This document shows positions 1-64,000 of a stretch of DNA of 64,000 bases, piece after piece (position 1 is the first letter of the stretch; each line of letters starts with the position of its first letter). The DNA is taken from NCBI RefSeq assembly GCF_900095205.1, contig NZ_LT606951.1:992001-1056000 (forward strand). The letters run 5' to 3'. The notes beneath the pieces are model-generated. The model was not told the DNA's origin. It saw nothing but the letters and a program-made list of their open reading frames with translations, and ran no database searches. Made by a program: the position numbers and the translations under genes. This DNA is from Polynucleobacter necessarius (GTDB lineage: Bacteria > Pseudomonadota > Gammaproteobacteria > Burkholderiales > Burkholderiaceae).

Positions 1-193
1 TTAGGCTGCCAAAGACAAGAATCATCACCAAGCTAACCCATTGCATCGCATCTATCTTGCGATGGCGGTAATAGACCCACAGTATTTGTCCTATGGTCGC
101 AACCATTGCAACAATGGTGGCAGTGTAAGTATCACCAAATTTGAAGGCTATAAAAAAGAGGATGATGGGGAAGAGGTCAAATAAAAATTTCAT
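1..193 (-). CDS. yciB: Septation protein A / inner membrane protein YciB (partial, N-terminal 64 residues)
   Basis: The reading frame starts at ATG 193-191 and runs off the left edge without a stop. The visible protein begins [20 protein letters not shown], followed by a second hydrophobic stretch and [15 protein letters not shown], the typical start of the IspZ/YciB family of polytopic inner membrane proteins implicated in cell-envelope synthesis and septation. The dense hydrophobic segments support membrane location. It lies 22 bp downstream of msrB on the same strand. The C-terminal two thirds are outside the window, so integrity of the whole gene cannot be judged. Confidence 0.85.
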
Positions 194-215
194 TTACGAA
201 TTATCCAGTAATTTT

Positions 216-629
216 TTATTCGAGATCTTTTATAGGGACCGCATTTTTACTAGGCTCAAAGGTCAATGAAGCGGAGTTAATGCAATAGCGAAGCCCAGTA
301 GGCATGGGACCATCGTCAAATACGTGCCCTAAATGCGCATCACAGTTGGCGCAACGCACTTCAGTGCGGATCATGCCATGACTGGTATCACGTACTTCTT
401 TTATGGATGCCGGCGCTTCGGGGGCGTTATAACTGGGCCACCCGCAACCCGCATCAAATTTGGTTTCCGATAAAAAGAGGGGGGTTTCGCAACAAATGCA
501 TTTGTAACTACCTCGATCCCAGTGATCCCAGTACTTGCCAGTAAATGGACGTTCAGTAGCAGCTTCGCGTGTAACGCGGTACTCAACATCACTGAGTAGT
601 TGCCTATATTCTTGGTCAGTTTTTTTCAT
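216..629 (-). CDS. msrB: Peptide methionine (R)-S-oxide reductase MsrB
   Basis: MsrB reduces methionine-R-sulfoxide in proteins using thioredoxin. The 137-residue product has the full family length. Two zinc-binding CxxC pairs are visible (CICC near residue 44 and CANC near residue 93), a GCGWPSY motif near 62, and the catalytic cysteine in [11 protein letters not shown] near 116, so it is the cysteine rather than selenocysteine form. It is intact, between yciB and the broken selO. Retention of oxidative protein repair here contrasts with loss of the redox chaperone Hsp33 elsewhere in the window. Confidence 0.95.
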
Positions 630-666
630 AAATGTTCTAAGAGGATGATTTGCTTTTTACGAAGAG

Positions 667-2130
667 TTACGATGAACAGCTAACCTCTACCGAGGGAAAA
701 TTATCAGGCGGTGAAGTTGCATAAGATTCGTACTCACTCTGCTCGGCATATGGCTTACTTAATATATTGAGAAGTTTTTCTACCTCAGAAAAATCTTTAT
801 TCTGCGCCTTTTCAATAGCAATTTGCGCTAAATGATTTCGTAAAACATATTTTGGATTCACTAGATTCATCATTTCTTGACGCTGCAAACCAACAATCGA
901 TTCATTTCTTAAGCGGGCAATGTAATCACTAAACCATCGTTCAATTTCTTCTCGATTGATAAAATCATCCTTCAAGGATGATTTGTGAAGGGTGCATCGT
1001 CATTTCGACCTTACCAAGATTTCGAAAGAATTTCGTAAAATCAACCCTAGACTCATGCATCATCTGCAAAAGCCTTTCGATCAGAGCGACATCACCTTCA
1101 TGGGATACAAAAAGCCCAACTTTTTTCTAAATAAATCTTGCCAGGTTTGCGCATAAATGACCGGAAACTCTTCTAGAACCTCGCGCAAAAGGTTTTGCGC
1201 TGCCTCCCCAGATTGAAGCTCTACCAATGGAATCATTGCACTAGCAAGACACGCCATATTCCAATGCATGATCTGCGGTTGTCGATGATAGGCGTATCTG
1301 CCACCCCGATCACTATGATTGCAAATGTGATCGATTTGAAATTGATCCAAAAATCCATAAGGGCCGTAATCCATTGTCAAGCCAAGCACGCTAATGTTGT
1401 CGCTATTAAGTACTCCATGACAGAAACTGACCGCTTGCCATTGTGCAACTAACTTTGCATTGCGCTCACATATAGCCTTGAATAAAACCAAATAGGGATT
1501 GTCAACATCAAGACAATCGGGATAGTGCTGTTGCATCAGAGAATCAGCAAGCTCTTTTAGGCGTTCAATATTTTGCAAGGAGGCAAAATGCTCGAAGTGG
1601 CCAACCCGAATAAAGCTTGGGGCTAGGCGAGCACAAACTGCAGCAGTCTCCATGGTCTCTCTTCTGACTGGTAAATCAGAACCAACTATCGATAACGCCC
1701 TAGTGGTTGGAATACCCAGTGCATACATTGCCTCGCTACAGAGAAATTCTCTAATAGAGGATCGGAGTACAGCACGGCCATCACCCATGCGTGAAAATTG
1801 AGTTTTACCCGCCCCTTTAAGCTGCAATTCCTGTCCAGCAATATCACCTAACAATATGGCGCGACCGTCACCAAGCTGTCCAGCCCAAACACCAAATTGA
1901 TGACCGCTGTAGACAGTGGCGATTGGATTTGAGAATTGATGCTTTGATGTGCTTAACTCATTACCCGCCAAAACAGGTAACCAAGACTGATCAAGAGGAA
2001 AATTATTCTCATTAAGTGGAATATTGACTAATTTGGCGGCCGAAGGTGAAAAGGCAACCCAGCAAGGATCAGGTATTGAGGTCGGCAAGGTGGATTGGCA
2101 AACATCGTCGCCAGTTAAAGTAAAAGCCAT
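667..2130 (-). pseudogene. selO: SelO/YdiU protein AMPylase, frameshifted
   Basis: The SelO family consists of pseudokinase-fold enzymes that transfer AMP to proteins. The first 340 codons (from ATG 2130) read cleanly, with YSGHQFGVWAGQLGDGRA, GKTQFSRMGDGRAVLRSS and LGLTMDYGPYGFLD all present. Near 1115 the frame shifts by one base: the continuation GLFVSHEGDVALIERL lies in another frame. A second shift near 980 moves to the third frame, where the C-terminal part (NPKYVLRNHLAQ) ends in the characteristic VSCSS. The three segments together give the normal ~480-residue length, so the gene was whole until recently. Broken by two small indels with little further loss. Confidence 0.9.
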
Positions 2131-2185
2131 GAAGTCTATTCTAGGAGTATTTCCAAAATTGCGTACATCCCTCTAAAATCTTCTT

Positions 2186-2668
2186 ATGAATATAACAAGT
2201 ACAAATTAATCCACAGACTCAACTAGCCAATCTAGGCGAGGAATTAAATGTTCCTTTTTTAAAGCTTCTTGGGGTTCGTTGTTTAAGTACCGGGATGGGC
2301 AAAGGTGAGATTTTGCTAGCCTTGAAACTAGAGCACAACAATACATGGGAAGTGGCACATGGTGGTGTTCTCTCTTAACACTGATGGATGTAGCGATGGC
2401 TGTGGCAGCTCGCTCTGGTGATCCAGGTGACCGCAGTGTTGTGACGATTGAAATGAAAAATAATTTTATGCAAGCCGCTACTGGCGTACTCCGGGTGAAG
2501 ACTGATACAGTTCGGAGAACAACCACAATGGCATTTTGTGAGGCTAAATTATATAACGATCAAGGTGAAATTTGCTGTATGGCAACCGGGACTTTTAAAT
2601 ACCTAAAGCGTCTAGCAACTCGCAATGCAGATGGTGAGCGGGTAATCAACGACGATAGCCGACTTTAA
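2186..2668 (+). pseudogene. PaaI-like hotdog-fold thioesterase, frameshifted
   Basis: The segment VAHGGVL followed by LMDVAMAVAAR is the HGG active-site region of PaaI/YbgC-type acyl-CoA thioesterases. It is split by a one-base frameshift around 2370-2380. A second defect sits at the very start: ATG 2186 runs into a stop after seven codons, while the conserved N-terminal part (LGEELNVPFLKLLG) is in another frame. The C-terminal part reads cleanly to TAA at 2668. Substrate cannot be told. Divergent from selO with about 55 bp between them. Confidence 0.8.
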
Positions 2669-2673
2669 TACCT

Positions 2674-3531
2674 CTACACAGATAAATTAGAGTCAGATGC
2701 TGAGCTCAGTGCACCAGTAACAACATTATGACCAACAGTTCCAGAGGCATCAAAGCGGCGCTCAACTAATTCAAATTGACCGTCTTTTCGAACTCTGAGT
2801 ACTGTACTGGAGCGGGTCCCATAATTTGGAGTCTTAACAAATGCAGGGGAAAGTGCTTTCTCCCAGTCCTTACTAACACCAGTATTTGGTAACTCATGAT
2901 CGCTAGCGTAGTGCGTGTCAGATAAAAGCTTTAGATACTGATCCGCATTTTTAAGCTGCCCTTGATCCATGGCCAATGCCTGCGCAAAAGCTGCTACACG
3001 ATGGTTTACTTTTGGCCAGGGGGTATCTAGCATGGCATTAGATAGACCATAGACCCCGGGCTCAAGCGCTTTTTGTGGAAATATTTTGCGCGGACGCAGA
3101 CTTTGCCCCATTAGCATACGATTGCTTACCCAATGCATCTCAGCATTCGCAGGACCACTCAAATTTGCTATCAACAAATTAAAACCGTTGTACTGCTGAA
3201 ATCGTTTTGCATTTCCTTCGATAAATTGACTAGGGTTATCCTTGCTTGTTAAGTACATTAAAGAAAGTTCGCCGCGTGTTCTCGCGTCAGGATTTTTTTC
3301 ACTAGGAGCACGTACATTTGTGAGGGCTGCAAATTTTCCAGTCTTGGTAAAACCAAGCCATGTACCCGGACTTCCAAGTGCATCAGCACGATCTCTTCCC
3401 GCCAAGACATGAGGATGCTCTGACCACCAAGTAACACCCTCTGTATCACGCTCATAAAACTCGTCACGATTCGCCGCTACCACTAAAGAGTAGTCGGGGT
3501 GAGAATTCCATGCGAATAAGATGAGACACAT
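2674..3531 (-). CDS. NRDE-family protein (TANGO2/Ser-Thr-rich T10 homologue)
   Basis: The protein begins MCLILFAWNSHPDYSLVVAANRDEF; the Cys2 and the NRDE motif near residue 20 define the NRDE/TANGO2 family, an N-terminal-nucleophile-like fold whose bacterial role is not established. I place the start at ATG 3531 because Cys must be residue 2; the open frame extends 13 codons further upstream but into the ygfZ stop region. The length of 285 residues is normal for bacterial members. It lies 7 bp downstream of ygfZ on the same strand, so probably co-transcribed. It appears intact. The function beyond family membership is unknown. Confidence 0.85.
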   Translation of the reverse strand: MCLILFAWNSHPDYSLVVAANRDEFYERDTEGVTWWSEHPHVLAGRDRADALGSPGTWLGFTKTGKFAALTNVRAPSEKNPDARTRGELSLMYLTSKDNPSQFIEGNAKRFQQYNGFNLLIANLSGPANAEMHWVSNRMLMGQSLRPRKIFPQKALEPGVYGLSNAMLDTPWPKVNHRVAAFAQALAMDQGQLKNADQYLKLLSDTHYASDHELPNTGVSKDWEKALSPAFVKTPNYGTRSSTVLRVRKDGQFELVERRFDASGTVGHNVVTGALSSASDSNLSV

Positions 3532-3538
3532 AAGGGGG

Positions 3539-4540
3539 TTAAATTTCCAGTAAAGGGTAAGGCAATGCATCTGTTTTTAACACAGGTCCTGTGACGCTAC
3601 CAATATGAATTTCACCATTCTCAAGTGCTTCAAGCTTGCATTCAATCTGCAAATCCATTCGATTTTGTTCACTAGACCGCCATGCCGATAAAACTACTAT
3701 TCCGGCCGGTTGGGTTGGATCTTGATCATGAAAAAGTTCAGCACCAGGAGTAACTAGACCTTCATCCAATGATGCACCATCAACGTGAGCTAGCTGCAGC
3801 CTTCGTTTAATTGCTCCACGATATTGACTGCGCGCAACAATTTCCTGACCTGGGTAGCAACCTTTTTTAAAATCAACACCAGCAACAGATTCAAAATTAA
3901 TCATTTGAGGAACAAATGCTTCTTGAGTTGCTAGAACAATGCGTGGAATTGCGCTCAGCACTTCTAGCTCGTTCCACACATTCAGTATCTCGCCGGAATC
4001 CTGCCCCTTAATAAAGTCATCCTTTGGTCCAGCCATCAGAAGGCGCGCGACAGATTGCCCATCAATCAAAACATCTGGCAAGCGCAAGGCAACTTCATTG
4101 GCATTTCTTTTAGTATCTGAAATTTGGTTTACTGAACCATACAACCCATGGACAGCCCATTTCGCAGAGAGATCTATGACCTTCACTTTTGAGCGCAAGA
4201 CATACATAGCCAAACGTTTAGCGGTGCTGGCAGCAATGTCTTTTGAAATAAATAAAATAAAACGGTCATCAGTTGCGGATGGAAAAAGACCAATCCAAGC
4301 ACTTGCCAGCAATCTTCCTTTGGGATTGCAATAACCTACTAGACGGGCAGCAGAGTAGCCATAAGCCTGTTGCTCAGCTAGAGTTGGAGTAAGCCCTAGT
4401 ACTGAATTGGTTAATTGGTTTTGCAAAAAGGCTGAAGCGTCCGTTCCTTCCACCGAAATTACACTCCATTGATCCAAATAACAGGGGAGCAGGGCAGGGT
4501 TATTCAAGTAGTTTTGCACGGTTTGGGGGGTATTGGTCAT
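3539..4540 (-). CDS. ygfZ: Folate-binding protein YgfZ (Fe-S cluster repair, GcvT-like)
   Basis: YgfZ is a tetrahydrofolate-dependent protein related to the glycine-cleavage T protein and needed for function of some Fe-S enzymes. The signature KGCYPGQEIVARSQYRG, including the conserved Cys, is visible at about residue 235. The 333-residue length fits. The start at ATG 4540 (MTNTPQTVQNYL) is chosen because the open frame upstream runs into the divergent mltG reading frame and has no family similarity. The gap to the divergent mltG ATG at 4561 is only 20 bp, so the two promoters must overlap the opposing genes. Confidence 0.9.
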   Translation of the reverse strand: MTNTPQTVQNYLNNPALLPCYLDQWSVISVEGTDASAFLQNQLTNSVLGLTPTLAEQQAYGYSAARLVGYCNPKGRLLASAWIGLFPSATDDRFILFISKDIAASTAKRLAMYVLRSKVKVIDLSAKWAVHGLYGSVNQISDTKRNANEVALRLPDVLIDGQSVARLLMAGPKDDFIKGQDSGEILNVWNELEVLSAIPRIVLATQEAFVPQMINFESVAGVDFKKGCYPGQEIVARSQYRGAIKRRLQLAHVDGASLDEGLVTPGAELFHDQDPTQPAGIVVLSAWRSSEQNRMDLQIECKLEALENGEIHIGSVTGPVLKTDALPYPLLEI

Positions 4541-4560
4541 GACCCTTTTATCATAGCCTG

Positions 4561-5643
4561 ATGAGCAGAAAAATTCAGGGAAGAACCCTTTTTGTAAAGA
4601 AAAAACTCCGAATGGAAAATTCAAACCCTGGCTTGCCTTTTTTATAGCCACACTTGGATTGCTTTATGGTGGTATTTTCATATTGCCAGTAGTTCCCGAT
4701 CGCCCCAATGTTGAGGGTGGGTCTGCTTATAGGGCAAAAATTAACCCTCACTCAAGTCTTTCGAGCATTGCAGAGCAACTTCGCCAACAAGGCATATCAG
4801 TGAATTCGGTGACTATACAAATTGGAACTAGAACTTTATTTGTGGCCTCAAAACTGAAGCCGGGAACTTATTTATTTCCAAATGGCGCCAGCCTTGGAAA
4901 AGTACTGCTACAGATCGCCCGTGGCGATCGCGTTAAAGAAAGCATAGCCATTATCCCAGGCATGACAATTTGGTAGCTAAAGGCGTTTATAGACTCACAC
5001 CCAGCCCTTATCCATCAAACCAAGGGGGGATGGAGCAATAGAGAGCTAATTACCCTTCTAAAATTGAGCTATCCCAGCGATGAAGGAATTTTTCTTCCAG
5101 ATACCTATGTATTCGATCCTGATGAGTTGGATCTAGATATTTATCGGAGAGCTGCCTCGGGTATAAAAAAACAGCTCTCGCAAAGCTGGGAACAAAGACA
5201 GCAGGACTTGCCTCTTAAAATGGCCTCTACGAGCTCTTAATTTTGGCATCCATAGTTGAAAAGAAACAGGGAAACTGAGCGACAGAGAAATGCTCTCTGC
5301 AGTCTTTATCAACCGACTTAATAAGGGAATGCCACTGCAAACCGATCCCACCGTTATTTATGGAATAGAGCCCAAATTTGATGGGAATCTAAGAAAAGCA
5401 GATTTACGTAAAGACACTGCCTACAATACCTATATGCATAAAGGATTGCCACCCACCCCAATAGCAATGCCCAGCAAGGAGTCCATCCTAGCTGCAGCAC
5501 ATCCCGCCAAGAGCAAGGCCCTATTCTTCGTAGCTAAAGGGGATGGAAATAGTCACTTTTCTGAAACTCTAAAAGAGCATGAATCTGCCGTAGATCGATA
5601 TCAACGTAAGATTGCGCCTAACAAAGCCCTCCAATTAAATTGA
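4561..5643 (+). pseudogene. mltG: Endolytic peptidoglycan transglycosylase MltG (YceG), multiply frameshifted
   Basis: MltG is an inner-membrane lytic transglycosylase that cleaves nascent glycan strands. Recognisable segments occur in order but in changing frames: a membrane anchor around 4640-4690, the LysM-like part (4690-4975), the middle part with LKLSYPSDEGIFLPDTYVF (around 5060-5130), and the C-terminal part with MPLQTDPTVIYG (around 5330) and LPPTPIAMP. Breaks lie near 4635, 4975, 5220 and 5260. The catalytic glutamate block should read ASIVEKETGKLSDRE; here a one-base deletion falls directly after VEK (about 5258). Non-functional. It heads the conserved mltG-tmk-holB-tatD order. Confidence 0.9.
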
Positions 5644-5650
5644 TTTGCAT

Positions 5651-6289
5651 ATGAACTCAGCACACTCAGGATATTTCATTAGCTTCGAAGGGATCGACGG
5701 TGCAGGTAAAAGTACCCATATAGATGCTTTTCGTGCTCTTATGCAAGAACGCTTCCCCAATCGTGAAGTGATGATGACACGAGAACCTGGCGGGACAACT
5801 CTTGGCGAGCAATTACGCAAACTACTCTTAGATACCCCAATGAATTTAGAGACTGAAGTATTGCTGATGTTTGCAGCACGCAAAGAGCATATTGCGCAGG
5901 TAATAGAGCCTGCACTTCAATCTAGCAAGATCATTATTTCAGACCGTTTTACCGATGCCAGTTTTGCCTATCAAGGCGGAGGAAGAGGCTTAAGTTTAAA
6001 TAAATTAGATGATTTAGAGCGCTGGGTTCAAGGACGCACAGATGGATCTCTATTGCAACCCAATCTAACAATCTTGTTTGATCTTCCTGGTGAAGTTGCT
6101 GAAGCCCGTCGCTCCAAGGTTCGAGCGCCCGATAAGTTTGAAAAGATGGATTTAGACTTTTTTGAAAGGGTTCGTCAAGAATATTTGCGCCGAGCCAAAG
6201 AAGATCCGAATCGCTTCCATTTAGTCGATGCCACGCAAACCCCTGAAGCCATTTGGAACGGCTTGAAATCCATTGAGATAACAATTTAA
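5651..6289 (+). CDS. tmk: Thymidylate kinase
   Basis: Phosphorylates dTMP to dTDP with ATP. The P-loop [14 protein letters not shown] lies near residue 10, the substrate-binding arginine motif TREPGGT near 40, and [17 protein letters not shown] near 95. About 212 residues is the family length. The first ATG is at 5651; an in-frame TTG six bases earlier is possible but has no better ribosome site. It starts a few bases after the end of the mltG relic and is followed directly by holB, so the intact genes of this operon are probably expressed through the mltG relic. Confidence 0.93.
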
Positions 6290-7426
6290 GTGAATGAAGC
6301 AATGCATGATCTAGAACAAGGAGCCCATATAGCGCCTTGGCTTAAGCCCTTGTGGGATAGTTTAGATTTTCAGAAATTTCCCAATGCGATTTTGTTGCAT
6401 GGTCAATCCGGTATCGGTAAGTCTGCTTTTTCAGTTGAATTGGCTAGGGCACTGCTTTGTGAAAACTCTAGCCTTATCCTGAGGCCTTGCAATCAATGTG
6501 AAGCTTGTAATTGGTTTAACTCCGGCAATCATCCTGACTTTATTGCTCTTGTTCCCGAAACACATCGAAAACTCTTGCCCCACGCTGAATATCAAAGCGA
6601 TGAACCAACAAAAAAAGGAAAGCCCGCTCGAGAGGACGGTGATAGTGAATCTAGCGAGAGAAAAGAAAAGAAAAATATTTCAATAGAAGAAACACGCCAA
6701 GCGATTGAAAACCTGGCAATCGGATCGCATCGGGGCGGCAATCGCGTGATATTAATTTATCCACTCGAAATGTTGCGCTCAGATTCGGCGAACACATTAC
6801 TGAAGTCTCTCGAAGAGCCTCCGTCGAATACTATTTTTATCTTGATTGCAGATCGAGTTGATCGGGTTTTACCCACGATCAGATCGCGGTGCAGACTCTT
6901 AACTGCCCCTCGGCCAGATCGTGATCAAGGCTTAGCTTGGTTAAAAATACAATTGTCCGCTGTTGATGGGATGGCAATTAATACCAATGATGCCGAAGCG
7001 ATTTATGACGAGCAAGGAGGCGCTCCCTTCTCGGTACTGGACTCGCTTATCGCGCGACACTACAAAGATGAATTAACAATCTCAATTTTGGCTTCACGTC
7101 ATTTGCTACAGTCAATGGCCCAAGGGGATAGGATTAATTGGCTTGAAACAGCAGAAAAAATTCATAAAGCACGTTATGGATTTTTATTGGCCATTATGCA
7201 ACGCTGGGTCTCTGATTTGCAATCGGTTAAGCAGGGTGGTGAGCCACGCTATTATCCTAAGCACTTGACGACACTACGCGGACTCTCGGATATGGCGAGA
7301 ACCTCAAAAATGCTGCAATTTTGGCAATCCCTCATCAATGCCCGTCGCCATGAAAATCATCCATTGGCCAATAGAATTCAGATAGAAGCACTACTTTCCC
7401 AATACCAGCTAATCTTTAAGGATTAG
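6290..7426 (+). CDS. holB: DNA polymerase III subunit delta'
   Basis: A clamp-loader subunit of the replicase. Visible features: HGQSGIGKSAF P-loop near residue 38; the zinc-binding cysteines in CNQCEACNWF near 69-76; and LKSLEEPPSNTIFILIA with a sensor arginine region (IRSRC) near 180-205. The 378-residue length is in range, with a basic, probably disordered insert around residues 105-130 (KKGKPAREDGDSESSERKE). The GTG at 6290 immediately follows the tmk stop; ATG 6302 (residue 5) is an equally plausible start. Essential and intact. Confidence 0.9.
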   Translation: MNEAMHDLEQGAHIAPWLKPLWDSLDFQKFPNAILLHGQSGIGKSAFSVELARALLCENSSLILRPCNQCEACNWFNSGNHPDFIALVPETHRKLLPHAEYQSDEPTKKGKPAREDGDSESSERKEKKNISIEETRQAIENLAIGSHRGGNRVILIYPLEMLRSDSANTLLKSLEEPPSNTIFILIADRVDRVLPTIRSRCRLLTAPRPDRDQGLAWLKIQLSAVDGMAINTNDAEAIYDEQGGAPFSVLDSLIARHYKDELTISILASRHLLQSMAQGDRINWLETAEKIHKARYGFLLAIMQRWVSDLQSVKQGGEPRYYPKHLTTLRGLSDMARTSKMLQFWQSLINARRHENHPLANRIQIEALLSQYQLIFKD

Positions 7427-7458
7427 AGCGGCGTAAGGCAGACTAAAATAGGGAGGTC

Positions 7459-8247
7459 ATGTTCATAGACTCCCATTGCCACCTAGACTTTCCAGAGTTC
7501 CAATCTCGACTACCTGAGGTTTTGGAAAATATGCGCCTAGCCAAAGTAAGCCATGCATTGTGTGTCTCAGTGGACTTACCAGATTTTCCTAATGTTCTTA
7601 AGCTAGCTCAAGATCACATTAATCTTTATGCCTCGGTAGGTGTTCATCCGGACTATGAGGACGCTCCTGAGCCCACATATGACTTTTTAGTTCAGACCGC
7701 CCTCCAGCATCCTAAAATCATTGCAATCGGTGAGACAGGTCTTGATTACTATCGTATGGGGGATCGTAGTTACGAGTCCATGGAGTGGCAACGTGAACGT
7801 TTTAGAACCCACATTAGAGCGGCCATTGTCTCTAAAAAGCCTTTAATCATCCATACTCGTTCAGCATCCGTAGACACCATCAAAATCCTCAAAGAGGAGG
7901 GCGCTCAGACCATTGGTGGCGTAATGCACTGCTTTACTGAGTCTTATGAGGTTGCAAGGGCGGCGATGGATATGGGTTTTTTCATCTCATTTTCAGGAAT
8001 TGTGACATTCAAGAGCGCGAAAGAACTGCAAGAAACTTGCCAAAAAGTACCTCTAGATCGCATGCTGATTGAGACAGACTCCCCGTACCTACCCCCAATT
8101 CCTTATCGCGGAAAACTCAATGAACCTGCATGGGTATCAAAAGTAGGTGAATTTATTGCACTTTTGAAGAACACTTCAATTGAAGAGTTAGCAAAACATA
8201 CTTCAGATAACTTTTATCAATGTTTTCATATAGATAGAGAATGTTAA
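7459..8247 (+). CDS. tatD: TatD-family metal-dependent deoxyribonuclease
   Basis: TatD/YcfH-type hydrolases are metal-dependent nucleases of the amidohydrolase fold. Metal ligands are visible in order: DSHCHLD at the N-terminus, GETGLDYY near residue 92, IIHTRSA near 130, MHCFTES near 155, and ETDSPYLPP near 205. The length of 262 residues is typical. A good ribosome-binding site (GGGAGGT) lies just before ATG 7459. Its position behind tmk-holB is conserved in many proteobacteria; the intervening pilZ gene often found there is not visible. Confidence 0.92.
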   Translation: MFIDSHCHLDFPEFQSRLPEVLENMRLAKVSHALCVSVDLPDFPNVLKLAQDHINLYASVGVHPDYEDAPEPTYDFLVQTALQHPKIIAIGETGLDYYRMGDRSYESMEWQRERFRTHIRAAIVSKKPLIIHTRSASVDTIKILKEEGAQTIGGVMHCFTESYEVARAAMDMGFFISFSGIVTFKSAKELQETCQKVPLDRMLIETDSPYLPPIPYRGKLNEPAWVSKVGEFIALLKNTSIEELAKHTSDNFYQCFHIDREC

Positions 8248-8954
8248 TGAGAATCAACTTTAATATTTATTCGGTTATTTCTGTTTTATGCTTCTACATA
8301 TATAGCAATGCAATTGCTCAAACCGAAGATCAAATTACGGACTTTACCAAGGCCGCAAAATTTAACGATATTTCCACCGTTAAAGCATTGATTTCCAAAG
8401 GCGTTAGCCCTAATACGACCGATCCAAAGGGCGATCCTATGCTTAACTTGGCGCTAAAGGATAAATCCGATGATGTCATTAGCTACCTGATAAGCAATAA
8501 GTCTACTGACGTTGATTTATCCAATAAATATGGTGAAACGCCGCTGATGATTGCCTCGATTGAGGGAAATTTGCCGGTTGTAAAGATGCTGGTTGAACAA
8601 AGAAAGGCCAAAATTGACCATATTGGATGGGCTCCATTGCATTATGCAAGCTCTAAAGGTCAGCTGGATGTAGCCAAATATCTTATTGCCAATGGAGCAG
8701 TTATAGATTCTCAAAGCCCTGGAAACACAACTCCATTAATGATGGCCGTTCATGCAGGAAACGAAGAATTAATCAAACTTCTATTAGATAAGGGCGCAGA
8801 TCTGCAGCTTCGTAATAACAATGGATTTACTGCGATTGATATAGCCATAATTTATGAGAAGCCTTGGATAGCAGAAGGATTAAGCTCACGCTGGCAAAAA
8901 CTATATAAAAAACCATATGAGGGTCCAAAAGAACTCGGTCAGCCTAAGCCATAA
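8241..8954 (+). CDS. Exported ankyrin-repeat protein
   Basis: An N-terminal hydrophobic stretch (VISVLCFYIYSNAIAQTED) looks like a signal peptide with cleavage after AIA. The rest is a run of about five ankyrin repeats, seen as recurring GETPLMIASIEGNLPVVKML, APLHYASSKGQLDVAKYLI and TTPLMMAVHAGNEELIKLLL, ending in a short basic tail. Ankyrin repeats are protein-binding scaffolds; in free-living relatives such periplasmic proteins are common, while symbionts sometimes use ankyrin proteins at the host interface. No partner can be deduced. The start overlaps the tatD stop (two in-frame ATGs, 8241 and 8247), indicating coupled translation. Intact. Confidence 0.85.
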   Translation: MLMRINFNIYSVISVLCFYIYSNAIAQTEDQITDFTKAAKFNDISTVKALISKGVSPNTTDPKGDPMLNLALKDKSDDVISYLISNKSTDVDLSNKYGETPLMIASIEGNLPVVKMLVEQRKAKIDHIGWAPLHYASSKGQLDVAKYLIANGAVIDSQSPGNTTPLMMAVHAGNEELIKLLLDKGADLQLRNNNGFTAIDIAIIYEKPWIAEGLSSRWQKLYKKPYEGPKELGQPKP

Positions 8955-9086
8955 TAACCTTAATTGCGTATAATCATTATTATGTCAAATAAGATATATT
9001 TGTTATCTAACTACCAATTCCCCAACTATGTTTAACCCTTTTTAAAAATACTGACCTACCTAGACCTAGCATTACTACATTGTTTA

Positions 9087-9439
9087 GTGAGATCAATGCA
9101 GATAATGGGGAGTAGTCAAATCTGGGGCATAGTGGTAATCGCATGCCTTATGTTGGCTGTTCACGCCGCTACGGTCTTGGGGATTGCTGGTGCATTCCAT
9201 GCTATTGACAGAGTGATGACAAGACGACGAATTGTGGGTGCAAGTTTTTTATCCTATTTCATTGCAATCATGTTGGTCATCGCTTTCCATTTTTGCGAAA
9301 TCAATGGCGCATTTTGCCCATCATTATTTCCTTTTCAGGCATTTTTGCAGTTTCTATGTCCGGCGCAGCTCTGTACACCATGATGGGTGCCTTACTGGGT
9401 CACTCCAGCAATGGCTCAAACTCAAGCACTGGGAATTAA
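9087..9439 (+). pseudogene. Two-TM ion channel-like protein lacking its pore region
   Basis: The first part (from GTG 9087; ATG 9096 or 9105 also possible) holds two hydrophobic helices, one with AVHAATVLGIAGAFHAIDR and one ending AIMLVIAFHFCEIN. The frame then breaks near 9300, and the last helix continues in another frame as WRILPIIISFSGIFAVSMSG with a Ser/Gly/Asn-rich tail to TAA at 9439. In two-TM potassium-channel-like proteins of this type the pore helix and TxGYG filter lie between these two segments. Here they are absent, so a deletion plus frameshift is inferred. The family assignment is from pattern memory. Confidence 0.6.
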
Positions 9440-9445
9440 GGGGCT

Positions 9446-10443
9446 CTAATTTAGCGCTGATGGGAAGAATGGGACTTTTTTGCTTATAAAAACGAGTTCT
9501 AGAACCCTTCCACTTGATTCCTGTGAGCGAATTCGCCTAGGAAGCCACTCAAGATCTTTTGCAAGCCATAAGTCTACCTTGGGCGCTTAAAGGGTCATTT
9601 TCACGTTGCATTTAAAGCGTAATGACGATTTACTGTCCTCCCAAGACTTGGTATGTCCTCGGATACTGTCTCGCCATAACTCTTAAATTGCCATATTTCT
9701 AGCGTGTTGTAGTCAACAACGGGTATGCCGTGAATGCTTCCAGCCTCATCTATTTTGCTATCCCCATTTATAACAATGACGCCAGTTGAAATATGAGACT
9801 AAGGCGATCCTGGGTTCCCTTGGAGTGGAAGTCGGGCTTCTCAGAAAAGAACATCTGCCCCTCCCCCTTTTTTCATTGCGATTAAATCTAGAATAGCGAG
9901 GCGGCTCTTAGCACCTCTTTGTGACCAATAAATAGTCGGAGCAATTCCATAAGCATCTACCGATTCCCCTAGATTCAAAAACAAATGGGCCAATAAGTGC
10001 GTATGGAATATTCACATAAAGCCGATAGCTATTACCATCATTAATCCAATCTATTTCGCCAGTCTGATACTTTTGGCCATCCACATAAGAATCGTAATAA
10101 ATGATCCCAGACTCGGGTAATTTAAATGCAACACCAGTTTGATTATTTAGGCCGCCCTGCTGACCAACTTCATCAGCAATCGGACCTAGACTTTCTCCTG
10201 CGAATTGTTTTTCTTTAATAATCCTTTTCTTATTTGTTTTTGCAACCTGAATTTTTTGGGAGGCTCCAACTTCAGCTCAGTCTTGATGATGAGGTCTTCA
10301 GGAATGGGTTGAGAAATACCAAATGAAAGTAGCGGTATGCCCAAAAACAATATGAAATGGCCTACAACTGAAATCGCTAAGGCAATCAGAATAATTCGTA
10401 GGGATTTTAATCTAGGCGTATTTGGAAAAATACGCTGCCACAA
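9446..10443 (-). pseudogene. DUF3108 domain protein with N-terminal membrane anchor, heavily frameshifted
   Basis: Reading from ATG 10443, a membrane anchor (RIILIALAISVVGHFILFLG) is followed by a charged Pro/Lys stretch, ending in a premature stop at 10186. In other frames follow the parts typical of DUF3108 envelope proteins: SGIIYYDSYVDGQKY (about 10080), GIAPTIYWSQRGA (about 9940), GTQDRLSLIFQLASLL (about 9810), DYNTLEIWQF (about 9710) and VDLWLAKDLEWLPRRIRSQE (about 9560). At least five frame changes are needed. The function of DUF3108 is not known. One of the most degraded genes of the window; it converges on the channel relic. Confidence 0.75.
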
Positions 10444-10451
10444 CGTCAGAC

Positions 10452-11021
10452 TCAGAGTTGCCTCTCTAGAAGGCGACTATTTTTAGGGAGATTAGCAGCA
10501 AGAAAATCCATCTGATCGGCTAATATATTTCGACCCTTAAGTATCATATCCTCATAAAGACTTGGAAGATATGGCGTATATAACACGCCCATACCTGCCT
10601 GCTCAGGGGTGCGATTCCCCTTTCGCTGGTTACACGGCCTGCAAGATATAACCAAGTTCATCCAACTATATTTACCGCCTCGGCTATTGGGGATGATGTG
10701 CTCAGCTTCCGCCTGGTTTTCATGAACTACATCGCCGCAATAAGCACACAAACCACGATCACGTTTGTAAAGTTTATGTTTTGTAATGACGGGTACGACA
10801 TCAAAAAGATTAATTTTCGAGCTACCATTCACGGCAATAATGGAGTGAAGTTCAATAATGGATTGCGTACCAGTAGCACGAGAAATACCACCACGCATCT
10901 GGAGGATAGGATCACCTAGAGTCCACAAAACACTGCTATCGGCATATTGTTTAGTGGCTTCTTCAGCGTTAACCCAGCCCTGGGGAATTCCACCAGCGTC
11001 TAATTTCAAGATGCTCAGCAC
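10452..11021 (-). CDS. HNH endonuclease family protein
   Basis: The product of 189 residues holds a classical HNH core: LCAYCGDVVHENQAEAEHII (residues about 92-111), SRGGKYSWMNLVISCRPCN and KGNRTPEQAG, i.e. two CxxC-type zinc pairs and the EHIIP motif. This is the stand-alone type common near the start of betaproteobacterial chromosomes, predicted to cut DNA; the biological target is unknown. It reads cleanly from ATG 11021 with a ribosome site (AGGAGA) upstream. It stands 8 bp upstream of the broken DUF3108 gene. Confidence 0.88.
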   Translation of the reverse strand: MLSILKLDAGGIPQGWVNAEEATKQYADSSVLWTLGDPILQMRGGISRATGTQSIIELHSIIAVNGSSKINLFDVVPVITKHKLYKRDRGLCAYCGDVVHENQAEAEHIIPNSRGGKYSWMNLVISCRPCNQRKGNRTPEQAGMGVLYTPYLPSLYEDMILKGRNILADQMDFLAANLPKNSRLLERQL

Positions 11022-11102
11022 AAACTCTCCTTTCTAGACACCCACAAGCATGGGGATATCATAAGGATAATCTTACAGAATTAGTGTGAGTCAATCAATC
11101 CA

Positions 11103-11690
11103 CTATTCGGAAATGAACTTGAGGATCTGGGGCAAATGCTCTGGGTAATCCGCAATACCGTGATCGCTCCCCTCAAGAACCAACTGCTGGGCTCCCCGAT
11201 AAAAATCAACCATCTCACGCCAATCAAGCAACTCATCACCCTTTGCCGCAATAAGAAAGTAACGAGTAGGATTGCTAATCCTTTCTACTTGAAGCGCTGT
11301 TAATTCATTAATATGCTCTGGACGAAAGTCATAAGGCTCGTTTGTGTCGTATGAAGTCAGCATCCCAACATGAGCGGCCAATTCTCTAGGCGCCCTTACC
11401 GCCGGATTCAGAATGACTGCTTTGCAGCTATATTTCTCAGCAAGATAATTTGCATAATATCCACCCAGGGATGATCCAAGCACAATGAGTTGATCATATT
11501 TAGATTCTTGAATATGTTTCTCAACCATCTGCATGCTAGCCTTAGGAGAAGCTAACAACTGCGGACAATACCATTCGAAATGATATTCTCCTGATGACAT
11601 CTTTTGAATAGCATCTCCGGTAATGATCGCTTTGCTAGAGCGCGGTGATGAACGAAAGCCGTGAAGATAAACGATTAATGTAGTTGTCAT
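11103..11690 (-). CDS. YqiA-like alpha/beta-hydrolase esterase
   Basis: The protein opens with LIVYLHGFRSSPRSSKA, the oxyanion-hole and N-terminal region of the YqiA/UPF0227 esterase family. The nucleophile serine sits in VLGSSLGGYYA near residue 78, the acid in AAKGDELLDW near 155, and the histidine in EGSDHGIADYP near 180, so the catalytic triad is complete. The 195-residue length is normal. The physiological substrate is unknown; family members hydrolyse short acyl esters. Intact, with ATG at 11690. Confidence 0.85.
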   Translation of the reverse strand: MTTTLIVYLHGFRSSPRSSKAIITGDAIQKMSSGEYHFEWYCPQLLASPKASMQMVEKHIQESKYDQLIVLGSSLGGYYANYLAEKYSCKAVILNPAVRAPRELAAHVGMLTSYDTNEPYDFRPEHINELTALQVERISNPTRYFLIAAKGDELLDWREMVDFYRGAQQLVLEGSDHGIADYPEHLPQILKFISE

Positions 11691-11855
11691 TATTTAGCTG
11701 ACTCAGTGTTTGGACCACTTCCCTAAGGGAGCTGTAGCCTCTACGCATGATCTTATCAAAAGAAATTCTTGGATACTATTAATAAGCCAATTAAGCTTAA
11801 AGTGATAAAAGTGGGCTAAGATTATTATTGACAGCATTTATATACAAGGAAAATT

Positions 11856-12457
11856 ATGAATACAAAATATGCACAAATTGCGATGATTGTTGCAACCATT
11901 TTTGCTGGGTCTACAGCTGTTTATGCCCAAGCACTGGCAGCAGGTGCAGCTAAGCCAGTTGTTATTGACGCAGCTGTCACAGACAATCGCTATTAGTTTT
12001 ATGAAGGTGAAGTGGTTAAGGTAGATAAAAAGACTCGCACCATTGCCTTTAAGAATAAAGATGGAGAATCCAAATTCGTTGCTGGGCCGGAAATTACTAA
12101 TTTTGCGCAGATCAAAAAAGGCGATCGTGTAAATGTGAATTATGAGTTAGCGGTAGCTATTGATTTGATCAAAACCAAAAGTGATGGCATTCGCTCTAAG
12201 GTAGAAACTAATACCGTTACAAAATCAAAAGCCGATGAGAAGCTTGCTGAAAAAATCTCAAACCAAACGACTATCATCGCAGATATTGTTGAGGTGAACC
12301 GTGAGAAAAAACTAGTTTCAGTAAAGGACCAAGTGGAAAAATCACGACAGTGACTGTAAAAAGCCCCGCTTTGCTTGCTGACGTTAATGTAGGCGAACAA
12401 GTCAAGATCATTTACTACAACGCTATGGCTGCTTCCATTACCACGCCGAAGAAGTAA
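11856..12457 (+). pseudogene. Exported protein of unknown function, nonsense codon and frameshift
   Basis: ATG 11856, preceded by AAGGA, begins a clear signal peptide (ATIFAGSTAVYAQA). After 46 codons an in-frame TAG at 11995 interrupts the frame. Reading continues in the same frame with KVDKKTRTIAFKNKDGESK and KKGDRVNVNYELAVAIDLI, then a one-base shift near 12335 moves to the frame with TTVTVKSPALLADVNVGEQV, ending at 12457. The two similar halves (a strand-rich block ending in GDRVNVNYE and one ending in GEQVKIIYYN) suggest a duplicated small beta-barrel domain. I do not recognise a named family. Confidence 0.7.
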
Positions 12458-12465
12458 CTTATATC

Positions 12466-12828
12466 TTGATTCAAATATTATTAGCACTTCAGGTGACAGC
12501 ATCGGCGCTGTATTACTTGACTGCCCCGTTTCACCTGAGTGCGCTAATAATTATTTTTTGGCTAGTAAACTCCTTTAGCTGCCTATTGCTACTGAGGAAT
12601 CATCGCTATTTGTCTTTTGATGAGTTATCCCCCTACTTAAAACACTATCGTTTGGCGTTTACGGCTTCTCTAGTGATCTCTGAGATACTGACTAACTTTA
12701 TATCCGATTCTTATGCGTCCGATAACCTTCATACTTTTATAAGCGATAGCGAAGTTTTGCTCACCGGAATTACTGTTGGTGTTCTGTGGCATTATGAAAT
12801 GACAAAGAAATTCGTAAAGCTATTTTGA
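12466..12828 (+). CDS. Small membrane protein of unknown function
   Basis: An open frame of 120 codons starts at TTG 12466; there is no ATG nearby, so the true start is uncertain. Three or four hydrophobic segments are visible (QILLALQVTASALYYL, ALIIIFWLVNSFSCLLLL, a weaker one near residue 70, and VLLTGITVGVLW near 97-108), predicting an inner membrane protein. I recognise no family. It follows the broken exported-protein gene by 8 bp and ends 2 bp before the end of the convergent ketosynthase relic. It may be an intact gene or a surviving fragment. Confidence 0.5.
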   Translation: MIQILLALQVTASALYYLTAPFHLSALIIIFWLVNSFSCLLLLRNHRYLSFDELSPYLKHYRLAFTASLVISEILTNFISDSYASDNLHTFISDSEVLLTGITVGVLWHYEMTKKFVKLF

Positions 12829-12830
12829 GT

Positions 12831-14091
12831 TTATGGAACTTTTGAGACCAAGATCGATGCGCTAGATCAGCCAAATGCAAATGAGTTACTTATCGCTACA
12901 GGCATAGCCATATCAATAGATTCAAGCGGCAAATAATTTAAATCGCATTCCGGATCCGGAATTTCTAAATATGCAGTGCCAGGCGCAATGTTATTTTCTA
13001 ATGCTTGAATTGTGATAACCAACTCTAACGCACCAGCTGCGCCAAGAGTATGGCCATGAATAGCCTCAGTCGAACTTATTAAAGTACTTTAGCAGCATCT
13101 AACCCAAAGGCCGTCTTAATTTGAATTTGTCTCTGCTACATCACCTACACCCGTGGCAGTTCCATGCGCATTAATGTAAACAACTTGATTGAGGTTAATT
13201 CTTGCCTCTGCCATGCAGGCTAACATTGCTTTAGTCTGACCTAATGAATCAGGCCTGGTGATATGAAGGGCATCCGTAGTGGCGCCATAACCAATAGTTT
13301 TACCAAGAATATTGGCGCCTCTTTTTAGATGCGCTTTCTAAGGACTCCAAGACTAAGGCTGCAGTATCCTCCCCCAAAACAAAACCAGTCCTGTTTTTAG
13401 AAAAAGGCTTGCAGGAGCCTGCAATATTATCTTCATCAGGGGTGGCCAAGGTTCTTAGAGTCTCCCACGCTTTAATTGGGCCAGCATTAAAAAGAGATTC
13501 TGTTCCGCCGCCAGCAATTGCCCTATCGCAAAAACCATATTTAATACTTCTAAAAGCCTCTCCAATGGCATGGGCTTGATGAGGCGCATGCCGTTGAGTA
13601 GGTCCCCCATCGATGGGCCTTTAAAGCCCGTTTGAATAGCCAGTAATCCAGCAGAACCATTGGCCATAACACCAATAATAGTAAAGGGACGAGCACGTTG
13701 CTTACCATTTAGAAAAATTTCTTGATAAGCACTATCGAGGGTATTAGAGCCACCAAAACCAGTTCCCCAGAAAATACCGCTTCGGTCTAAACCTAGATCG
13801 TTTAATTCATTTAATCCTGATTGCTGCAAAGCTTCATTTGCTGCCAACCATGACAAGTGAGCAGTTCGATCAAACATACTCAGCGAATTTGCATCTAAAT
13901 TAAATGAAAGATCTTCTTTGATGAGTGATGCACATGGAAGATCTACTGGTATCGCGGTTGATTTGGTAAAAGTAGTAATACCTGAAGAGCAATCTACCGC
14001 CTTTTGAAACTGTGCTTGAGTACCAACACCAAGCCCTGAAACTGCGCCAAAGGCCTGTAATAACAACCCTACGTTCGCCACCTGTAATCAA
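12831..14091 (-). pseudogene. Beta-ketoacyl-ACP synthase (FabF-like), multiply broken
   Basis: FabF-type ketosynthases condense acyl chains on an acyl carrier protein. The pieces occur in order across changing frames: GAVSGLGVGTQAQF (about 14050), MFDRTAHLSWLAANEAL, IFWGTGFGGSNTLD, the active-site block TYSTACASSS (about 13600, out of frame with the preceding part), NAHGTATGVGD (about 13160, first catalytic His) and IHGHTLGAAGALE (about 13050, second His). Breaks lie near 14052, 13605, 13440, 13330 and 13110-13080. An in-frame TGA near 12865 replaces a glycine of the C-terminal SFAFGG motif. It overlaps the stop of the ACP gene, so it was part of one lipid operon. Confidence 0.85.
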
Positions 14092-14324
14092 TTAATAGGC
14101 TTTGCAGCATCAAGCAAAGCAGCAACCTCACCCAGGGTATCTACTTTTGCATCTTCATTTGGAATGCGAACCTTAAAGTGATCCTCGAGATCAAAAATCA
14201 GCTCAATTTTTCCCGGCGAGTCAATGCCAAGACTTTCTAAAGTGGTCTCCGGACCTAGTTCATCAATATTCTTGTCGAACTTTTGTGAAACCAGCTCAAT
14301 AAGTGTATTAAGGGTATTAGACAT
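14088..14324 (-). CDS. Acyl carrier protein of the decayed lipid cluster
   Basis: A 78-residue acyl carrier protein. The phosphopantetheine serine lies in LESLGIDSPGKIELIFDLED at about residue 37, and helix III ends with LGEVAALLDA. The residue after the serine is proline; nearly all carrier proteins have leucine there (DSL). One CTG-to-CCG change would explain this, so the protein may already be damaged although the frame is open. This is not the housekeeping acpP, which sits with fabD/fabG/fabF in this group. It is flanked by a broken membrane protein gene and a broken ketosynthase, both overlapping it. Confidence 0.8.
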   Translation of the reverse strand: MSNTLNTLIELVSQKFDKNIDELGPETTLESLGIDSPGKIELIFDLEDHFKVRIPNEDAKVDTLGEVAALLDAAKPIN

Positions 14325-14769
14325 GATGTTTTCTCTTAAGTTCCTGCAAAAGCTGGTTATCCCTTTGTAACAATATTAAATATCGAGGCTCTGAAACAAG
14401 TAACAACAATTTAAATTTGAAGCGCTCTCTTTGTACAAGCTCAATCAAAATGATTGCAACGCAACACTACCAAAAAATAGATTTAGCAAATAACGCTCTA
14501 TGTTATTGGTAGAGAAAATAAATTCACCGAATGGACGTACAAAGAAGTAATTAGCAAAAATACTAGTAAAAATAATAAAATAGTTGCCGGACGATAGCCA
14601 AAAAAGTTGCAACTATAAAATAAAATTTATAGGAATACGCACCATAAAAATCACTACCCAAATTGAACATCATGAAAGTTATCACTACAAATACAAATGA
14701 TGTGCACGACCATGCAAACACATTCAACGTGCTATGCGATGACCAATTTTTGGCGTTTCTAATAAGCAT
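14317..14769 (-). pseudogene. Membrane protein relic resembling a DUF4118-type sensor region
   Basis: From ATG 14769 two hydrophobic segments are read (FVFVVITFMMFNLG and YSYKFYFIVATFL), then the frame breaks near 14585. A second frame gives TSIFANYFFVRPFGEFIFST, which resembles the third and fourth helices of KdpD-like DUF4118 membrane domains. After a shift near 14445 the last part is FKLLLLVSEPRYLILLQRDN and a basic end, with stop at 14317 overlapping the ACP start by 8 bp. The family call is a pattern-based guess; overlap with the carrier-protein gene shows it was the first gene of that operon. Confidence 0.5.
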
Positions 14770-14798
14770 GCCTGCTGTCTCTAATGGGTCTACAATTG

Positions 14799-15574
14799 AT
14801 GGTCATGGATGACCTTTTACAGAGTAATGATATCAAACCGATGGTCGTGCTTTTTCATGGCCTTTCATCACATCGCCACTTGAATTTAATTTTTTAAGCT
14901 CTCAACTTACATCTGCAGGATATCGGGTTAGCGCCCCAAGCATTGAGGGTTATAGCTTTGGGGGTAATGCTAGTAACTGGAAGTACTGGGTCAATGAAGC
15001 GGTAAATCACGTCAGAGCACTCCAGGAGACTGAGTCCTTGCCAATAAGCCTCGGCGGAATATCTCTTGGCTCAACGCTGGCTTTGGCTGTTGCAGCAGAA
15101 CTCTAGGTGTGTTAGCCCTTTCCACTACCCTCAAATACAATGGTTGGGCCGCCCCATGGTATCATACCCCCTCATACCTTTAGGAATGGCGCTAGGGCTT
15201 GGGGATCATTTCAAGCATAAGGAAAAGACCCTTTTGGCATTAAAAATCACCAAATCAGAGCATACATCAAAAGAGTGCTCTCCAGTCAAGATACTTCTGC
15301 TGTTAGAGGGCTATATACGTCCCTCCGGCATATGCATGAGGACAATAAGTTGTGCAAGCACGTCATCGAAAATCTATCATCTGTGAGCTCGTCGATCTTG
15401 AGCTATCACATGATTACTGTAGATAATGAGCGAGAAACAGTTACTGCAGAAACCCAAAGTTTTTTAGACTTAATATATGAGAAAATCCAGCCTACACCCG
15501 CAGAAGAAAAAGTCCTAGCTCCAGAATTGCAACGATTTTTACGTAACCTGAATCGAATTGACGATAGCATCTAA
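14799..15574 (+). pseudogene. Alpha/beta-hydrolase (lysophospholipase/esterase-like), broken
   Basis: MVVLFHGLSS (about 14845) is the oxyanion strand of an alpha/beta-hydrolase. Then, in other frames, come LTSAGYRVSAPSIEGYSFGG and the nucleophile elbow GGISLGSTLALAVAAEL (about 15060). A shift near 15100 leads to GVLALSTTLKYNGWAAPWYH. From about 15275 the last 100 codons are open, with YHMITVDNERETVTAETQSF carrying the catalytic histidine. SSSIL joins SYHMITVDN directly, although a ~30-residue loop carrying the catalytic aspartate normally separates them, so an internal deletion is inferred. Divergent from the ACP/ketosynthase operon and followed by the desaturase relic. Confidence 0.75.
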
Positions 15575-15619
15575 AGCAATACGGGCATTTCTCCTTAATG
15601 GGTATTTGGGACCAATGAA

Positions 15620-16341
15620 TTGAATCCAATTCTCCTTTACATCATCTCACCGCTTATATTGCTGGCGCTCGGCTTTTGGGAGAGAATGCACCCCCTTTAT
15701 CAATACCAAGCTGATGGATCTTGGTGCTTGAGACTATTCATCTATGCAGAACTTGGGTTGATTACCACCGCTTTAGTAGGTTTTATTATTGCCCCTATAT
15801 CAATGAATCAAGCGCCCCATCAAAGTACCGGAACTCCCTACCCAACTGGATTAGTGGGCTTGCTGCTTATTTTTTAATCACTTTTTGTCTACTGATGGCA
15901 TCGCTATCGTCACCATAGTAATTTTGTCTGGAAAGTATTTCACCAAGTTCATCACAGCACCCATAAATTACAAGCAGTTACTGCCTTGTATGCCCACCCT
16001 TCAGACTTCGGGGCCAACTTGCTGATAATCAATTTAGTTTGCTATGGACTATTGGGCTCAATATTGAATCTGCAGCTTGGGCTACTTTATGAGTATCCGT
16101 GTTTGAGTATTGGGAACACACCAACATGCGCACGCCTCACTGGCTAGGCTACTTAATAGTTCGCTCAGAAATGCATCGAATACATCACGAACGCGATCGT
16201 CATAGCAATAACTATGGGCTACCAGTATGGGACTTAATTTTTGGCACCTATGAAAATTCAGATCGCGAAGTGGAGTGTGGTTTTGTCCCTGAAAAAGAGA
16301 ATCAAATAAGCGACATGCTCGCCTGTAAGCGGGTTGAATAA
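15620..16341 (+). pseudogene. Sterol desaturase / fatty acid hydroxylase family protein, frameshifted
   Basis: Members are membrane di-iron hydroxylases. The first 75 codons from about ATG 15620 hold two membrane helices. After a break near 15850, histidine boxes appear in another frame: HRYRHHSNFVWKVFHQVHHS (about 15895-15955), then TALYAHPSDFGANLL. After another break near 16050 the last part FEYWEHTNMRTPHWLGYL and MHRIHHERDRHSNNYG reads to TAA at 16341. All three His boxes of the family can be found, but not in one frame. Together with the ketosynthase, ACP and hydrolase it suggests a lost pathway for a modified lipid. Confidence 0.82.
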
Positions 16342-16371
16342 AAAAGCCCCCAAGTTATGGGGGCTTTTTAT
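16341..16371. terminator. Bidirectional Rho-independent terminator
   Basis: A perfect 6-bp GC stem (GCCCCC/GGGGGC, loop AAGTTAT) is extended by A5 on the left and T5 on the right, so it can stop transcription from both sides: the desaturase relic on the plus strand and the tRNA cluster on the minus strand. Confidence 0.9.
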
Positions 16372-16377
16372 TTGTCT

Positions 16378-16454
16378 TGGCGGAACGGACGGGACTCGAA
16401 CCCGCGACCCTCGGCGTGACAGGCCGACATTCTAACCAACTGAACTACCGCTCC
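16378..16454 (-). tRNA. tRNA-Asp (GTC)
   Basis: Reverse complement folds into a full cloverleaf with a 7-bp acceptor stem (GGAGCGG), T-loop GGGTTCGAGTCCC, anticodon loop CTGTCAC (anticodon GTC) and an encoded CCA. 77 nt. First in order of three closely spaced tRNA genes downstream of gltX. Confidence 0.97.
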
Positions 16455-16505
16455 AAATACATCGAGAAAACAACATCATACAGCTTTACAACTACCAGAA
16501 GAAAC

Positions 16506-16581
16506 TGGCGTCCCCAGGGGGATTCGAACCCCCGTACTCACCGTGAAAGGGTGATGTCCTAGGCCTCTAGACGATGGGGAC
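16506..16581 (-). tRNA. tRNA-Glu (TTC)
   Basis: Reverse complement begins GTCCCCATCGTCTAGAGG, carries anticodon loop CTTTCAC (anticodon TTC), T-arm GGGGGTTCGAATCCCCC and encoded CCA. 76 nt. It lies close to its own synthetase gene gltX, about 190 bp upstream of it in chromosome coordinates but downstream in transcription. Confidence 0.97.
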
Positions 16582-16613
16582 CTAGACTACAACTTACGGC
16601 TATTTTAAATGCT

Positions 16614-16689
<76 letters not shown>

Positions 16690-16767
16690 TAAATCTCGCT
16701 ATAAAACTACAAGACACTTAAAACAATCCAGGATTTTATCCTATTTTTGTGCGGGTGCACAAATTCT

Positions 16768-18165
16768 CTACAGGATTGCCTTGGAGAGCCTGCTGATAAC
16801 CTCCTCTTTGCCCAAGACCACCAACACCGAGTCTATTGCTGGGGTTCGCGTAGTAGCAAATAATGCGTATCTAACAGGCATTGCCAAGGCTGGCATTTTG
16901 ATTTGATGTTTGGCCAATAAGTCCTTGAAAATTGCAGCATAAGTAGCTTTGGATGACTCTGCCACGGAGACTGCATCAACCAAATCTTTTAATGCCGGCA
17001 CAATGGCCTCAGGAATATTTTCCTTTATCTGCTCAGCACTCAAATTGGGTGCCGGCAAATAGAAAAGCTTTGCCCCTTCAGCAATTTCAATCAAGGTATT
17101 AGCGCGGTCTTTCAATAAAGCTACAACCTGAACAAAATCTGGACCACGCTCTGTATCAATGCCAAGTTCATGAGCAAATGGTTTAGTGGCTAACGCCAAC
17201 TGAACTGGGTCTGCATTTTGTATATATTGATGGTTTAACCAAAGTAGTTTTTCTGGGTTATGTTGTGCTGGTGAACGACCTAAACTCTCCAAATCAAACC
17301 AATCTACAAATTGCTCTTTGGTAAATACTTCAGCATCACCATGAGACCAACCTAAACGAGCAAGATAATTCAGAATAGCTTCTGGAAGGTATCCTGCTTT
17401 TTGATAATCTCTGACGCTCATAGCCCCATTACGTTTACTCATTTTCTCACTAGCATCGTTTAAAACTGTTGGTAAATGGGCATATATAGGGGGCGTTCCC
17501 CTCAGGGCTTGCATGATATTAATTTGTCTTGGCGTGTTATTGACATGATCATCGCCTCTAATAACATGGGTGATTTTCATATCGAGATCATCTACAACCA
17601 CACAGAAGTTGTAGGTAGGAGTTCCATCCGGCCTAGCAATCACCAAATCATCCAACTCATCATTGCTGATTTCTATTTGACCTTTCACGGCATCATTCCA
17701 AATTACAGACCCACCAATTGGATTCTTAAACCGAATCACTGGATTTACACCTTGAGGGATGGGCGGCAATGTTTTGCCAGGCTCAGGCCTCCACAAGCCG
17801 TTGTAACGGGGCTTTTCTTTATTCGCCATTTGCTGATCACGTAGACGATTGAGTTCATCCTCACTCATAAAGCATGGATAAGCCAAACCAGAATCAAGCA
17901 TTTGCTTAATGACCTCGCGATATCGATCAATGCGTTGCATCTGATAAATAGGCCCTTCGTCTAAATCTAGACCTAGCCACGACATTCCTTCAATAATGAC
18001 ATCAACCGCCTCCTGTGTGGAGCGCTCCAGATCAGTATCCTCTATTCGGAGGATGAAGTCACCCTTATTGTGGCGTGCAAAAGCCCATGGATAGAGGGCG
18101 CTGCGAAGATTTCCCAAATGGATAAAGCCCGTGGGACTAGGGGCGAAGCGTGTACGAATTTGCAT
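16768..18165 (-). CDS. gltX: Glutamate--tRNA ligase
   Basis: A class I aminoacyl-tRNA synthetase charging tRNA-Glu. The HIGH motif appears as [19 protein letters not shown] near residue 10, and [11 protein letters not shown] near residue 240. 465 residues is the normal length for the bacterial enzyme. ATG at 18165 directly precedes [10 protein letters not shown]. It is intact and lies upstream of the Ala, Glu and Asp tRNA genes on the same strand; read-through from gltX into the tRNAs is possible. Essential. Confidence 0.96.
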
Positions 18166-18205
18166 AATTAAGATTATCTCAGGTCAGCCTTGAAATGACT
18201 AAAAC

Positions 18206-19183
18206 ATGAAAAAAGTGGATACTTTGGTTATGAATGAATTACTTGTATTTATGTGCGATGGAGCTCCAGTTCGCGGAGAAGTTGTCTCAATTGGTAGCGC
18301 TTGGCAGGCCGTTTTAGAGCGTCGGAACGAACCCCCCCCTGCCGTACGACGAATTTTAGGAGATTTTGTGTGGGGGCAGCTACCCTGTTGAGTGCAAGCT
18401 TAAGGTTTGATGGAGCCCTGATTATTCAAGCGCAGAGCAAGGGTCCTATTTAACTACTGGTAGTGGAATGCAAATCCGATTTGTCAATGCGGGCTACGGT
18501 CAAACTTTCAGTTGACCCTTCAGAAATTAGCCCTGACGCGATACTTGCGGATCTGCTTGATGTTTCTCAAAGCGGTAGGTTGGTCATCACCCTTGATCCC
18601 GCTGATAGGGAGCCTGGTCAAGCCCCGTATCAAGGCATAGTGGCACTGCAAGATCATCAAGGTGCTGTGGTGAAGCCTGTGAGCAGTGCAGCAGAAGCAA
18701 TTGCTCTATATTCAGAGCAGTTAGATACACGTATTTGGTTAGCTTCGAGCGATACACATGTTGGGGGCTTATTACTACAACGGCTACCAAATCAGATGGG
18801 CATGCCCATCTAGACCCTCAGACCGCCGCAGAGGGCTGGTCACGTATTCAGACGCTTGGAGAAACTATTACTAATGAAGAATTGTTAACACTACCGCCTG
18901 AGACTATATTAAGGCGCCTTTTTTAGAAGAGTCTAATGGTGTTCGAAGCTTTCCTGCCCACCCTATTTGCTTCTCCTGTCGTTGCTCACGCAATAAGGTA
19001 GCGGATACTTTGCGTATGCTGGGTGAAGAAGAAGTGCAAAGTATCCTTGCTGAACAAGGAGCAGTCGAAACTGTTTGTGATTTTTGTGCAAAACCTTATC
19101 GATTTGATGCAGTTGATTGCGTACAAGTGTTTAAAACAAATCTATTAAGCGATGCTACCCGTCCACCATCAAGCGGACATTAA
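18206..19183 (+). pseudogene. hslO: Redox-regulated chaperone Hsp33, frameshifted
   Basis: Hsp33 is a chaperone switched on by oxidation of a C-terminal zinc centre. In changing frames the order is CDGAPVRGEVVSIGSAWQAV (about 18255-18310), LRFDGALIIQAQSKGP (about 18400), MRATVKLSVDPSEISPDA (about 18490), a central part to 18780, DPQTAAEGWSRIQTLGET (about 18810), and the zinc-binding end CFSCRCSRNK with VCDFC (about 18970-19090). Breaks lie near 18380, 18450, 18700, 18800 and 18925. All parts are there, so decay is recent. It converges on ftsB with 4 bp between the stops. Confidence 0.9.
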
Positions 19184-19187
19184 ATAT

Positions 19188-19493
19188 TTACTGTTTAGTA
19201 GCTTGGGAGTCTGACGTTTTATCTATAGGCAAAATTTGGACAAAATATTCACCATCCTTGATTAAGCCATGTTCTACGCGTGCCCGTTCTTCGATAGCGC
19301 GGGTACCATCCTTCAGGTCTTTAACGTCGCCAGATAATTTTGCATTACGCAGTGCCAAGAGGCTATTCTTTGCCTTCCGAAGTTCTACCTGGCGCTCCAT
19401 CTCATAAACCTTCAGCCATCCACTCTTACCCAACCAAAGTGGGTACTGGATTGCAATTAGCAATACCAGCATAGAGTAGATGACGATTCGCAT
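19188..19493 (-). CDS. ftsB: Cell division protein FtsB
   Basis: FtsB is a bitopic membrane protein of the divisome that pairs with FtsL and FtsQ. The 101-residue product has one N-terminal membrane segment (IYSMLVLLIAIQYPLWLG) followed by a heptad-rich coiled coil (residues about 30-62) and the conserved ARVEHGLIKDGEYFVQI. It lies 11 bp downstream of enolase in the order pyrG-kdsA-eno-ftsB that is usual for this group. Confidence 0.92.
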   Translation of the reverse strand: MRIVIYSMLVLLIAIQYPLWLGKSGWLKVYEMERQVELRKAKNSLLALRNAKLSGDVKDLKDGTRAIEERARVEHGLIKDGEYFVQILPIDKTSDSQATKQ

Positions 19494-19504
19494 AATCTAA
19501 ATGA

Positions 19505-20827
<1,323 letters not shown>

Positions 20828-20832
20828 TTAAA

Positions 20833-21696
20833 TTACTTAAAGCTATCTTCTAAAAATGTATCGCTTGATTTAATCACGCTGTCGACCGCAACCAATGACT
20901 CAAGCAAATCTTTCATACGGTCTAGTGGCACAGCATTAGGTCCGTCTGATAAGGCCTTTGCGGGATCGGGATGCGTCTCCATAAAAAGGCCGCTAATCCC
21001 AACAGCTACAGCAGCACGAGCTAATACCGGAACGAATTCTCTTTGCCCTCCACTAGCATTTCCCTGCCCGCCCGGCAATTGAACTGAATGGGTCGCATCA
21101 AAGACAACGGGTGCTTTGGATTCACGCAAAATGGCCAGACTACGCATGTCTGAAACAAGGTTGTTGTAACCAAACGAAGCACCGCGCTCACAAACCATAA
21201 ATTGGTCAGGAAGATTTTTTTCCGCAGCAGCAGCGCGAACCTTATCAATCACATTCAACATCTCGTGCGGAGAAAGAAATTGACCCTTCTTAAAATTCAC
21301 CGGCTTACCACTCTGAGCACACGCGCGAATGAAATCAGTTTGCCTGCAAAGAAATGCTGGGGTCTGTAATACATCAACCACACTGGCCACAGAAGCGATT
21401 TCGCTTATATCATGAACATCGGTCAATATAGCAACACCAACCTGCTTTTTCACTTTAGCCAAAATCTCTAAGCCCTTATCCCTTCCTAGGCCGCGAAAAG
21501 AAGTGCCAGAAGAGCGATTTGCCTTATCAAATGAGGACTTATAAATAAACGGAATCTTCAGGGCTGAAGTGATTTCCTTTAATTGACCTGCGATATCAAT
21601 AGCAGATTGCTCAGACTCAATGACACACGGACCCGCAATCAAGAAAAAGCGCTGGTCTAAACCAACGTCAAAACCACATAACTTAAATGCGCTCAT
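20833..21696 (-). CDS. kdsA: 3-deoxy-8-phosphooctulonate (KDO8P) synthase
   Basis: Condenses arabinose-5-phosphate with phosphoenolpyruvate to make KDO-8-phosphate for lipopolysaccharide inner core. 287 residues. Recognisable blocks are IAGPCVIES at the N-terminus, [41 protein letters not shown] and [12 protein letters not shown] near residue 200. Its conservation indicates that LPS synthesis is maintained. Between pyrG (9 bp) and eno (41 bp). Confidence 0.96.
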
Positions 21697-21705
21697 AGAC
21701 GTCCT

Positions 21706-23370
<1,665 letters not shown>

Positions 23371-23475
23371 TTAAGCTCTGTTGGAAAAAGTAATTATAAC
23401 GATAGAGAACCCCTAATCAAAAATGAAAATCGGTAATATGGAAGCCTGCTTGATAAATACGTCTCTTTTTCTCTT

Positions 23476-23664
23476 ATGCGCCTTCTTTTTGCCGTACTTT
23501 TAACCCTCCTCTCGTTCTTTTACTTCCTGCCATTTGCCATTGCATTTAATAAAAAACGGGCAAATTCAGGCGGTATATTTGCTCTCAATCTTTTCCTGGG
23601 CTGGTCTTTAATTGGTTGGGTGGTTGCCTTGGTATGGGCAATGAAGGACGAACAAGTTCTCTAG
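23476..23664 (+). CDS. Small membrane protein of the superinfection immunity (Imm_superinfect) family
   Basis: A 62-residue, two-helix membrane protein: LLFAVLLTLLSFFYFLPFAI, then a short loop KKRANSGGIFALNLFLGWSL with the second helix IGWVVALVWAMKD. The pattern (polar-NxxxGWxxIGWVxALVWA) is that of the family named after the T4 Imm protein, widespread in bacteria without any phage context; the real role is unknown. Free-standing, divergent from pyrG and upstream of acnB. Intact. Confidence 0.7.
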   Translation: MRLLFAVLLTLLSFFYFLPFAIAFNKKRANSGGIFALNLFLGWSLIGWVVALVWAMKDEQVL

Positions 23665-23871
23665 CGATTAAAAATACTCCCAAGAAAGCCCTCGCTTTCT
23701 GCGACTAGGCTTTCGGAAAAACCCTAATATTTTCTAAATTTTGCCTTTTTTCGCTCAATTTGGCTGTTTAAACTCTTATATAAGACTTAAATAAGCAACT
23801 ATATTACCCTAATCGGGAGAAAATTCCCTTTTGGCCTTTCTATTGACTACTTTTACCTCATAGGAAACACA

Positions 23872-26457
23872 ATGTTAGAAGCCTATAACGCCCAAGTTGC
23901 CGAACGCGCAGCCCTCGGAATTCCAGCCCTGCCTTTGACTAAAGATCAAACAGCTGAATTAGTTAAATTATTAAAAAATCCTCCAGCCGGTAAAGAAGCC
24001 GAGCTCGTTGAGTTAATTACAAATCGTGTTCCTGCTGGTGTTGATGAGGCAGCCAAAGTAAAGGCTGAATTTTTGGATTCCATCGCTAAAGGCACGGAAA
24101 AGTCACCTTTAATTTCTCGCATTCGTGCGACAGAGTTGTTGGGCACAATGCTTGGTGGTTACAACATCAAGCTATTAGTGGAACTATTAGCAGACGCCGA
24201 GTGTGGTGCAGCGGCTGCTGAAGCACTGAAGAAAACGCTCTTAATGTTTGACTATTTCAATGACGTTCAAGAGTTGGCTAAAAAAGGCAATGCAAATGCT
24301 AAAGCGGTAATGCAAAGCTGGGCTGATGCAGAGTGGTTTACGAGTCGACCTGCAGTTCCAGAGAGCATGAAGCTTACTGTTTTCAAAGTAACTGGTGAAA
24401 CCAATACCGACGACCTTTCTCCAGCTCCAGATGCGTGGAGTCGTCCAGACATTCCATTGCATGCAACGATCATGCTCAAGAACCCACGTCCAGGCATAGA
24501 GCCAGATGAGTCTGGTGTTCGTGGCCCAATGAAACAAATCGAGGCCCTCCAGAAAAAGGGAAATCAAATCGCTTACGTTGGTGACGTGGTTGGTACGGGT
24601 TCTTCACGTAAATCCGCTACGAACTCCGTGCTCTGGTGGACAGGTCAAGACATTCCTTTCGTTCCAAACAAGCGCTTCGGTGGTGTTTGTCTGGGCGGCA
24701 ATATTGCCCCAATCTTCTTTAATACGATGGAAGATTCAGGCGCATTGCCTATCAAATTAGATGTATCTCAAATGAATATGGGTGACGAAATAGAACTTCG
24801 CCCATACGAAGGCAAAGTATTTAAAAATGGTACTGAAATCACTAGCTTTTCGTTGAAGTCGCCCGTGATTTTGGATGAAGTTCGTGCTGGTGGTCGCATT
24901 CCTTTGATCATTGGTCGCGGCTTGACAGCTAAAGCTCGCGCAGCCCTTGGTTTACCGGCATCTACAGAATTCCGTTTACCAGTAAATTCAGTGGATAACA
25001 AAAAAGGCTTTAGCTTGGCTCAAAAGATGGTTGGTCGCGCATGCGGCTTACCAGAAGGCCAAGGCGTGCGTCCTGGCACATATTGTGAGCCACATATGAC
25101 TACCGTTGGCTCCCAAGATACAACCGGCCCTATGACTCGTGATGAGTTGAAAGACTTGGCATGCCTAGGCTTCTCTTCTGATCTCGTAATGCAATCCTTC
25201 TGCCACACCTCAGCATATCCAAAACCTGTAGACATTCGCACTCAACATGAGTTGCCGCCATTTATGACCAATCGTGGTGGTGTTGCGTTGCGTCCAGGTG
25301 ATGGCGTGATCCACAGCTGGTTGAACCGATTGCTCCTCCCAGATACCTGTGGTACCGGTGGCGATAGTCACACGCGTTTCCCAATTGGCATTTCTTTCCC
25401 TGCGGGCTCTGGCTTGGTTGCTTTCGCAGCAGCCACTGGCGTCATGCCATTGGATATGCCGGAATCTGTATTGGTTCGCTTCAAAGGCAAGATGCAACCT
25501 GGCATTACATTGCGTGACTTGGTTAATGCCATTCCTTTGTATGCAATCAAAAAAGGTTTGCTCACAGTTGAAAAGCAAGGCAAGAAGAATATTTTCTCTG
25601 GTCGCATTTTAGAAATCGAAGGTTTGCCTGATCTCAAAGTTGAGCAAGCATTTGAATTGTCAGATGCTTCAGCCGAGCGCTCTGCTGGTGGTTGTACAGT
25701 TCATCTGAATAAAGAGCCGATTATTGAATACATGCAATCTAACATTACTTTGATGAAGTGGATGATTGCCAATGGTTATGAAGATAAGCGCACCCTTGGA
25801 CGTCGTATCAAAGCGATGGAAGCTTGGATTGCAAATCCACAACTCCTCAAAGCGGATGAGAATGCTGACTATGCAGAGATCATTGAAATTAATATTGATG
25901 AGATCAAAGAACCTATCCTTGCTTGCCCTAACGACCCAGATGATGTGAAAGTATTATCTGAAGTGGCTGGTGACAAGATTGATGAAGTATTCATTGGCTC
26001 TTGCATGACTAATATTGGTCACTTCCGTGCTGCAGGCCAAGTGTTGCAAGGTAAGAAAGATATGCCAACACGTTTATGGGTGGCCCCTCCAACCAAGATG
26101 GATGCCATGGTATTAATGGAAGAAGGCTACTATGGCATGTTAGGCGCAGCAGGTGCGCGTATGGAAAGCCCAGGTTGCTCGCTCTGTATGGGTAACCAAG
26201 CACAAATTCGCAAAGGATCTACTGCTGTATCAACCTCTACACGGAACTTCCCGAACCGCTTGGGTATAGACACTCGTGTGTACCTGGCTTCTGCTGAATT
26301 AGCTTCTGTTGCCGCTCTCTTGGGTCGTCTACCTACTCCAGCAGAGTACTTAGAGCAAGTGAAGGCACTCGATGCTAAAGCTGGGGATGTTTACAAGTAT
26401 ATGAGTTTTGATAAACTCAAGTCATTTAGCGATGTTGCAGATACTGTAACGGTTTAA
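23872..26457 (+). CDS. acnB: Aconitate hydratase B (bifunctional 2-methylisocitrate dehydratase)
   Basis: Isomerises citrate and isocitrate in the TCA cycle via a 4Fe-4S cluster. 861 residues, standard for AcnB. The N-terminal HEAT-like domain (to about residue 160) precedes the swivel domain with [20 protein letters not shown] and [13 protein letters not shown]. Cluster cysteines are visible in [11 protein letters not shown] near 710 and [11 protein letters not shown] near 770. A 200-bp leader (23665-23871) separates it from the small upstream gene. The start is ATG 23872 after AGGAAA. Followed by its own terminator. Confidence 0.96.
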
Positions 26458-26494
26458 TTGACAATTACCTCGGCCCCTAAGAAGGTTGGGAAAT

Positions 26495-26523
26495 AAAAAG
26501 GTGATCATTTGATCGCCTTTTTT
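26495..26523 (+). terminator. Rho-independent terminator of acnB
   Basis: Stem AAAAAGGTGATC / GATCGCCTTTTT with a four-base loop (ATTT), one G-T wobble, and a run of six T; 38 bp after the acnB stop. It can also serve the convergent gene that ends at 26545. Confidence 0.85.
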
Positions 26524-26544
26524 GTTTACTTCAATTTATTTTTT

Positions 26545-27303
26545 TTAAATAGAGAGCTTAGATTCTTGTCGCGCGTTTTCGCGGCTAATACCAGAAACCC
26601 ATTTATTAGTTGGTAAACCGGTCTTCTCTAAAATGAGTTTTGCGCGTTTGGACACATCTTTCCACTCGGCCTCTAACCTCGGTCCTTTAAAGGCAATTGC
26701 TACGACATTGCAATCATGAGATTCTGGAAATAAAAGCACTCGATTATCAAATGCTTCACAGATATTTTTTAGATTCAACTCAAAGCTTTTGTGTCTTGAA
26801 AAGAGATTGACAGTTATTACGCCAGGACTCTTAAGGATATTGAAACAACCTTTGTAAAAATCCAAGGAGCTCGCCGCAGGCCCATCACAAATCGCATCAT
26901 ATAAATCAACCTGAACTGCATCAAACTGCTCACGATACTTTTTATTCTGAACAAATAGCTTTGCATCTGTTTGCAAGGTTTCAAGCTTACGATCATCATC
27001 GGGTATAAAAAACATGGATCGCGCGGAAACAATCACCGCGGGATTTAGCTCAACAACCGTAGTTTTTACAGCTGGGCAATAACGATGTTGAAACTTTGTC
27101 AATGCGCCAGTTCCTAAGCCCTGTTGGGCAACTTGCATGCCCGGTTTTGTCTCAAGGAAGAGTAACCATGCCATCATTTGTTGGTTGTACTCGAGATAAA
27201 TCTCATCGGGATCGCGGATGCGCATAGCACCCTGAATTAATTCAGTTCCAAAATGTAGGTATCGAACCCCACCACTTTCGGAAAAGGTAACAGGCTCCAT
27301 CAT
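26545..27303 (-). CDS. Spermidine synthase-like methyltransferase-fold protein
   Basis: About 252 residues with a Rossmann methyltransferase-type core: QQGLGTGALTKFQHRYCP (nucleotide-binding loop), TVVELNPAVIVSAR (acidic residue ending strand 2) and VQVDLYDAICDGPA, arranged as in SpeE. I chose ATG 27303 (MMEPVTFSESGGVRYLHFG) because the open frame further upstream overlaps the purL end and reads unlike the family. It resembles the single-domain SpeE-like proteins that betaproteobacteria carry beside true speE; polyamine product not proven. Only 16 bp after purL. Intact. Confidence 0.75.
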   Translation of the reverse strand: MMEPVTFSESGGVRYLHFGTELIQGAMRIRDPDEIYLEYNQQMMAWLLFLETKPGMQVAQQGLGTGALTKFQHRYCPAVKTTVVELNPAVIVSARSMFFIPDDDRKLETLQTDAKLFVQNKKYREQFDAVQVDLYDAICDGPAASSLDFYKGCFNILKSPGVITVNLFSRHKSFELNLKNICEAFDNRVLLFPESHDCNVVAIAFKGPRLEAEWKDVSKRAKLILEKTGLPTNKWVSGISRENARQESKLSI

Positions 27304-27319
27304 CAGCGTTGAAGACAAC

Positions 27320-30300
27320 TTAATTAGCCCAACAACGAGCGTTGCGGAACAGGCGCAACCATGGGCTAGCACCATCTGGAGTAAGCCATTCAGGAGGACA
27401 CCAACTCATTTGCACAGCTCTAAATACACGCTCTGGATGCGGCATCATAACCATGAAGCGACCATCCGGCGTTGTAACTCCAGTCAAACCGCCTGTTGAA
27501 CCATTCGGATTCATTGGGTAGACTTCGGATGGGTTGCCTTGATGATCCACAAAGCGAAATGATGCTAATCCCTGCTTTTGAATCTGCTCTAGGCTCCCTT
27601 GTTGGCTAAAGTTGGCAAATCCTTCGCCATGCGCAATGGCAATCGGGATTTGGCTACCTTCCATACCTTGAGTAAAGATTGATGGAGAGGACATTACTTC
27701 AGCCATCACTAAACGAGCCTCATATTGCTCAGATTGATTTCGAGTAAATTTCGGCCAAGCCTCTGCACCAGGAATGATTCCGGAGAGGTTACTCATCATT
27801 TGGCAACCGTTACAAACACCTAATGCAAAACTGTCTTGGCGATTAAAGAACGAGGAAAATTGGTCGCGAAGCTGTTGATTAAATAAAATTGTTTTAGCCC
27901 ACCCCTCGCCAGCACCCAAGACATCGCCATAACTAAAGCCACCGCAAGCGATTAAACCTCTGAAGTCCTCTAGCTTTGCTTTACCACTCAGCAAATCCGA
28001 CATGTGAACGTCGTAGCTATCAAACCCAGCCCAATTCACCGAATAGGCCATTTCAACATGGGAGTTAACACCCTGCTCACGCAAAATGGCTACCTTAGGA
28101 CGTACATTTTTAGCAATGTAAGGTGCTGCAATATCATCAGACACATTAAATGTCAGTTTAGGGCACATACCCGGATCTGAGACATTATCCAGGAGGGAGA
28201 ATTCGCTATCCGCACATGCGGGATTGTCTCGTAGGCGTGCAATTTGATTACTCGTATTAGTCCACATTTTTTGCAGCACCTCACGAGGCTCTGCAAAAAT
28301 ATTTTTAGCATCACGCCAGATCTCAATACGGCCATTGGTATTGGGTTTGCCAACAACATGACTGTAAGCACTCAAACCTAATTTTCTGAGCACCCCAAAT
28401 ACGAAATCGCGATCATCTTTGTGAACCTGAATGACGACCCCAAGTTCTTCATTAAATAAAGCACGCATGGTCTGCTCATGTCGACGACCAGAAACTTGTT
28501 GAGCCCAATTCTTAGCATCACCATAATCAGGCTTTTGACTCACATCCACGGCGATCATATCGACATTAATGGATACTCCACAGTGAGATGCAAAGGCCAT
28601 TTCAGCAATACAAGCCAGCAAACCACCATCCGAACGATCATGATAGGCCAACAATTTACCCTCATTGCGCAGATCAATGATTGCGCTAGCTAATGCTTTG
28701 AGGTCTTCAGGATGGTCAATATTTGGGGCTAATTTTCCAGATTGATCAAGAACCTGAGCCAAGATACTTCCAGCCATGCGATTTTTGCCGCGACCTAAAT
28801 CAATGAGTATGAGTTCAGTCTCTATTGAAGACCCAGCTTGATCCTTTAATTGCAGTAGCGGTGTTAGTGTTTTACGAACATCTTGCACCGATGCAAACGC
28901 AGAAATTATCAAAGAAACTGGCGCAACTACTTTTTTAGCTTCGCTACCATCTTGCCAACTCGTGGCCATAGATAAAGAATCTTTACCAACCGGAATAGAA
29001 ATTCCAAGTGCTGGGCACAACTCCATACCAACTGCTTTTACAGAGTCGTACAACTTAGCGTCTTCTCCGGGAGCTCCACATGCTGCCATCCAGTTTGCTG
29101 AAAGTTTTACGCCATCGAGACCGATAATGTCGGCAGCTAACAGATTGGTTATGGCCTCGCCCACAGCCATGCGTGCAGCAGCTGGTGCATCAATCACTGC
29201 CAACGGCGTTCTTTCTCCCATCGACATGGCTTCACCACGATAACCCTTGTAATCCATCATAGTTACTGCACAGTCGGCCACAGGGACTTGCCAAGGGCCA
29301 ACGAATTGATCGCGTGCGTTAAGCCCACCAACCGTTCTATCGCCAATCGTGATTAAGAATGATTTGCTTGCAACAGTAGGTTGCTGAAGCACCCAGGCAA
29401 TAGACTGTGCTAAATCAACGTCAGTAACATCCAACTCTTGAAACTCTTGAGCTACACGCTCAACATTGCGATGCATCTTTGGAGGCTTGCCTAGTAAAAC
29501 TTCCATTGGCATATCAATCGGTGATGCTGCATCTGTACCAGGAGCTTGTTTGGCATCACTTAACTTTAATTGACGCTCTGAAGTGGCTTTACCAACTACA
29601 GCGAATGGACAACGCTCGCGTTCACAGAAAGATTTAAATAGATCCAAGTCCTTTGCATCAATCGCCAACACATAACGCTCTTGTGATTCATTGCACCAAA
29701 TTTCCGCAGGACTCATCCCACTCTCTTCGAGTGGAACACTGCGAAGTTTAAATGCAGCACCAAGACCTGCGCCATCAGCAAGCTCAGGGAAGGCGTTAGA
29801 TAAACCGCCGGCTCCTACATCATGTATAGAGACAATCGGATTTTGATCACCAAGTGCACGGCAGGCATTAATCACCTCTTGAGCCCTACGCTCCATTTCT
29901 GGATTACCACGTTGCACTGAATCAAAATCGAGATCAGCTGTATTTGTACCAGTTGTAACGGAGCTACCAGTTGCCCCGCCCATTCCAATACGCATTCCTG
30001 GGCCACCAAGTTGAATTAATAAATGACCTGATTGAATAGCTTTCTTCTCAGTATGAATGGAATCAATGCTTCCAATACCACCGGCAATCATGATGGGCTT
30101 GTGATAGCCGCGGCGGGTGCCAGCTAAGGTTTGCTCAAAGACCCGGAAGTACCCACCCAAAATTGGCCTACCAAATTCATTATTAAAGGCGGCGCCACCA
30201 AGCGGTCCATCAATCATGATTTGCAAAGGTGTCGCTATCTGCTCTGGTTTGCCATATTTTTCAATCTCCCATGGTAGATCAGTACCAGGAATATTTAAAT

Positions 30301-31354
30301 TAGATACTGAAAAACCAGTAAGACCGGCCTTTGGACGACCACCAATACCAGTTGCACCCTCATCACGGATCTCGCCACCAGCGCCTGTTGATGCACCAGG
30401 GAAAGGAGCAATCGCCGTTGGGTGATTATGAGTCTCCACTTTCATTAAGGTGTGCACTAAACGCGTATCTTTTTCATAGCGGTGATCCGCACCTTGAGGA
30501 ACCCAAGTCTCCGCTTCGCAACCAACCATCACAGCAGAGTTATCTGAATAGGCAACTATTGTGCCCTTAGGCTGTAGTTGATGAGTATTGCGAATCATGG
30601 CGAATAAAGATCGCTCTTGATCATCGCCATCAATTGTCCAACTAGAATTAAAGATCTTATGACGACAATGTTCGCTGTTCGCCTGTGCAAACATAATCAA
30701 CTCTACATCGGATGGATTGCGTTTAAGACGAATAAAGTTTTCTACAAAATAAGCCACCTCATCATCAGATAAGGCGAGTCCCAACTCTTGGTTAGCTTTA
30801 TCGAGTGCCGCCCTTCCCTCTGACATAACAGGTATTCGGGTTAATGGCTTGTCTTCCAGAGATTGGTACAAAGCATTCGCTGCTTCGGTTGAGTCAACCA
30901 CCGTCTCTGTCATCCTGTCATGTACAGCAGCCAGTACTAATTGTTTCTGCTCTGGAGTCAGCGCTTTTTTGTTTTTCCATGAAAATTGCACACCGCGCTC
31001 AAAGCGCAATACATCCAATCCACATTGGCGAGCTATATCAGTGGCCTTGCTAGCCCATGGAGATACAGTTCCAAATCTGGGAATAACAATCGCACCTTGA
31101 TTTTCTGGCTTACCGCCGCCAAACCAAGACTTGCCAGGGTTTATTTTGGAAGTAAATGGTTGACCATAAGTCAAAAGACTGGCCATGACTTCTTGGTTGG
31201 AGGGGTTAAGCTTAGAACCCGACCATATGAAATGTAGGTATTGAGCCTCTATAGACTCAAGATCAACCCCTTGAGACGCTAAATTAGCGAGAAGTCGCTG
31301 TTGGCGGAAGGGGGAAAGCGCATCAGCGCCTGGCAAAAAGTGATAAAAAGACAC
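27320..31354 (-). CDS. purL: Phosphoribosylformylglycinamidine synthase (large, single-chain type)
   Basis: Fourth step of purine synthesis, FGAR to FGAM with glutamine. A 1344-residue fusion of the linker, ATP-binding FGAM synthase and C-terminal glutamine amidotransferase domains. Seen: AQANSEHCRHKIFN near residue 225, KVETHNHPTAIAPFPGA near 305, GMGGATGSS near 450, and at the end the nucleophile cysteine in ALGVCNGCQMMSN (about 1190) with MPHPERVFRAVQMSW. Four kilobases without a disrupted codon are strong evidence against base-calling error as the source of the pseudogenes nearby. Confidence 0.97.
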   Translation of the reverse strand: MSFYHFLPGADALSPFRQQRLLANLASQGVDLESIEAQYLHFIWSGSKLNPSNQEVMASLLTYGQPFTSKINPGKSWFGGGKPENQGAIVIPRFGTVSPWASKATDIARQCGLDVLRFERGVQFSWKNKKALTPEQKQLVLAAVHDRMTETVVDSTEAANALYQSLEDKPLTRIPVMSEGRAALDKANQELGLALSDDEVAYFVENFIRLKRNPSDVELIMFAQANSEHCRHKIFNSSWTIDGDDQERSLFAMIRNTHQLQPKGTIVAYSDNSAVMVGCEAETWVPQGADHRYEKDTRLVHTLMKVETHNHPTAIAPFPGASTGAGGEIRDEGATGIGGRPKAGLTGFSVSNLNIPGTDLPWEIEKYGKPEQIATPLQIMIDGPLGGAAFNNEFGRPILGGYFRVFEQTLAGTRRGYHKPIMIAGGIGSIDSIHTEKKAIQSGHLLIQLGGPGMRIGMGGATGSSVTTGTNTADLDFDSVQRGNPEMERRAQEVINACRALGDQNPIVSIHDVGAGGLSNAFPELADGAGLGAAFKLRSVPLEESGMSPAEIWCNESQERYVLAIDAKDLDLFKSFCERERCPFAVVGKATSERQLKLSDAKQAPGTDAASPIDMPMEVLLGKPPKMHRNVERVAQEFQELDVTDVDLAQSIAWVLQQPTVASKSFLITIGDRTVGGLNARDQFVGPWQVPVADCAVTMMDYKGYRGEAMSMGERTPLAVIDAPAAARMAVGEAITNLLAADIIGLDGVKLSANWMAACGAPGEDAKLYDSVKAVGMELCPALGISIPVGKDSLSMATSWQDGSEAKKVVAPVSLIISAFASVQDVRKTLTPLLQLKDQAGSSIETELILIDLGRGKNRMAGSILAQVLDQSGKLAPNIDHPEDLKALASAIIDLRNEGKLLAYHDRSDGGLLACIAEMAFASHCGVSINVDMIAVDVSQKPDYGDAKNWAQQVSGRRHEQTMRALFNEELGVVIQVHKDDRDFVFGVLRKLGLSAYSHVVGKPNTNGRIEIWRDAKNIFAEPREVLQKMWTNTSNQIARLRDNPACADSEFSLLDNVSDPGMCPKLTFNVSDDIAAPYIAKNVRPKVAILREQGVNSHVEMAYSVNWAGFDSYDVHMSDLLSGKAKLEDFRGLIACGGFSYGDVLGAGEGWAKTILFNQQLRDQFSSFFNRQDSFALGVCNGCQMMSNLSGIIPGAEAWPKFTRNQSEQYEARLVMAEVMSSPSIFTQGMEGSQIPIAIAHGEGFANFSQQGSLEQIQKQGLASFRFVDHQGNPSEVYPMNPNGSTGGLTGVTTPDGRFMVMMPHPERVFRAVQMSWCPPEWLTPDGASPWLRLFRNARCWAN

Positions 31355-31375
31355 CCCTAGATTATAAGGTTTTGC

Positions 31376-32052
31376 CTATACCAAATGTCCGCCCTGGAGA
31401 TGAAGCTGGCGCTGACACCGATCTGCTAAGCCCTGATCATGAGTAACCAGAATGAGTGTTAAATGATTGGCCAGATTTAGCTCAAAAAGGAGCTCAATCA
31501 CCCGATTTCCACTAGTTTCGTCAAGGCTACCGGTAGGCTCATCTGCAAATAGGACGGCACAGGCTTCATGATGAAGGCCCTAGCAAGGGCTACACGCTGC
31601 TGCTCTCGCCAGATAAGGGTCTTGGGGAAATGATTGGCGCGCTCACTTAAACCCACCTGCTCCAGGCAAATAAGGGCATTTTCTTTAGCCATTTTAGGCC
31701 GTTGAGCTCAGCCGGAAGCATGACATTTTCCAGCGCAGTTAAGTGAGAAGGTAATTGAAAAGATTGAAATACAAACCCAACCTTTTACCCCCTTAACCTG
31801 GCGCGCCCATCCTCGTCCAACTGGTTTAGATTTTGAGAGACTAAATCCACATGTCCTGACGTTGGCTTCATCTAAACCAGCCAATATACCCAACAAGGTG
31901 CTCTTCCCCGATCCTGATGCGCCCGTAATTGCAACGCTCTCTCCTGCAAAGACATCAAAGCTAATGTCGTGCAAAATGGTTAGCATTCCATCACTCGATA
32001 AAACTTGTTTACCTAGATGATTCGCGCTCACTACCTTTGTTGGAATACTCAT
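31376..32052 (-). pseudogene. ybbA: ABC transporter ATPase (YbbA/LolD-like), frameshifted
   Basis: Starts at ATG 32052 with a Walker [21 protein letters not shown] (about 31920). The frame breaks near 31860, where the Q-loop part [20 protein letters not shown] lies in another frame (about 31760), and again near 31690. The signature region reads TLIWREQQRVALARAF instead of TLSGGEQQRVALARAF: an extra base and a missing base seven positions apart have rewritten the ABC signature. Another break near 31560 damages Walker B; the end (ILVTHDQGL, H-loop) reads to 31376. The neighbour tesA relic is the usual partner of ybbA. Confidence 0.85.
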
Positions 32053-32054
32053 AA

Positions 32055-32738
32055 ATGAATCAAAAAATGGGATTGGACTTCTTAAGCAAGAATATTGCAA
32101 TTGCAAGAATTACGCTCACCCTATTTTGCCTGTTAATTTCTTTTGGTACACATTCGCAACCTAAGCCAGCCATTCTCGTAATGGGTGATAGCCTTTCAGC
32201 TGAATACGGACTAGCAAGAGGTGCTGGCTGGGTCAGACTACTAGAGGATGAGCTAAAAAAACAAGGTAGTACCTGGATTGTATTTAACGCCAGTATTAGC
32301 GGTGAAACCAGCGCAGGAGATCTTACTCGCTTGCAGAAGCTGTTGGATCAAAAAACCTGGCATTGTTCTATTAAAGCTTGGTGCTAACGATGCATTGCGT
32401 GGATTATCCATTCAGGAATCAGAAAATAATTTACGCCAGATGATTCAAATGAGCAAAAAATCTGGGGCAAAGGTACTTTTATTTGGAATGCAGATTCCAC
32501 CTAACTATGGACAAGAATACACGCAACAATTCCGAGACATGTATCCAAAAAAATCGCGCGTCAAGAGCAAATTGAGCTTCTACCCTTCTTTTTGAAAGGG
32601 GTTGCCGGCTGATGCTAATTTATTTCAAGCTGACCGCATGCATCCAAATGAAAAGCTCAGAGGGCTACCCTTTTTAAAAACGTATGGGGCGCTCTATGGC
32701 CCCATTTCAAACACTACTCAAAAGCAAATAACATTTAA
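32055..32738 (+). pseudogene. tesA: TesA-type arylesterase/lysophospholipase (GDSL family), frameshifted
   Basis: Starts at ATG 32055 with a signal peptide; the GDSL block ILVMGDSLSAEYGLARGAGW lies at about residue 43-62 and NASISGETSAGDL at about 79. A one-base shift near 32350 moves on to GIVLLKLGANDALRGL (block III with Gly/Asn), a second near 32550 to the end with DRMHPNEKA (catalytic Asp/His, about 32632) and a third near 32660. The oxyanion and catalytic residues survive but not in one frame. Its start codon is 2 bp from the start codon of the divergent ybbA relic. Confidence 0.88.
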
Positions 32739-34201
32739 CTACCACTACCTGATGAGGCTACTTTAAGGGGATTAATAACCTTTACACCAGCGATATCCCG
32801 CCAGTAAGCCATGAATCCCGCAAATTCCGATTGCGCAGCCAGAACTTGAATTTGTTGAGCTTGTACCTTGTGCGCTTTTGCATCAACACCTGTAGGCTGA
32901 CGAACTTGGTCAACACGATACAAAATGGTACCAACCCCAGGATTTTGTATTGATACTAATGCCGGGAATTTATCTGGGTTGATAGACATCACACTATCAA
33001 GCGCCCCACCCACTAAATTGCCAGGCTTATTACGCGAAATCCAAATAGGCCTAGCAAAGCCAGCAGCATTTTTAGGATCCTTTTTAAGAGACGCATAACG
33101 TTTAGCAGCTGCGGCAGCCGCCAACTTCTCGGCCATACACTGGCTAACTTGACGCTTTACCTCAGCTGCTACCTCATTAAAAGGCAATGTTTGGGCAGGA
33201 TGAAAAGTCACGACACGTGCAGAAACAAAAACGCCTGGGGTTGTTTGAATGGCCTCAATATTGCGCTTGTTTTTAACTGCCTCATCACCGAATAAAGATT
33301 GCACTACTTTTGGATTGGCTAGTGGGTGATCTTTTGATGTCCCAGTTACTCCAGAACGAGTTACGCCTTTCTGAGTTTGTACACTCAACTTCAATTTATC
33401 TGCAGCAGGCTTCAAGCTATCTGATTGGTCATAAGTAATATTGACAAATTGATCTGCCTTTTCACTAAATACCTTGGCATCCTCTTTGGGATCAGCTTTC
33501 AAAACAATATATTCAACATCGACATATTCTGGACTTTCGAATAGTTTCGCATCAGCCATATAGAAGAAAGACTGAAGATCTTCTTGTGATGGATTCACTT
33601 TTGATAAGTAATCCTTGGCATCAAATGAAAGCGCCTGAACTTGACGCTCTGTTTCATATAAGGTCGAAACAATGTCAGATAATTTAGGGGTAACGATTTC
33701 AGTGCGAGCAACTGAATTTACGAGTTGCCCGATTTTTAAGTCATAAGCCTGGCTGGCATAGTACTGTTCTTCATTCAAACCACCACCAGCCAAGAGCTGT
33801 TTAAAGCGTGCATCATCAAAGCTACCATCCGGCTTATAGAGGGTGCGAATCTGCGGGATATTTTGCAGGCTTTTAATTAAAGCCTCCTTACCCACCTGTA
33901 GATGTAAATTATTGACGGCAAATCCAACAATGCGTTGCTGTAATAATTCGTTCAAGATAGCTTGCCTAAATTGAAGGCTTTGCGCGAGTTGCGAATTTCC
34001 TCCAACACGCTCTGCTTGTCTTTTAGCAGCCGAATCTACCTCTTGAGCGGTAATCGGCTTGCCACTCACCTTTACAAGGTCTGTCTCTTTATCCAAAAAG
34101 CTGGAATAGCTTGAAATTCCAAAGAATGCAAAAGATGGCACGATTAAAGACATTAAAACAAACTGTAAAATGCGTTGGTGCTTACGAACGGTATCAAACA
34201 T
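32735..34201 (-). CDS. ppiD: PpiD-type periplasmic folding factor without a parvulin domain
   Basis: PpiD is a membrane-anchored periplasmic chaperone near the Sec translocon. The N-terminus MFDTVRKHQRILQFVLMSLI and anchor FAFFGISSYSSFLD, and the SurA_N-like region (AVNNLHLQVGKEALIKSL; FDDARFKQLL) are all there. 488 residues, against about 620 for usual members. At residues about 235-250 the sequence goes from VDVEYIVLKADP straight to DAKVFSEKADQFVNITYDQS, skipping the parvulin peptidyl-prolyl isomerase domain (about 130 residues with the GGDLG and FGYHII motifs). The frame stays open, so this reads as an in-frame internal deletion. It should still make an anchored chaperone. Confidence 0.88.
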   Translation of the reverse strand: MFDTVRKHQRILQFVLMSLIVPSFAFFGISSYSSFLDKETDLVKVSGKPITAQEVDSAAKRQAERVGGNSQLAQSLQFRQAILNELLQQRIVGFAVNNLHLQVGKEALIKSLQNIPQIRTLYKPDGSFDDARFKQLLAGGGLNEEQYYASQAYDLKIGQLVNSVARTEIVTPKLSDIVSTLYETERQVQALSFDAKDYLSKVNPSQEDLQSFFYMADAKLFESPEYVDVEYIVLKADPKEDAKVFSEKADQFVNITYDQSDSLKPAADKLKLSVQTQKGVTRSGVTGTSKDHPLANPKVVQSLFGDEAVKNKRNIEAIQTTPGVFVSARVVTFHPAQTLPFNEVAAEVKRQVSQCMAEKLAAAAAAKRYASLKKDPKNAAGFARPIWISRNKPGNLVGGALDSVMSINPDKFPALVSIQNPGVGTILYRVDQVRQPTGVDAKAHKVQAQQIQVLAAQSEFAGFMAYWRDIAGVKVINPLKVASSGSGS

Positions 34202-34314
34202 GTAAAAGTTCGCTAGTAAAAATTATCAATACCACGAGTGTACACTAGGGGTGAAGGAGTAGGGTATTGAAATGCCTGAGCAGGCTTTTAAGTATGAAAC
34301 TACATATAATAATT

Positions 34315-34390
34315 TGGTGGGCGCTGAGAGGCTCGAACTCCCGACATTCTGCGTGTAAGGCAGACGCTCTACCAACTGAGCTAAGCGCCC
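34315..34390 (-). tRNA. tRNA-Val (TAC)
   Basis: Reverse complement begins GGGCGCTTAGCTCAGTTGG, has a 7-bp acceptor stem GGGCGCT/AGCGCCC, anticodon stem-loop CTGCCTTACACGCAG (anticodon TAC) and encoded CCA. 76 nt. Located between lon and ppiD, a conserved location in Burkholderiales. Confidence 0.97.
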
Positions 34391-34444
34391 CAAAAATATT
34401 ACAAGCGAGATTGTAACCTAAGCGTGAATTTAGAGTGAGAATTC

Positions 34445-34481
34445 CACTAAACCCGACATATTTGCGCAGGCGGGTTTAGTG
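34445..34481. repeat. Inverted repeat between lon and tRNA-Val
   Basis: Perfect 11-bp arms CACTAAACCCG and CGGGTTTAGTG separated by 15 bases, starting 16 bp after the lon stop. No T-run follows in the lon direction, so it may be a weak or processing-type 3' hairpin of lon mRNA rather than a classical terminator. Confidence 0.55.
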
Positions 34482-34496
34482 AAAATCGCTCTAATT

Positions 34497-36929
34497 TCAG
34501 TGCTTAAGGATATCTGCCGATGCGCCATTTTCGCTTGCTTTACTTGCTTCTGCTGCCTTTTTTGCAAGCTCCTCAGGCGTAGGATCAAGCAATGCTTCAG
34601 ACATGCGCTCTAGCGCCAACTCCAAAACCTTGTCAATCCAACGAACAGGAATAATCTCAATGGCATTTTTTACATTGTCTGGAATATCAATCAAACCCTT
34701 AACGTTCTCTTCCGGGATCAAGGCCAATTTAATTCCACCGCGATGAGCGGCTAGCAACTTCTCCTTTAGCCCGCCAATTGGCAAGACTTCGCCGCGAAGC
34801 GTGATCTCACCAGTCATAGCAACATCAGAGCGAATCGGTATTCCAGTAAACACTGAAACCAAAGCTGTAGTAATGGCAATACCAGCCGATGGACCATCCT
34901 TAGGGGTTGCTCCGTCTGGGAAGTGAATATGAATGTCTTTCTTTTCAAAAGATTCATCAGTAATACCGAGTCGTTTTGCTCTGGAGCGCACCACGGTACG
35001 AGCTGCTTCAACAGACTCTTTCATTACATCACCGATAGAACCGGTACGAGTAATCACGCCTTTACCAGGCATTACAGCCGCTTCGATAGTGAGCAAATCA
35101 CCGCCTACTTCGGTCCACGCCAAACCAGTCACTTGACCGACTTGATTCTCTTTTCCCGCTAAACCAAAGTCGTACATGCGAACCGATAAGAACTTCTCTA
35201 AGTTATCGGCATTAACAACCACTGGTGCCGCCTCTTTCTTCAAAAGGAGGAGTTTGACAACCTTACGGCAAATCTTGCTAATTTCGCGCTCTAAAGACCG
35301 GACACCAGCCTCACGCGTGTAGTAGCGAATAATGTTGCGTACAGCGCTGTCTTCTATTTTTAGTTCATCCTTTTTGAGGCCATTATTTTTGATTTGTTTT
35401 GGGATCAAATAATTGACGGCAATACTCGTTTTTTCATCTTCGGTATAACCAGCCAAACGAATGATCTCAAGACGGTCCAATAAAGGGCCGGGGATATTCA
35501 AAGAATTTGAGGTTGCCACAAACATGACATCGGACAAATCAAAATCCACCTCAACATAATGATCTTGGAAGGTGTGATTTTGCTCTGGATCTAAAACCTC
35601 AAGCAAAGCGCTAGCTGGATCTCCACGGAAGTCCATACCCATCTTGTCCACTTCATCAAGCAGGAACAAAGGATTGCGCACACCTACCTTTGTAAGGCTA
35701 GTGAGAATCTTGCCAGGCATAGAGCCAATATAGGTTCTACGATGACCACGAATTTCAGATTCATCACGAACGCCGCCTAATGCCATACGCACAAACTTTC
35801 TATTGGTAGCGCGTGCAATGGATTGACCTAAAGAGGTCTTACCAACACCAGGGGGGCCAACCAAACAAAGTATAGGAGCCTTCACACGATCAACGCGTTG
35901 CTGAACTGCGAGGTACTCCAAGATACGCTCTTTGACCTTATCAAGGCCGTAATGGTCTTCGTCTAAAACCTTTTCTGCATTAGCAAGATCATTGTTAATC
36001 TTTGTTTTCTTCTTCCAAGGAAGATTAACCAAGGTATCAATGAAATTACGAATGACTGTAGCTTCAGCAGACATTGGAGACATTAATTTTAGTTTCTTCA
36101 GTTCTGATTCAGCCTTTTTCAGAGCTTCTTTTGGCATGCGTGCTGCTTTGATGCGCTTCTCAAACTCCTCAAGATCAGCACCCTCTTCACCCTCGCCAAG
36201 CTCCTTTTGAATTGCTTTGACCTGCTCATTGAGGTAATGCTCGCGCTGACTCTTTTCTATCTGGCGCTTCACGCGACCACGAATACGCTTTTCAACTTGC
36301 AGTATGTCAATCTCACTCTCAAGGTCAGCCAACAAGCTTTCTAAACGTTGAACTACATCAGTCATTTCAAGTAGACGTTGCTTTTGCTCCAACTTGACCG
36401 GAAGATGCGCGCATATAGTGTCCACTAAACGACTTGGATCATCTATCCCTCCCAACGAAGAGAGAATCTCCTGGGGCACTTTCTTGTTGAGTTTTACATA
36501 TTGATCAAATTGAGCCATGATCGCGCGACGGAGGGCCTCAGTCTCATGAGCATCAATCACGTTAATGGCGGTAGGCGTGGCTTCGCAATTGGAGTAGCCA
36601 AGGCTATCTTCAATTTGACTGACTTCTGCACGCTGCACGCCTTCAACAAGCACTTTGACAATGCCATCAGGCAATTTGAGCATTTGCAGAATATTGGCGA
36701 TACAACCAACCTCATAGAGGTCTTCGATGACGGGCTCATCTTTAGCAGCCGTCTTCTGGGCAACTAAAAGAACATTTTTACCCGTCTCCATTGCCGCCTC
36801 AAGAGCTTTAATGGATTTTGGGCGACCTACGAACAACGGAATCACCATATGAGGAAATACAACTACATCCCTTAAGGGGAGTAAAGGTAGTTGAATAGGT
36901 TCAGAGGGTAGTAATAAGTGGCCAGGCAT
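34497..36929 (-). CDS. lon: ATP-dependent protease Lon
   Basis: A hexameric AAA+ serine protease degrading damaged and regulatory proteins. With ATG 36929 (ribosome site GGAGG ten bases upstream) it has 810 residues. The N-terminal substrate domain opens with [20 protein letters not shown]; Walker [12 protein letters not shown] near 360; Walker [10 protein letters not shown] near 425; the proteolytic serine in [10 protein letters not shown] near 683 and its lysine in [14 protein letters not shown] near 726. Intact. A sigma-32-like promoter sits upstream, so heat-shock control appears preserved. Confidence 0.97.
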
Positions 36930-37034
36930 GGGGGCAAATCCTCCAAAGTAAACAAACCTCAAAAGGTCTTCATTAGTGAAAATTCAATCAATAAACACTA
37001 AATACAGACTTTATTCATGAGTAGGATACTACCT

Positions 37035-37062
37035 ATATGGGTAGCCTTTAGAGAAAAACAAG
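37035..37062 (-). promoter_or_regulatory. Sigma-32-type heat-shock promoter of lon
   Basis: On the minus strand CTTGTTT, 14 bases, CCCATAT. The -10 element matches the sigma-32 consensus CCCATnT completely; the -35 element matches four of seven positions of CTTGAAA and starts CTTG. It lies about 105 bp upstream of the lon ATG in the 190-bp gap behind clpX. Confidence 0.65.
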
Positions 37063-37120
37063 GGGTAAAAAGACAAAAATGGGGCAAAAATGCCACAAAA
37101 ATAGCGAAAACCCTAGGAAT

Positions 37121-38482
37121 TTAAGCTTTTTTGCTCAATTCCGCCTGCTCGGCATCCTGTTTATAGACCAAAAGTGGTTTACCACCCTCGGCAATACTAT
37201 TTTCATCTATGACGACTTTCTGCACATTCTTGATGGAAGGGAGGTCATACATCACATCCATTAGAGAGCCCTCAAGAATTGATCTGAGGCCGCGAGCACC
37301 TGTTTTACGAGCAATTGCTTTCTTGGCAATGGCAGAAAGAGCTTCCCGACGCACCTCAAGTTCAGAACCCTCCATTGTGAGAAGGGCTTGATACTGCTTA
37401 ACCAAAGCATTTTTAGGCTCAGTCAGAATCTGTATCAATGCCTCTTCATCCAGTTGGACCAATGTCGCCACAACCGGCAAGCGACCAATTAACTCTGGAA
37501 TCAAGCCAAACTTAATCAAATCCTCTGGTTCAATTTCTATCAATAGATCGCTGACACCACGATCATCTTTTCCTGGTACGGTTGCATTAAAGCCAATGCC
37601 TGTTTTAGCTGTACGCTGTTGAATGACTTTTTCAAGCCCGTCAAATGCGCCACCACAAATAAACAGAATGTTCGTTGTATCAACTTGTAAAAAATCTTGG
37701 TTAGGATGCTTGCGTCCACCTTGAGGTGGCACTGAAGCCATAGTGCCTTCAACTAGCTTTAACAGCGCCTGTTGAACGCCCTCACCTGATACATCGCGGG
37801 TAATGGATGGATTATCTGACTTACGAGAGATCTTATCGATCTCATCAATATAGACAATGCCGCGTTGCGCTTTTTCTACGTTGTAATCACATGCTTGCAA
37901 TAATTTTTGAATAATGTTTTCTACGTCTTCGCCAACATATCCAGCCTCAGTTAGCGTAGTAGCATCAGCCATGACAAATGGCACATCTAACATGCGAGCT
38001 AAGGTTTGCGCTAGTAAAGTTTTGCCTGAGCCAGTCGGACCAATTAATAAAATATTGCTCTTGGCCAATTCAACGCCATCAACCATAGCTTTGGCAGGAA
38101 GCTTAGATTCTTTCTTATCCGCACCCTCTACCGGCTTACCATCTTTATCCAGCTTTTCTTTTTTTGGCTTTGGCAAATATTGCAAACGCTTGTAGTGGTT
38201 GTATACAGCCACTGCCAAAGTTTTCTTTGCATGATTCTGACCAATCACATATTGGTCTAAATTTTCACGGATTTGATGCGGGGTAGGCAAAGACTCATCC
38301 CCCTCTTCTTTAGGAAGTTTTGAAATTTCTTCTTGAATGATGTCAGTGCACAGATCGATGCATTCATCACAGATAAATACAGATGGTCCTGCAATTAATT
38401 TCTTTACTTCATGCTGGTTCTTTCCGCAAAAAGAGCAATACAGAACTTTATCTGGAGTATTTGTTGTGTTGGTATCGCTCAA
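37121..38482 (-). CDS. clpX: ATP-dependent Clp protease ATP-binding subunit ClpX
   Basis: AAA+ unfoldase that feeds substrates to ClpP. 453 residues, about 30 more than E. coli. N-terminal zinc domain with CSFCGKNQ and [10 protein letters not shown]; Walker [18 protein letters not shown] near 140; Walker [16 protein letters not shown] near 205; the ClpP-binding IGF loop in TGIGFNATV near 295. The extra length is a lysine-rich insert ([20 protein letters not shown]) at residues about 97-116, before the AAA module. Follows clpP by 28 bp. Confidence 0.96.
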
Positions 38483-38510
38483 AATGAACTCTGTAAATGT
38501 CTATTAAGTA

Positions 38511-39140
38511 TTAAGGACGCTTCTCAATAACTTTATCTATCAAGCCATAATCACGAGCCTGTTCTGCTGACATAAAGTTATCGCGATCGGTATCCTTGGC
38601 AATCGTTTCGATTGATTGTCCGGTACGATCAGCCAAAATTTTATTTAAACGTTCACGCAAATATAAAATCTCACGGGCTTGAATCTCAATATCAGAAGCT
38701 TGGCCACGAGCACCACCCAAAGGCTGATGAATCATCACGCGTGAGTTAGGCAAGGCATAGCGCTTACCCTTTTCACCAGCACATAACAAGAACGCACCCA
38801 TACTTGCAGCTATGCCCATACACAAAGTACTCACGTGCGGCTTAATAAATTGCATGGTGTCATAAATAGCTAAGCCAGCCGATACAGAACCGCCTGGAGA
38901 GTTGATATACAGAGAAATTTCTTTATCTGGATTTTCGCTCTCAAGAAACAAAAGCTGAGCAATCACTAAATTGGCAGTTTGGTCGTTTACTTCACCAATC
39001 AAAAAGACGACACGCTCACGCAATAATCTGGAATAAATATCGTAAGCACGCTCTCCCCGACCAGAGGTTTCAATCACCACTGGAACCAAGCCTAAGCCTT
39101 TTGGTTCTAGATTTTCTGACTGAGAATGGTTGTGGATCAT
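38511..39140 (-). CDS. clpP: ATP-dependent Clp protease proteolytic subunit ClpP
   Basis: Serine peptidase forming the tetradecameric ClpP barrel. Start at ATG 39140 ([20 protein letters not shown]), with AGAGG upstream; the open frame reaches seven codons further. About 209 residues. Catalytic Ser in [12 protein letters not shown] near 110, His in [16 protein letters not shown] near 135, and Asp in TDRDNF near 185. Standard tig-clpP-clpX-lon arrangement. Intact. Confidence 0.96.
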
Positions 39141-39170
39141 TTCGAAACCTCTTGTGGGCAAATGGATGAC

Positions 39171-40502
39171 TTAGTTTAGCTTGCTAAGCTCTTCAAATGT
39201 CACAGCCTTATCGCTTACTTTAGCTTGGGATGTGAAATATTTGATGACGTTATCTTCAAGGACGAGATTCTCGATGTCTTTCAAGCGACTAGGATTACTG
39301 TAGAACCAACGAACAACTTCCTTTGGATCTTCGTAAGTGGCGGCTTGCTCATCAATTTCAGCCTTAATTTGATCTGCAGTGGCTGCCAAGTTTTGCTTCT
39401 TAACAAGCTCACTCAAGATCAAGCCAAGACGAACGCGCTTAGTCGCTTGCTTAGCAAAAATCTCTGCTGGGATTGGTGCATCTTTTGCATTTGGCACACC
39501 GCGCTGCATCAAATCTTGGCGGGCAGTTTCAACAAGGCGCTCTTGTTCGGAAGCAACCAATGATTTAGGAACATCCAGCTCGCACAACTCATTGAGCTTA
39601 TCCATGACATCATTTTTCAATAATGAAGTAATGCGACGCTTTACTTCGCGGTCTAAATTCTCTTTCACTTCAGCGCGCATTTTTGCAACGCCGCCCTCAG
39701 TAACACCCAGTGACAATGCAAATGCATCGTCACTGGCGGGTAAATGAGGCCAATTAACTGATTTGACTGTAATAGTAAACTCAGCCGTCTTACCAGCTAC
39801 ATTTTTACCATGGTAGTCATCCGGAAAGCTTAATGGGAAGGATTTACTCTCACCCGCCTTAAGTCCCAAGGTCGCCGCCTCAAACTCAGGGAGCATGCGG
39901 CCTTCACCTAAAACGAATTCAAAGTTTTCTGCTTTGCCGCCAGCAAACTCCACGCCATTAATTTCGCCAACAAAGTCAATAACAACTTGGTCGCCATTTT
40001 GTGCTGCAGTATCTGCGCCACCGTCACCGTGAGCACCAGCTTCACCACGTGGATGGTAATGAGCTTGCTGTTTGCGCAATACATCTAAAGCACGATCAAT
40101 TTCTGGTTCGCCAATATCCGTGGAGTACTTAGTAATTTCAGCAGCACTAAAGTCACCAATTTTTACTTCTGGCAATACTTCAAAAAAGGCATCAAAGACA
40201 ATCTTGTCAGCGTCGAGCTCACTCTTAGGCTCAAGGCGAGGTTGACCAGCTAAAGCCACACCTTCTTTTTGGGCTTGCTCATAAAAGAGTTCGGCAGCTT
40301 TATCAAACTGGAGCTCAAAGTCCACTTGCATACCATGTTGTTTTTCAACGAGGTTCTTTGGAACCTTGCCTGGACGAAAGCCAGCCATTTTCATGGTCTT
40401 ACCAACCTTTGCCAAGCGGGCTTCACGCGCTTTTGCCAAATCGGCACGGGCGAATTCCAAAGTCATTTTGCGGTCTAGTGAACCTAAATTTTCTATCTGC
40501 AC
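39171..40502 (-). CDS. tig: Trigger factor (ribosome-associated chaperone)
   Basis: Folds nascent chains at the ribosome exit. The ribosome-binding motif GFRPGKVPKNLVEKQHG lies at about residues 42-58, then the FKBP-type PPIase domain (GDQVVIDFVGEINGVEFAGG, about 165) and the long helical C-terminal domain. 443 residues. The only start codon after the upstream in-frame stop is GTG at 40502, preceded by AAGAGACGAG. Trigger factor is intact although Hsp33 is lost. Upstream is tRNA-Leu. Confidence 0.95.
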   Translation of the reverse strand: MQIENLGSLDRKMTLEFARADLAKAREARLAKVGKTMKMAGFRPGKVPKNLVEKQHGMQVDFELQFDKAAELFYEQAQKEGVALAGQPRLEPKSELDADKIVFDAFFEVLPEVKIGDFSAAEITKYSTDIGEPEIDRALDVLRKQQAHYHPRGEAGAHGDGGADTAAQNGDQVVIDFVGEINGVEFAGGKAENFEFVLGEGRMLPEFEAATLGLKAGESKSFPLSFPDDYHGKNVAGKTAEFTITVKSVNWPHLPASDDAFALSLGVTEGGVAKMRAEVKENLDREVKRRITSLLKNDVMDKLNELCELDVPKSLVASEQERLVETARQDLMQRGVPNAKDAPIPAEIFAKQATKRVRLGLILSELVKKQNLAATADQIKAEIDEQAATYEDPKEVVRWFYSNPSRLKDIENLVLEDNVIKYFTSQAKVSDKAVTFEELSKLN

Positions 40503-40565
40503 AGCGATTCTCGTCTCTTAAATGAAGATCTGGAAATGTGAAGTTCAAGCCAAGTAGCAATCTTG

Positions 40566-40652
40566 TGGTGCGAGGAGGGGGACTCGAACCCCCACACCAT
40601 TTCTGGCGTCAGGACCTAAACCTGGTGCGTCTACCAATTTCGCCATCCTCGC
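40566..40652 (-). tRNA. tRNA-Leu (TAG)
   Basis: Reverse complement begins GCGAGGATGGCGAAATTGG, with a long variable arm (GACGCCAGAAATGGTGT), anticodon loop TTTAGGT (anticodon TAG) and encoded CCA. 87 nt, class II as expected for leucine. It sits just upstream of tig on the same strand. Confidence 0.97.
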
Positions 40653-40730
40653 GAACATCCGCAAACTACCAAGCTTAAACTTCACTCTAAAGACTGTAAT
40701 TCTACAATGCCTGTGGTTTTAGAGGTTCAT

Positions 40731-41234
40731 TTAGGCCTTGTAGAGCGAAGCAACCGCATGAACGGCAACACCCTCACCCCTACCCAGGTGACCTAAAGAT
40801 TCATTTGTTTTGGCCTTGAGATTGACGTGGCTGGGGGTAACAGCCAAATCAGCGGCAATATTTCTGACCATTTCGGGCAAAAATTCAGCTAGTTTTGGCT
40901 TTTGACAAATGATCGTGGCATCGACATTGCCGATATGAAATCCTGCTGCCTGCACTTTTTGCAGGGCCGCTCTGAGCAAAATACGGCTATCCATATCTTT
41001 AAATTGGGGATCCGTATCTGGAAATAACTGGCCAATATCATTTAATCCAGCCGCCCCTAATAAGGCATCTGTTAGAGCATGAAGCAAAGCATCTGCATCT
41101 GAGTGACCCAACAAACCTTTTTCATAAGGAACATGGACTCCACCCAGAATAAGCTTTCTGTCTGCAACCAATGCATGCACATCGTAACCTTGGCCAATGC
41201 GAAATTGCGGAATGTGAACGTTGCTTTGGGTCAT
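40731..41234 (-). CDS. ispF: 2-C-methyl-D-erythritol 2,4-cyclodiphosphate synthase
   Basis: Fifth step of the MEP isoprenoid pathway. 167 residues with metal-binding GQGYDVHAL near the N-terminus, [20 protein letters not shown], and the end [19 protein letters not shown]. Intact and immediately after ispD (9 bp), so the two steps are co-transcribed as often found in proteobacteria. Confidence 0.96.
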
Positions 41235-41243
41235 ATTTAATCT

Positions 41244-41993
41244 TTATTTGGTATCTGCGCTTAGCAGCAATTGCATTAATTCCCAATCTGCTGGATGGGT
41301 AACCTTGAAGTTGCGAGTTGCGCCTTCAATCAATAATGGCTTGGCGCCAATCAACTCAATTGCACTGGCCTCATCCGTCACGTCCGCTTCAAGACGGATA
41401 GCGTTTTCAAGAGCATCATGCAACTGCTTTAATCCAAACATTTGTGGCGTTTGGGCTAGCCAAAGATGTTCGCGTGGAATGGTTCTCTCTGAATGCGGAA
41501 TATTTCCAGAGACAACAGAATCAAGGTCTGCTTGCTTTAAGGTGTCTGCAAGGGGTACGGCCAAAATACCGCCAGCATTGGAGTTCTCCACTGAGTTAAT
41601 TAACTTCTCAATTAATGTGGGTGTTATTCTAGGCCGTGCCGCATCATGAACCAAAATCCAATCATCTTCAGCAATACCCGCCTTCAGCATAGCGGCTAGA
41701 GTATTTCGTACAGTCTCTTGTCTTGTTGGGCCACCCGTAGGTAAAAAATGAACGTCTTTATCGACGCTGGGGACAGCCTTCAAAATAGGGTTATCAATAA
41801 AACCTGGGCTTACCCCAATCCAGATCGACTGTATCCGCGGAGATTTAAGAAAGGCCTCTAGCGCATAAAAAAGCATGGGTTTGCCAGCTAGCTCTTGAAA
41901 CTGCTTGGGTAACTCACCACCAAGACGGGAACCCGTACCCGCGGTTGGCAAAAGCGCATGACATTTCTTGTTTGAATGGTTTCCAGAACTCAT
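41244..41993 (-). CDS. ispD: 2-C-methyl-D-erythritol 4-phosphate cytidylyltransferase
   Basis: Third step of the MEP pathway, forming CDP-methylerythritol. The nucleotide-binding start ALLPTAGTGSRLGGELPKQF lies near residue 13, VHDAARPRITPTLIEKLI near 115, and TDEASAIELIGAKPLLIEG near 200. ATG 41993 is chosen over one 16 codons upstream because the family starts there and it leaves 23 bp to the divergent mfd start. About 249 residues. Intact. Confidence 0.94.
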   Translation of the reverse strand: MSSGNHSNKKCHALLPTAGTGSRLGGELPKQFQELAGKPMLFYALEAFLKSPRIQSIWIGVSPGFIDNPILKAVPSVDKDVHFLPTGGPTRQETVRNTLAAMLKAGIAEDDWILVHDAARPRITPTLIEKLINSVENSNAGGILAVPLADTLKQADLDSVVSGNIPHSERTIPREHLWLAQTPQMFGLKQLHDALENAIRLEADVTDEASAIELIGAKPLLIEGATRNFKVTHPADWELMQLLLSADTK

Positions 41994-42016
41994 ACCTGAT
42001 TCTATAATAAGCGAAG

Positions 42017-45000
42017 ATGTCTGATGCATTAAATCTAGCACCCCTCATACCCGCACCCCGGGCTGGGCAGCGCTTTACCTTTTCAGGCTTGGTTGGGTCA
42101 GCTGACGCTGCCTTACTGGCTCAAACTGCCCTTCGCTATCGCAATGATTATTCCGTTATGGTGATTTTTTGCGCACAAGCGCAAGAGGCCCAACGCCTTC
42201 TGGAAGAAATTCTTGCATTTGCGCCACAGCTAAAAGTGCGATTGTTGCCTGATTGGGAGATTCTTCCCTATGACCATTTCTCCCCTCATCAGGATTTAGT
42301 CTCCGAACGTTTAGCAACTCTTTACGAATTGCTGAATGGTAGTTGTGGCATTGTTTTGGTCCCCATCACAACCGCACTGCAACGCTTGGGCCCACCGAAC
42401 TTCTTATCGGGCCATACATTTTTCTTCAGGCAAGGCGATAAGCTCAATGAGGCAGCACTCAAGTTACAACTTCAACAAGCTGGTTACGATCCAGTAAGTG
42501 CTGTAATGCGCCCTGGTGAATATAGTATTCGCGGTGGACTGATAGATCTATTTCCTATGGGGTCTAGCCTTCCTTATCGACTTGATTTATTTGGCGATGA
42601 AATTGAGCAAATTAGAGCATTTGATCCCGATACCCAACGCAGTCTCTACCCCGTAAAAGAAGTTCGCCTTCTTCCTGGCCACGAATTCCCATTTGATGAT
42701 GCTTCAAGAACCGCCTTTAGAGGTCGTTGGCGTGAGGTTTTTGAGGGTGATCCCACTCGTTGTTCAATATATAAGGATGCTAATCTAGGTATTCCCAGTG
42801 CGGGCATTGAATCTTACTTGCCACTCTTTTTTGAAGAACAGTCAAATGTCTTTGACTACTTCCCACGCTCCGGGGGTCCAGTTTGGTTAGTAAGCATAGG
42901 GGATATAGAAGAAACGATTCGAGGCTTTTGGAAAGATACGCTTTCTCGTTATGAGTTTTTCAAGCACGATCTTGATAGACCGATTCTTCCGCCTAAAGAT
43001 TTATTTTTAGATGTTGATGAGTTCTTCTCCACATCTAAACCATATGCCCGCATATCACTTGAGAAAAACGCTACCGAAAACCCTCAATTTCATCCCGTTC
43101 CAGATTTAGCCGTTCATCGCAGGGACAATGATCCACTGTCACGTTTAAGGAGTTTGGTTTCCCAAGAAAAATTCAGAATTCTCATTTGTAGCGATAGCGC
43201 TGGTCGAAAAGAATCTATTCGACAACTCCTAGAAGAAAATAACTCTGTATCAGGGCAGGATGGCAAGCCGCTTTATCCCTTAAAGCCTGAGGGCTTTGAA
43301 AGCATCGCCGACTTTGTAAAAAGTGGTTCATATTTTGGTCTAGTTACCGCTCCACTCTTTAATGGTTTTTTATGGCCGGCCGAGAACTTGCTGGTCATTA
43401 CCGAGGCTGAGCTCTTTACATCTACAGCCAGACAACGACGTAAGGGCAAAGGATCTGAGAATGCCGATCCCGATATGTTGTTTAAGGATCTTTCAGAACT
43501 CAAGATTGGGGATCCGGTAGTTCATGCAGAACATGGAATTGGTCGCTATCAGGGCTTAGTGATATTAAATTTAGCACCCCCTAAAGAAGCGCCCATCTTT
43601 GAAGAATTTTTACATCTGCAATATGCGGGTCAAGCCACTTTATATGTCCCTGTTCAACAATTACAAATGGTTACTCGCTACGCGGGATCGGATCCAGACT
43701 CAGCCCCTCTTCATCAATTAGGGTCTGGTCAGTGGGATAAAGCTAAGCGTAAGGCGGCACAACAGATTCACGATACCGCAGCAGAACTCTTAGGTCTTTA
43801 TGCCGCTAGAGCAATTCGCAAAGGCCATGCCTTTGAATTCTCAGCGCATGACTATGCCGCATTTGCTGAGAGCTTTGGATTTGAGGAAACTCCCGATCAA
43901 GCGAACGCGATCTCCGCAGTGATTGGTGATATGACTAGCGGCACGCCGATGGATCGCTTGGTATGCGGCGATGTTGGCTTTGGTAAGACTGAGGTTGCTC
44001 TCAGGGCAAGCTTTGTTGCGGTGATGGGCGGGAAACAAGTGGCTATCCTAGCGCCTACCACCCTACTCGCTGAACAACATGTCGCCACCTGGAAAGATCG
44101 CTTTGCAAACTGGCCCGTGCGGATAGTCGAACTATCCCGCTTTAAAACAAACAAAGAAATTAATACCGCCTTAGAAGCTATCGCCAAAGGTGAAGCAGAC
44201 ATCATTATTGGCACGCACAAATTACTATCCAAGGAAACGCAATTTGCCAATTTGGGCTTGGTCATTGTGGATGAAGAGCACCGCTTTGGTGTTCGTCAAA
44301 AAGATGCCCTCAAGGCTCTTCGTGCCGAGGTAGACATTCTGACCCTAACCGCCACTCCGATACCTCGTACCTTAGGCATGGCCATGGAAGGTCTACGCGA
44401 GTTTTCCATTATCGCTACCGCTCCACAAAAACGTCTAGCGATTAAAACCTTTGTCCGTCGCGAAGGTGATGGAGTAATTAGAGAAGCAGTATTACGAGAA
44501 ATTAAACGTGGTGGTCAGGTCTACTTTTTACATAACGAAGTAGAGACGATTGAGAATCGCAAGCATGCCCTACAAGAACTCATTCCAGAAGCACGAATTA
44601 GCGTAGTGCATGGCCAAATGCACGAGCGTGAATTAGAGTCTGTGATGCGTGAATTTGTTACTCAGCGCACCAATATCCTTTTATGTACCACTATTATTGA
44701 AACCGGCATTGATGTACCCACTGCCAATACCATCATCATGCACCGCGCTGATAAGTTTGGTTTAGCTCAATTACACCAACTTCGCGGACGCGTTGGAAGA
44801 TCACACCACCAAGCCTATGCTTATCTCCTAGTTCCAGATCCTGAGGCTTTAAGTAAACAAGCTCAGTTACGTTTAAACGCCATTCAAGCAATGGAAGAGT
44901 TAGGCTCAGGATTCTATTTGGCTATGCATGACCTTGAGATCCGTGGCGCTGGTGAAGTATTAGGCGATAAGCAATCTGGAGAAATACATGAAATCGGTTT

Positions 45001-45559
45001 TCAGTTGTATGCCGAAATGCTCAATCGCGCAGTAAAATCTTTACGAAGTAGCAAAAAGCCTGATTTACTTTCTCCTTTGCAGGCAACGACAGATGTGAAT
45101 TTAGGAGTTCCCGCCTTACTTCCCGAAGACTACTGCCCAGATGTGCATGAGCGCCTGTCTTTGTATAAACGCTTTGCTGGCACCAATGATTTCTCAGAAT
45201 TAATGGGATTGCGAGAAGAATTGGTTGACCGTTTTGGTGATCTACCAGATCAAGTTAAATCTTTTTATGAAACCCATCGCTTGCGCTTAGAAATGGCAGA
45301 GTTTGGTATCAAAAAGATTGATGCCACCCCTGCATCAATTCAGATTCAATTTATTCCTAATCCACCAATTGATCCCATGAAGATCATTCAATTGATTCAG
45401 TCATCTAAATTTATTCAGTTAAACAGCCAAGATAAACTCAAAGTACTACCGCAAAAAGAGCGTGAATTTGAGAAATTAGAGCAACGACTTGATGCCATTC
45501 GGCAAGTCCTGCGTCGCTTAAATGAATCAGCCGTTCTTAATAGCGCCAAGGTAAGCTAG
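42017..45559 (+). CDS. mfd: Transcription-repair coupling factor Mfd
   Basis: Removes stalled RNA polymerase and recruits UvrABC. 1180 residues with UvrB-like N-terminal part (RLLPDWEILPYDHFSPHQDL), polymerase-interacting CarD-like domain (DPVVHAEHGIGRYQGL, about 500), Walker A GDVGFGKTEVALRA (about 655), IVDEEHRFGVRQKD (about 755), translocation module and C-terminal D7 region. Intact over 3.5 kb. Divergent from ispD. Conservation shows that transcription-coupled repair is kept in this decaying genome. Confidence 0.96.
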   Translation: MSDALNLAPLIPAPRAGQRFTFSGLVGSADAALLAQTALRYRNDYSVMVIFCAQAQEAQRLLEEILAFAPQLKVRLLPDWEILPYDHFSPHQDLVSERLATLYELLNGSCGIVLVPITTALQRLGPPNFLSGHTFFFRQGDKLNEAALKLQLQQAGYDPVSAVMRPGEYSIRGGLIDLFPMGSSLPYRLDLFGDEIEQIRAFDPDTQRSLYPVKEVRLLPGHEFPFDDASRTAFRGRWREVFEGDPTRCSIYKDANLGIPSAGIESYLPLFFEEQSNVFDYFPRSGGPVWLVSIGDIEETIRGFWKDTLSRYEFFKHDLDRPILPPKDLFLDVDEFFSTSKPYARISLEKNATENPQFHPVPDLAVHRRDNDPLSRLRSLVSQEKFRILICSDSAGRKESIRQLLEENNSVSGQDGKPLYPLKPEGFESIADFVKSGSYFGLVTAPLFNGFLWPAENLLVITEAELFTSTARQRRKGKGSENADPDMLFKDLSELKIGDPVVHAEHGIGRYQGLVILNLAPPKEAPIFEEFLHLQYAGQATLYVPVQQLQMVTRYAGSDPDSAPLHQLGSGQWDKAKRKAAQQIHDTAAELLGLYAARAIRKGHAFEFSAHDYAAFAESFGFEETPDQANAISAVIGDMTSGTPMDRLVCGDVGFGKTEVALRASFVAVMGGKQVAILAPTTLLAEQHVATWKDRFANWPVRIVELSRFKTNKEINTALEAIAKGEADIIIGTHKLLSKETQFANLGLVIVDEEHRFGVRQKDALKALRAEVDILTLTATPIPRTLGMAMEGLREFSIIATAPQKRLAIKTFVRREGDGVIREAVLREIKRGGQVYFLHNEVETIENRKHALQELIPEARISVVHGQMHERELESVMREFVTQRTNILLCTTIIETGIDVPTANTIIMHRADKFGLAQLHQLRGRVGRSHHQAYAYLLVPDPEALSKQAQLRLNAIQAMEELGSGFYLAMHDLEIRGAGEVLGDKQSGEIHEIGFQLYAEMLNRAVKSLRSSKKPDLLSPLQATTDVNLGVPALLPEDYCPDVHERLSLYKRFAGTNDFSELMGLREELVDRFGDLPDQVKSFYETHRLRLEMAEFGIKKIDATPASIQIQFIPNPPIDPMKIIQLIQSSKFIQLNSQDKLKVLPQKEREFEKLEQRLDAIRQVLRRLNESAVLNSAKVS

Positions 45560-45580
45560 GCATCCACTATTATTCAATCT

Positions 45581-46471
45581 ATGGCCAACCATCAGACTAT
45601 CGTTGCTCTATCTAGAGAACCCATTGCAGAAAAGTTCGTTTTTGAACTAAAAAATCACGCGCATCTTTTGGGCGTTAGTTTGCACACGCTTGACGATCAA
45701 ATTTTTAACGGAATTTACTACAGCGCACGCTGGGAAAGCAGTCACCATTTAGAGGCTTTGCAAAGAGAAGCGCTGAGAAGTATTGCAGCTAAATTTAGCT
45801 CTGATCTCTGTTTCTTGCGTTCTGATTTAGCCCCCCAAAATATTCGTGTATTGGCTATGGATATGGATTCCACCCTTATTAATATCGAATGTATAGATGA
45901 GATAGCGGATTTCACAGGAAAGAAGTCAGCAGTAGTTGAAATTACGGAAGCCACGATGCGCGGTGAAATTAAAGACTTCCAAGAAAGTCTAAGACGGCGA
46001 GTTTCCTTGCTTGAGGGTGTTCATGCTGACGCCCTTGAATCTGTCTATCGCAAACGTTTAAAACCAAACCCTGGAGCAGTTGAACTTTTAACGGGCGCCA
46101 ATGAACGAGGTCTATACACCCTTTTAGTATCTGGAGGCTTTACTTTCTTTACTGAAAAATTGCGCCAGCAAATGGGATTTAAGCAAACGCAAGCCAATAC
46201 GTTGGAGATTATTGACGGCAAGCTAACCGGTAAGGTTCTTGGCGATATCGTGGATGGTGTCGCTAAGGCTAAGCATTTGGATGCAGCCTGCGAACGTCTG
46301 GGTTGTACCAAAGCTAAGTCCATCACCATGGGTGACGGTGCTAATGATTTGATCATGATGAATGGCTCGGGGATTAGCATTGCATACAAAGCTAAGCCCG
46401 TTGTCAAAGAAAAAGCCGACGCGGCTTTTGACCATGTCGGCTTAGATGCTGCCTTACTGCTGATCTCTTAA
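45581..46471 (+). CDS. serB: Phosphoserine phosphatase
   Basis: Last step of serine synthesis. HAD-superfamily motif I with the nucleophile Asp in VLAMDMDSTLINIECID near residue 93, motif II TLLVSGGFTFFTEKLR near 185, motif III KHLDAACERLG and motif IV ITMGDGANDLIMM near 250. The N-terminal 85 residues form an ACT-like regulatory part. 296 residues. Starts 21 bp after mfd. Intact, so serine is made by the cell. Confidence 0.94.
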   Translation: MANHQTIVALSREPIAEKFVFELKNHAHLLGVSLHTLDDQIFNGIYYSARWESSHHLEALQREALRSIAAKFSSDLCFLRSDLAPQNIRVLAMDMDSTLINIECIDEIADFTGKKSAVVEITEATMRGEIKDFQESLRRRVSLLEGVHADALESVYRKRLKPNPGAVELLTGANERGLYTLLVSGGFTFFTEKLRQQMGFKQTQANTLEIIDGKLTGKVLGDIVDGVAKAKHLDAACERLGCTKAKSITMGDGANDLIMMNGSGISIAYKAKPVVKEKADAAFDHVGLDAALLLIS

Positions 46472-46506
46472 GATTTACCTAAGAGATCTTTGGTAATTCT
46501 GTGTGG

Positions 46507-47692
46507 TTACAGGCACTCGAAAATAGTCGCAATACCTTGACCACCACCAATACACATTGTTACCAACGCATATTTACCTTGAACACGAGGTAATTCGTGA
46601 ATTGCCTTAGTAGCAATTGCGGCACCTGAACAACCGATTGGGTGACCCAAAGCGATTGCACCGCCATTTACGTTGGTTTTAGTAGGATCTAATCCCAAGC
46701 CTTTAGTCACCGCGAGCGCTTGAGCCGCAAAAGCTTCATTAGACTCAATCACGTCAATTTGATCCAATTTCAGACCAGCACGCTCAAGGGCAATCTTGGT
46801 CGCAGGAATTGGTCCTTCTCCCATGATGTAGTTAGGGATACCCGCAATCGCATAAGATACCAAACAAGCGATAGGCTTATGACCAGCTTTCTTGACGGTT
46901 TCAGCATCAGCCAAAACAAAGAATGCAGCACCATCATTAATACCTGATGCATTACCAGCGGTTACTGAGCCGCCCTCTTTTTTGAAAACTGCCTTCATCT
47001 TGGCGAGTGTTTCCATCGTGGTATCTGGTTTCACATGCTCATCGGTATCAAACGCCACTTCACCCTTACGAGTTTTAATGGTGATTGGAACGATTTGAGA
47101 TTTAAAGCGACCCTCTTTAATCGCATTCGCAGCACGGCGATGAGATTCAACCGCAAGCGCATCTTGCTCATCGCGTGTGAGCTTCCATTTTTCTACGAGG
47201 TTTTCTGCGGTAACTCCCATATGACCAACGCCAAATGGGTCTGTTAACACAGCAACCATCAAATCAAGCATCTTGGTATCGCCCATACGAGCGCCGCTGC
47301 GCATTTCTGGAGAGCCATACATACCGCGAGACATCACCCAACGCCGCCGCCAATACCATAATCACAATCACCCAGCATGATTTGCTGTGCAGTCGTTACG
47401 ATTGCTTGCAAGCCAGAACTGCATAAGCGATTTAACGCCATTGCCACTGATTCCATTGGCAAGCCAGCTTGGATCGACGCAACGCGCGCAACATAGGCAT
47501 AACGACTATCAGTAGGAATAGTGTTTTACCCACGGTAACGTAATTAATTAAGGCTGGATCCACACCAGAACGAGCCACCGCCTCTTTCATCACAATACCG
47601 CCAAGTTCTGATGGCTCAAAACTACTGAGAGAGCCATTAAAGGTACCGATTGCGGAACGTACTGCATTTAAGACAACGACATCACGACTCAT
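46507..47692 (-). pseudogene. Acetyl-CoA C-acetyltransferase (PHB-type thiolase), frameshifted
   Basis: Thiolase forms acetoacetyl-CoA, the first step of polyhydroxybutyrate synthesis. ATG 47692 reads MSRDVVVLNAVRSAIGTFNG until a one-base shift near 47525. The active-site block with LCSSGLQAI (about 47425) is in another frame. A missing base near 47342 gives TGA instead of the GGGVEVMSR sequence. The last 276 codons are open, with NVNGGAIALGHPIGCSGA and the second cysteine in MCIGGGQG. Best described as phaA/bktB-like. Two indels only. Confidence 0.9.
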
Positions 47693-47776
47693 ATTAATCC
47701 CCTTATCTAAGCCCAAAAAGTGGGCTAAATTAATAATTCAACCATCATTTTTAATACATTAGTCAAGTTTCGGCTA

Positions 47777-49120
47777 TTAGGTCATGCCCTTGGGAGTCTT
47801 AGGACCGACACTCGAATAATTTCCACCTGCAAGATAACGTTTAGAGGCTTGCTGGGCGGTAAAACCCGCACCAGACCATCAATTTCGGGAGCATCACCAA
47901 TAGTTCTGCCAATTCCACCGGATTCATCCACACGATCAATGATGACCTGAATTCGTTTGCCTATTTTTTTGGCAAGCCTTTCGACAGAGATGGCCTCTGC
48001 TTTTACCATGAACTTTGCACGACGTTCTTCACGAATTTGATCCGGAACTGGGTTGTCTAATAAATTGGCAGTAGCGCCCTCAACTGGCGAATATGCAAAA
48101 CATCCCACACGGTCAATTTGAGCCTCATCTAAAAAGTTAAGGAGATACTCAAACTCCTCTTCAGTCTCGCCAGGAAAACCGGCAATAAAGGTGCTGCGAA
48201 TTACGAGGTTTAGATAGGCTTGACGCTAAACCCCAAAATGCGCTCAACATTTTTCTCGCCAATCGCTGGGCGTTTCATGCGCTTGAGCACATCAGGATGA
48301 GCGTGTTGCAATGGAATATCGAGGTAAGGTAAAATACCATAACCATGCTCGGAGAATTCGGCCATTAAAAGCAAAACATCATCTACATGAGGATAGAGAT
48401 AAGCATAATGTAATCTCACCCAAACCTGATGTTCACGTGCAATTTAATTTAAGGCATTTACCAAATCAAACATTTTAGTTTTTACTGGTTTTCCATCCCA
48501 AAAGCCTGTGCGATATTGAATATCAACGCCATAAGCACTGGTATCTTGAGAGACCACCAACAGCTCTTTGACGCCCGACTCAAATAAACGCTTTGCCTCA
48601 AGCAACACTTCGCCTATGGGCCAAGAAACTAAATCTCCGCGCAAACTAGGAATAATGCAAAAAGTACAGCGATGATTACAGCCTTCACTGATTTTCAAAT
48701 AGGCGTAATGTTTCGGAGTGAGCTTTACACCTGTCGGCGGAACTAAATCTGTGAAAGGATCATGGGGTTTTGGTAAATGCAAATGGATTGCCTGCATTAC
48801 CTCGTCGGTAGCATGCGGGCCTGTAACCGCAAGTACTTTAGGGTGAATGCTAGGAGATCACTACCATCCGCATTTTTTCTGACACCGAGGCAGCCCGTTA
48901 CGATTACTTTACCGTTTTCAGCTAAGGCTTCACCAATCGCTGACAGACTCTCCTCTACAGCGGAATCTATAAAACCGCAGGTATTCACGACCACTAGATC
49001 AGCGCCGGAATAATCCTTGGCAGTTTCATACCCTTCGGCGCTCAATTGCGTGAGGATTAACTCAGAATCTACCAATACCTTAGGGCATCCTAAGGAGACA
49101 AAACCAATTTTTCCAGCCAC
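47777..49120 (-). pseudogene. rimO: Ribosomal protein S12 methylthiotransferase RimO, frameshifted
   Basis: RimO is a radical-SAM enzyme adding a methylthio group to Asp of ribosomal protein S12. From ATG 49120 the N-terminal cluster motif [18 protein letters not shown] is in frame; breaks near 48860 and 48800 precede the radical-SAM cysteines in [18 protein letters not shown] (about 48690). Further breaks near 48430, 48215 and 48115 separate the TIM barrel pieces ([20 protein letters not shown]), and the TRAM domain part breaks near 47845. Stop at 47777. Loss removes a non-essential ribosome modification. Confidence 0.9.
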
Positions 49121-49122
49121 AA

Positions 49123-49683
49123 TTATTCTTTTTCGGCTTTATTGGGCGGAGAAGTAAATGGAAAGTTTCCAAAAATATTTTGTGAACCCTGCATTTGCTC
49201 TTGCATCTTAATGAAGAGATCTTTGCTTTGCTCCATGTAGTTACCCATTAATCCCTGCATCAATGGGTTTTGCAGATTCATCATTTGAGACCAGGCCTCA
49301 GGGGTACTTCCAGCACTGAGACCTTTGGTTTGATCGCCAAGTTTATTGTGTATATCCACAAAAGATTGCATAGTCTTTTCTAGATAATTTCCCATCAAAC
49401 CTCGCATGGAATTTCCATAAAAGCGAATGATTTGGGACAGCATTTGTGATGAGAATACTGGCGCTCCGCCAGCCTCTTCTTCAAGAATTATTTGTAGCAA
49501 TATATTGCGTGTTAAATCTTCTTTAGTTTTAGCATCAACAACTTTGAATACCTCATTTGCCATCACCAAGCTTTTGATATCTGACAAGGTGACGTAGGCA
49601 CTTGTCTGGGTATCGTAAAGACGACGGTTGGGGTACTTCTTGATGAGCCGATCTTCGCCAGCTCGTTTTGTGCGGGTTACCAT
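49123..49683 (-). CDS. phaR: Polyhydroxyalkanoate synthesis repressor PhaR
   Basis: PhaR senses PHB granules and represses phasin genes and its own gene. 186 residues. The DNA-binding N-terminal part with [20 protein letters not shown] (residues about 13-32) and the PHB-accumulation regulatory domain are whole; two copies of [16 protein letters not shown] near 95 and 145 flank the amphipathic C-terminal part. It is completely open and starts after AAGGAAA. It is the only intact gene of the PHB group here, which is unexpected. Confidence 0.92.
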
Positions 49684-49758
49684 GTTTTTCCTTACTCTTT
49701 ACTGCATCGCAACATCAGTGTAGTTTAGCCCTAGTTTGACCCAAAGGTAAATACACTG

Positions 49759-49802
49759 TGTTGCGTGCTGCAAATACTGCAATATTGCTGCAGCGCAATA
49801 TT
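49759..49802. promoter_or_regulatory. TGC/GCA-rich palindrome upstream of phaR, candidate PhaR operator
   Basis: The stretch between phaB and phaR contains a perfect inverted repeat (AATATTGC, six bases TGCAGC, GCAATATT; 49781-49802) and beside it TTGCGTGCTGCAAATACTGC (49761-49780). PhaR of related bacteria binds TGC-rich palindromes and regulates itself, so this is a good operator candidate. The same hairpin touches the phaB stop and could alternatively be an mRNA 3' structure. Confidence 0.45.
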
Positions 49803-50532
49803 AACCAGTATGAATACCGCCGTTTAGCGAAAAGTCTGCGCCAGTTGCATAGCCGCCATCTTCTGAGGCAATCCAACAGCAAATAGAGGCAATCTCATCA
49901 GGAGTTCCTAAACGCTTCACAGGAACCCCGGAAACAATCTTCTCTAAAACATCTTCGCGAATAGCCTTCACCATATCTGTACCGATATAACCAGGAGAAA
50001 CTGTATTCACAGTAACGCCTTTAGTTGCCACCTCTTGTGCTAAAGCCATAGTAAAACCATGTAAACCCGCCTTAGCAGTTGAATAGTTGGCTTGACCAAA
50101 TTGACCTTTTTGGCCATTTACAGAAGAGATGTTGATGATGCGACCCCAGTTGTTATCAACCATTCCGTCAATAACTTGCTTCGTTACGTTAAATAAAGAA
50201 TTCAGGTTGGTATCAATCACCGCTTTCCATGCATCTGGTGTCATTTTGCGGAAAACGCTATCACGCGTAATACCGGCATTGTTAACCAACACATCAACGC
50301 GACCTACTTCAGCTTTCACCTTCTCAAAAGCGGCAACTGCGCTATCCCAGTCAGAAACGTTACCTTCTGAGGCGATGAAATCATATCCAAGAGCCTTTTG
50401 CTCTGCGATCCAACGATCTTTGCGAGGTGAATTAGGACCGCAGCCAGCAATGACCTTAAAGCCATCTTTAGCAAGACGTTAACAAATAGCGGTACCAATA
50501 CCACCAGTTACATATGCGACTTTTTGAGACAT
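49801..50532 (-). pseudogene. phaB: Acetoacetyl-CoA reductase PhaB, nonsense codon
   Basis: NADPH-dependent SDR enzyme, second step of PHB synthesis. ATG 50532 (after GGGGAAA) reads MSQKVAYVTGGIGTAIC and then TAA at about 50479 where a CAA (Gln) is expected before RLAKDGF. The glycine-rich cofactor loop is also shorter than the usual TGGMGGIGTAI, suggesting a 9-base in-frame loss. Downstream the whole frame is open: LVNNAGITRDSVF, INISSVNGQKGQFGQANYS with catalytic Ser, Tyr and Lys, and ends in GGIHTG. An internal start (GTG 50319) would lack the cofactor fold. Confidence 0.9.
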
Positions 50533-50564
50533 TACTTTCCCCTTTTTAAAAGCTTTGTTAATTG

Positions 50565-52196
50565 TTATTTGAGTTCAGGTGTTGCTTTTTCTTTTACATA
50601 CACACCCGGCGCTGCTTCCATTTTTTATACTTGGCATTACCAAAAGTTTTGCAAGCAGGTTTTTGCTTGCCAGCATATTGCTCAAGCCATTTCGTATAGT
50701 CGGGCCACCAACTTCCAGGAATCTGTTTTGCGCCTTCTAACCACTCATGTGCAGTTGGAGCAATCTTGTTATTTTCAAAGTAGTAGCGTTTATTTTTTAC
50801 TGGCGGATTAATCACGCCTGCAATATGACCAGATGCTCCTAGAACAAAACGATTCTTGCCCTTCAAGATATGGGTTGACTCGTAGGCAGATTGCCATGAA
50901 ACAATATGATCTTCTTGTGAAGCGTAAAGATAAGCGGGACATTTAATTTTGCCAAGATCAATCTTCTCACCACATATTGTGACGTTACCTGGCTTAACCA
51001 AATCATTTTGCAAATAGGTATGACGCAAGTACCAACAGTACATGGCACCAGGAAGATTGGTAGAGTCACCGTTCCAATACAGCAAGTCAAATGGAGGCGG
51101 TGAATTGCCCTTAAGGTAATTCTCAACTACATAATTCCACACCAAATCATTTGGCCGCAAGAATGAGAAGGTATTACCCAAACCCAATCCCGACATCATT
51201 CCGTACTTGCCACCTTTACCGCCAATGGTATTCTCTCGCATCTCAACCATGCCTTCATCAATAAAGACATCGAGAATGCCGGTATTAGTGAAGTCCAACA
51301 AGGTTGTAAAGAGAGTCAAACTAGCAGCAGGATGCTCATCACGGACCGCCAGCACAGCTAAGGCAGAAGTTGTTAAGGTGCCGCCAACACAGAATCCCAA
51401 GATGTTAATTTGCTTAGTGTTACCAATCTCTTTGACAACATCAATCGCCTTGATCACGCCTTTACCGACGTAATCATCCCAGCTCACCTCAGCCATAGAT
51501 GCGTCTGGATTTTTCCAAGACACTAAAAATAGTGTGGCCTTGACTGACCATGTGGCGCACAACCGAGTTATCAGGCTGTAAATCTAATATGTAATATTTG
51601 TTGATGCAAGGTGGCGCCATTAAGTAAGGACACTCAAACACCTGTTCTGTTAAGGGCGTGTATTGAATTAATTCAAACAAGTCATTACGAAATACCACAT
51701 GACCTTCAGTGGTGGCGATATTTTTGCCAACCTCAAAAGCAGATTCATCTGTTTAAGATACCTTGCCTTTTTTCATGTCCCCCAAAAGGTTCACAACCCC
51801 CTTTTGAATAGATTGTCCCTAAGTGCTAATAATGCTTTCTAAAACCTCTGGGTTGGTCGCAATAAAGTTTGATGGTGACAGGGCATCAATCGTCTGCTCA
51901 GTTGTAAACAGAATTTTCTGTTTCGACTTTTCATCCGTTTCAACTGCCTTAGCCAAAGCCATTAAATGCTTTGAATTGAGCAGATAGGTCGCAGCGATTA
52001 CCTTGCTCCATGAAGGGTGCCATGCCTTTCCAGCAAAACGACGACCCTTAACTTCAATCGCCTCAGGATTGGTGGCAATATGCGCCAACTCCGTGAAATA
52101 TTCTTTTTGAATTTCGGATAAGCGCTCTGGTGGAATTAGTGCCATATGGTGCGGCGCCAAAGATGGCGTTGCACCAGTATTCATGCCTGCAAACAT
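50565..52196 (-). pseudogene. phaC: Class I poly(3-hydroxyalkanoate) polymerase PhaC, broken
   Basis: PHB synthase. From ATG 52196 the first 125 codons are open, then TAG (about 51820) and TAA (about 51754) interrupt the same frame. A missing base in a T-run near 51535 breaks VSQGHT from [18 protein letters not shown]. The next 300 codons are open, carrying the lipase-box-like nucleophile in ILGFCVGGTLTTSA, Asp in YASQEDHIVSWQSAYE, and His in LGASGHIAGVINPP. Another shift near 50620 displaces the last residues (MEAAPGVYVKEKATPELK) to the stop at 50565. Four independent lesions. Confidence 0.93.
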
Positions 52197-52311
52197 AGTA
52201 ATCTCTTCAATTAATTAAATACATTCTCAACCCTTAAGCCTTTTAGAGTTATACGCAATAACCCTAGCCCAATCAATAAGCTAGTAGTAACCCGTATGAT
52301 TTTCGTAAGGG

Positions 52312-53095
52312 TTATTTTGAAATCCAGATGGCAGACGCAAATCTTCCTGTTTCGCCATCACGACGATAAGAGAAAAAACGCGCAGCATCTTTAACCGTGC
52401 AAAACTCACCATCAAAAATAGCTTTTACACCGCAAGCCTCAAGACGAGCCTCAGCAAGCAGATAGATATCAGCTAAATATTTCCCTTTTTTATTGGGAAT
52501 TGATTGAAAAGCATTCTCAGGCAGTGACATGCCAGCATCTTCAAAGGCGCTCACTACATCCTGACCTACATCAAACTTATCAGGGCCGATTGTCGGCCCT
52601 AACCAAGCCATCACATTACTTGCTACATCACCTGAAATATTGAGTAACTCGGCAACAGTGTTTTCCAGTATTCTTGCGCAAAGACCCCTCCAGCCGGCAT
52701 GAGCCACACCTACAACGGTTCCGCATGAATTGGTGAACAACACAGGCAAACAATCCGCAGTCATCACAACCAATACCCCCCGGCTGATTGGTCACTGAGG
52801 CATCTGCCGTAATCACTTCATCACGAATTGATTGACGACTCTGAGGAGTGCTGACTTCAGTGCTGTGGATTTGCTTTAACCAAAGCGGTTCAGTAGGCAG
52901 AGTACTGGCAAATATTGCTCTATTGGTTTGAACATTCTCAATCGAATCACCCACGTGATCACCCAGATTCAGAGAGTCAAAAGGTGCATTACTCACCCCA
53001 CCCGATCGGGTACTTATCAAGGTGTGAACTGAGGAGTGTGCTGGCCACTTGGCAAGAAAAAACTCACGATTGTGATTCTTTCTCAATAGAAGCAA
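52312..53095 (-). pseudogene. pgeF: Purine nucleoside phosphorylase/laccase-domain protein (YfiH/PgeF), frameshifted
   Basis: YfiH-family proteins bind copper or zinc and act on purine nucleosides; PgeF also edits peptidoglycan precursors. The first part holds THISTRSGG-like LISTRSGGVSNAPFDSLNL and LKQIHSTEV. A one-base change within a G6 run near 52778 shifts the frame just before MTADCLPVLF; the second part (VGVAHAGWRGLCARILENTV, FFSYRRDGETGRFAS) is open to 52312. Its start lies within the end of rluD and is uncertain (no ATG; TTG 53095 or a later codon). One lesion only, so this is the weakest pseudogene call in the window. Confidence 0.8.
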
Positions 53096-54104
53096 TTACC
53101 GTTGCCTCCTGCGGAAGAATCTCTTCACTTATCCCAAGTAGAAGCAATAGTTCCAATAGATCATGTGGGGGAAGCCTAAACCAAGTCATCAATTCATTTT
53201 TTTCAGGATGCTGAAGGCTTAAAGCAAATGCATGTAATGCTTGACGATGAAAGGACAGTTGCTTTGCTGCTCCAGGTGTTTTTTTCTTGTAAACCGGATC
53301 CCCGACTAAGGGGTATCCCAGCGACTCCAAATGCACTCGAATTTGATGCGTACGACCCGTTTCGAGACGACATTCGAGAAGTGCTACAGGTGACTCTCCA
53401 ACCAAACCTTTGGCTAAACGTCTAAATAAGGTTGCAGCAGGCTTTCCTTGCGGACTTCCAGCCGCCATCTTCAGCCGATCCCGCTGATCACGTCCTACTG
53501 AAGCTAATACTTTTCCTTGACTGGGTGGATCACCCCAAACCCAAGCTAGGTAACGACGACCTACCGTTCTATCTTGAAGTTGACGGACTAAGGAGGTTTG
53601 CGCCTGTGATGTTCTAGCTACCACCATCAATCCAGAGGTGTCTTTATCTAGACGATGAACAATTCCGGCCCTTGGAAGGAGTTTTAACTCAGGAAAGCGA
53701 AATAAGAGTCCGTTGAGCAATGTTCCGGACCAGTTACCAGCTGCGGGGTGGACTACCAAACCAGGCGGTTTATTGATGACAATAATGGCATCATCCTCAT
53801 AGACCACATCTAGCTCAATATCTTCTGGGCTAAAGGCAAATTGCTCAGGCATTTCCTGAGGAAAAACCTTGATACTCTCCCCCCCTCTTAGCAAATAACG
53901 GGCTTTTGTAACCTTTCCATCCACCATAACTGCTCCAGCCTCCACCCAAGACTTCAGTCGATTTCGAGAAAAATTAGGCAAAGACCCTGCTAGCACCTTG
54001 TCTAAGCGCTCACCAGCCATTTCCAGAGGAATTTCGAGGGAGATGAAATCCTCATCATCGATATAATCAATGGGATTCGATTCAGGAGTTTGCGGCAATG
54101 CCAC
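53064..54104 (-). CDS. rluD: Ribosomal large subunit pseudouridine synthase D
   Basis: Makes pseudouridines in helix 69 of 23S rRNA. An S4 domain (ERLDKVLAGSLPNFSRNRLK) is followed by the catalytic block GIVHRLDKDTSGLMVVART with the essential Asp, and the KUN region RTHQIRVHLESLGYPLVGD. The open frame reaches 54284, but that would overlap the divergent bamD. GTG 54104, with AAAGG about nine bases upstream, starts just ahead of IDYIDDEDFISLEIP and is preferred; the start remains uncertain. Intact and in the usual rluD-pgeF order. Confidence 0.9.
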   Translation of the reverse strand: MALPQTPESNPIDYIDDEDFISLEIPLEMAGERLDKVLAGSLPNFSRNRLKSWVEAGAVMVDGKVTKARYLLRGGESIKVFPQEMPEQFAFSPEDIELDVVYEDDAIIVINKPPGLVVHPAAGNWSGTLLNGLLFRFPELKLLPRAGIVHRLDKDTSGLMVVARTSQAQTSLVRQLQDRTVGRRYLAWVWGDPPSQGKVLASVGRDQRDRLKMAAGSPQGKPAATLFRRLAKGLVGESPVALLECRLETGRTHQIRVHLESLGYPLVGDPVYKKKTPGAAKQLSFHRQALHAFALSLQHPEKNELMTWFRLPPHDLLELLLLLGISEEILPQEATVIASIEKESQS

Positions 54105-54126
54105 GCTTAAAGAGCCTTTCAGTTTT

Positions 54127-55014
54127 ATGTCCGACGTAATATCAGACGCCAGTTTAAGGCTTGCTGGGGATTCTTCTACAGAAAATAAAGTGACCTTTAT
54201 TAAATACCTCTCTTCGGCCTTGATTTTGGCATTACTAGCAACGCTGTTGCTAGTAAGTGGTTGCGCAGGTAGCGATGGCAACAAAGATGATGCCGATATT
54301 TGGTCTGAAGCAAAGCTTTACTCAGAAGCTACTGACAAATTAAACGATGCTGACTTTGCAAAATGCGGTAAATACTTTGACAAGTTAGAGGCGCGCTTTC
54401 CATTTGGATCTTACTCTCAACAGGCGCAAATTAATGCTGCCTACTGCTATTGGAAAGCTCAGGAACAAACTCAAGCACTTGTTGCAATTGACCGCTTCAT
54501 TAAGTTACATCAAGGAAGCCAGAGTTTAGATTACGCCTACTATCTAAAAGGCCTTATTACTTTTAATGACGACCTAGGTTGGTTAGGCAAATTCACCGGA
54601 CAAGATCTCAGTGAACGAGACCCTAAGGCGGCTAAGGAAGCTTTTGAATCTTTTAAAGTGGTTGTAGAGCGCTTTCCTAATAGTAAGTATGCTCCCGATG
54701 CGTTAGATCGTATGCGCTACATCGTCAACTCGCTTGCGGAAGCAGATGTGATCGTTGCACGTTACTACTATCAGCGTGGCGCCTATTTAGCTGCTGCTAA
54801 TCGAGCTCAATTAGTTATACGAGATTACGATCGTGCACCTGCAGTTAAAGAGGCTCTTTATATTCTCACCAAATCTTATGAAAAATTAGGCATGGTTGAT
54901 CTTAGGAACGATGCAGCACGAGTATTTAAATTGAACTTCCCTGATAGCGAAATGATGGTCACTGGTCAACGCGTTAAAAAAGAGCGCAGATGGTGGCAGT
55001 TCTGGAACAAGTAA
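54127..55014 (+). CDS. bamD: Outer membrane assembly lipoprotein BamD
   Basis: Essential part of the BAM complex inserting outer membrane beta-barrels. The lipobox LLLVSGCAG gives the lipidated Cys, followed by five TPR-like repeats (e.g. YSEATDKLNDADFAKCGKYF, KVVVERFPNSKYAPDALDRM). ATG 54127 has a long polar leader of 26 residues; GTG 54190 (VTFIKYLSSALILALLA) would give a canonical short signal peptide. Both leave the divergent rluD start free. About 250-270 residues. Followed by a strong terminator. Confidence 0.92.
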   Translation: MSDVISDASLRLAGDSSTENKVTFIKYLSSALILALLATLLLVSGCAGSDGNKDDADIWSEAKLYSEATDKLNDADFAKCGKYFDKLEARFPFGSYSQQAQINAAYCYWKAQEQTQALVAIDRFIKLHQGSQSLDYAYYLKGLITFNDDLGWLGKFTGQDLSERDPKAAKEAFESFKVVVERFPNSKYAPDALDRMRYIVNSLAEADVIVARYYYQRGAYLAAANRAQLVIRDYDRAPAVKEALYILTKSYEKLGMVDLRNDAARVFKLNFPDSEMMVTGQRVKKERRWWQFWNK

Positions 55015-55044
55015 TCCAGTAGCATTAACAAATGCTTCAGCAAT

Positions 55045-55073
55045 AAAAAATCCTCCATGATGGAGGATTTTTT
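55045..55073. terminator. Bidirectional Rho-independent terminator after bamD
   Basis: AAAAAATCCTCCA, three-base loop TGA, TGGAGGATTTTTT: a perfect 13-bp hairpin with A6 and T6 flanks, so it can end both bamD (plus) and alr (minus, stop at 55127). Confidence 0.92.
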
Positions 55074-55126
55074 ATTCGTCAGCCCTTTGGACATTAGAGA
55101 CCCACAGCTTCAGCATGAGGTATTCA

Positions 55127-56242
55127 TTATTTGATGGCCACCGGTACTCTAGGGGCAACCGCGCAAAGTAGCTCATATCCAATCGTATTACTCATTTGAG
55201 CTACTTCATCCACGGGAACTTTATCACCCCATAACTGAACTACGCTACCAATAGTTGCCATCGTGGCATTGCGTAAATCAATGGCCAACATGTCCATGGA
55301 CACTTTGCCAACTAATGGACAAATTACTCCCTCGTCGCCATTGGCAACCCAAACTGGCGTCCCATCTTTGGCATGACGAGGGTAACCATCAGCATAACCA
55401 CACGCCACAATCCCAATTCGCATATCCTCAGGCGCCTCAAAACGACCACCATAGCCAACACGATCACCCTTTTGAAGCTCTTGAATATCAATAATTTCGC
55501 TATGAAGATGCATCACAGCCTGAAGATTGGCATGCTCAATGTTGGCATATAGCCCCGTTGGTGAAACACCGTAAAGCATAATGCCAGGACGCACCCAGTC
55601 TCCCAAGGTGTTACGGTGCCATAAGATGGCTGCAGAGTTTGCGAGCGAAGTTGCACCCTCTAGCCCTTCGATAGTTTCATTAAATACATCCTGCTGACTG
55701 CCAACCGACGGTGATTGATCTACTTGATCAGCATTGGCAAAATGGGTCATGTGATGCATGCGGTAGCCCGCTACATGCAAACGATGAAATGCGGTGCGAT
55801 AGTCTTGTGGCTTGAACCCCAAACGATTCATGCCCGTATTCATTTTTAAAAAAACATTAAATCGGGCGTGATTTTGCGATTTGAATCGCTCAAGCCAATC
55901 TACTTGGGCCTCGCAGTGAACTACTAGGTCGCAAGCCAAGCTTTCGGCAAGGGCAAGCTCATTTTCATGGAAAAAGCCCTCCAAAAGCAATATTCGACCT
56001 TTCCAGCCATGGTCTCTGAACCAGGATGCATCTTGAATATCCAACAAAGCGAAGCCATCCGTAGAGGAAAGACCCTTAAAAGCAGCATCAAGGCTGTGCC
56101 CGTACGCGCGAGCCTTAATAACCGACCAAATCTTCGACTCTGGCGCCAATTCCCGAACTCGGTTTAAATTATGCTGGAAGGCGGCAGTGTGAATCGATGC
56201 CAAAATTGGCCTATTAATCAGGCCGTTAGCAGATTCACCCAT
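55127..56242 (-). CDS. alr: Alanine racemase
   Basis: PLP enzyme producing D-alanine for peptidoglycan. PLP-lysine motif reads SVIKARAYGHSLDAAF; most family members have KANAYGHG, so Asn-to-Arg and Gly-to-Ser differ here. The catalytic tyrosine is in CGYADGYPRHA near residue 280, substrate loop KVSMDMLAIDL near 315. About 371 residues. ATG 56242 is preferred over 56260 because AAAGG lies ten bases before it. Intact; divergent from lplT. Confidence 0.92.
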   Translation of the reverse strand: MGESANGLINRPILASIHTAAFQHNLNRVRELAPESKIWSVIKARAYGHSLDAAFKGLSSTDGFALLDIQDASWFRDHGWKGRILLLEGFFHENELALAESLACDLVVHCEAQVDWLERFKSQNHARFNVFLKMNTGMNRLGFKPQDYRTAFHRLHVAGYRMHHMTHFANADQVDQSPSVGSQQDVFNETIEGLEGATSLANSAAILWHRNTLGDWVRPGIMLYGVSPTGLYANIEHANLQAVMHLHSEIIDIQELQKGDRVGYGGRFEAPEDMRIGIVACGYADGYPRHAKDGTPVWVANGDEGVICPLVGKVSMDMLAIDLRNATMATIGSVVQLWGDKVPVDEVAQMSNTIGYELLCAVAPRVPVAIK

Positions 56243-56292
56243 GTTCAGCTTACCTTTCATGTTTTAATTGTATCAATGACTAGATTGTACGA

Positions 56293-57612
56293 ATGAACTG
56301 TAGCTTTTACATCATTATGGCGGCGCAATTTTTTTCATCGCTTGCTGATAATGCTCTCCTAATTGCGGCTATCGCCCTCTTGGCCCAGCTCCAAGCTCCG
56401 GCCTGGATGACGCCTTTGCTCAAATTGTTCTTTGTATTGTCCTATGTTTTCTTGGCAGCCTTTGTCGGGGCCTTTACAGACTCTCGCCCCAAGGGAAATG
56501 TCATGTTTATTACGAATACGATTAAGTTTATTGGATGTGTGGCGATGCTATTTGGCAGTCACCCGCTAATGTCTTATGCCATTGTTGGTTTAGGTGCAGC
56601 AGCCTACTCGCCTGCCAAATACGGAATACTGACCGAACTATTACCCCCTGAAAAATTAGTTGCTGCTAACGGCTGGATTGAGGGATTAACTGTTGGTTCG
56701 ATTATTTTGGGAACAGTTTTGGGCGGCGTTTTAATCAGCAGCTCAGTCTACCAGACCCTTTTATCTATCGATATGCCATCCTTTAATACGGGGATCGATA
56801 CGCCAGCAAAATCCGCAATTCTCATCATCATGATGATTTATGTTGTTGCGGCTTTGATTAACCTCAAGATCCCGGATACGGGTGCGCGCTATGTGTCTCA
56901 AAAAACCAATCCTATTGAGTTAGCAAAAGACTTTGCCATTTGCTTTAAAACACTTTGGGATGATCGCTTAGGTCAAATTTCCTTAGCGGTGACCACCTTA
57001 TTTTGGGGCGCTGGCGCAACTCTACAATTTATTATGATTAAGTGGGCGCAAGTAGCTTTGCACATGAACCTTTCTCAGGGCGCTATTTTGCAAGCCATAT
57101 CGGCCGTAGGTGTAGCTGGTGGTGCGGTCTATGCTGCGTGGCGCATTCCTTTGCGCAAGTCATTAAATGTTCTGCCCTACGGCATTGCCATGGGCTTCGT
57201 TGTTTGTGTCATGGCAGTCTATAACTCAGATCTTCTTCCTGACACCAGCATTTTCACTATTGGCAAGTTTCAAGTCTCTCTTAACCTGCTACCAGCTTAT
57301 TTCTTATTAATTTTGGTGGGTTGGTTAGCGGGCTATTTTGTGGTGCCAATGAATGCATTACTTCAGCATCGCGGACACGTACTCATGTCTGCAGGTCACT
57401 CTATCGCCGTTCAGAACTTCAATGAAAATATTTCTGTTTTGATCATGTTGATGATCTACTCACTATTGATCTGGCTGGACCTACCCATTCAAATCGTGAT
57501 CATTGGTTTTGGTGTAACCGTCAGCCTTATCATGTGGCTTGTGATCAAGCGCCATGCACGGAACCAAGCGGAATATGACTCCATGCATCTGATCGGTGAA
57601 CACAAGCACTAA
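56293..57612 (+). CDS. lplT: Lysophospholipid transporter LplT (MFS)
   Basis: Imports lysophospholipids across the inner membrane for re-acylation. 439 residues with about twelve hydrophobic segments and the family start FYIIMAAQFFSSLADNALLI; also GLGAAAYSPAKYGILTELLP near residue 103 and GWIEGLTVGSIILGTVLGG near 125. The acyltransferase/acyl-ACP synthetase Aas that usually accompanies LplT in enterics is not adjacent. 50 bp from the divergent alr start. Confidence 0.9.
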   Translation: MNCSFYIIMAAQFFSSLADNALLIAAIALLAQLQAPAWMTPLLKLFFVLSYVFLAAFVGAFTDSRPKGNVMFITNTIKFIGCVAMLFGSHPLMSYAIVGLGAAAYSPAKYGILTELLPPEKLVAANGWIEGLTVGSIILGTVLGGVLISSSVYQTLLSIDMPSFNTGIDTPAKSAILIIMMIYVVAALINLKIPDTGARYVSQKTNPIELAKDFAICFKTLWDDRLGQISLAVTTLFWGAGATLQFIMIKWAQVALHMNLSQGAILQAISAVGVAGGAVYAAWRIPLRKSLNVLPYGIAMGFVVCVMAVYNSDLLPDTSIFTIGKFQVSLNLLPAYFLLILVGWLAGYFVVPMNALLQHRGHVLMSAGHSIAVQNFNENISVLIMLMIYSLLIWLDLPIQIVIIGFGVTVSLIMWLVIKRHARNQAEYDSMHLIGEHKH

Positions 57613-57626
57613 GCTGCTGAAGTTCA

Positions 57627-58151
57627 TCAGCTGTTTTGCAATACTGACCTTGCTAATAAAAGACCTTGCCAAAGCATAGCTTTGTCTTTGGGTTTAGTCA
57701 GAACCTGATTCAAGTCAAATGAAACAATCACTGGAATCTCTTCATCATTACCAGTATTGATAGCCAAAATAGTTTCCCGTAATTGCGCTAATGACTCTCT
57801 CTCACCAGTAATTTTCTGAACAACAGAACCACCAAGAGCAATAGCCACAATGGGCGTATCAGAACAGGTTAATTTGCTTAATTCCTCATCTGGATTTTTC
57901 CAGGCCCATTGATTTTTAGCGAGCCCAAGAACGCGAATCATATTCTGAAACAGAAGTTGCGCATCACCTTGTGGCTCATTACCAAAAAACCACCAAATCC
58001 CCTGTGAAATGCTTGATGTTAATTGCTCATCACTGGTGGCGGTAGATGTGCTGGAGGCGGACACCTTCTCTGCGACGGGTTCAGACCCATCCCGAGATGT
58101 CCATTGGGTAATGCCCATTTCCTTTAGATAAATTGAATGCGTACTTGTCAT
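57627..58151 (-). CDS. HolD-like protein (candidate DNA polymerase III psi subunit)
   Basis: 174 residues. The N-terminus SIYLKEMGITQWTSRDG is close to the opening of E. coli HolD (psi; ..LQQLGITQWSLR..), the segment that contacts chi, and KDKAMLWQGLLLAR near the end resembles the psi C-terminal helix. It overlaps rimI by 4 bp (ATGA), the same neighbourhood as holD-rimI in enterobacteria. The middle part (PIVAIALGGSVVQKITGERE) looks like a uracil-DNA-glycosylase-superfamily remnant, the name often given to the betaproteobacterial proteins here. So psi-like is an inference, not established. Confidence 0.55.
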   Translation of the reverse strand: MTSTHSIYLKEMGITQWTSRDGSEPVAEKVSASSTSTATSDEQLTSSISQGIWWFFGNEPQGDAQLLFQNMIRVLGLAKNQWAWKNPDEELSKLTCSDTPIVAIALGGSVVQKITGERESLAQLRETILAINTGNDEEIPVIVSFDLNQVLTKPKDKAMLWQGLLLARSVLQNS

Positions 58152-58678
58152 GACTCAAGCTTAATCGATTTCGCCATTACTAGAGCATCTTCACGCTGAC
58201 CAGTCTCAGAATTAACAGGATAGTAGTTCTTGCGCATGTCTATTTGTTCATATCCCAGTGTTTGATAAAGGGTGACCGCAGGTATATTGGTAGGACGAAC
58301 CTCCAAGATGATGCGAGGAATTTTTTGTTGGGCCGAAACACCTTCAATGGCAGACATCATTCGCTTACCAATTCCAAGCTTGCATAATTTCGGCGAAACA
58401 GTTATATTTAAAAGATGTAATTCATCTACAGCAGGGAATAAGATGCAGTAAGCCCAGAGAGTCTTAGGGTCCAAATACGAACCAGTAACCACTTGATCAA
58501 TCTGGGGGCGAACACAATAAGCCCAATGTCCAGCGGCTAAAGAATCAGAAAAATTTCCTTTAGTCCATGGGTGAATATGTGAGACTGATTCAATTTTTAA
58601 AACCTCATCCAAGTCTGCTGGTTGCATCGGTAGAAATGAAAGTTCAGCCTCGCTCCCCGACTCCAAGTGATCAGCCAT
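58148..58678 (-). CDS. rimI: Ribosomal protein S18-alanine N-acetyltransferase RimI
   Basis: GNAT-family enzyme acetylating ribosomal protein S18. 176 residues: HIHPWTKGNFSDSL, a beta-strand LHLLNITVSPKLCKLGIGKR and IILEVRPTNIPAVTLYQTLGYEQI with the catalytic Glu and Tyr. In the acetyl-CoA loop (normally R/Q-x-x-G-x-G) the first residue is Cys (CKLGIG), which a single CGC-to-TGC change would give; activity might be reduced. Overlaps tsaB by 8 bp and the downstream gene by 4 bp, a tightly coupled operon. Confidence 0.9.
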   Translation of the reverse strand: MADHLESGSEAELSFLPMQPADLDEVLKIESVSHIHPWTKGNFSDSLAAGHWAYCVRPQIDQVVTGSYLDPKTLWAYCILFPAVDELHLLNITVSPKLCKLGIGKRMMSAIEGVSAQQKIPRIILEVRPTNIPAVTLYQTLGYEQIDMRKNYYPVNSETGQREDALVMAKSIKLES

Positions 58679-59387
58679 TATTTAAATTCCTCTCAATACG
58701 CTCAGCAGTAGTTAAGACAACTTTATTGCGGACATATAGTGGCTCTAACTGCCTCACATTCATAACGAGACCTTCCTGTAAAGCCTGCTCCGCACACTCC
58801 AAGACCCCCACCAAAGCAGAAATTGAAATATCTCCATCTAACGAGCCATTAAATTTTGGCAAACGATCGCGATATACATTTACAGCGCTACCAGCCAACA
58901 ATTGCACTCCTGCCAAGTCAATATCCTCCGGTCTGGAAAGAAGGATCGGGCTTACCCGTTTCGGCAGTTGATTGGGTTGTGTTTCATAAGTTGCCCAGTA
59001 AATCTCTTCCATTCGCGCATCAATGGCAATAACAAAGCATTGTGGACAAAGACTTTTAAATAACTCAGTCTGTGTTAATTGTGCGGCAATAGAATCCAAA
59101 CTACAAACTGGTATTACCGGTATGTCATATGAGATAGCCAAACCTTGAACTGCTGCGACCCCTAACCTGACTCCAGTAAATGCGCCAGGACCAATACAAA
59201 CAGCAATTGCATCGAGCCCTTTTAAAGATACCTTAGCATCGCCTAATAGCGAGTCAACCCAAGGCAATAGCAACTGGCTTGCGCCCGCTGATACAGCCTC
59301 ATGCTTAAGTGAAGGCGGTTGATCGCCTAAAGATAAAGCCACCGAACACCATGCAGAAGAGGTGTCGATGGCTAATATGTTTGCCAA
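58671..59387 (-). CDS. tsaB: tRNA threonylcarbamoyladenosine synthesis protein TsaB
   Basis: Scaffold partner of TsaD for the essential t6A37 tRNA modification. 238 residues starting NILAIDTSSAWCSVALSLGD, with CIGPGAFTGVRLGVAAVQGL near residue 65 and VIAIDARMEEIYWATYE near 118. Intact and first gene of the tsaB-rimI-holD-like operon. ATG 59387. Confidence 0.94.
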   Translation of the reverse strand: MANILAIDTSSAWCSVALSLGDQPPSLKHEAVSAGASQLLLPWVDSLLGDAKVSLKGLDAIAVCIGPGAFTGVRLGVAAVQGLAISYDIPVIPVCSLDSIAAQLTQTELFKSLCPQCFVIAIDARMEEIYWATYETQPNQLPKRVSPILLSRPEDIDLAGVQLLAGSAVNVYRDRLPKFNGSLDGDISISALVGVLECAEQALQEGLVMNVRQLEPLYVRNKVVLTTAERIERNLNNG

Positions 59388-59420
59388 TTGAAGACCTGTT
59401 TGGTGATTTACAAAACCAAA

Positions 59421-59897
59421 TTATGAACTTAATCCAGCAATAACCTCTGGAGGGGTCTGAACCAACTCAATCAAGACGCCTTCGCCACTAGTCGGAAACC
59501 CATCATTCCCTTTAGGGTGAACAAAAGTAATGTTATAACCTGCCGCCCCCTTACGTATGCCCCCCTGGAGCAAAGCGTAAGCCATTAGCGGAGAGCCATT
59601 CAACAGCTTTCGGCAAATCATCCACCCATAAACCAATGTGATTTAGAGGCGTTTAATGAACAGCCGGCTTCTTTTCAATATCAAAAGGTTGCATGAGAGA
59701 TCAACCTCAATCTCATGCGCACCAGAACCAATTGCACAAATATCCTCATTTACGTTTTCACGCTCAGAAACAAATGTGCTTTTGTATTCAAACCCCAGCA
59801 TATCGACCCATAACTTCTTGAGTCGATCCTTGTTCTCGCCACCAATGGCGATTTGCTGAATACCTAAAATTTTGAATGGCTTAGAGCTTATAGTCAT
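59421..59897 (-). pseudogene. Methylmalonyl-CoA epimerase-like VOC protein, broken
   Basis: Vicinal-oxygen-chelate fold. From ATG 59897 the N-terminal part ILGIQQIAIGGENKDRLKKL with metal residues (AHEIEVDL) is open; a frame change near 59697 leads to MQPFDIEKKPAVH, then TAA where CAA is expected (about 59655), [19 protein letters not shown], and a G-run indel near 59570 before [18 protein letters not shown]. Ends at 59421. Its position directly behind the propionyl-CoA carboxylase genes supports the epimerase call. Confidence 0.82.
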
Positions 59898-59905
59898 TAA
59901 CCTTA

Positions 59906-61946
59906 TTATTCGAAGCGAATGATCAATTGATCAACAGCCAAGCTGTCGCCCTCTTGGGCACAGATTTCAGCAACTACACCGTCTTTTGCATTGCAGACAG
60001 AGTATTCTCCATTTTCATTGCTTCAATCGATGCTAATTTCTGACCGGTAGTAACCGCCTAGCCCACCTTAACAGCTATCTTTGTGAGAAGACCAGGCATA
60101 GGAGACATTACCAATTTAGAAGTATCAGGCGGAAGCTTGACGGGCATGCGGCGTTGTAGTTCTGCTCCTAATGGGCTCAAAACCATGCACTCGTAATGCA
60201 CACCGTCCAGAACTAAAACATACCTCACCCCCGCGGCGCTCAACTTGCGCCGTAACTTTATACGTACCATTGATAGTGGCATTCAAGCAAATTTGACCTG
60301 GTCTCCAATTGCTAACGATGTCATATCGACTAACGCCATCAGCCTCATCAATGTAGACAGAGTAAATGCCATCCTTTAATTCAACGCGAATAGGTACCTC
60401 GTACGGATCGTTCATTGAGCCCGTTTTTTTGCCAGTGACTATAACAAATTTCTTGTCAATAATCATTTTATGGCCAGCCAATTGACCATCAATCATTTGG
60501 ATATGTTGGAGATAGCGATAACGCATAAATGCGGCTAAGGCTGCCAAACGTTTAGGATCAGCAGGCTGTACAGAATCCTTTTTAAAGCCTTCTGGGTACT
60601 CTTCAGCAATAAAGCCTGTCGTAAAGTCACCATTTACAAATCTTGGATGCTGAAGTAAAGCTGCCTGAAATGGGATGTTGGAATGAATTCCACGAATAAC
60701 AAAGTCATTCAACGCAGCGCGCATCTTCTCTATAGCCTCTGCACGATCCTTGCCATGCACGATCAATTTTGCAATCATCGAGTCATAGAACATCGGAATT
60801 TCTCCACCCTCGTAGACGCCAGTATCCACACGTACGCCATTCACTGACTCTGGTGGGCGGTATTTAACAAGACGGCCTGTTGAAGGTAAGAAGTTACGGA
60901 ATGGGTCATCCACATTAATACGGCACTCCATTGACCATCCATCCAATTTCACATCTTCCTGTTTGAATGCTAGCTTCTCGCCTGCAGCCACACGAATCAT
61001 TTGTTCAACTAAATCAAGACCGGTAATGCTTTCGGTGACTGGATGCTCAACCTGCAATCGGGTATTCATCTCGAGGAAGTAGAACGACTTATCTTTACCC
61101 ACTACAAACTCAACCGTGCCAGCGGATTGATAGTTCACCGCTTTAGCCAAGGTAACTGCTTGCTCACCCATTGCCTTACGAGTGGCAGGATCAATAAATG
61201 GCGAAGGCGCCTCTTCAATCACCTTTTGATGGCGACGTTGAATAGAGCAATCACGCTCATTGAGATAAACCACATTGCCATGAGAGTCACCTAGAACCTG
61301 AATTTCAATATGGCGCGGCCCTTCAACAAACTTTTCAATAAAAATACGATCATCACCAAAGCTATTCATTGCTTCAGTTTTACAAGCTGCAAAACCTTCA
61401 GCTGCTTCTTTATCATTAAATGCAACCCGCAAGCCCTTACCGCCACCACCTGCAGAAGCTTTAATCATGACCGGGTAACCGATTCCCTGAGCAATCTTCA
61501 CCGCCTCTTCGTTGGTATCAATTGCCTCGTTGTAACCCGGAATGGTATTAACCTTTGCCTCTAATGCAAGCTTCTTAGAGGCAATCTTGTCACCCATTGC
61601 TGCAATAGATTGGTGCTTAGGTCCAATGAAGACGATCCCCTCTTCTTCACAACGTTTGGCAAATTGCTCGTTTTCAGACAAGAAACCATAACCAGGATGG
61701 ACTGCTTCAGCGCCAGTGTCTTTACATGCTTGAATAATCCGATCCATTACCAAATAGGACTCGCGGGAAGGCGTAGGTCCAATGCACACAGCCTCATCAG
61801 CAAGCTGAACATGGGCGCGCCTCTTTATCCGCCTCAGAATAAACGGCAACAGTCTTGATGCCCATCTTCTTGGCAGTGGACATGACATGGCAAGCAATCT
61901 CACCGCGGTTAGCAATCAAAATTTTCTTAAACATTTTCGTAGTCAT
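59906..61946 (-). pseudogene. pccA: Propionyl-CoA carboxylase alpha (biotin) subunit, frameshifted
   Basis: Biotin carboxylase plus biotin carrier. ATG 61946 reads [18 protein letters not shown] until an extra C in a C-run near 61815; the next 560 codons are open with GPKHQSIAAMGDKIASKKLA, ASAGGGGKGLRVAF, EKFVEGPRHIEIQVLGD and FLEMNTRLQVEHPVTE. A further shift near 60230 leads to MSPMPGLLTKIAVKVG, a TAG at about 60058, then the biotin-attachment motif IEAMKMENT near 60020 and another shift near 59998. The end RFE is at 59906. All domains are traceable, so it was lost recently. Confidence 0.92.
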
Positions 61947-61961
61947 AATTTGTCAGCGCCT

Positions 61962-63496
61962 TTACAGAGGAATATTGCCGTGTTTACGCGCAGGATTTTT
62001 TAAATCTTTGTCTTTCAGTATTGCTAGTGAACGAGCAATACATTTGCGTGTTTCGTGCGGAAGAATGACATCATCTATATAGCCACGACGACCAGCCACA
62101 AAAGGATTCGCAAACTTGGCTTTGTATTCGGCTTCACGTGCAGTAATTTTTTCTGGATCTGATTTCTCTTCACGGAAAATAATTTCAACAGCACCCTTTG
62201 GGACCCATCACAGCAATCTCTGCTGAAGGCCATGCAAAGTTCACATCGCCACGTAAATGCTTGGAAGCCATCACGTCATAAGCACCACCGTACGCTTTGC
62301 GGGTGATGAGGGTTACCTTCGGAACAGTGCAATCAGCGTAAGCCGTAGAGTAATTTAGCGCCATGCTTAATGATGCCGCCGTATTCTTGAGCGGTACCAG
62401 GCATAAATCCTGGGACGTCAACCGAAGTCACTACCGGAATATTAAAGGCATCACAGAAGCGTACAAAGCGTGCTGCTTTAATTGATGCTTTGATATCCAA
62501 ACAACCAGCTAGTACTAAAGGTTGATTAGCAACAATACCAATAGAGCGACCTTCCATGCGGGCAAAGCCGATCACAATATTTTTAGCATAATCAGGTTGC
62601 AATTCAAAGAACTCACCGTCATCGACAATCTTTTCAATCAACTCTTTCATATCATAAGGTTGATTTGGATTAGACGGAACTAATGTATCCAGAGAGAAAT
62701 CAGGCTCTTCAGTACGATTAGCCCCTTTGATCAAAGGTGGTTTTTCGCGATTAGAAGGGGGCAAGTAGTTAAAGAAGCGACGCAACATCATGATTGCATC
62801 TACATCGTTATCAAAAGCTAAGTCACATACGCCTGATACCGTTGAGTGAGTTACTGCACCACCCAATTCTTCAGCTGTAACATCTTCGTGCGTAACAGTC
62901 TTCACTACTTCAGGGCCCGTTACAAACATGTACGAACTATCTTTGACCATGAAGATAAAATCCGTCAATGCAGGTGAATACACTGCGCCACCTGCTGAAG
63001 GCCCCATAATCAATGAGATCTGAGGAATGACACCGGACGCAGTCACATTCCGCTGGAAAATCTCTGCATAGCCACCCAGCGATGCAACACCTTCCTGAAT
63101 ACGTGCACCACCAGAGTCATTTAAGCCAATGACAGGAGCACCCACTTTGAGCGCTTGATCCATGATCTTGCAAATCTTTTCAGTATGCGCTTCTGATAAG
63201 GATCCGCCTAAGACGGTGAAGTCTTATGAAAACACAAATACTAAGCGGCCATTAATCATTCCATAACCGGTTCACAACACCGTCGCCAGGAACTATTTGA
63301 TCGCCCATGCCAAAGTCATGGCAACGATGTTCCACGAACATATCCCACTCTTCGAATGTGCCACATCGAGCAAGAGCTCAATACGCTCACGAGCTGTTAA
63401 TTTGCCCTTAGCATGCTGAGCTTGAATGCGTTTTTGCCCGCCACCCAATCGGGCGAGCTCACGCTTCGCTTCCAGTTGTTGAATGATTTCCTTCAT
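61962..63496 (-). pseudogene. pccB: Propionyl-CoA carboxylase beta (carboxyltransferase) subunit, broken
   Basis: Starts with AAGGAGTAGGAA before ATG 63496: [20 protein letters not shown] and [15 protein letters not shown]. Breaks follow near 63350, an extra A near 63277, and TAA (about 63222) in place of CAA in LVFVFSQDF. From 63163 270 codons are open: [40 protein letters not shown] and [20 protein letters not shown]. Shifts near 62355 and 62205 displace [19 protein letters not shown] and the C-terminal part (ILPHETRKCIARSLAIL), which ends at 61962. 15 bp before pccA. Confidence 0.93.
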
Positions 63497-63506
63497 TTCC
63501 TACTCC

Positions 63507-64000
63507 TTAGAAAAATTCATGCCCCATGGACTCCAGTAAGCGCCTTGCGGCTACTGAAGCTGCCATAGTCCCTTGGTTTACCTGTGCCACTAAACTTGGT
63601 AGAAGCGCTTGTACCACTTCGTTGCTACGAAATGCGTTCTTTAATATCCAGCATCGATGCGGTCCCACATCCATGAGCCAGCTTGTTGTTGACGACGAGC
63701 ATCAAATTTCCCATTTGCCTTTTGTAATTTATCGAAATGAGAAACTTTTTCCCAAAGCTCAGGAACGCCTTTACCCTCTAATGCACTTAAAATCATCACT
63801 TGGGGATGCCAAAATTCTTTATCGTGAGAGGCGTGATCAGGATTGCCCTGAAAACCCAACAGACGCAGAGAGCTAGTAATAAAAAGTTGCGCGCGCATAG
63901 CAACATCAGGATCAATATCTACTTTATTAATCACAATCAGATCCGCAATCTCCATCACACCCTTTTTGATAGCCTGCAGATCATCACCCGCATTTGGCAG
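63507..64000 (-). pseudogene. meaB: Methylmalonyl-CoA mutase-associated GTPase MeaB (ArgK), partial and frameshifted
   Basis: G3E-family GTPase that protects methylmalonyl-CoA mutase. The C-terminal half enters from the right edge: MEIADLIVINKVDID (NKVD is the guanine-recognition motif) and VMILSALEGKGVPELWEKV. A frame change near 63643 separates it from the final NEVVQALLPSLVAQVNQGTM, which ends at TAA 63507. Only one lesion is seen in the visible part; the rest lies outside. It is followed by pccB 10 bp on. Confidence 0.85.

Follow-up and report, generated by a model that had tools for sequence, protein, structure and literature searches.

Recent decay by small indels and nonsense codons in a Polynucleobacter genome, most likely linked to host restriction

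The window, that is the whole stretch of 64,000 nt that we analysed, comes from a Polynucleobacter lineage that very probably was freed recently from the need of about half of its genes, most likely through confinement to a host cell. A large share of the genes is disrupted yet recognisable, as expected of a young host-restricted symbiont genome, and the pattern fits the published Polynucleobacter symbionts; decay of this sort is already known in the genus. The genome measures 1.93 Mb; a search for plasmids gave no match.

Broken and intact genes

We judged the genes one by one against G002, a collinear reference with 83% nucleotide identity to the window. In the tree the two form a group supported at 100, and their branches are almost the same in length (0.191 for the window, 0.189 for G002). 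The gene set consisted of the 52 genes of G002 for which two or more of four further relatives have a corresponding full-length ORF. In the window 17 of these were broken and 35 intact. The same script, run on the four relatives, gave intact and broken genes in numbers of 52/0, 51/1, 52/0 and 52/0, the single broken call being in G096; the difference (17/52 vs 1/208 gene-genome cells, p=2e-12) is to be read with the bias of this control towards intact genes, because the set was picked from those relatives.

For this reason genomes outside the choice of the gene set are also considered. A comparison of 17 genes, in which 16 of 80 fetched loci were covered, found 17/17 intact in all of 15 named loci except one with 16, where lon was called broken (L011). 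The sixteenth locus, PPGSP2, is filed as P. necessarius and has all 17 genes intact at the shared locus; the species name alone therefore does not imply decay, and we rejected PPGSP2 as a symbiont comparator. In G109, 23 of the 25 in-range genes were intact and 2 absent.

The broken genes begin with selO (protein adenylyltransferase SelO/YdiU, named through its G002 orthologue; 670..2130, reverse strand), which has frame-disrupting lesions with respect to five relatives, a hotdog-fold thioesterase (2187..2665, forward strand, left end approximate; lesions with respect to relatives) and mltG (endolytic transglycosylase; 4566..5628, forward strand), broken only here among four small genomes. An ion-channel-like gene (9039..9427, forward strand) carries a 118-bp deletion at 9302; it is followed by a heavily degraded 316-aa gene without family match (9479..10258, reverse strand), whose copy in G096 was also called broken, and by a 200-aa gene without family match (11856..12454, forward strand). 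This last, as well as hslO (Hsp33; 18215..19180, forward strand), a tesA-like GDSL esterase/thioesterase (32055..32694, forward strand, left end approximate) and pgeF/yfiH (52318..53062, reverse strand), was recognised by its lesions with respect to relatives. A YbbA-like ABC transporter ATPase relic (31379..32052, reverse strand) scored below the cut-off of the YbbA model.

Genes of polyhydroxyalkanoate (PHA) storage lie together on the reverse strand. The bktB-type thiolase (46510..47716) has two frame-disrupting lesions and a protein 95% identical to that of G002, the phaB-type acetoacetyl-CoA reductase (49804..50532) one early nonsense codon and an in-frame deletion, and phaC, the class I PHA synthase (50568..52196, named through the ORF that occupies this position in L002), two frame lesions and two nonsense codons; phaR, the PHB accumulation regulator (49126..49683), is an intact ORF. 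Between them rimO (S12 methylthiotransferase; 47766..49120, reverse strand) has five frame lesions and two nonsense codons. Towards the right end, again on the reverse strand, are a glyoxalase-fold, methylmalonyl-CoA-epimerase-like relic (59424..59897), below the equivalog cut-off, a biotin carboxylase/carrier relic (59909..61946) with three frame lesions and one nonsense codon, a carboxyltransferase of mmdA/pccB type (61965..63496), with lesions with respect to relatives, and meaB (63510..64000), with a broken frame and truncated by the window edge. The gene at 59909..61946 is taken, from its neighbours, as propionyl-CoA carboxylase alpha, and is open over its full length in many genomes of the genus among the matches listed.

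Four further relics lie at 12837-16338, where the full ORFs are present in G002 and lacking in the four control relatives, so that their polarity depends on a single genome: a beta-ketoacyl synthase (12837..14066, reverse strand; longest window ORF 208/416 aa), a DUF4118 gene (14320..14769, reverse strand; 68/151 aa), an alpha/beta hydrolase (Hydrolase_4; 14775..15571, forward strand), whose match is split across two frames, and a fatty acid hydroxylase (15620..16338, forward strand; 85/240 aa). For the beta-ketoacyl synthase gene a partial 67% DNA match was found in G106, and no match in G145, G096, G038, G091, G103 and G017.

The original prediction of 22 broken genes is thus reproduced by the 17, these four and meaB. 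It had also counted about 38 intact genes; our own count is 35, plus one ORF at 12466 that G002 has as well. The four long genes that it named as undamaged, acnB (23872..26454, forward strand), purL (27323..31354, reverse strand), lon (34500..36962, reverse strand) and mfd (42017..45556, forward strand), are full ORFs with confirmed domains. Its description of the relics as almost full-length holds as well, since in 16 of 17 the match spans 98% or more of the G002 protein, and the remaining one, with the 118-bp deletion, reaches 77%. The genus that it named, Polynucleobacter, is correct too.

Its estimate of one broken gene in three agrees with the window and understates the genome. In fact, in six other 40-kb blocks, for which the gene set was taken from G002 ORFs alone, 90 genes were broken and 8 partial (98 of the 206 that were judged, after removal of 11 edge genes and of the rows with weak or no hits; the G096 stretches, which aligned partly, were left out of the gene calls). 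Window and blocks together give 115 disrupted genes of 258 judged. In the reverse check, in which the ORFs of this genome were looked for in G002, 24 were broken and one partial of 232, calls that presumably stem for the most part from fragments of relics and from spurious ORFs.

Nature and age of the lesions

We considered as clean any indel with 12 gap-free columns on each side and at least 70% identity over both together, a filter passed by 44 of 60 frame indels in the window and 143 of 177 in the blocks, and as intact any gene with at least 85% of its length in one frame. In the 16.7 kb of window relics, 44 clean indels change the frame and there are 11 nonsense codons; the corresponding numbers are five and none in the 39.6 kb of intact window genes, and seven and one in the intact block genes. 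Overall, the 107 broken genes (99.5 kb) contain 187 clean frame-changing indels and 56 nonsense codons, and the 143 intact ones (136 kb) contain 12 and 1. The lesions, 69 of them counted in the window, are fairly evenly spread: their density is 2.3-4.2 per kb across window and blocks, with a dispersion of 1.5 over the 107 genes. The lesions are real, lineage-specific and recent. The original prediction that loss works by point mutation applies to the inactivation of genes; larger deletions also occur, the one of 118 bp in the window and one of 284 bp in a block gene, together with block-scale length differences from G002 that are unpolarised.

The substitutions were counted on codons with agreeing outgroups, those disagreeing or gapped being dropped. 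On this branch broken genes show 62 nonsynonymous and 162 synonymous changes (62N/162S), whereas the G002 branch has 28N/195S (p=9e-5); for the 35 intact window genes the figures are 91/402 vs 78/439 (odds ratio 1.27, p=0.15). A significant excess of amino-acid change on this branch is thus seen in the relics alone; in the intact genes, where drift in a young symbiont would raise the ratio, the rise is non-significant. The 67 nonsense codons correspond to about 1.6-2.1% neutral substitution. Inactivation is recent, as had been claimed: of the time elapsed on this branch after its separation from G002, it takes up about 4-5%. GC3 is 0.393 vs 0.380 in G002, without AT shift; such a shift is found in older symbionts and need not be present early.

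Two readings would deny that the genes are lost. That intact genes only seem broken through errors of assembly or base calling is very improbable, as the original prediction had argued for base calling. The genome is a single contig, and a paper of 2024 (PMC11017572) states, in its title, that 'Many purported pseudogenes in bacterial genomes are bona fide genes', both of which leave room for error; however, the distribution of lesions between broken and intact genes refutes general sequencing error, the broken set matches that of other small genomes, the listed completeness is 99.92, and the nonsynonymous excess lies in the broken genes. Neither are the lesions restricted to homopolymers: only 9-10 of 117 one-base indels are in runs of five or more (26 one-base insertions that do not adjoin an identical base are outside this tabulation of run lengths). 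Even less credit can be given to the idea that the broken genes function through programmed frameshifting, recoding or stop read-through. The bktB and phaB relics, at 95-96% protein identity with few lesions, would suit it best, but at least two lesions are present in 14 of 17 window relics and in 78 of 107 broken genes overall (one of the 107 has none by that script), and constraint is relaxed. Alignment of the relics to the orthologues of relatives found these open and the window copies broken.

Repair genes, mobile elements and two-base duplications

No MutS1 and no MutL was found above cut-off in any of 10 genomes, the own one included; G038 has one weak MutL match below cut-off. MutS_V is present in 26 of 186 genomes of the genus and absent from the own. 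Absence of mutS and mutL is given as a trait of PnecC in PMC5644125, and from the missing MutSL and the similarity to named Polynucleobacter loci this genome would be placed in PnecC. The UmuC-like polymerase gene is fragmented into several frames with stops. The transposase families PF01609, PF00665 and PF02371 have no match in the whole genome, in line with the earlier remark that no mobile element is visible, and insertion sequences are thus an unlikely cause of inactivation.

Two-base indels of this genome are strongly biased towards insertion, with 44 insertions standing against 10 deletions (p=3e-6); of the 44 insertions, 30 are tandem duplications, where 7.3 would be expected. These duplications have the form XY -> XYXY, several without a prior repeat. 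In G103 there are 16 insertions and 1 deletion; 12 of the 16 are tandem, with an expectation of 2.6. As a control we considered intergenic DNA: nine non-independent Polynucleobacter pairs gave 19 one-base and 5 two-base indels, one further pair 1 and 0, and a second small control 12 and 0; the Cupriavidus/Ralstonia/Paraburkholderia pairs amounted to 412 bp in all. The pooled comparison is weak (p=0.04), with few indels and in DNA that is under selection, and two-base duplications are possibly rarer in the intergenic DNA of other members.

As sources of the duplications, Ku end joining of staggered breaks was rejected, since Ku had no match in 10 of 10 genomes, and footprints of insertion sequences with two-base target duplication are unlikely, the inserted dinucleotides being of many kinds. 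Some literature searches on the two-base signature and on small-indel spectra of endosymbionts gave no match, and others led to PMC4938668 and PMC5854121, of which parts were available. According to the first, Mycobacterium smegmatis without MutSL has insertions about 2:1 over deletions and a net loss of bases, likewise here; differently from this genome, it is a free-living organism in laboratory mutation accumulation, in which 79% of the small indels fell within repeats, and two-base tandem duplications are not mentioned in that part of the paper (PMC4938668). The excess of two-base insertions, mostly tandem, is possibly new. That host-restricted lineages of this MutSL-less group decay with such an insertion-biased signature is a tentative proposal, which we hold doubtful.

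Parallel losses and host restriction

In three other small genomes, of 1.55-1.70 Mb, the gene losses are largely the same as in this one. Precisely, ten genes are lost in all four, where chance would give 0.7 if all genes have equal weight and 1.9 if they are weighted by length. Such an overlap was reached in none of 10,000 random draws, with an expectation that treats the four genomes as independent while the kinship of the other three is poorly resolved in the tree. The lesions do not coincide in any of 131 comparisons of the window with the three. Each of the four has disrupted genes for PhaC, PhaB and the thiolase, and an intact phaR. Loss of pccA was rejected as a symbiont marker: in G109 its scores are merely lower, paralogue-like, and the other genes are mostly intact, therefore one lost gene is not diagnostic. 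Two genes of sulphate assimilation were examined, cysN and cysH, and both are broken in a sampled block, a pattern like the loss that a review reports for symbiotic P. necessarius.

A free-living strain under relaxed selection, in a small population or a specialised habitat and with no symbiosis, is an unlikely source of this pattern, although not a negligible one. It would agree with a GC3 without AT shift, with a size that is still 1.93 Mb and with the published description of the free-living strain compared with STIR1 as itself reduced. Against it, the genes are kept elsewhere (0-1 of 52 broken in four genomes, 0-1 of 17 in the 15 named loci), the losses coincide with those of the three genomes of 1.55-1.70 Mb, and they match a trait reported for ciliate symbionts.

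Host restriction, the reading that we prefer, would work as follows. Confinement to a host cell would have rendered close to half of the genes superfluous, such as those of PHA storage, propionyl-CoA metabolism, sulphate assimilation and accessory stress and envelope functions; these would gather indels of 1-2 bp and nonsense mutations, of which there are now about 3 per kb, without being purged, and the genes still needed would remain clean. MutSL repair is missing here and in near relatives and no insertion sequence of the tested families was found, so inactivation would proceed by small indels and base changes. A host, a single onset and a role of the missing mismatch repair are what we infer from these data; the organism would be an obligate symbiont, and by analogy the host may be a ciliate Euplotes.

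The genomes of P. necessarius STIR1 and of other Euplotes symbionts were reportedly described by Boscaro in 2013 and 2017. According to published accounts, these symbionts have many pseudogenes, have lost a translesion polymerase and sulphate assimilation, and have independent origins, as here; no mobile elements are reported for them, and here three transposase families have no match. At 1.93 Mb this genome exceeds the 1.56 Mb of STIR1 and the 1.7-1.8 Mb that a review gives for endosymbionts, and its pseudogenes are more numerous in the samples (115 of 258 judged genes vs about 18%, or 269, given for P. necessarius, with different methods), which suits an earlier stage. Sodalis glossinidius is a young symbiont with a heavy pseudogene load. 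Its relics and those of the Serratia symbionts of aphids are recent and recognisable, as here, but in them insertion sequences drive inactivation and rearrangement, whereas here the three transposase families are without match; a role of insertion sequences in the decay of the Serratia symbionts is given in PMC4285135.

Since the relics are nearly all full length, the collinear sister is intact and three small genomes share much of the losses, one can read here directly in which order, how fast and by what kind of mutation genes are lost in early genome erosion. The relatives also lack MutSL, and the group thus offers a natural experiment on the way in which a repair defect older than symbiosis shapes the later decay of genes. 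The two-base duplication signature, if it holds, would be a clue to the mechanism of decay and, if true, would point to the loss of a specific polymerase or repair function upon host restriction.

State of the genes in the window and in its relatives

The window covers bases 992001-1056000 of a genome in one contig of 1,934,415 bases, which was assigned to the genus Polynucleobacter from named loci. Its closest genome in a PurL search of 151 genomes was G002 (2,172,647 bases), which aligns collinearly with the window, at 83% nucleotide identity and with gaps in one island. We fetched 80 kb at the corresponding place from G002 and four further relatives (G145, G096, G038 and G091), defined the genes conserved among the five and compared each with the window. 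The deposited contig appears reverse-oriented relative to these five genomes, with purL on the opposite strand, and the blocks, six other 40-kb stretches of the same genome, match G002 at mirrored positions.

Among the 52 conserved genes wholly inside the shared span, the window keeps 35 intact and has 17 broken; the same test gave 52 intact and 0 broken in G145, 51 and 1 in G096, and 52 and 0 in both G038 and G091. As these four relatives helped to define the gene set, genomes outside it matter as controls too: 17 of 17 genes were intact in 15 named loci, except for one locus with 16, and G109, which was also considered as a fourth candidate for parallel loss, kept 23 of its 25 in-range genes intact. 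We labelled relatives with intact genes "free-living-type" according to gene state and not recorded lifestyle. In one P. campilacus locus, lon was called broken. The PPGSP2 locus (LT606947.1), whose record is named Polynucleobacter necessarius, showed no sign of decay (17/17 genes intact) and was 90% identical at the shared locus to strain 80A-SIGWE.

The relics, i.e. broken but recognisable genes, include selO, mltG, hslO, rimO, pgeF, a YbbA-like ABC ATPase, a tesA-like esterase, the PHA genes bktB, phaB and phaC, and genes of propionyl/methylmalonyl-CoA metabolism, among which the name propionyl-CoA carboxylase was taken from the neighbours. To the 17 conserved relics are added four at 12837-16338, which are full ORFs in G002 and match no DNA fetched from G145, G096, G038 or G091, and the broken meaB (63510-64000), cut by the window edge; this accounts for the 22 broken genes of the original prediction, whose intact long genes (purL, mfd, lon and acnB) were all found intact. 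A small island at 12457-16372, flanked by the relic at 11856 and by the tRNA-Asp/Glu/Ala cluster, is partly common to G002; it matches G106 in part, at 67%, and none of the remaining relatives fetched. Of the five G002-type genes that it carries, four are broken.

Nature and age of the lesions

Over the window and the blocks, 107 broken genes (99.5 kb) carried 187 clean frame-changing indels and 56 nonsense codons, against 12 and 1 in 143 intact genes (136 kb); "intact" is partly defined by scarcity of lesions, and the division into broken and intact genes nevertheless recurs in other lineages. General sequencing error was ruled out as the source of the lesions by their clustering in broken genes and by three further observations. 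Just 9-10 of the 117 clean one-base indels of broken genes lie in runs of ≥5 bases, and the one-base rate climbs with run length, from 1 per 1000 runs up to 111, matching the slippage prediction. At least 35 of the 56 nonsense codons trace to a single C-to-T or G-to-A change. Finally, polarised codon changes in broken genes were 62 nonsynonymous and 162 synonymous on the window branch versus 28 and 195 on the G002 branch (p=9e-5); the intact genes gave 91/402 versus 78/439 (p=0.15).

This excess equals what neutral evolution would leave over about 4-5% of the branch that began when G002 split off, in agreement with the recent inactivation originally proposed; from the 67 nonsense codons in 99 kb, neutral substitution is put at about 1.6-2.1%. 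Lesion density was alike in the window and the six blocks, at 2.3 to 4.2 per kb with a dispersion of 1.5, an evenness that suits a single approximate onset of decay. The blocks (240 kb) held 108 intact, 90 broken and 8 partial genes, called from G002 ORFs alone and with 11 genes at the edges unjudged; the window is thus better kept than the six blocks pooled, and two of them, B1 and B4, are better kept than the window.

The clean frame-changing indels of the 107 relics comprised 68 one-base and 44 two-base insertions, with 49 one-base and 10 two-base deletions; more bases were deleted than inserted (555 vs 261). Tandem duplications made up 30 of the 44 two-base insertions, versus a chance value of 7.3 (at most 17 in 300 randomisations). 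In the small genome G103 they made up 12 of 16, versus 2.6 by chance (maximum 8), with a single two-base deletion; G106 and G017 had 2 and 0 two-base insertions, too few to tell. An insertion excess with net base loss is also described for M. smegmatis, likewise lacking MutSL (141 insertions, 66 deletions; PMC4938668), whereas single-base events, 117 of 187 here, are given as 86-94% in mutS-deleted Vibrio (PMC5854121). The excess of two-base duplications may be common to the whole group or linked to host restriction; the intergenic controls are small.

Parallel loss in other small genomes

In G106, G103 and G017 (1.70, 1.66 and 1.55 Mb), respectively 17, 20 and 17 of the 52 genes were broken or absent. 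Ten genes were lost in these three and the window alike, where 0.7 would be expected with equal weights and 1.9 with length weights; none of 10,000 draws, in which the four genomes count as independent, gave such an overlap; 16 of the 17 window relics were also lost in at least one of the three. Since none of 131 lesion comparisons between the window and these genomes coincided, and in the tree the window was joined to G002 (support 100) and not to them, we considered the window losses independent of those in each of the three, a statement that covers the window versus each small genome. The three, and the fourth candidate G109, came from a search for the propionyl-CoA carboxylase-type gene in 186 genomes of the genus; among the matches listed, a few nearly complete genomes had only lower, paralogue-like scores.

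The PHB accumulation regulator gene phaR (49126-49683) is intact in the window and in G106, G103 and G017, although all four have phaC, phaB and the thiolase gene broken; this suggests a second role for PhaR.

Missing repair and the stage of decay

MutS1 and MutL models scored above the cut-off in none of ten genomes, among them free-living types. The absence of MutSL in this group is already known, Hoetzinger et al. 2017 (PMC5644125) having reported that all 20 PnecC genomes lack mutS and mutL. The MutS_V domain was found in 26 of the 186 genomes of the genus, and in 24 of the 144 that are of good quality. Its carriers all have a purL far from that of the window (61-73% identity among the matches listed); G104 and G110 have an equally distant purL yet no MutS_V.

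A UmuC-like translesion polymerase is open in G002, in pieces in the window's genome and fragmentary in G103 and G017, with no match in G106. According to a review (PMC4285135), Boscaro et al. 2013 proposed for the symbiotic strain that illegitimate recombination took place, that mismatch repair genes were lost and that a translesion polymerase was lost early. Three transposase families searched in the window's genome were all absent.

Free-living-type relatives without MutSL keep their genes, so missing repair would determine what kind of lesions arise and how fast, and not why genes are lost; the reason for that would be lost selection. The gene decay is real, and its reading as a young symbiont lineage is sound, with a host that we infer. 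The window's genome is an early-stage eroding Polynucleobacter, of a kind already known, decaying by small lesions and with no sign of mobile elements in the three transposase families searched.
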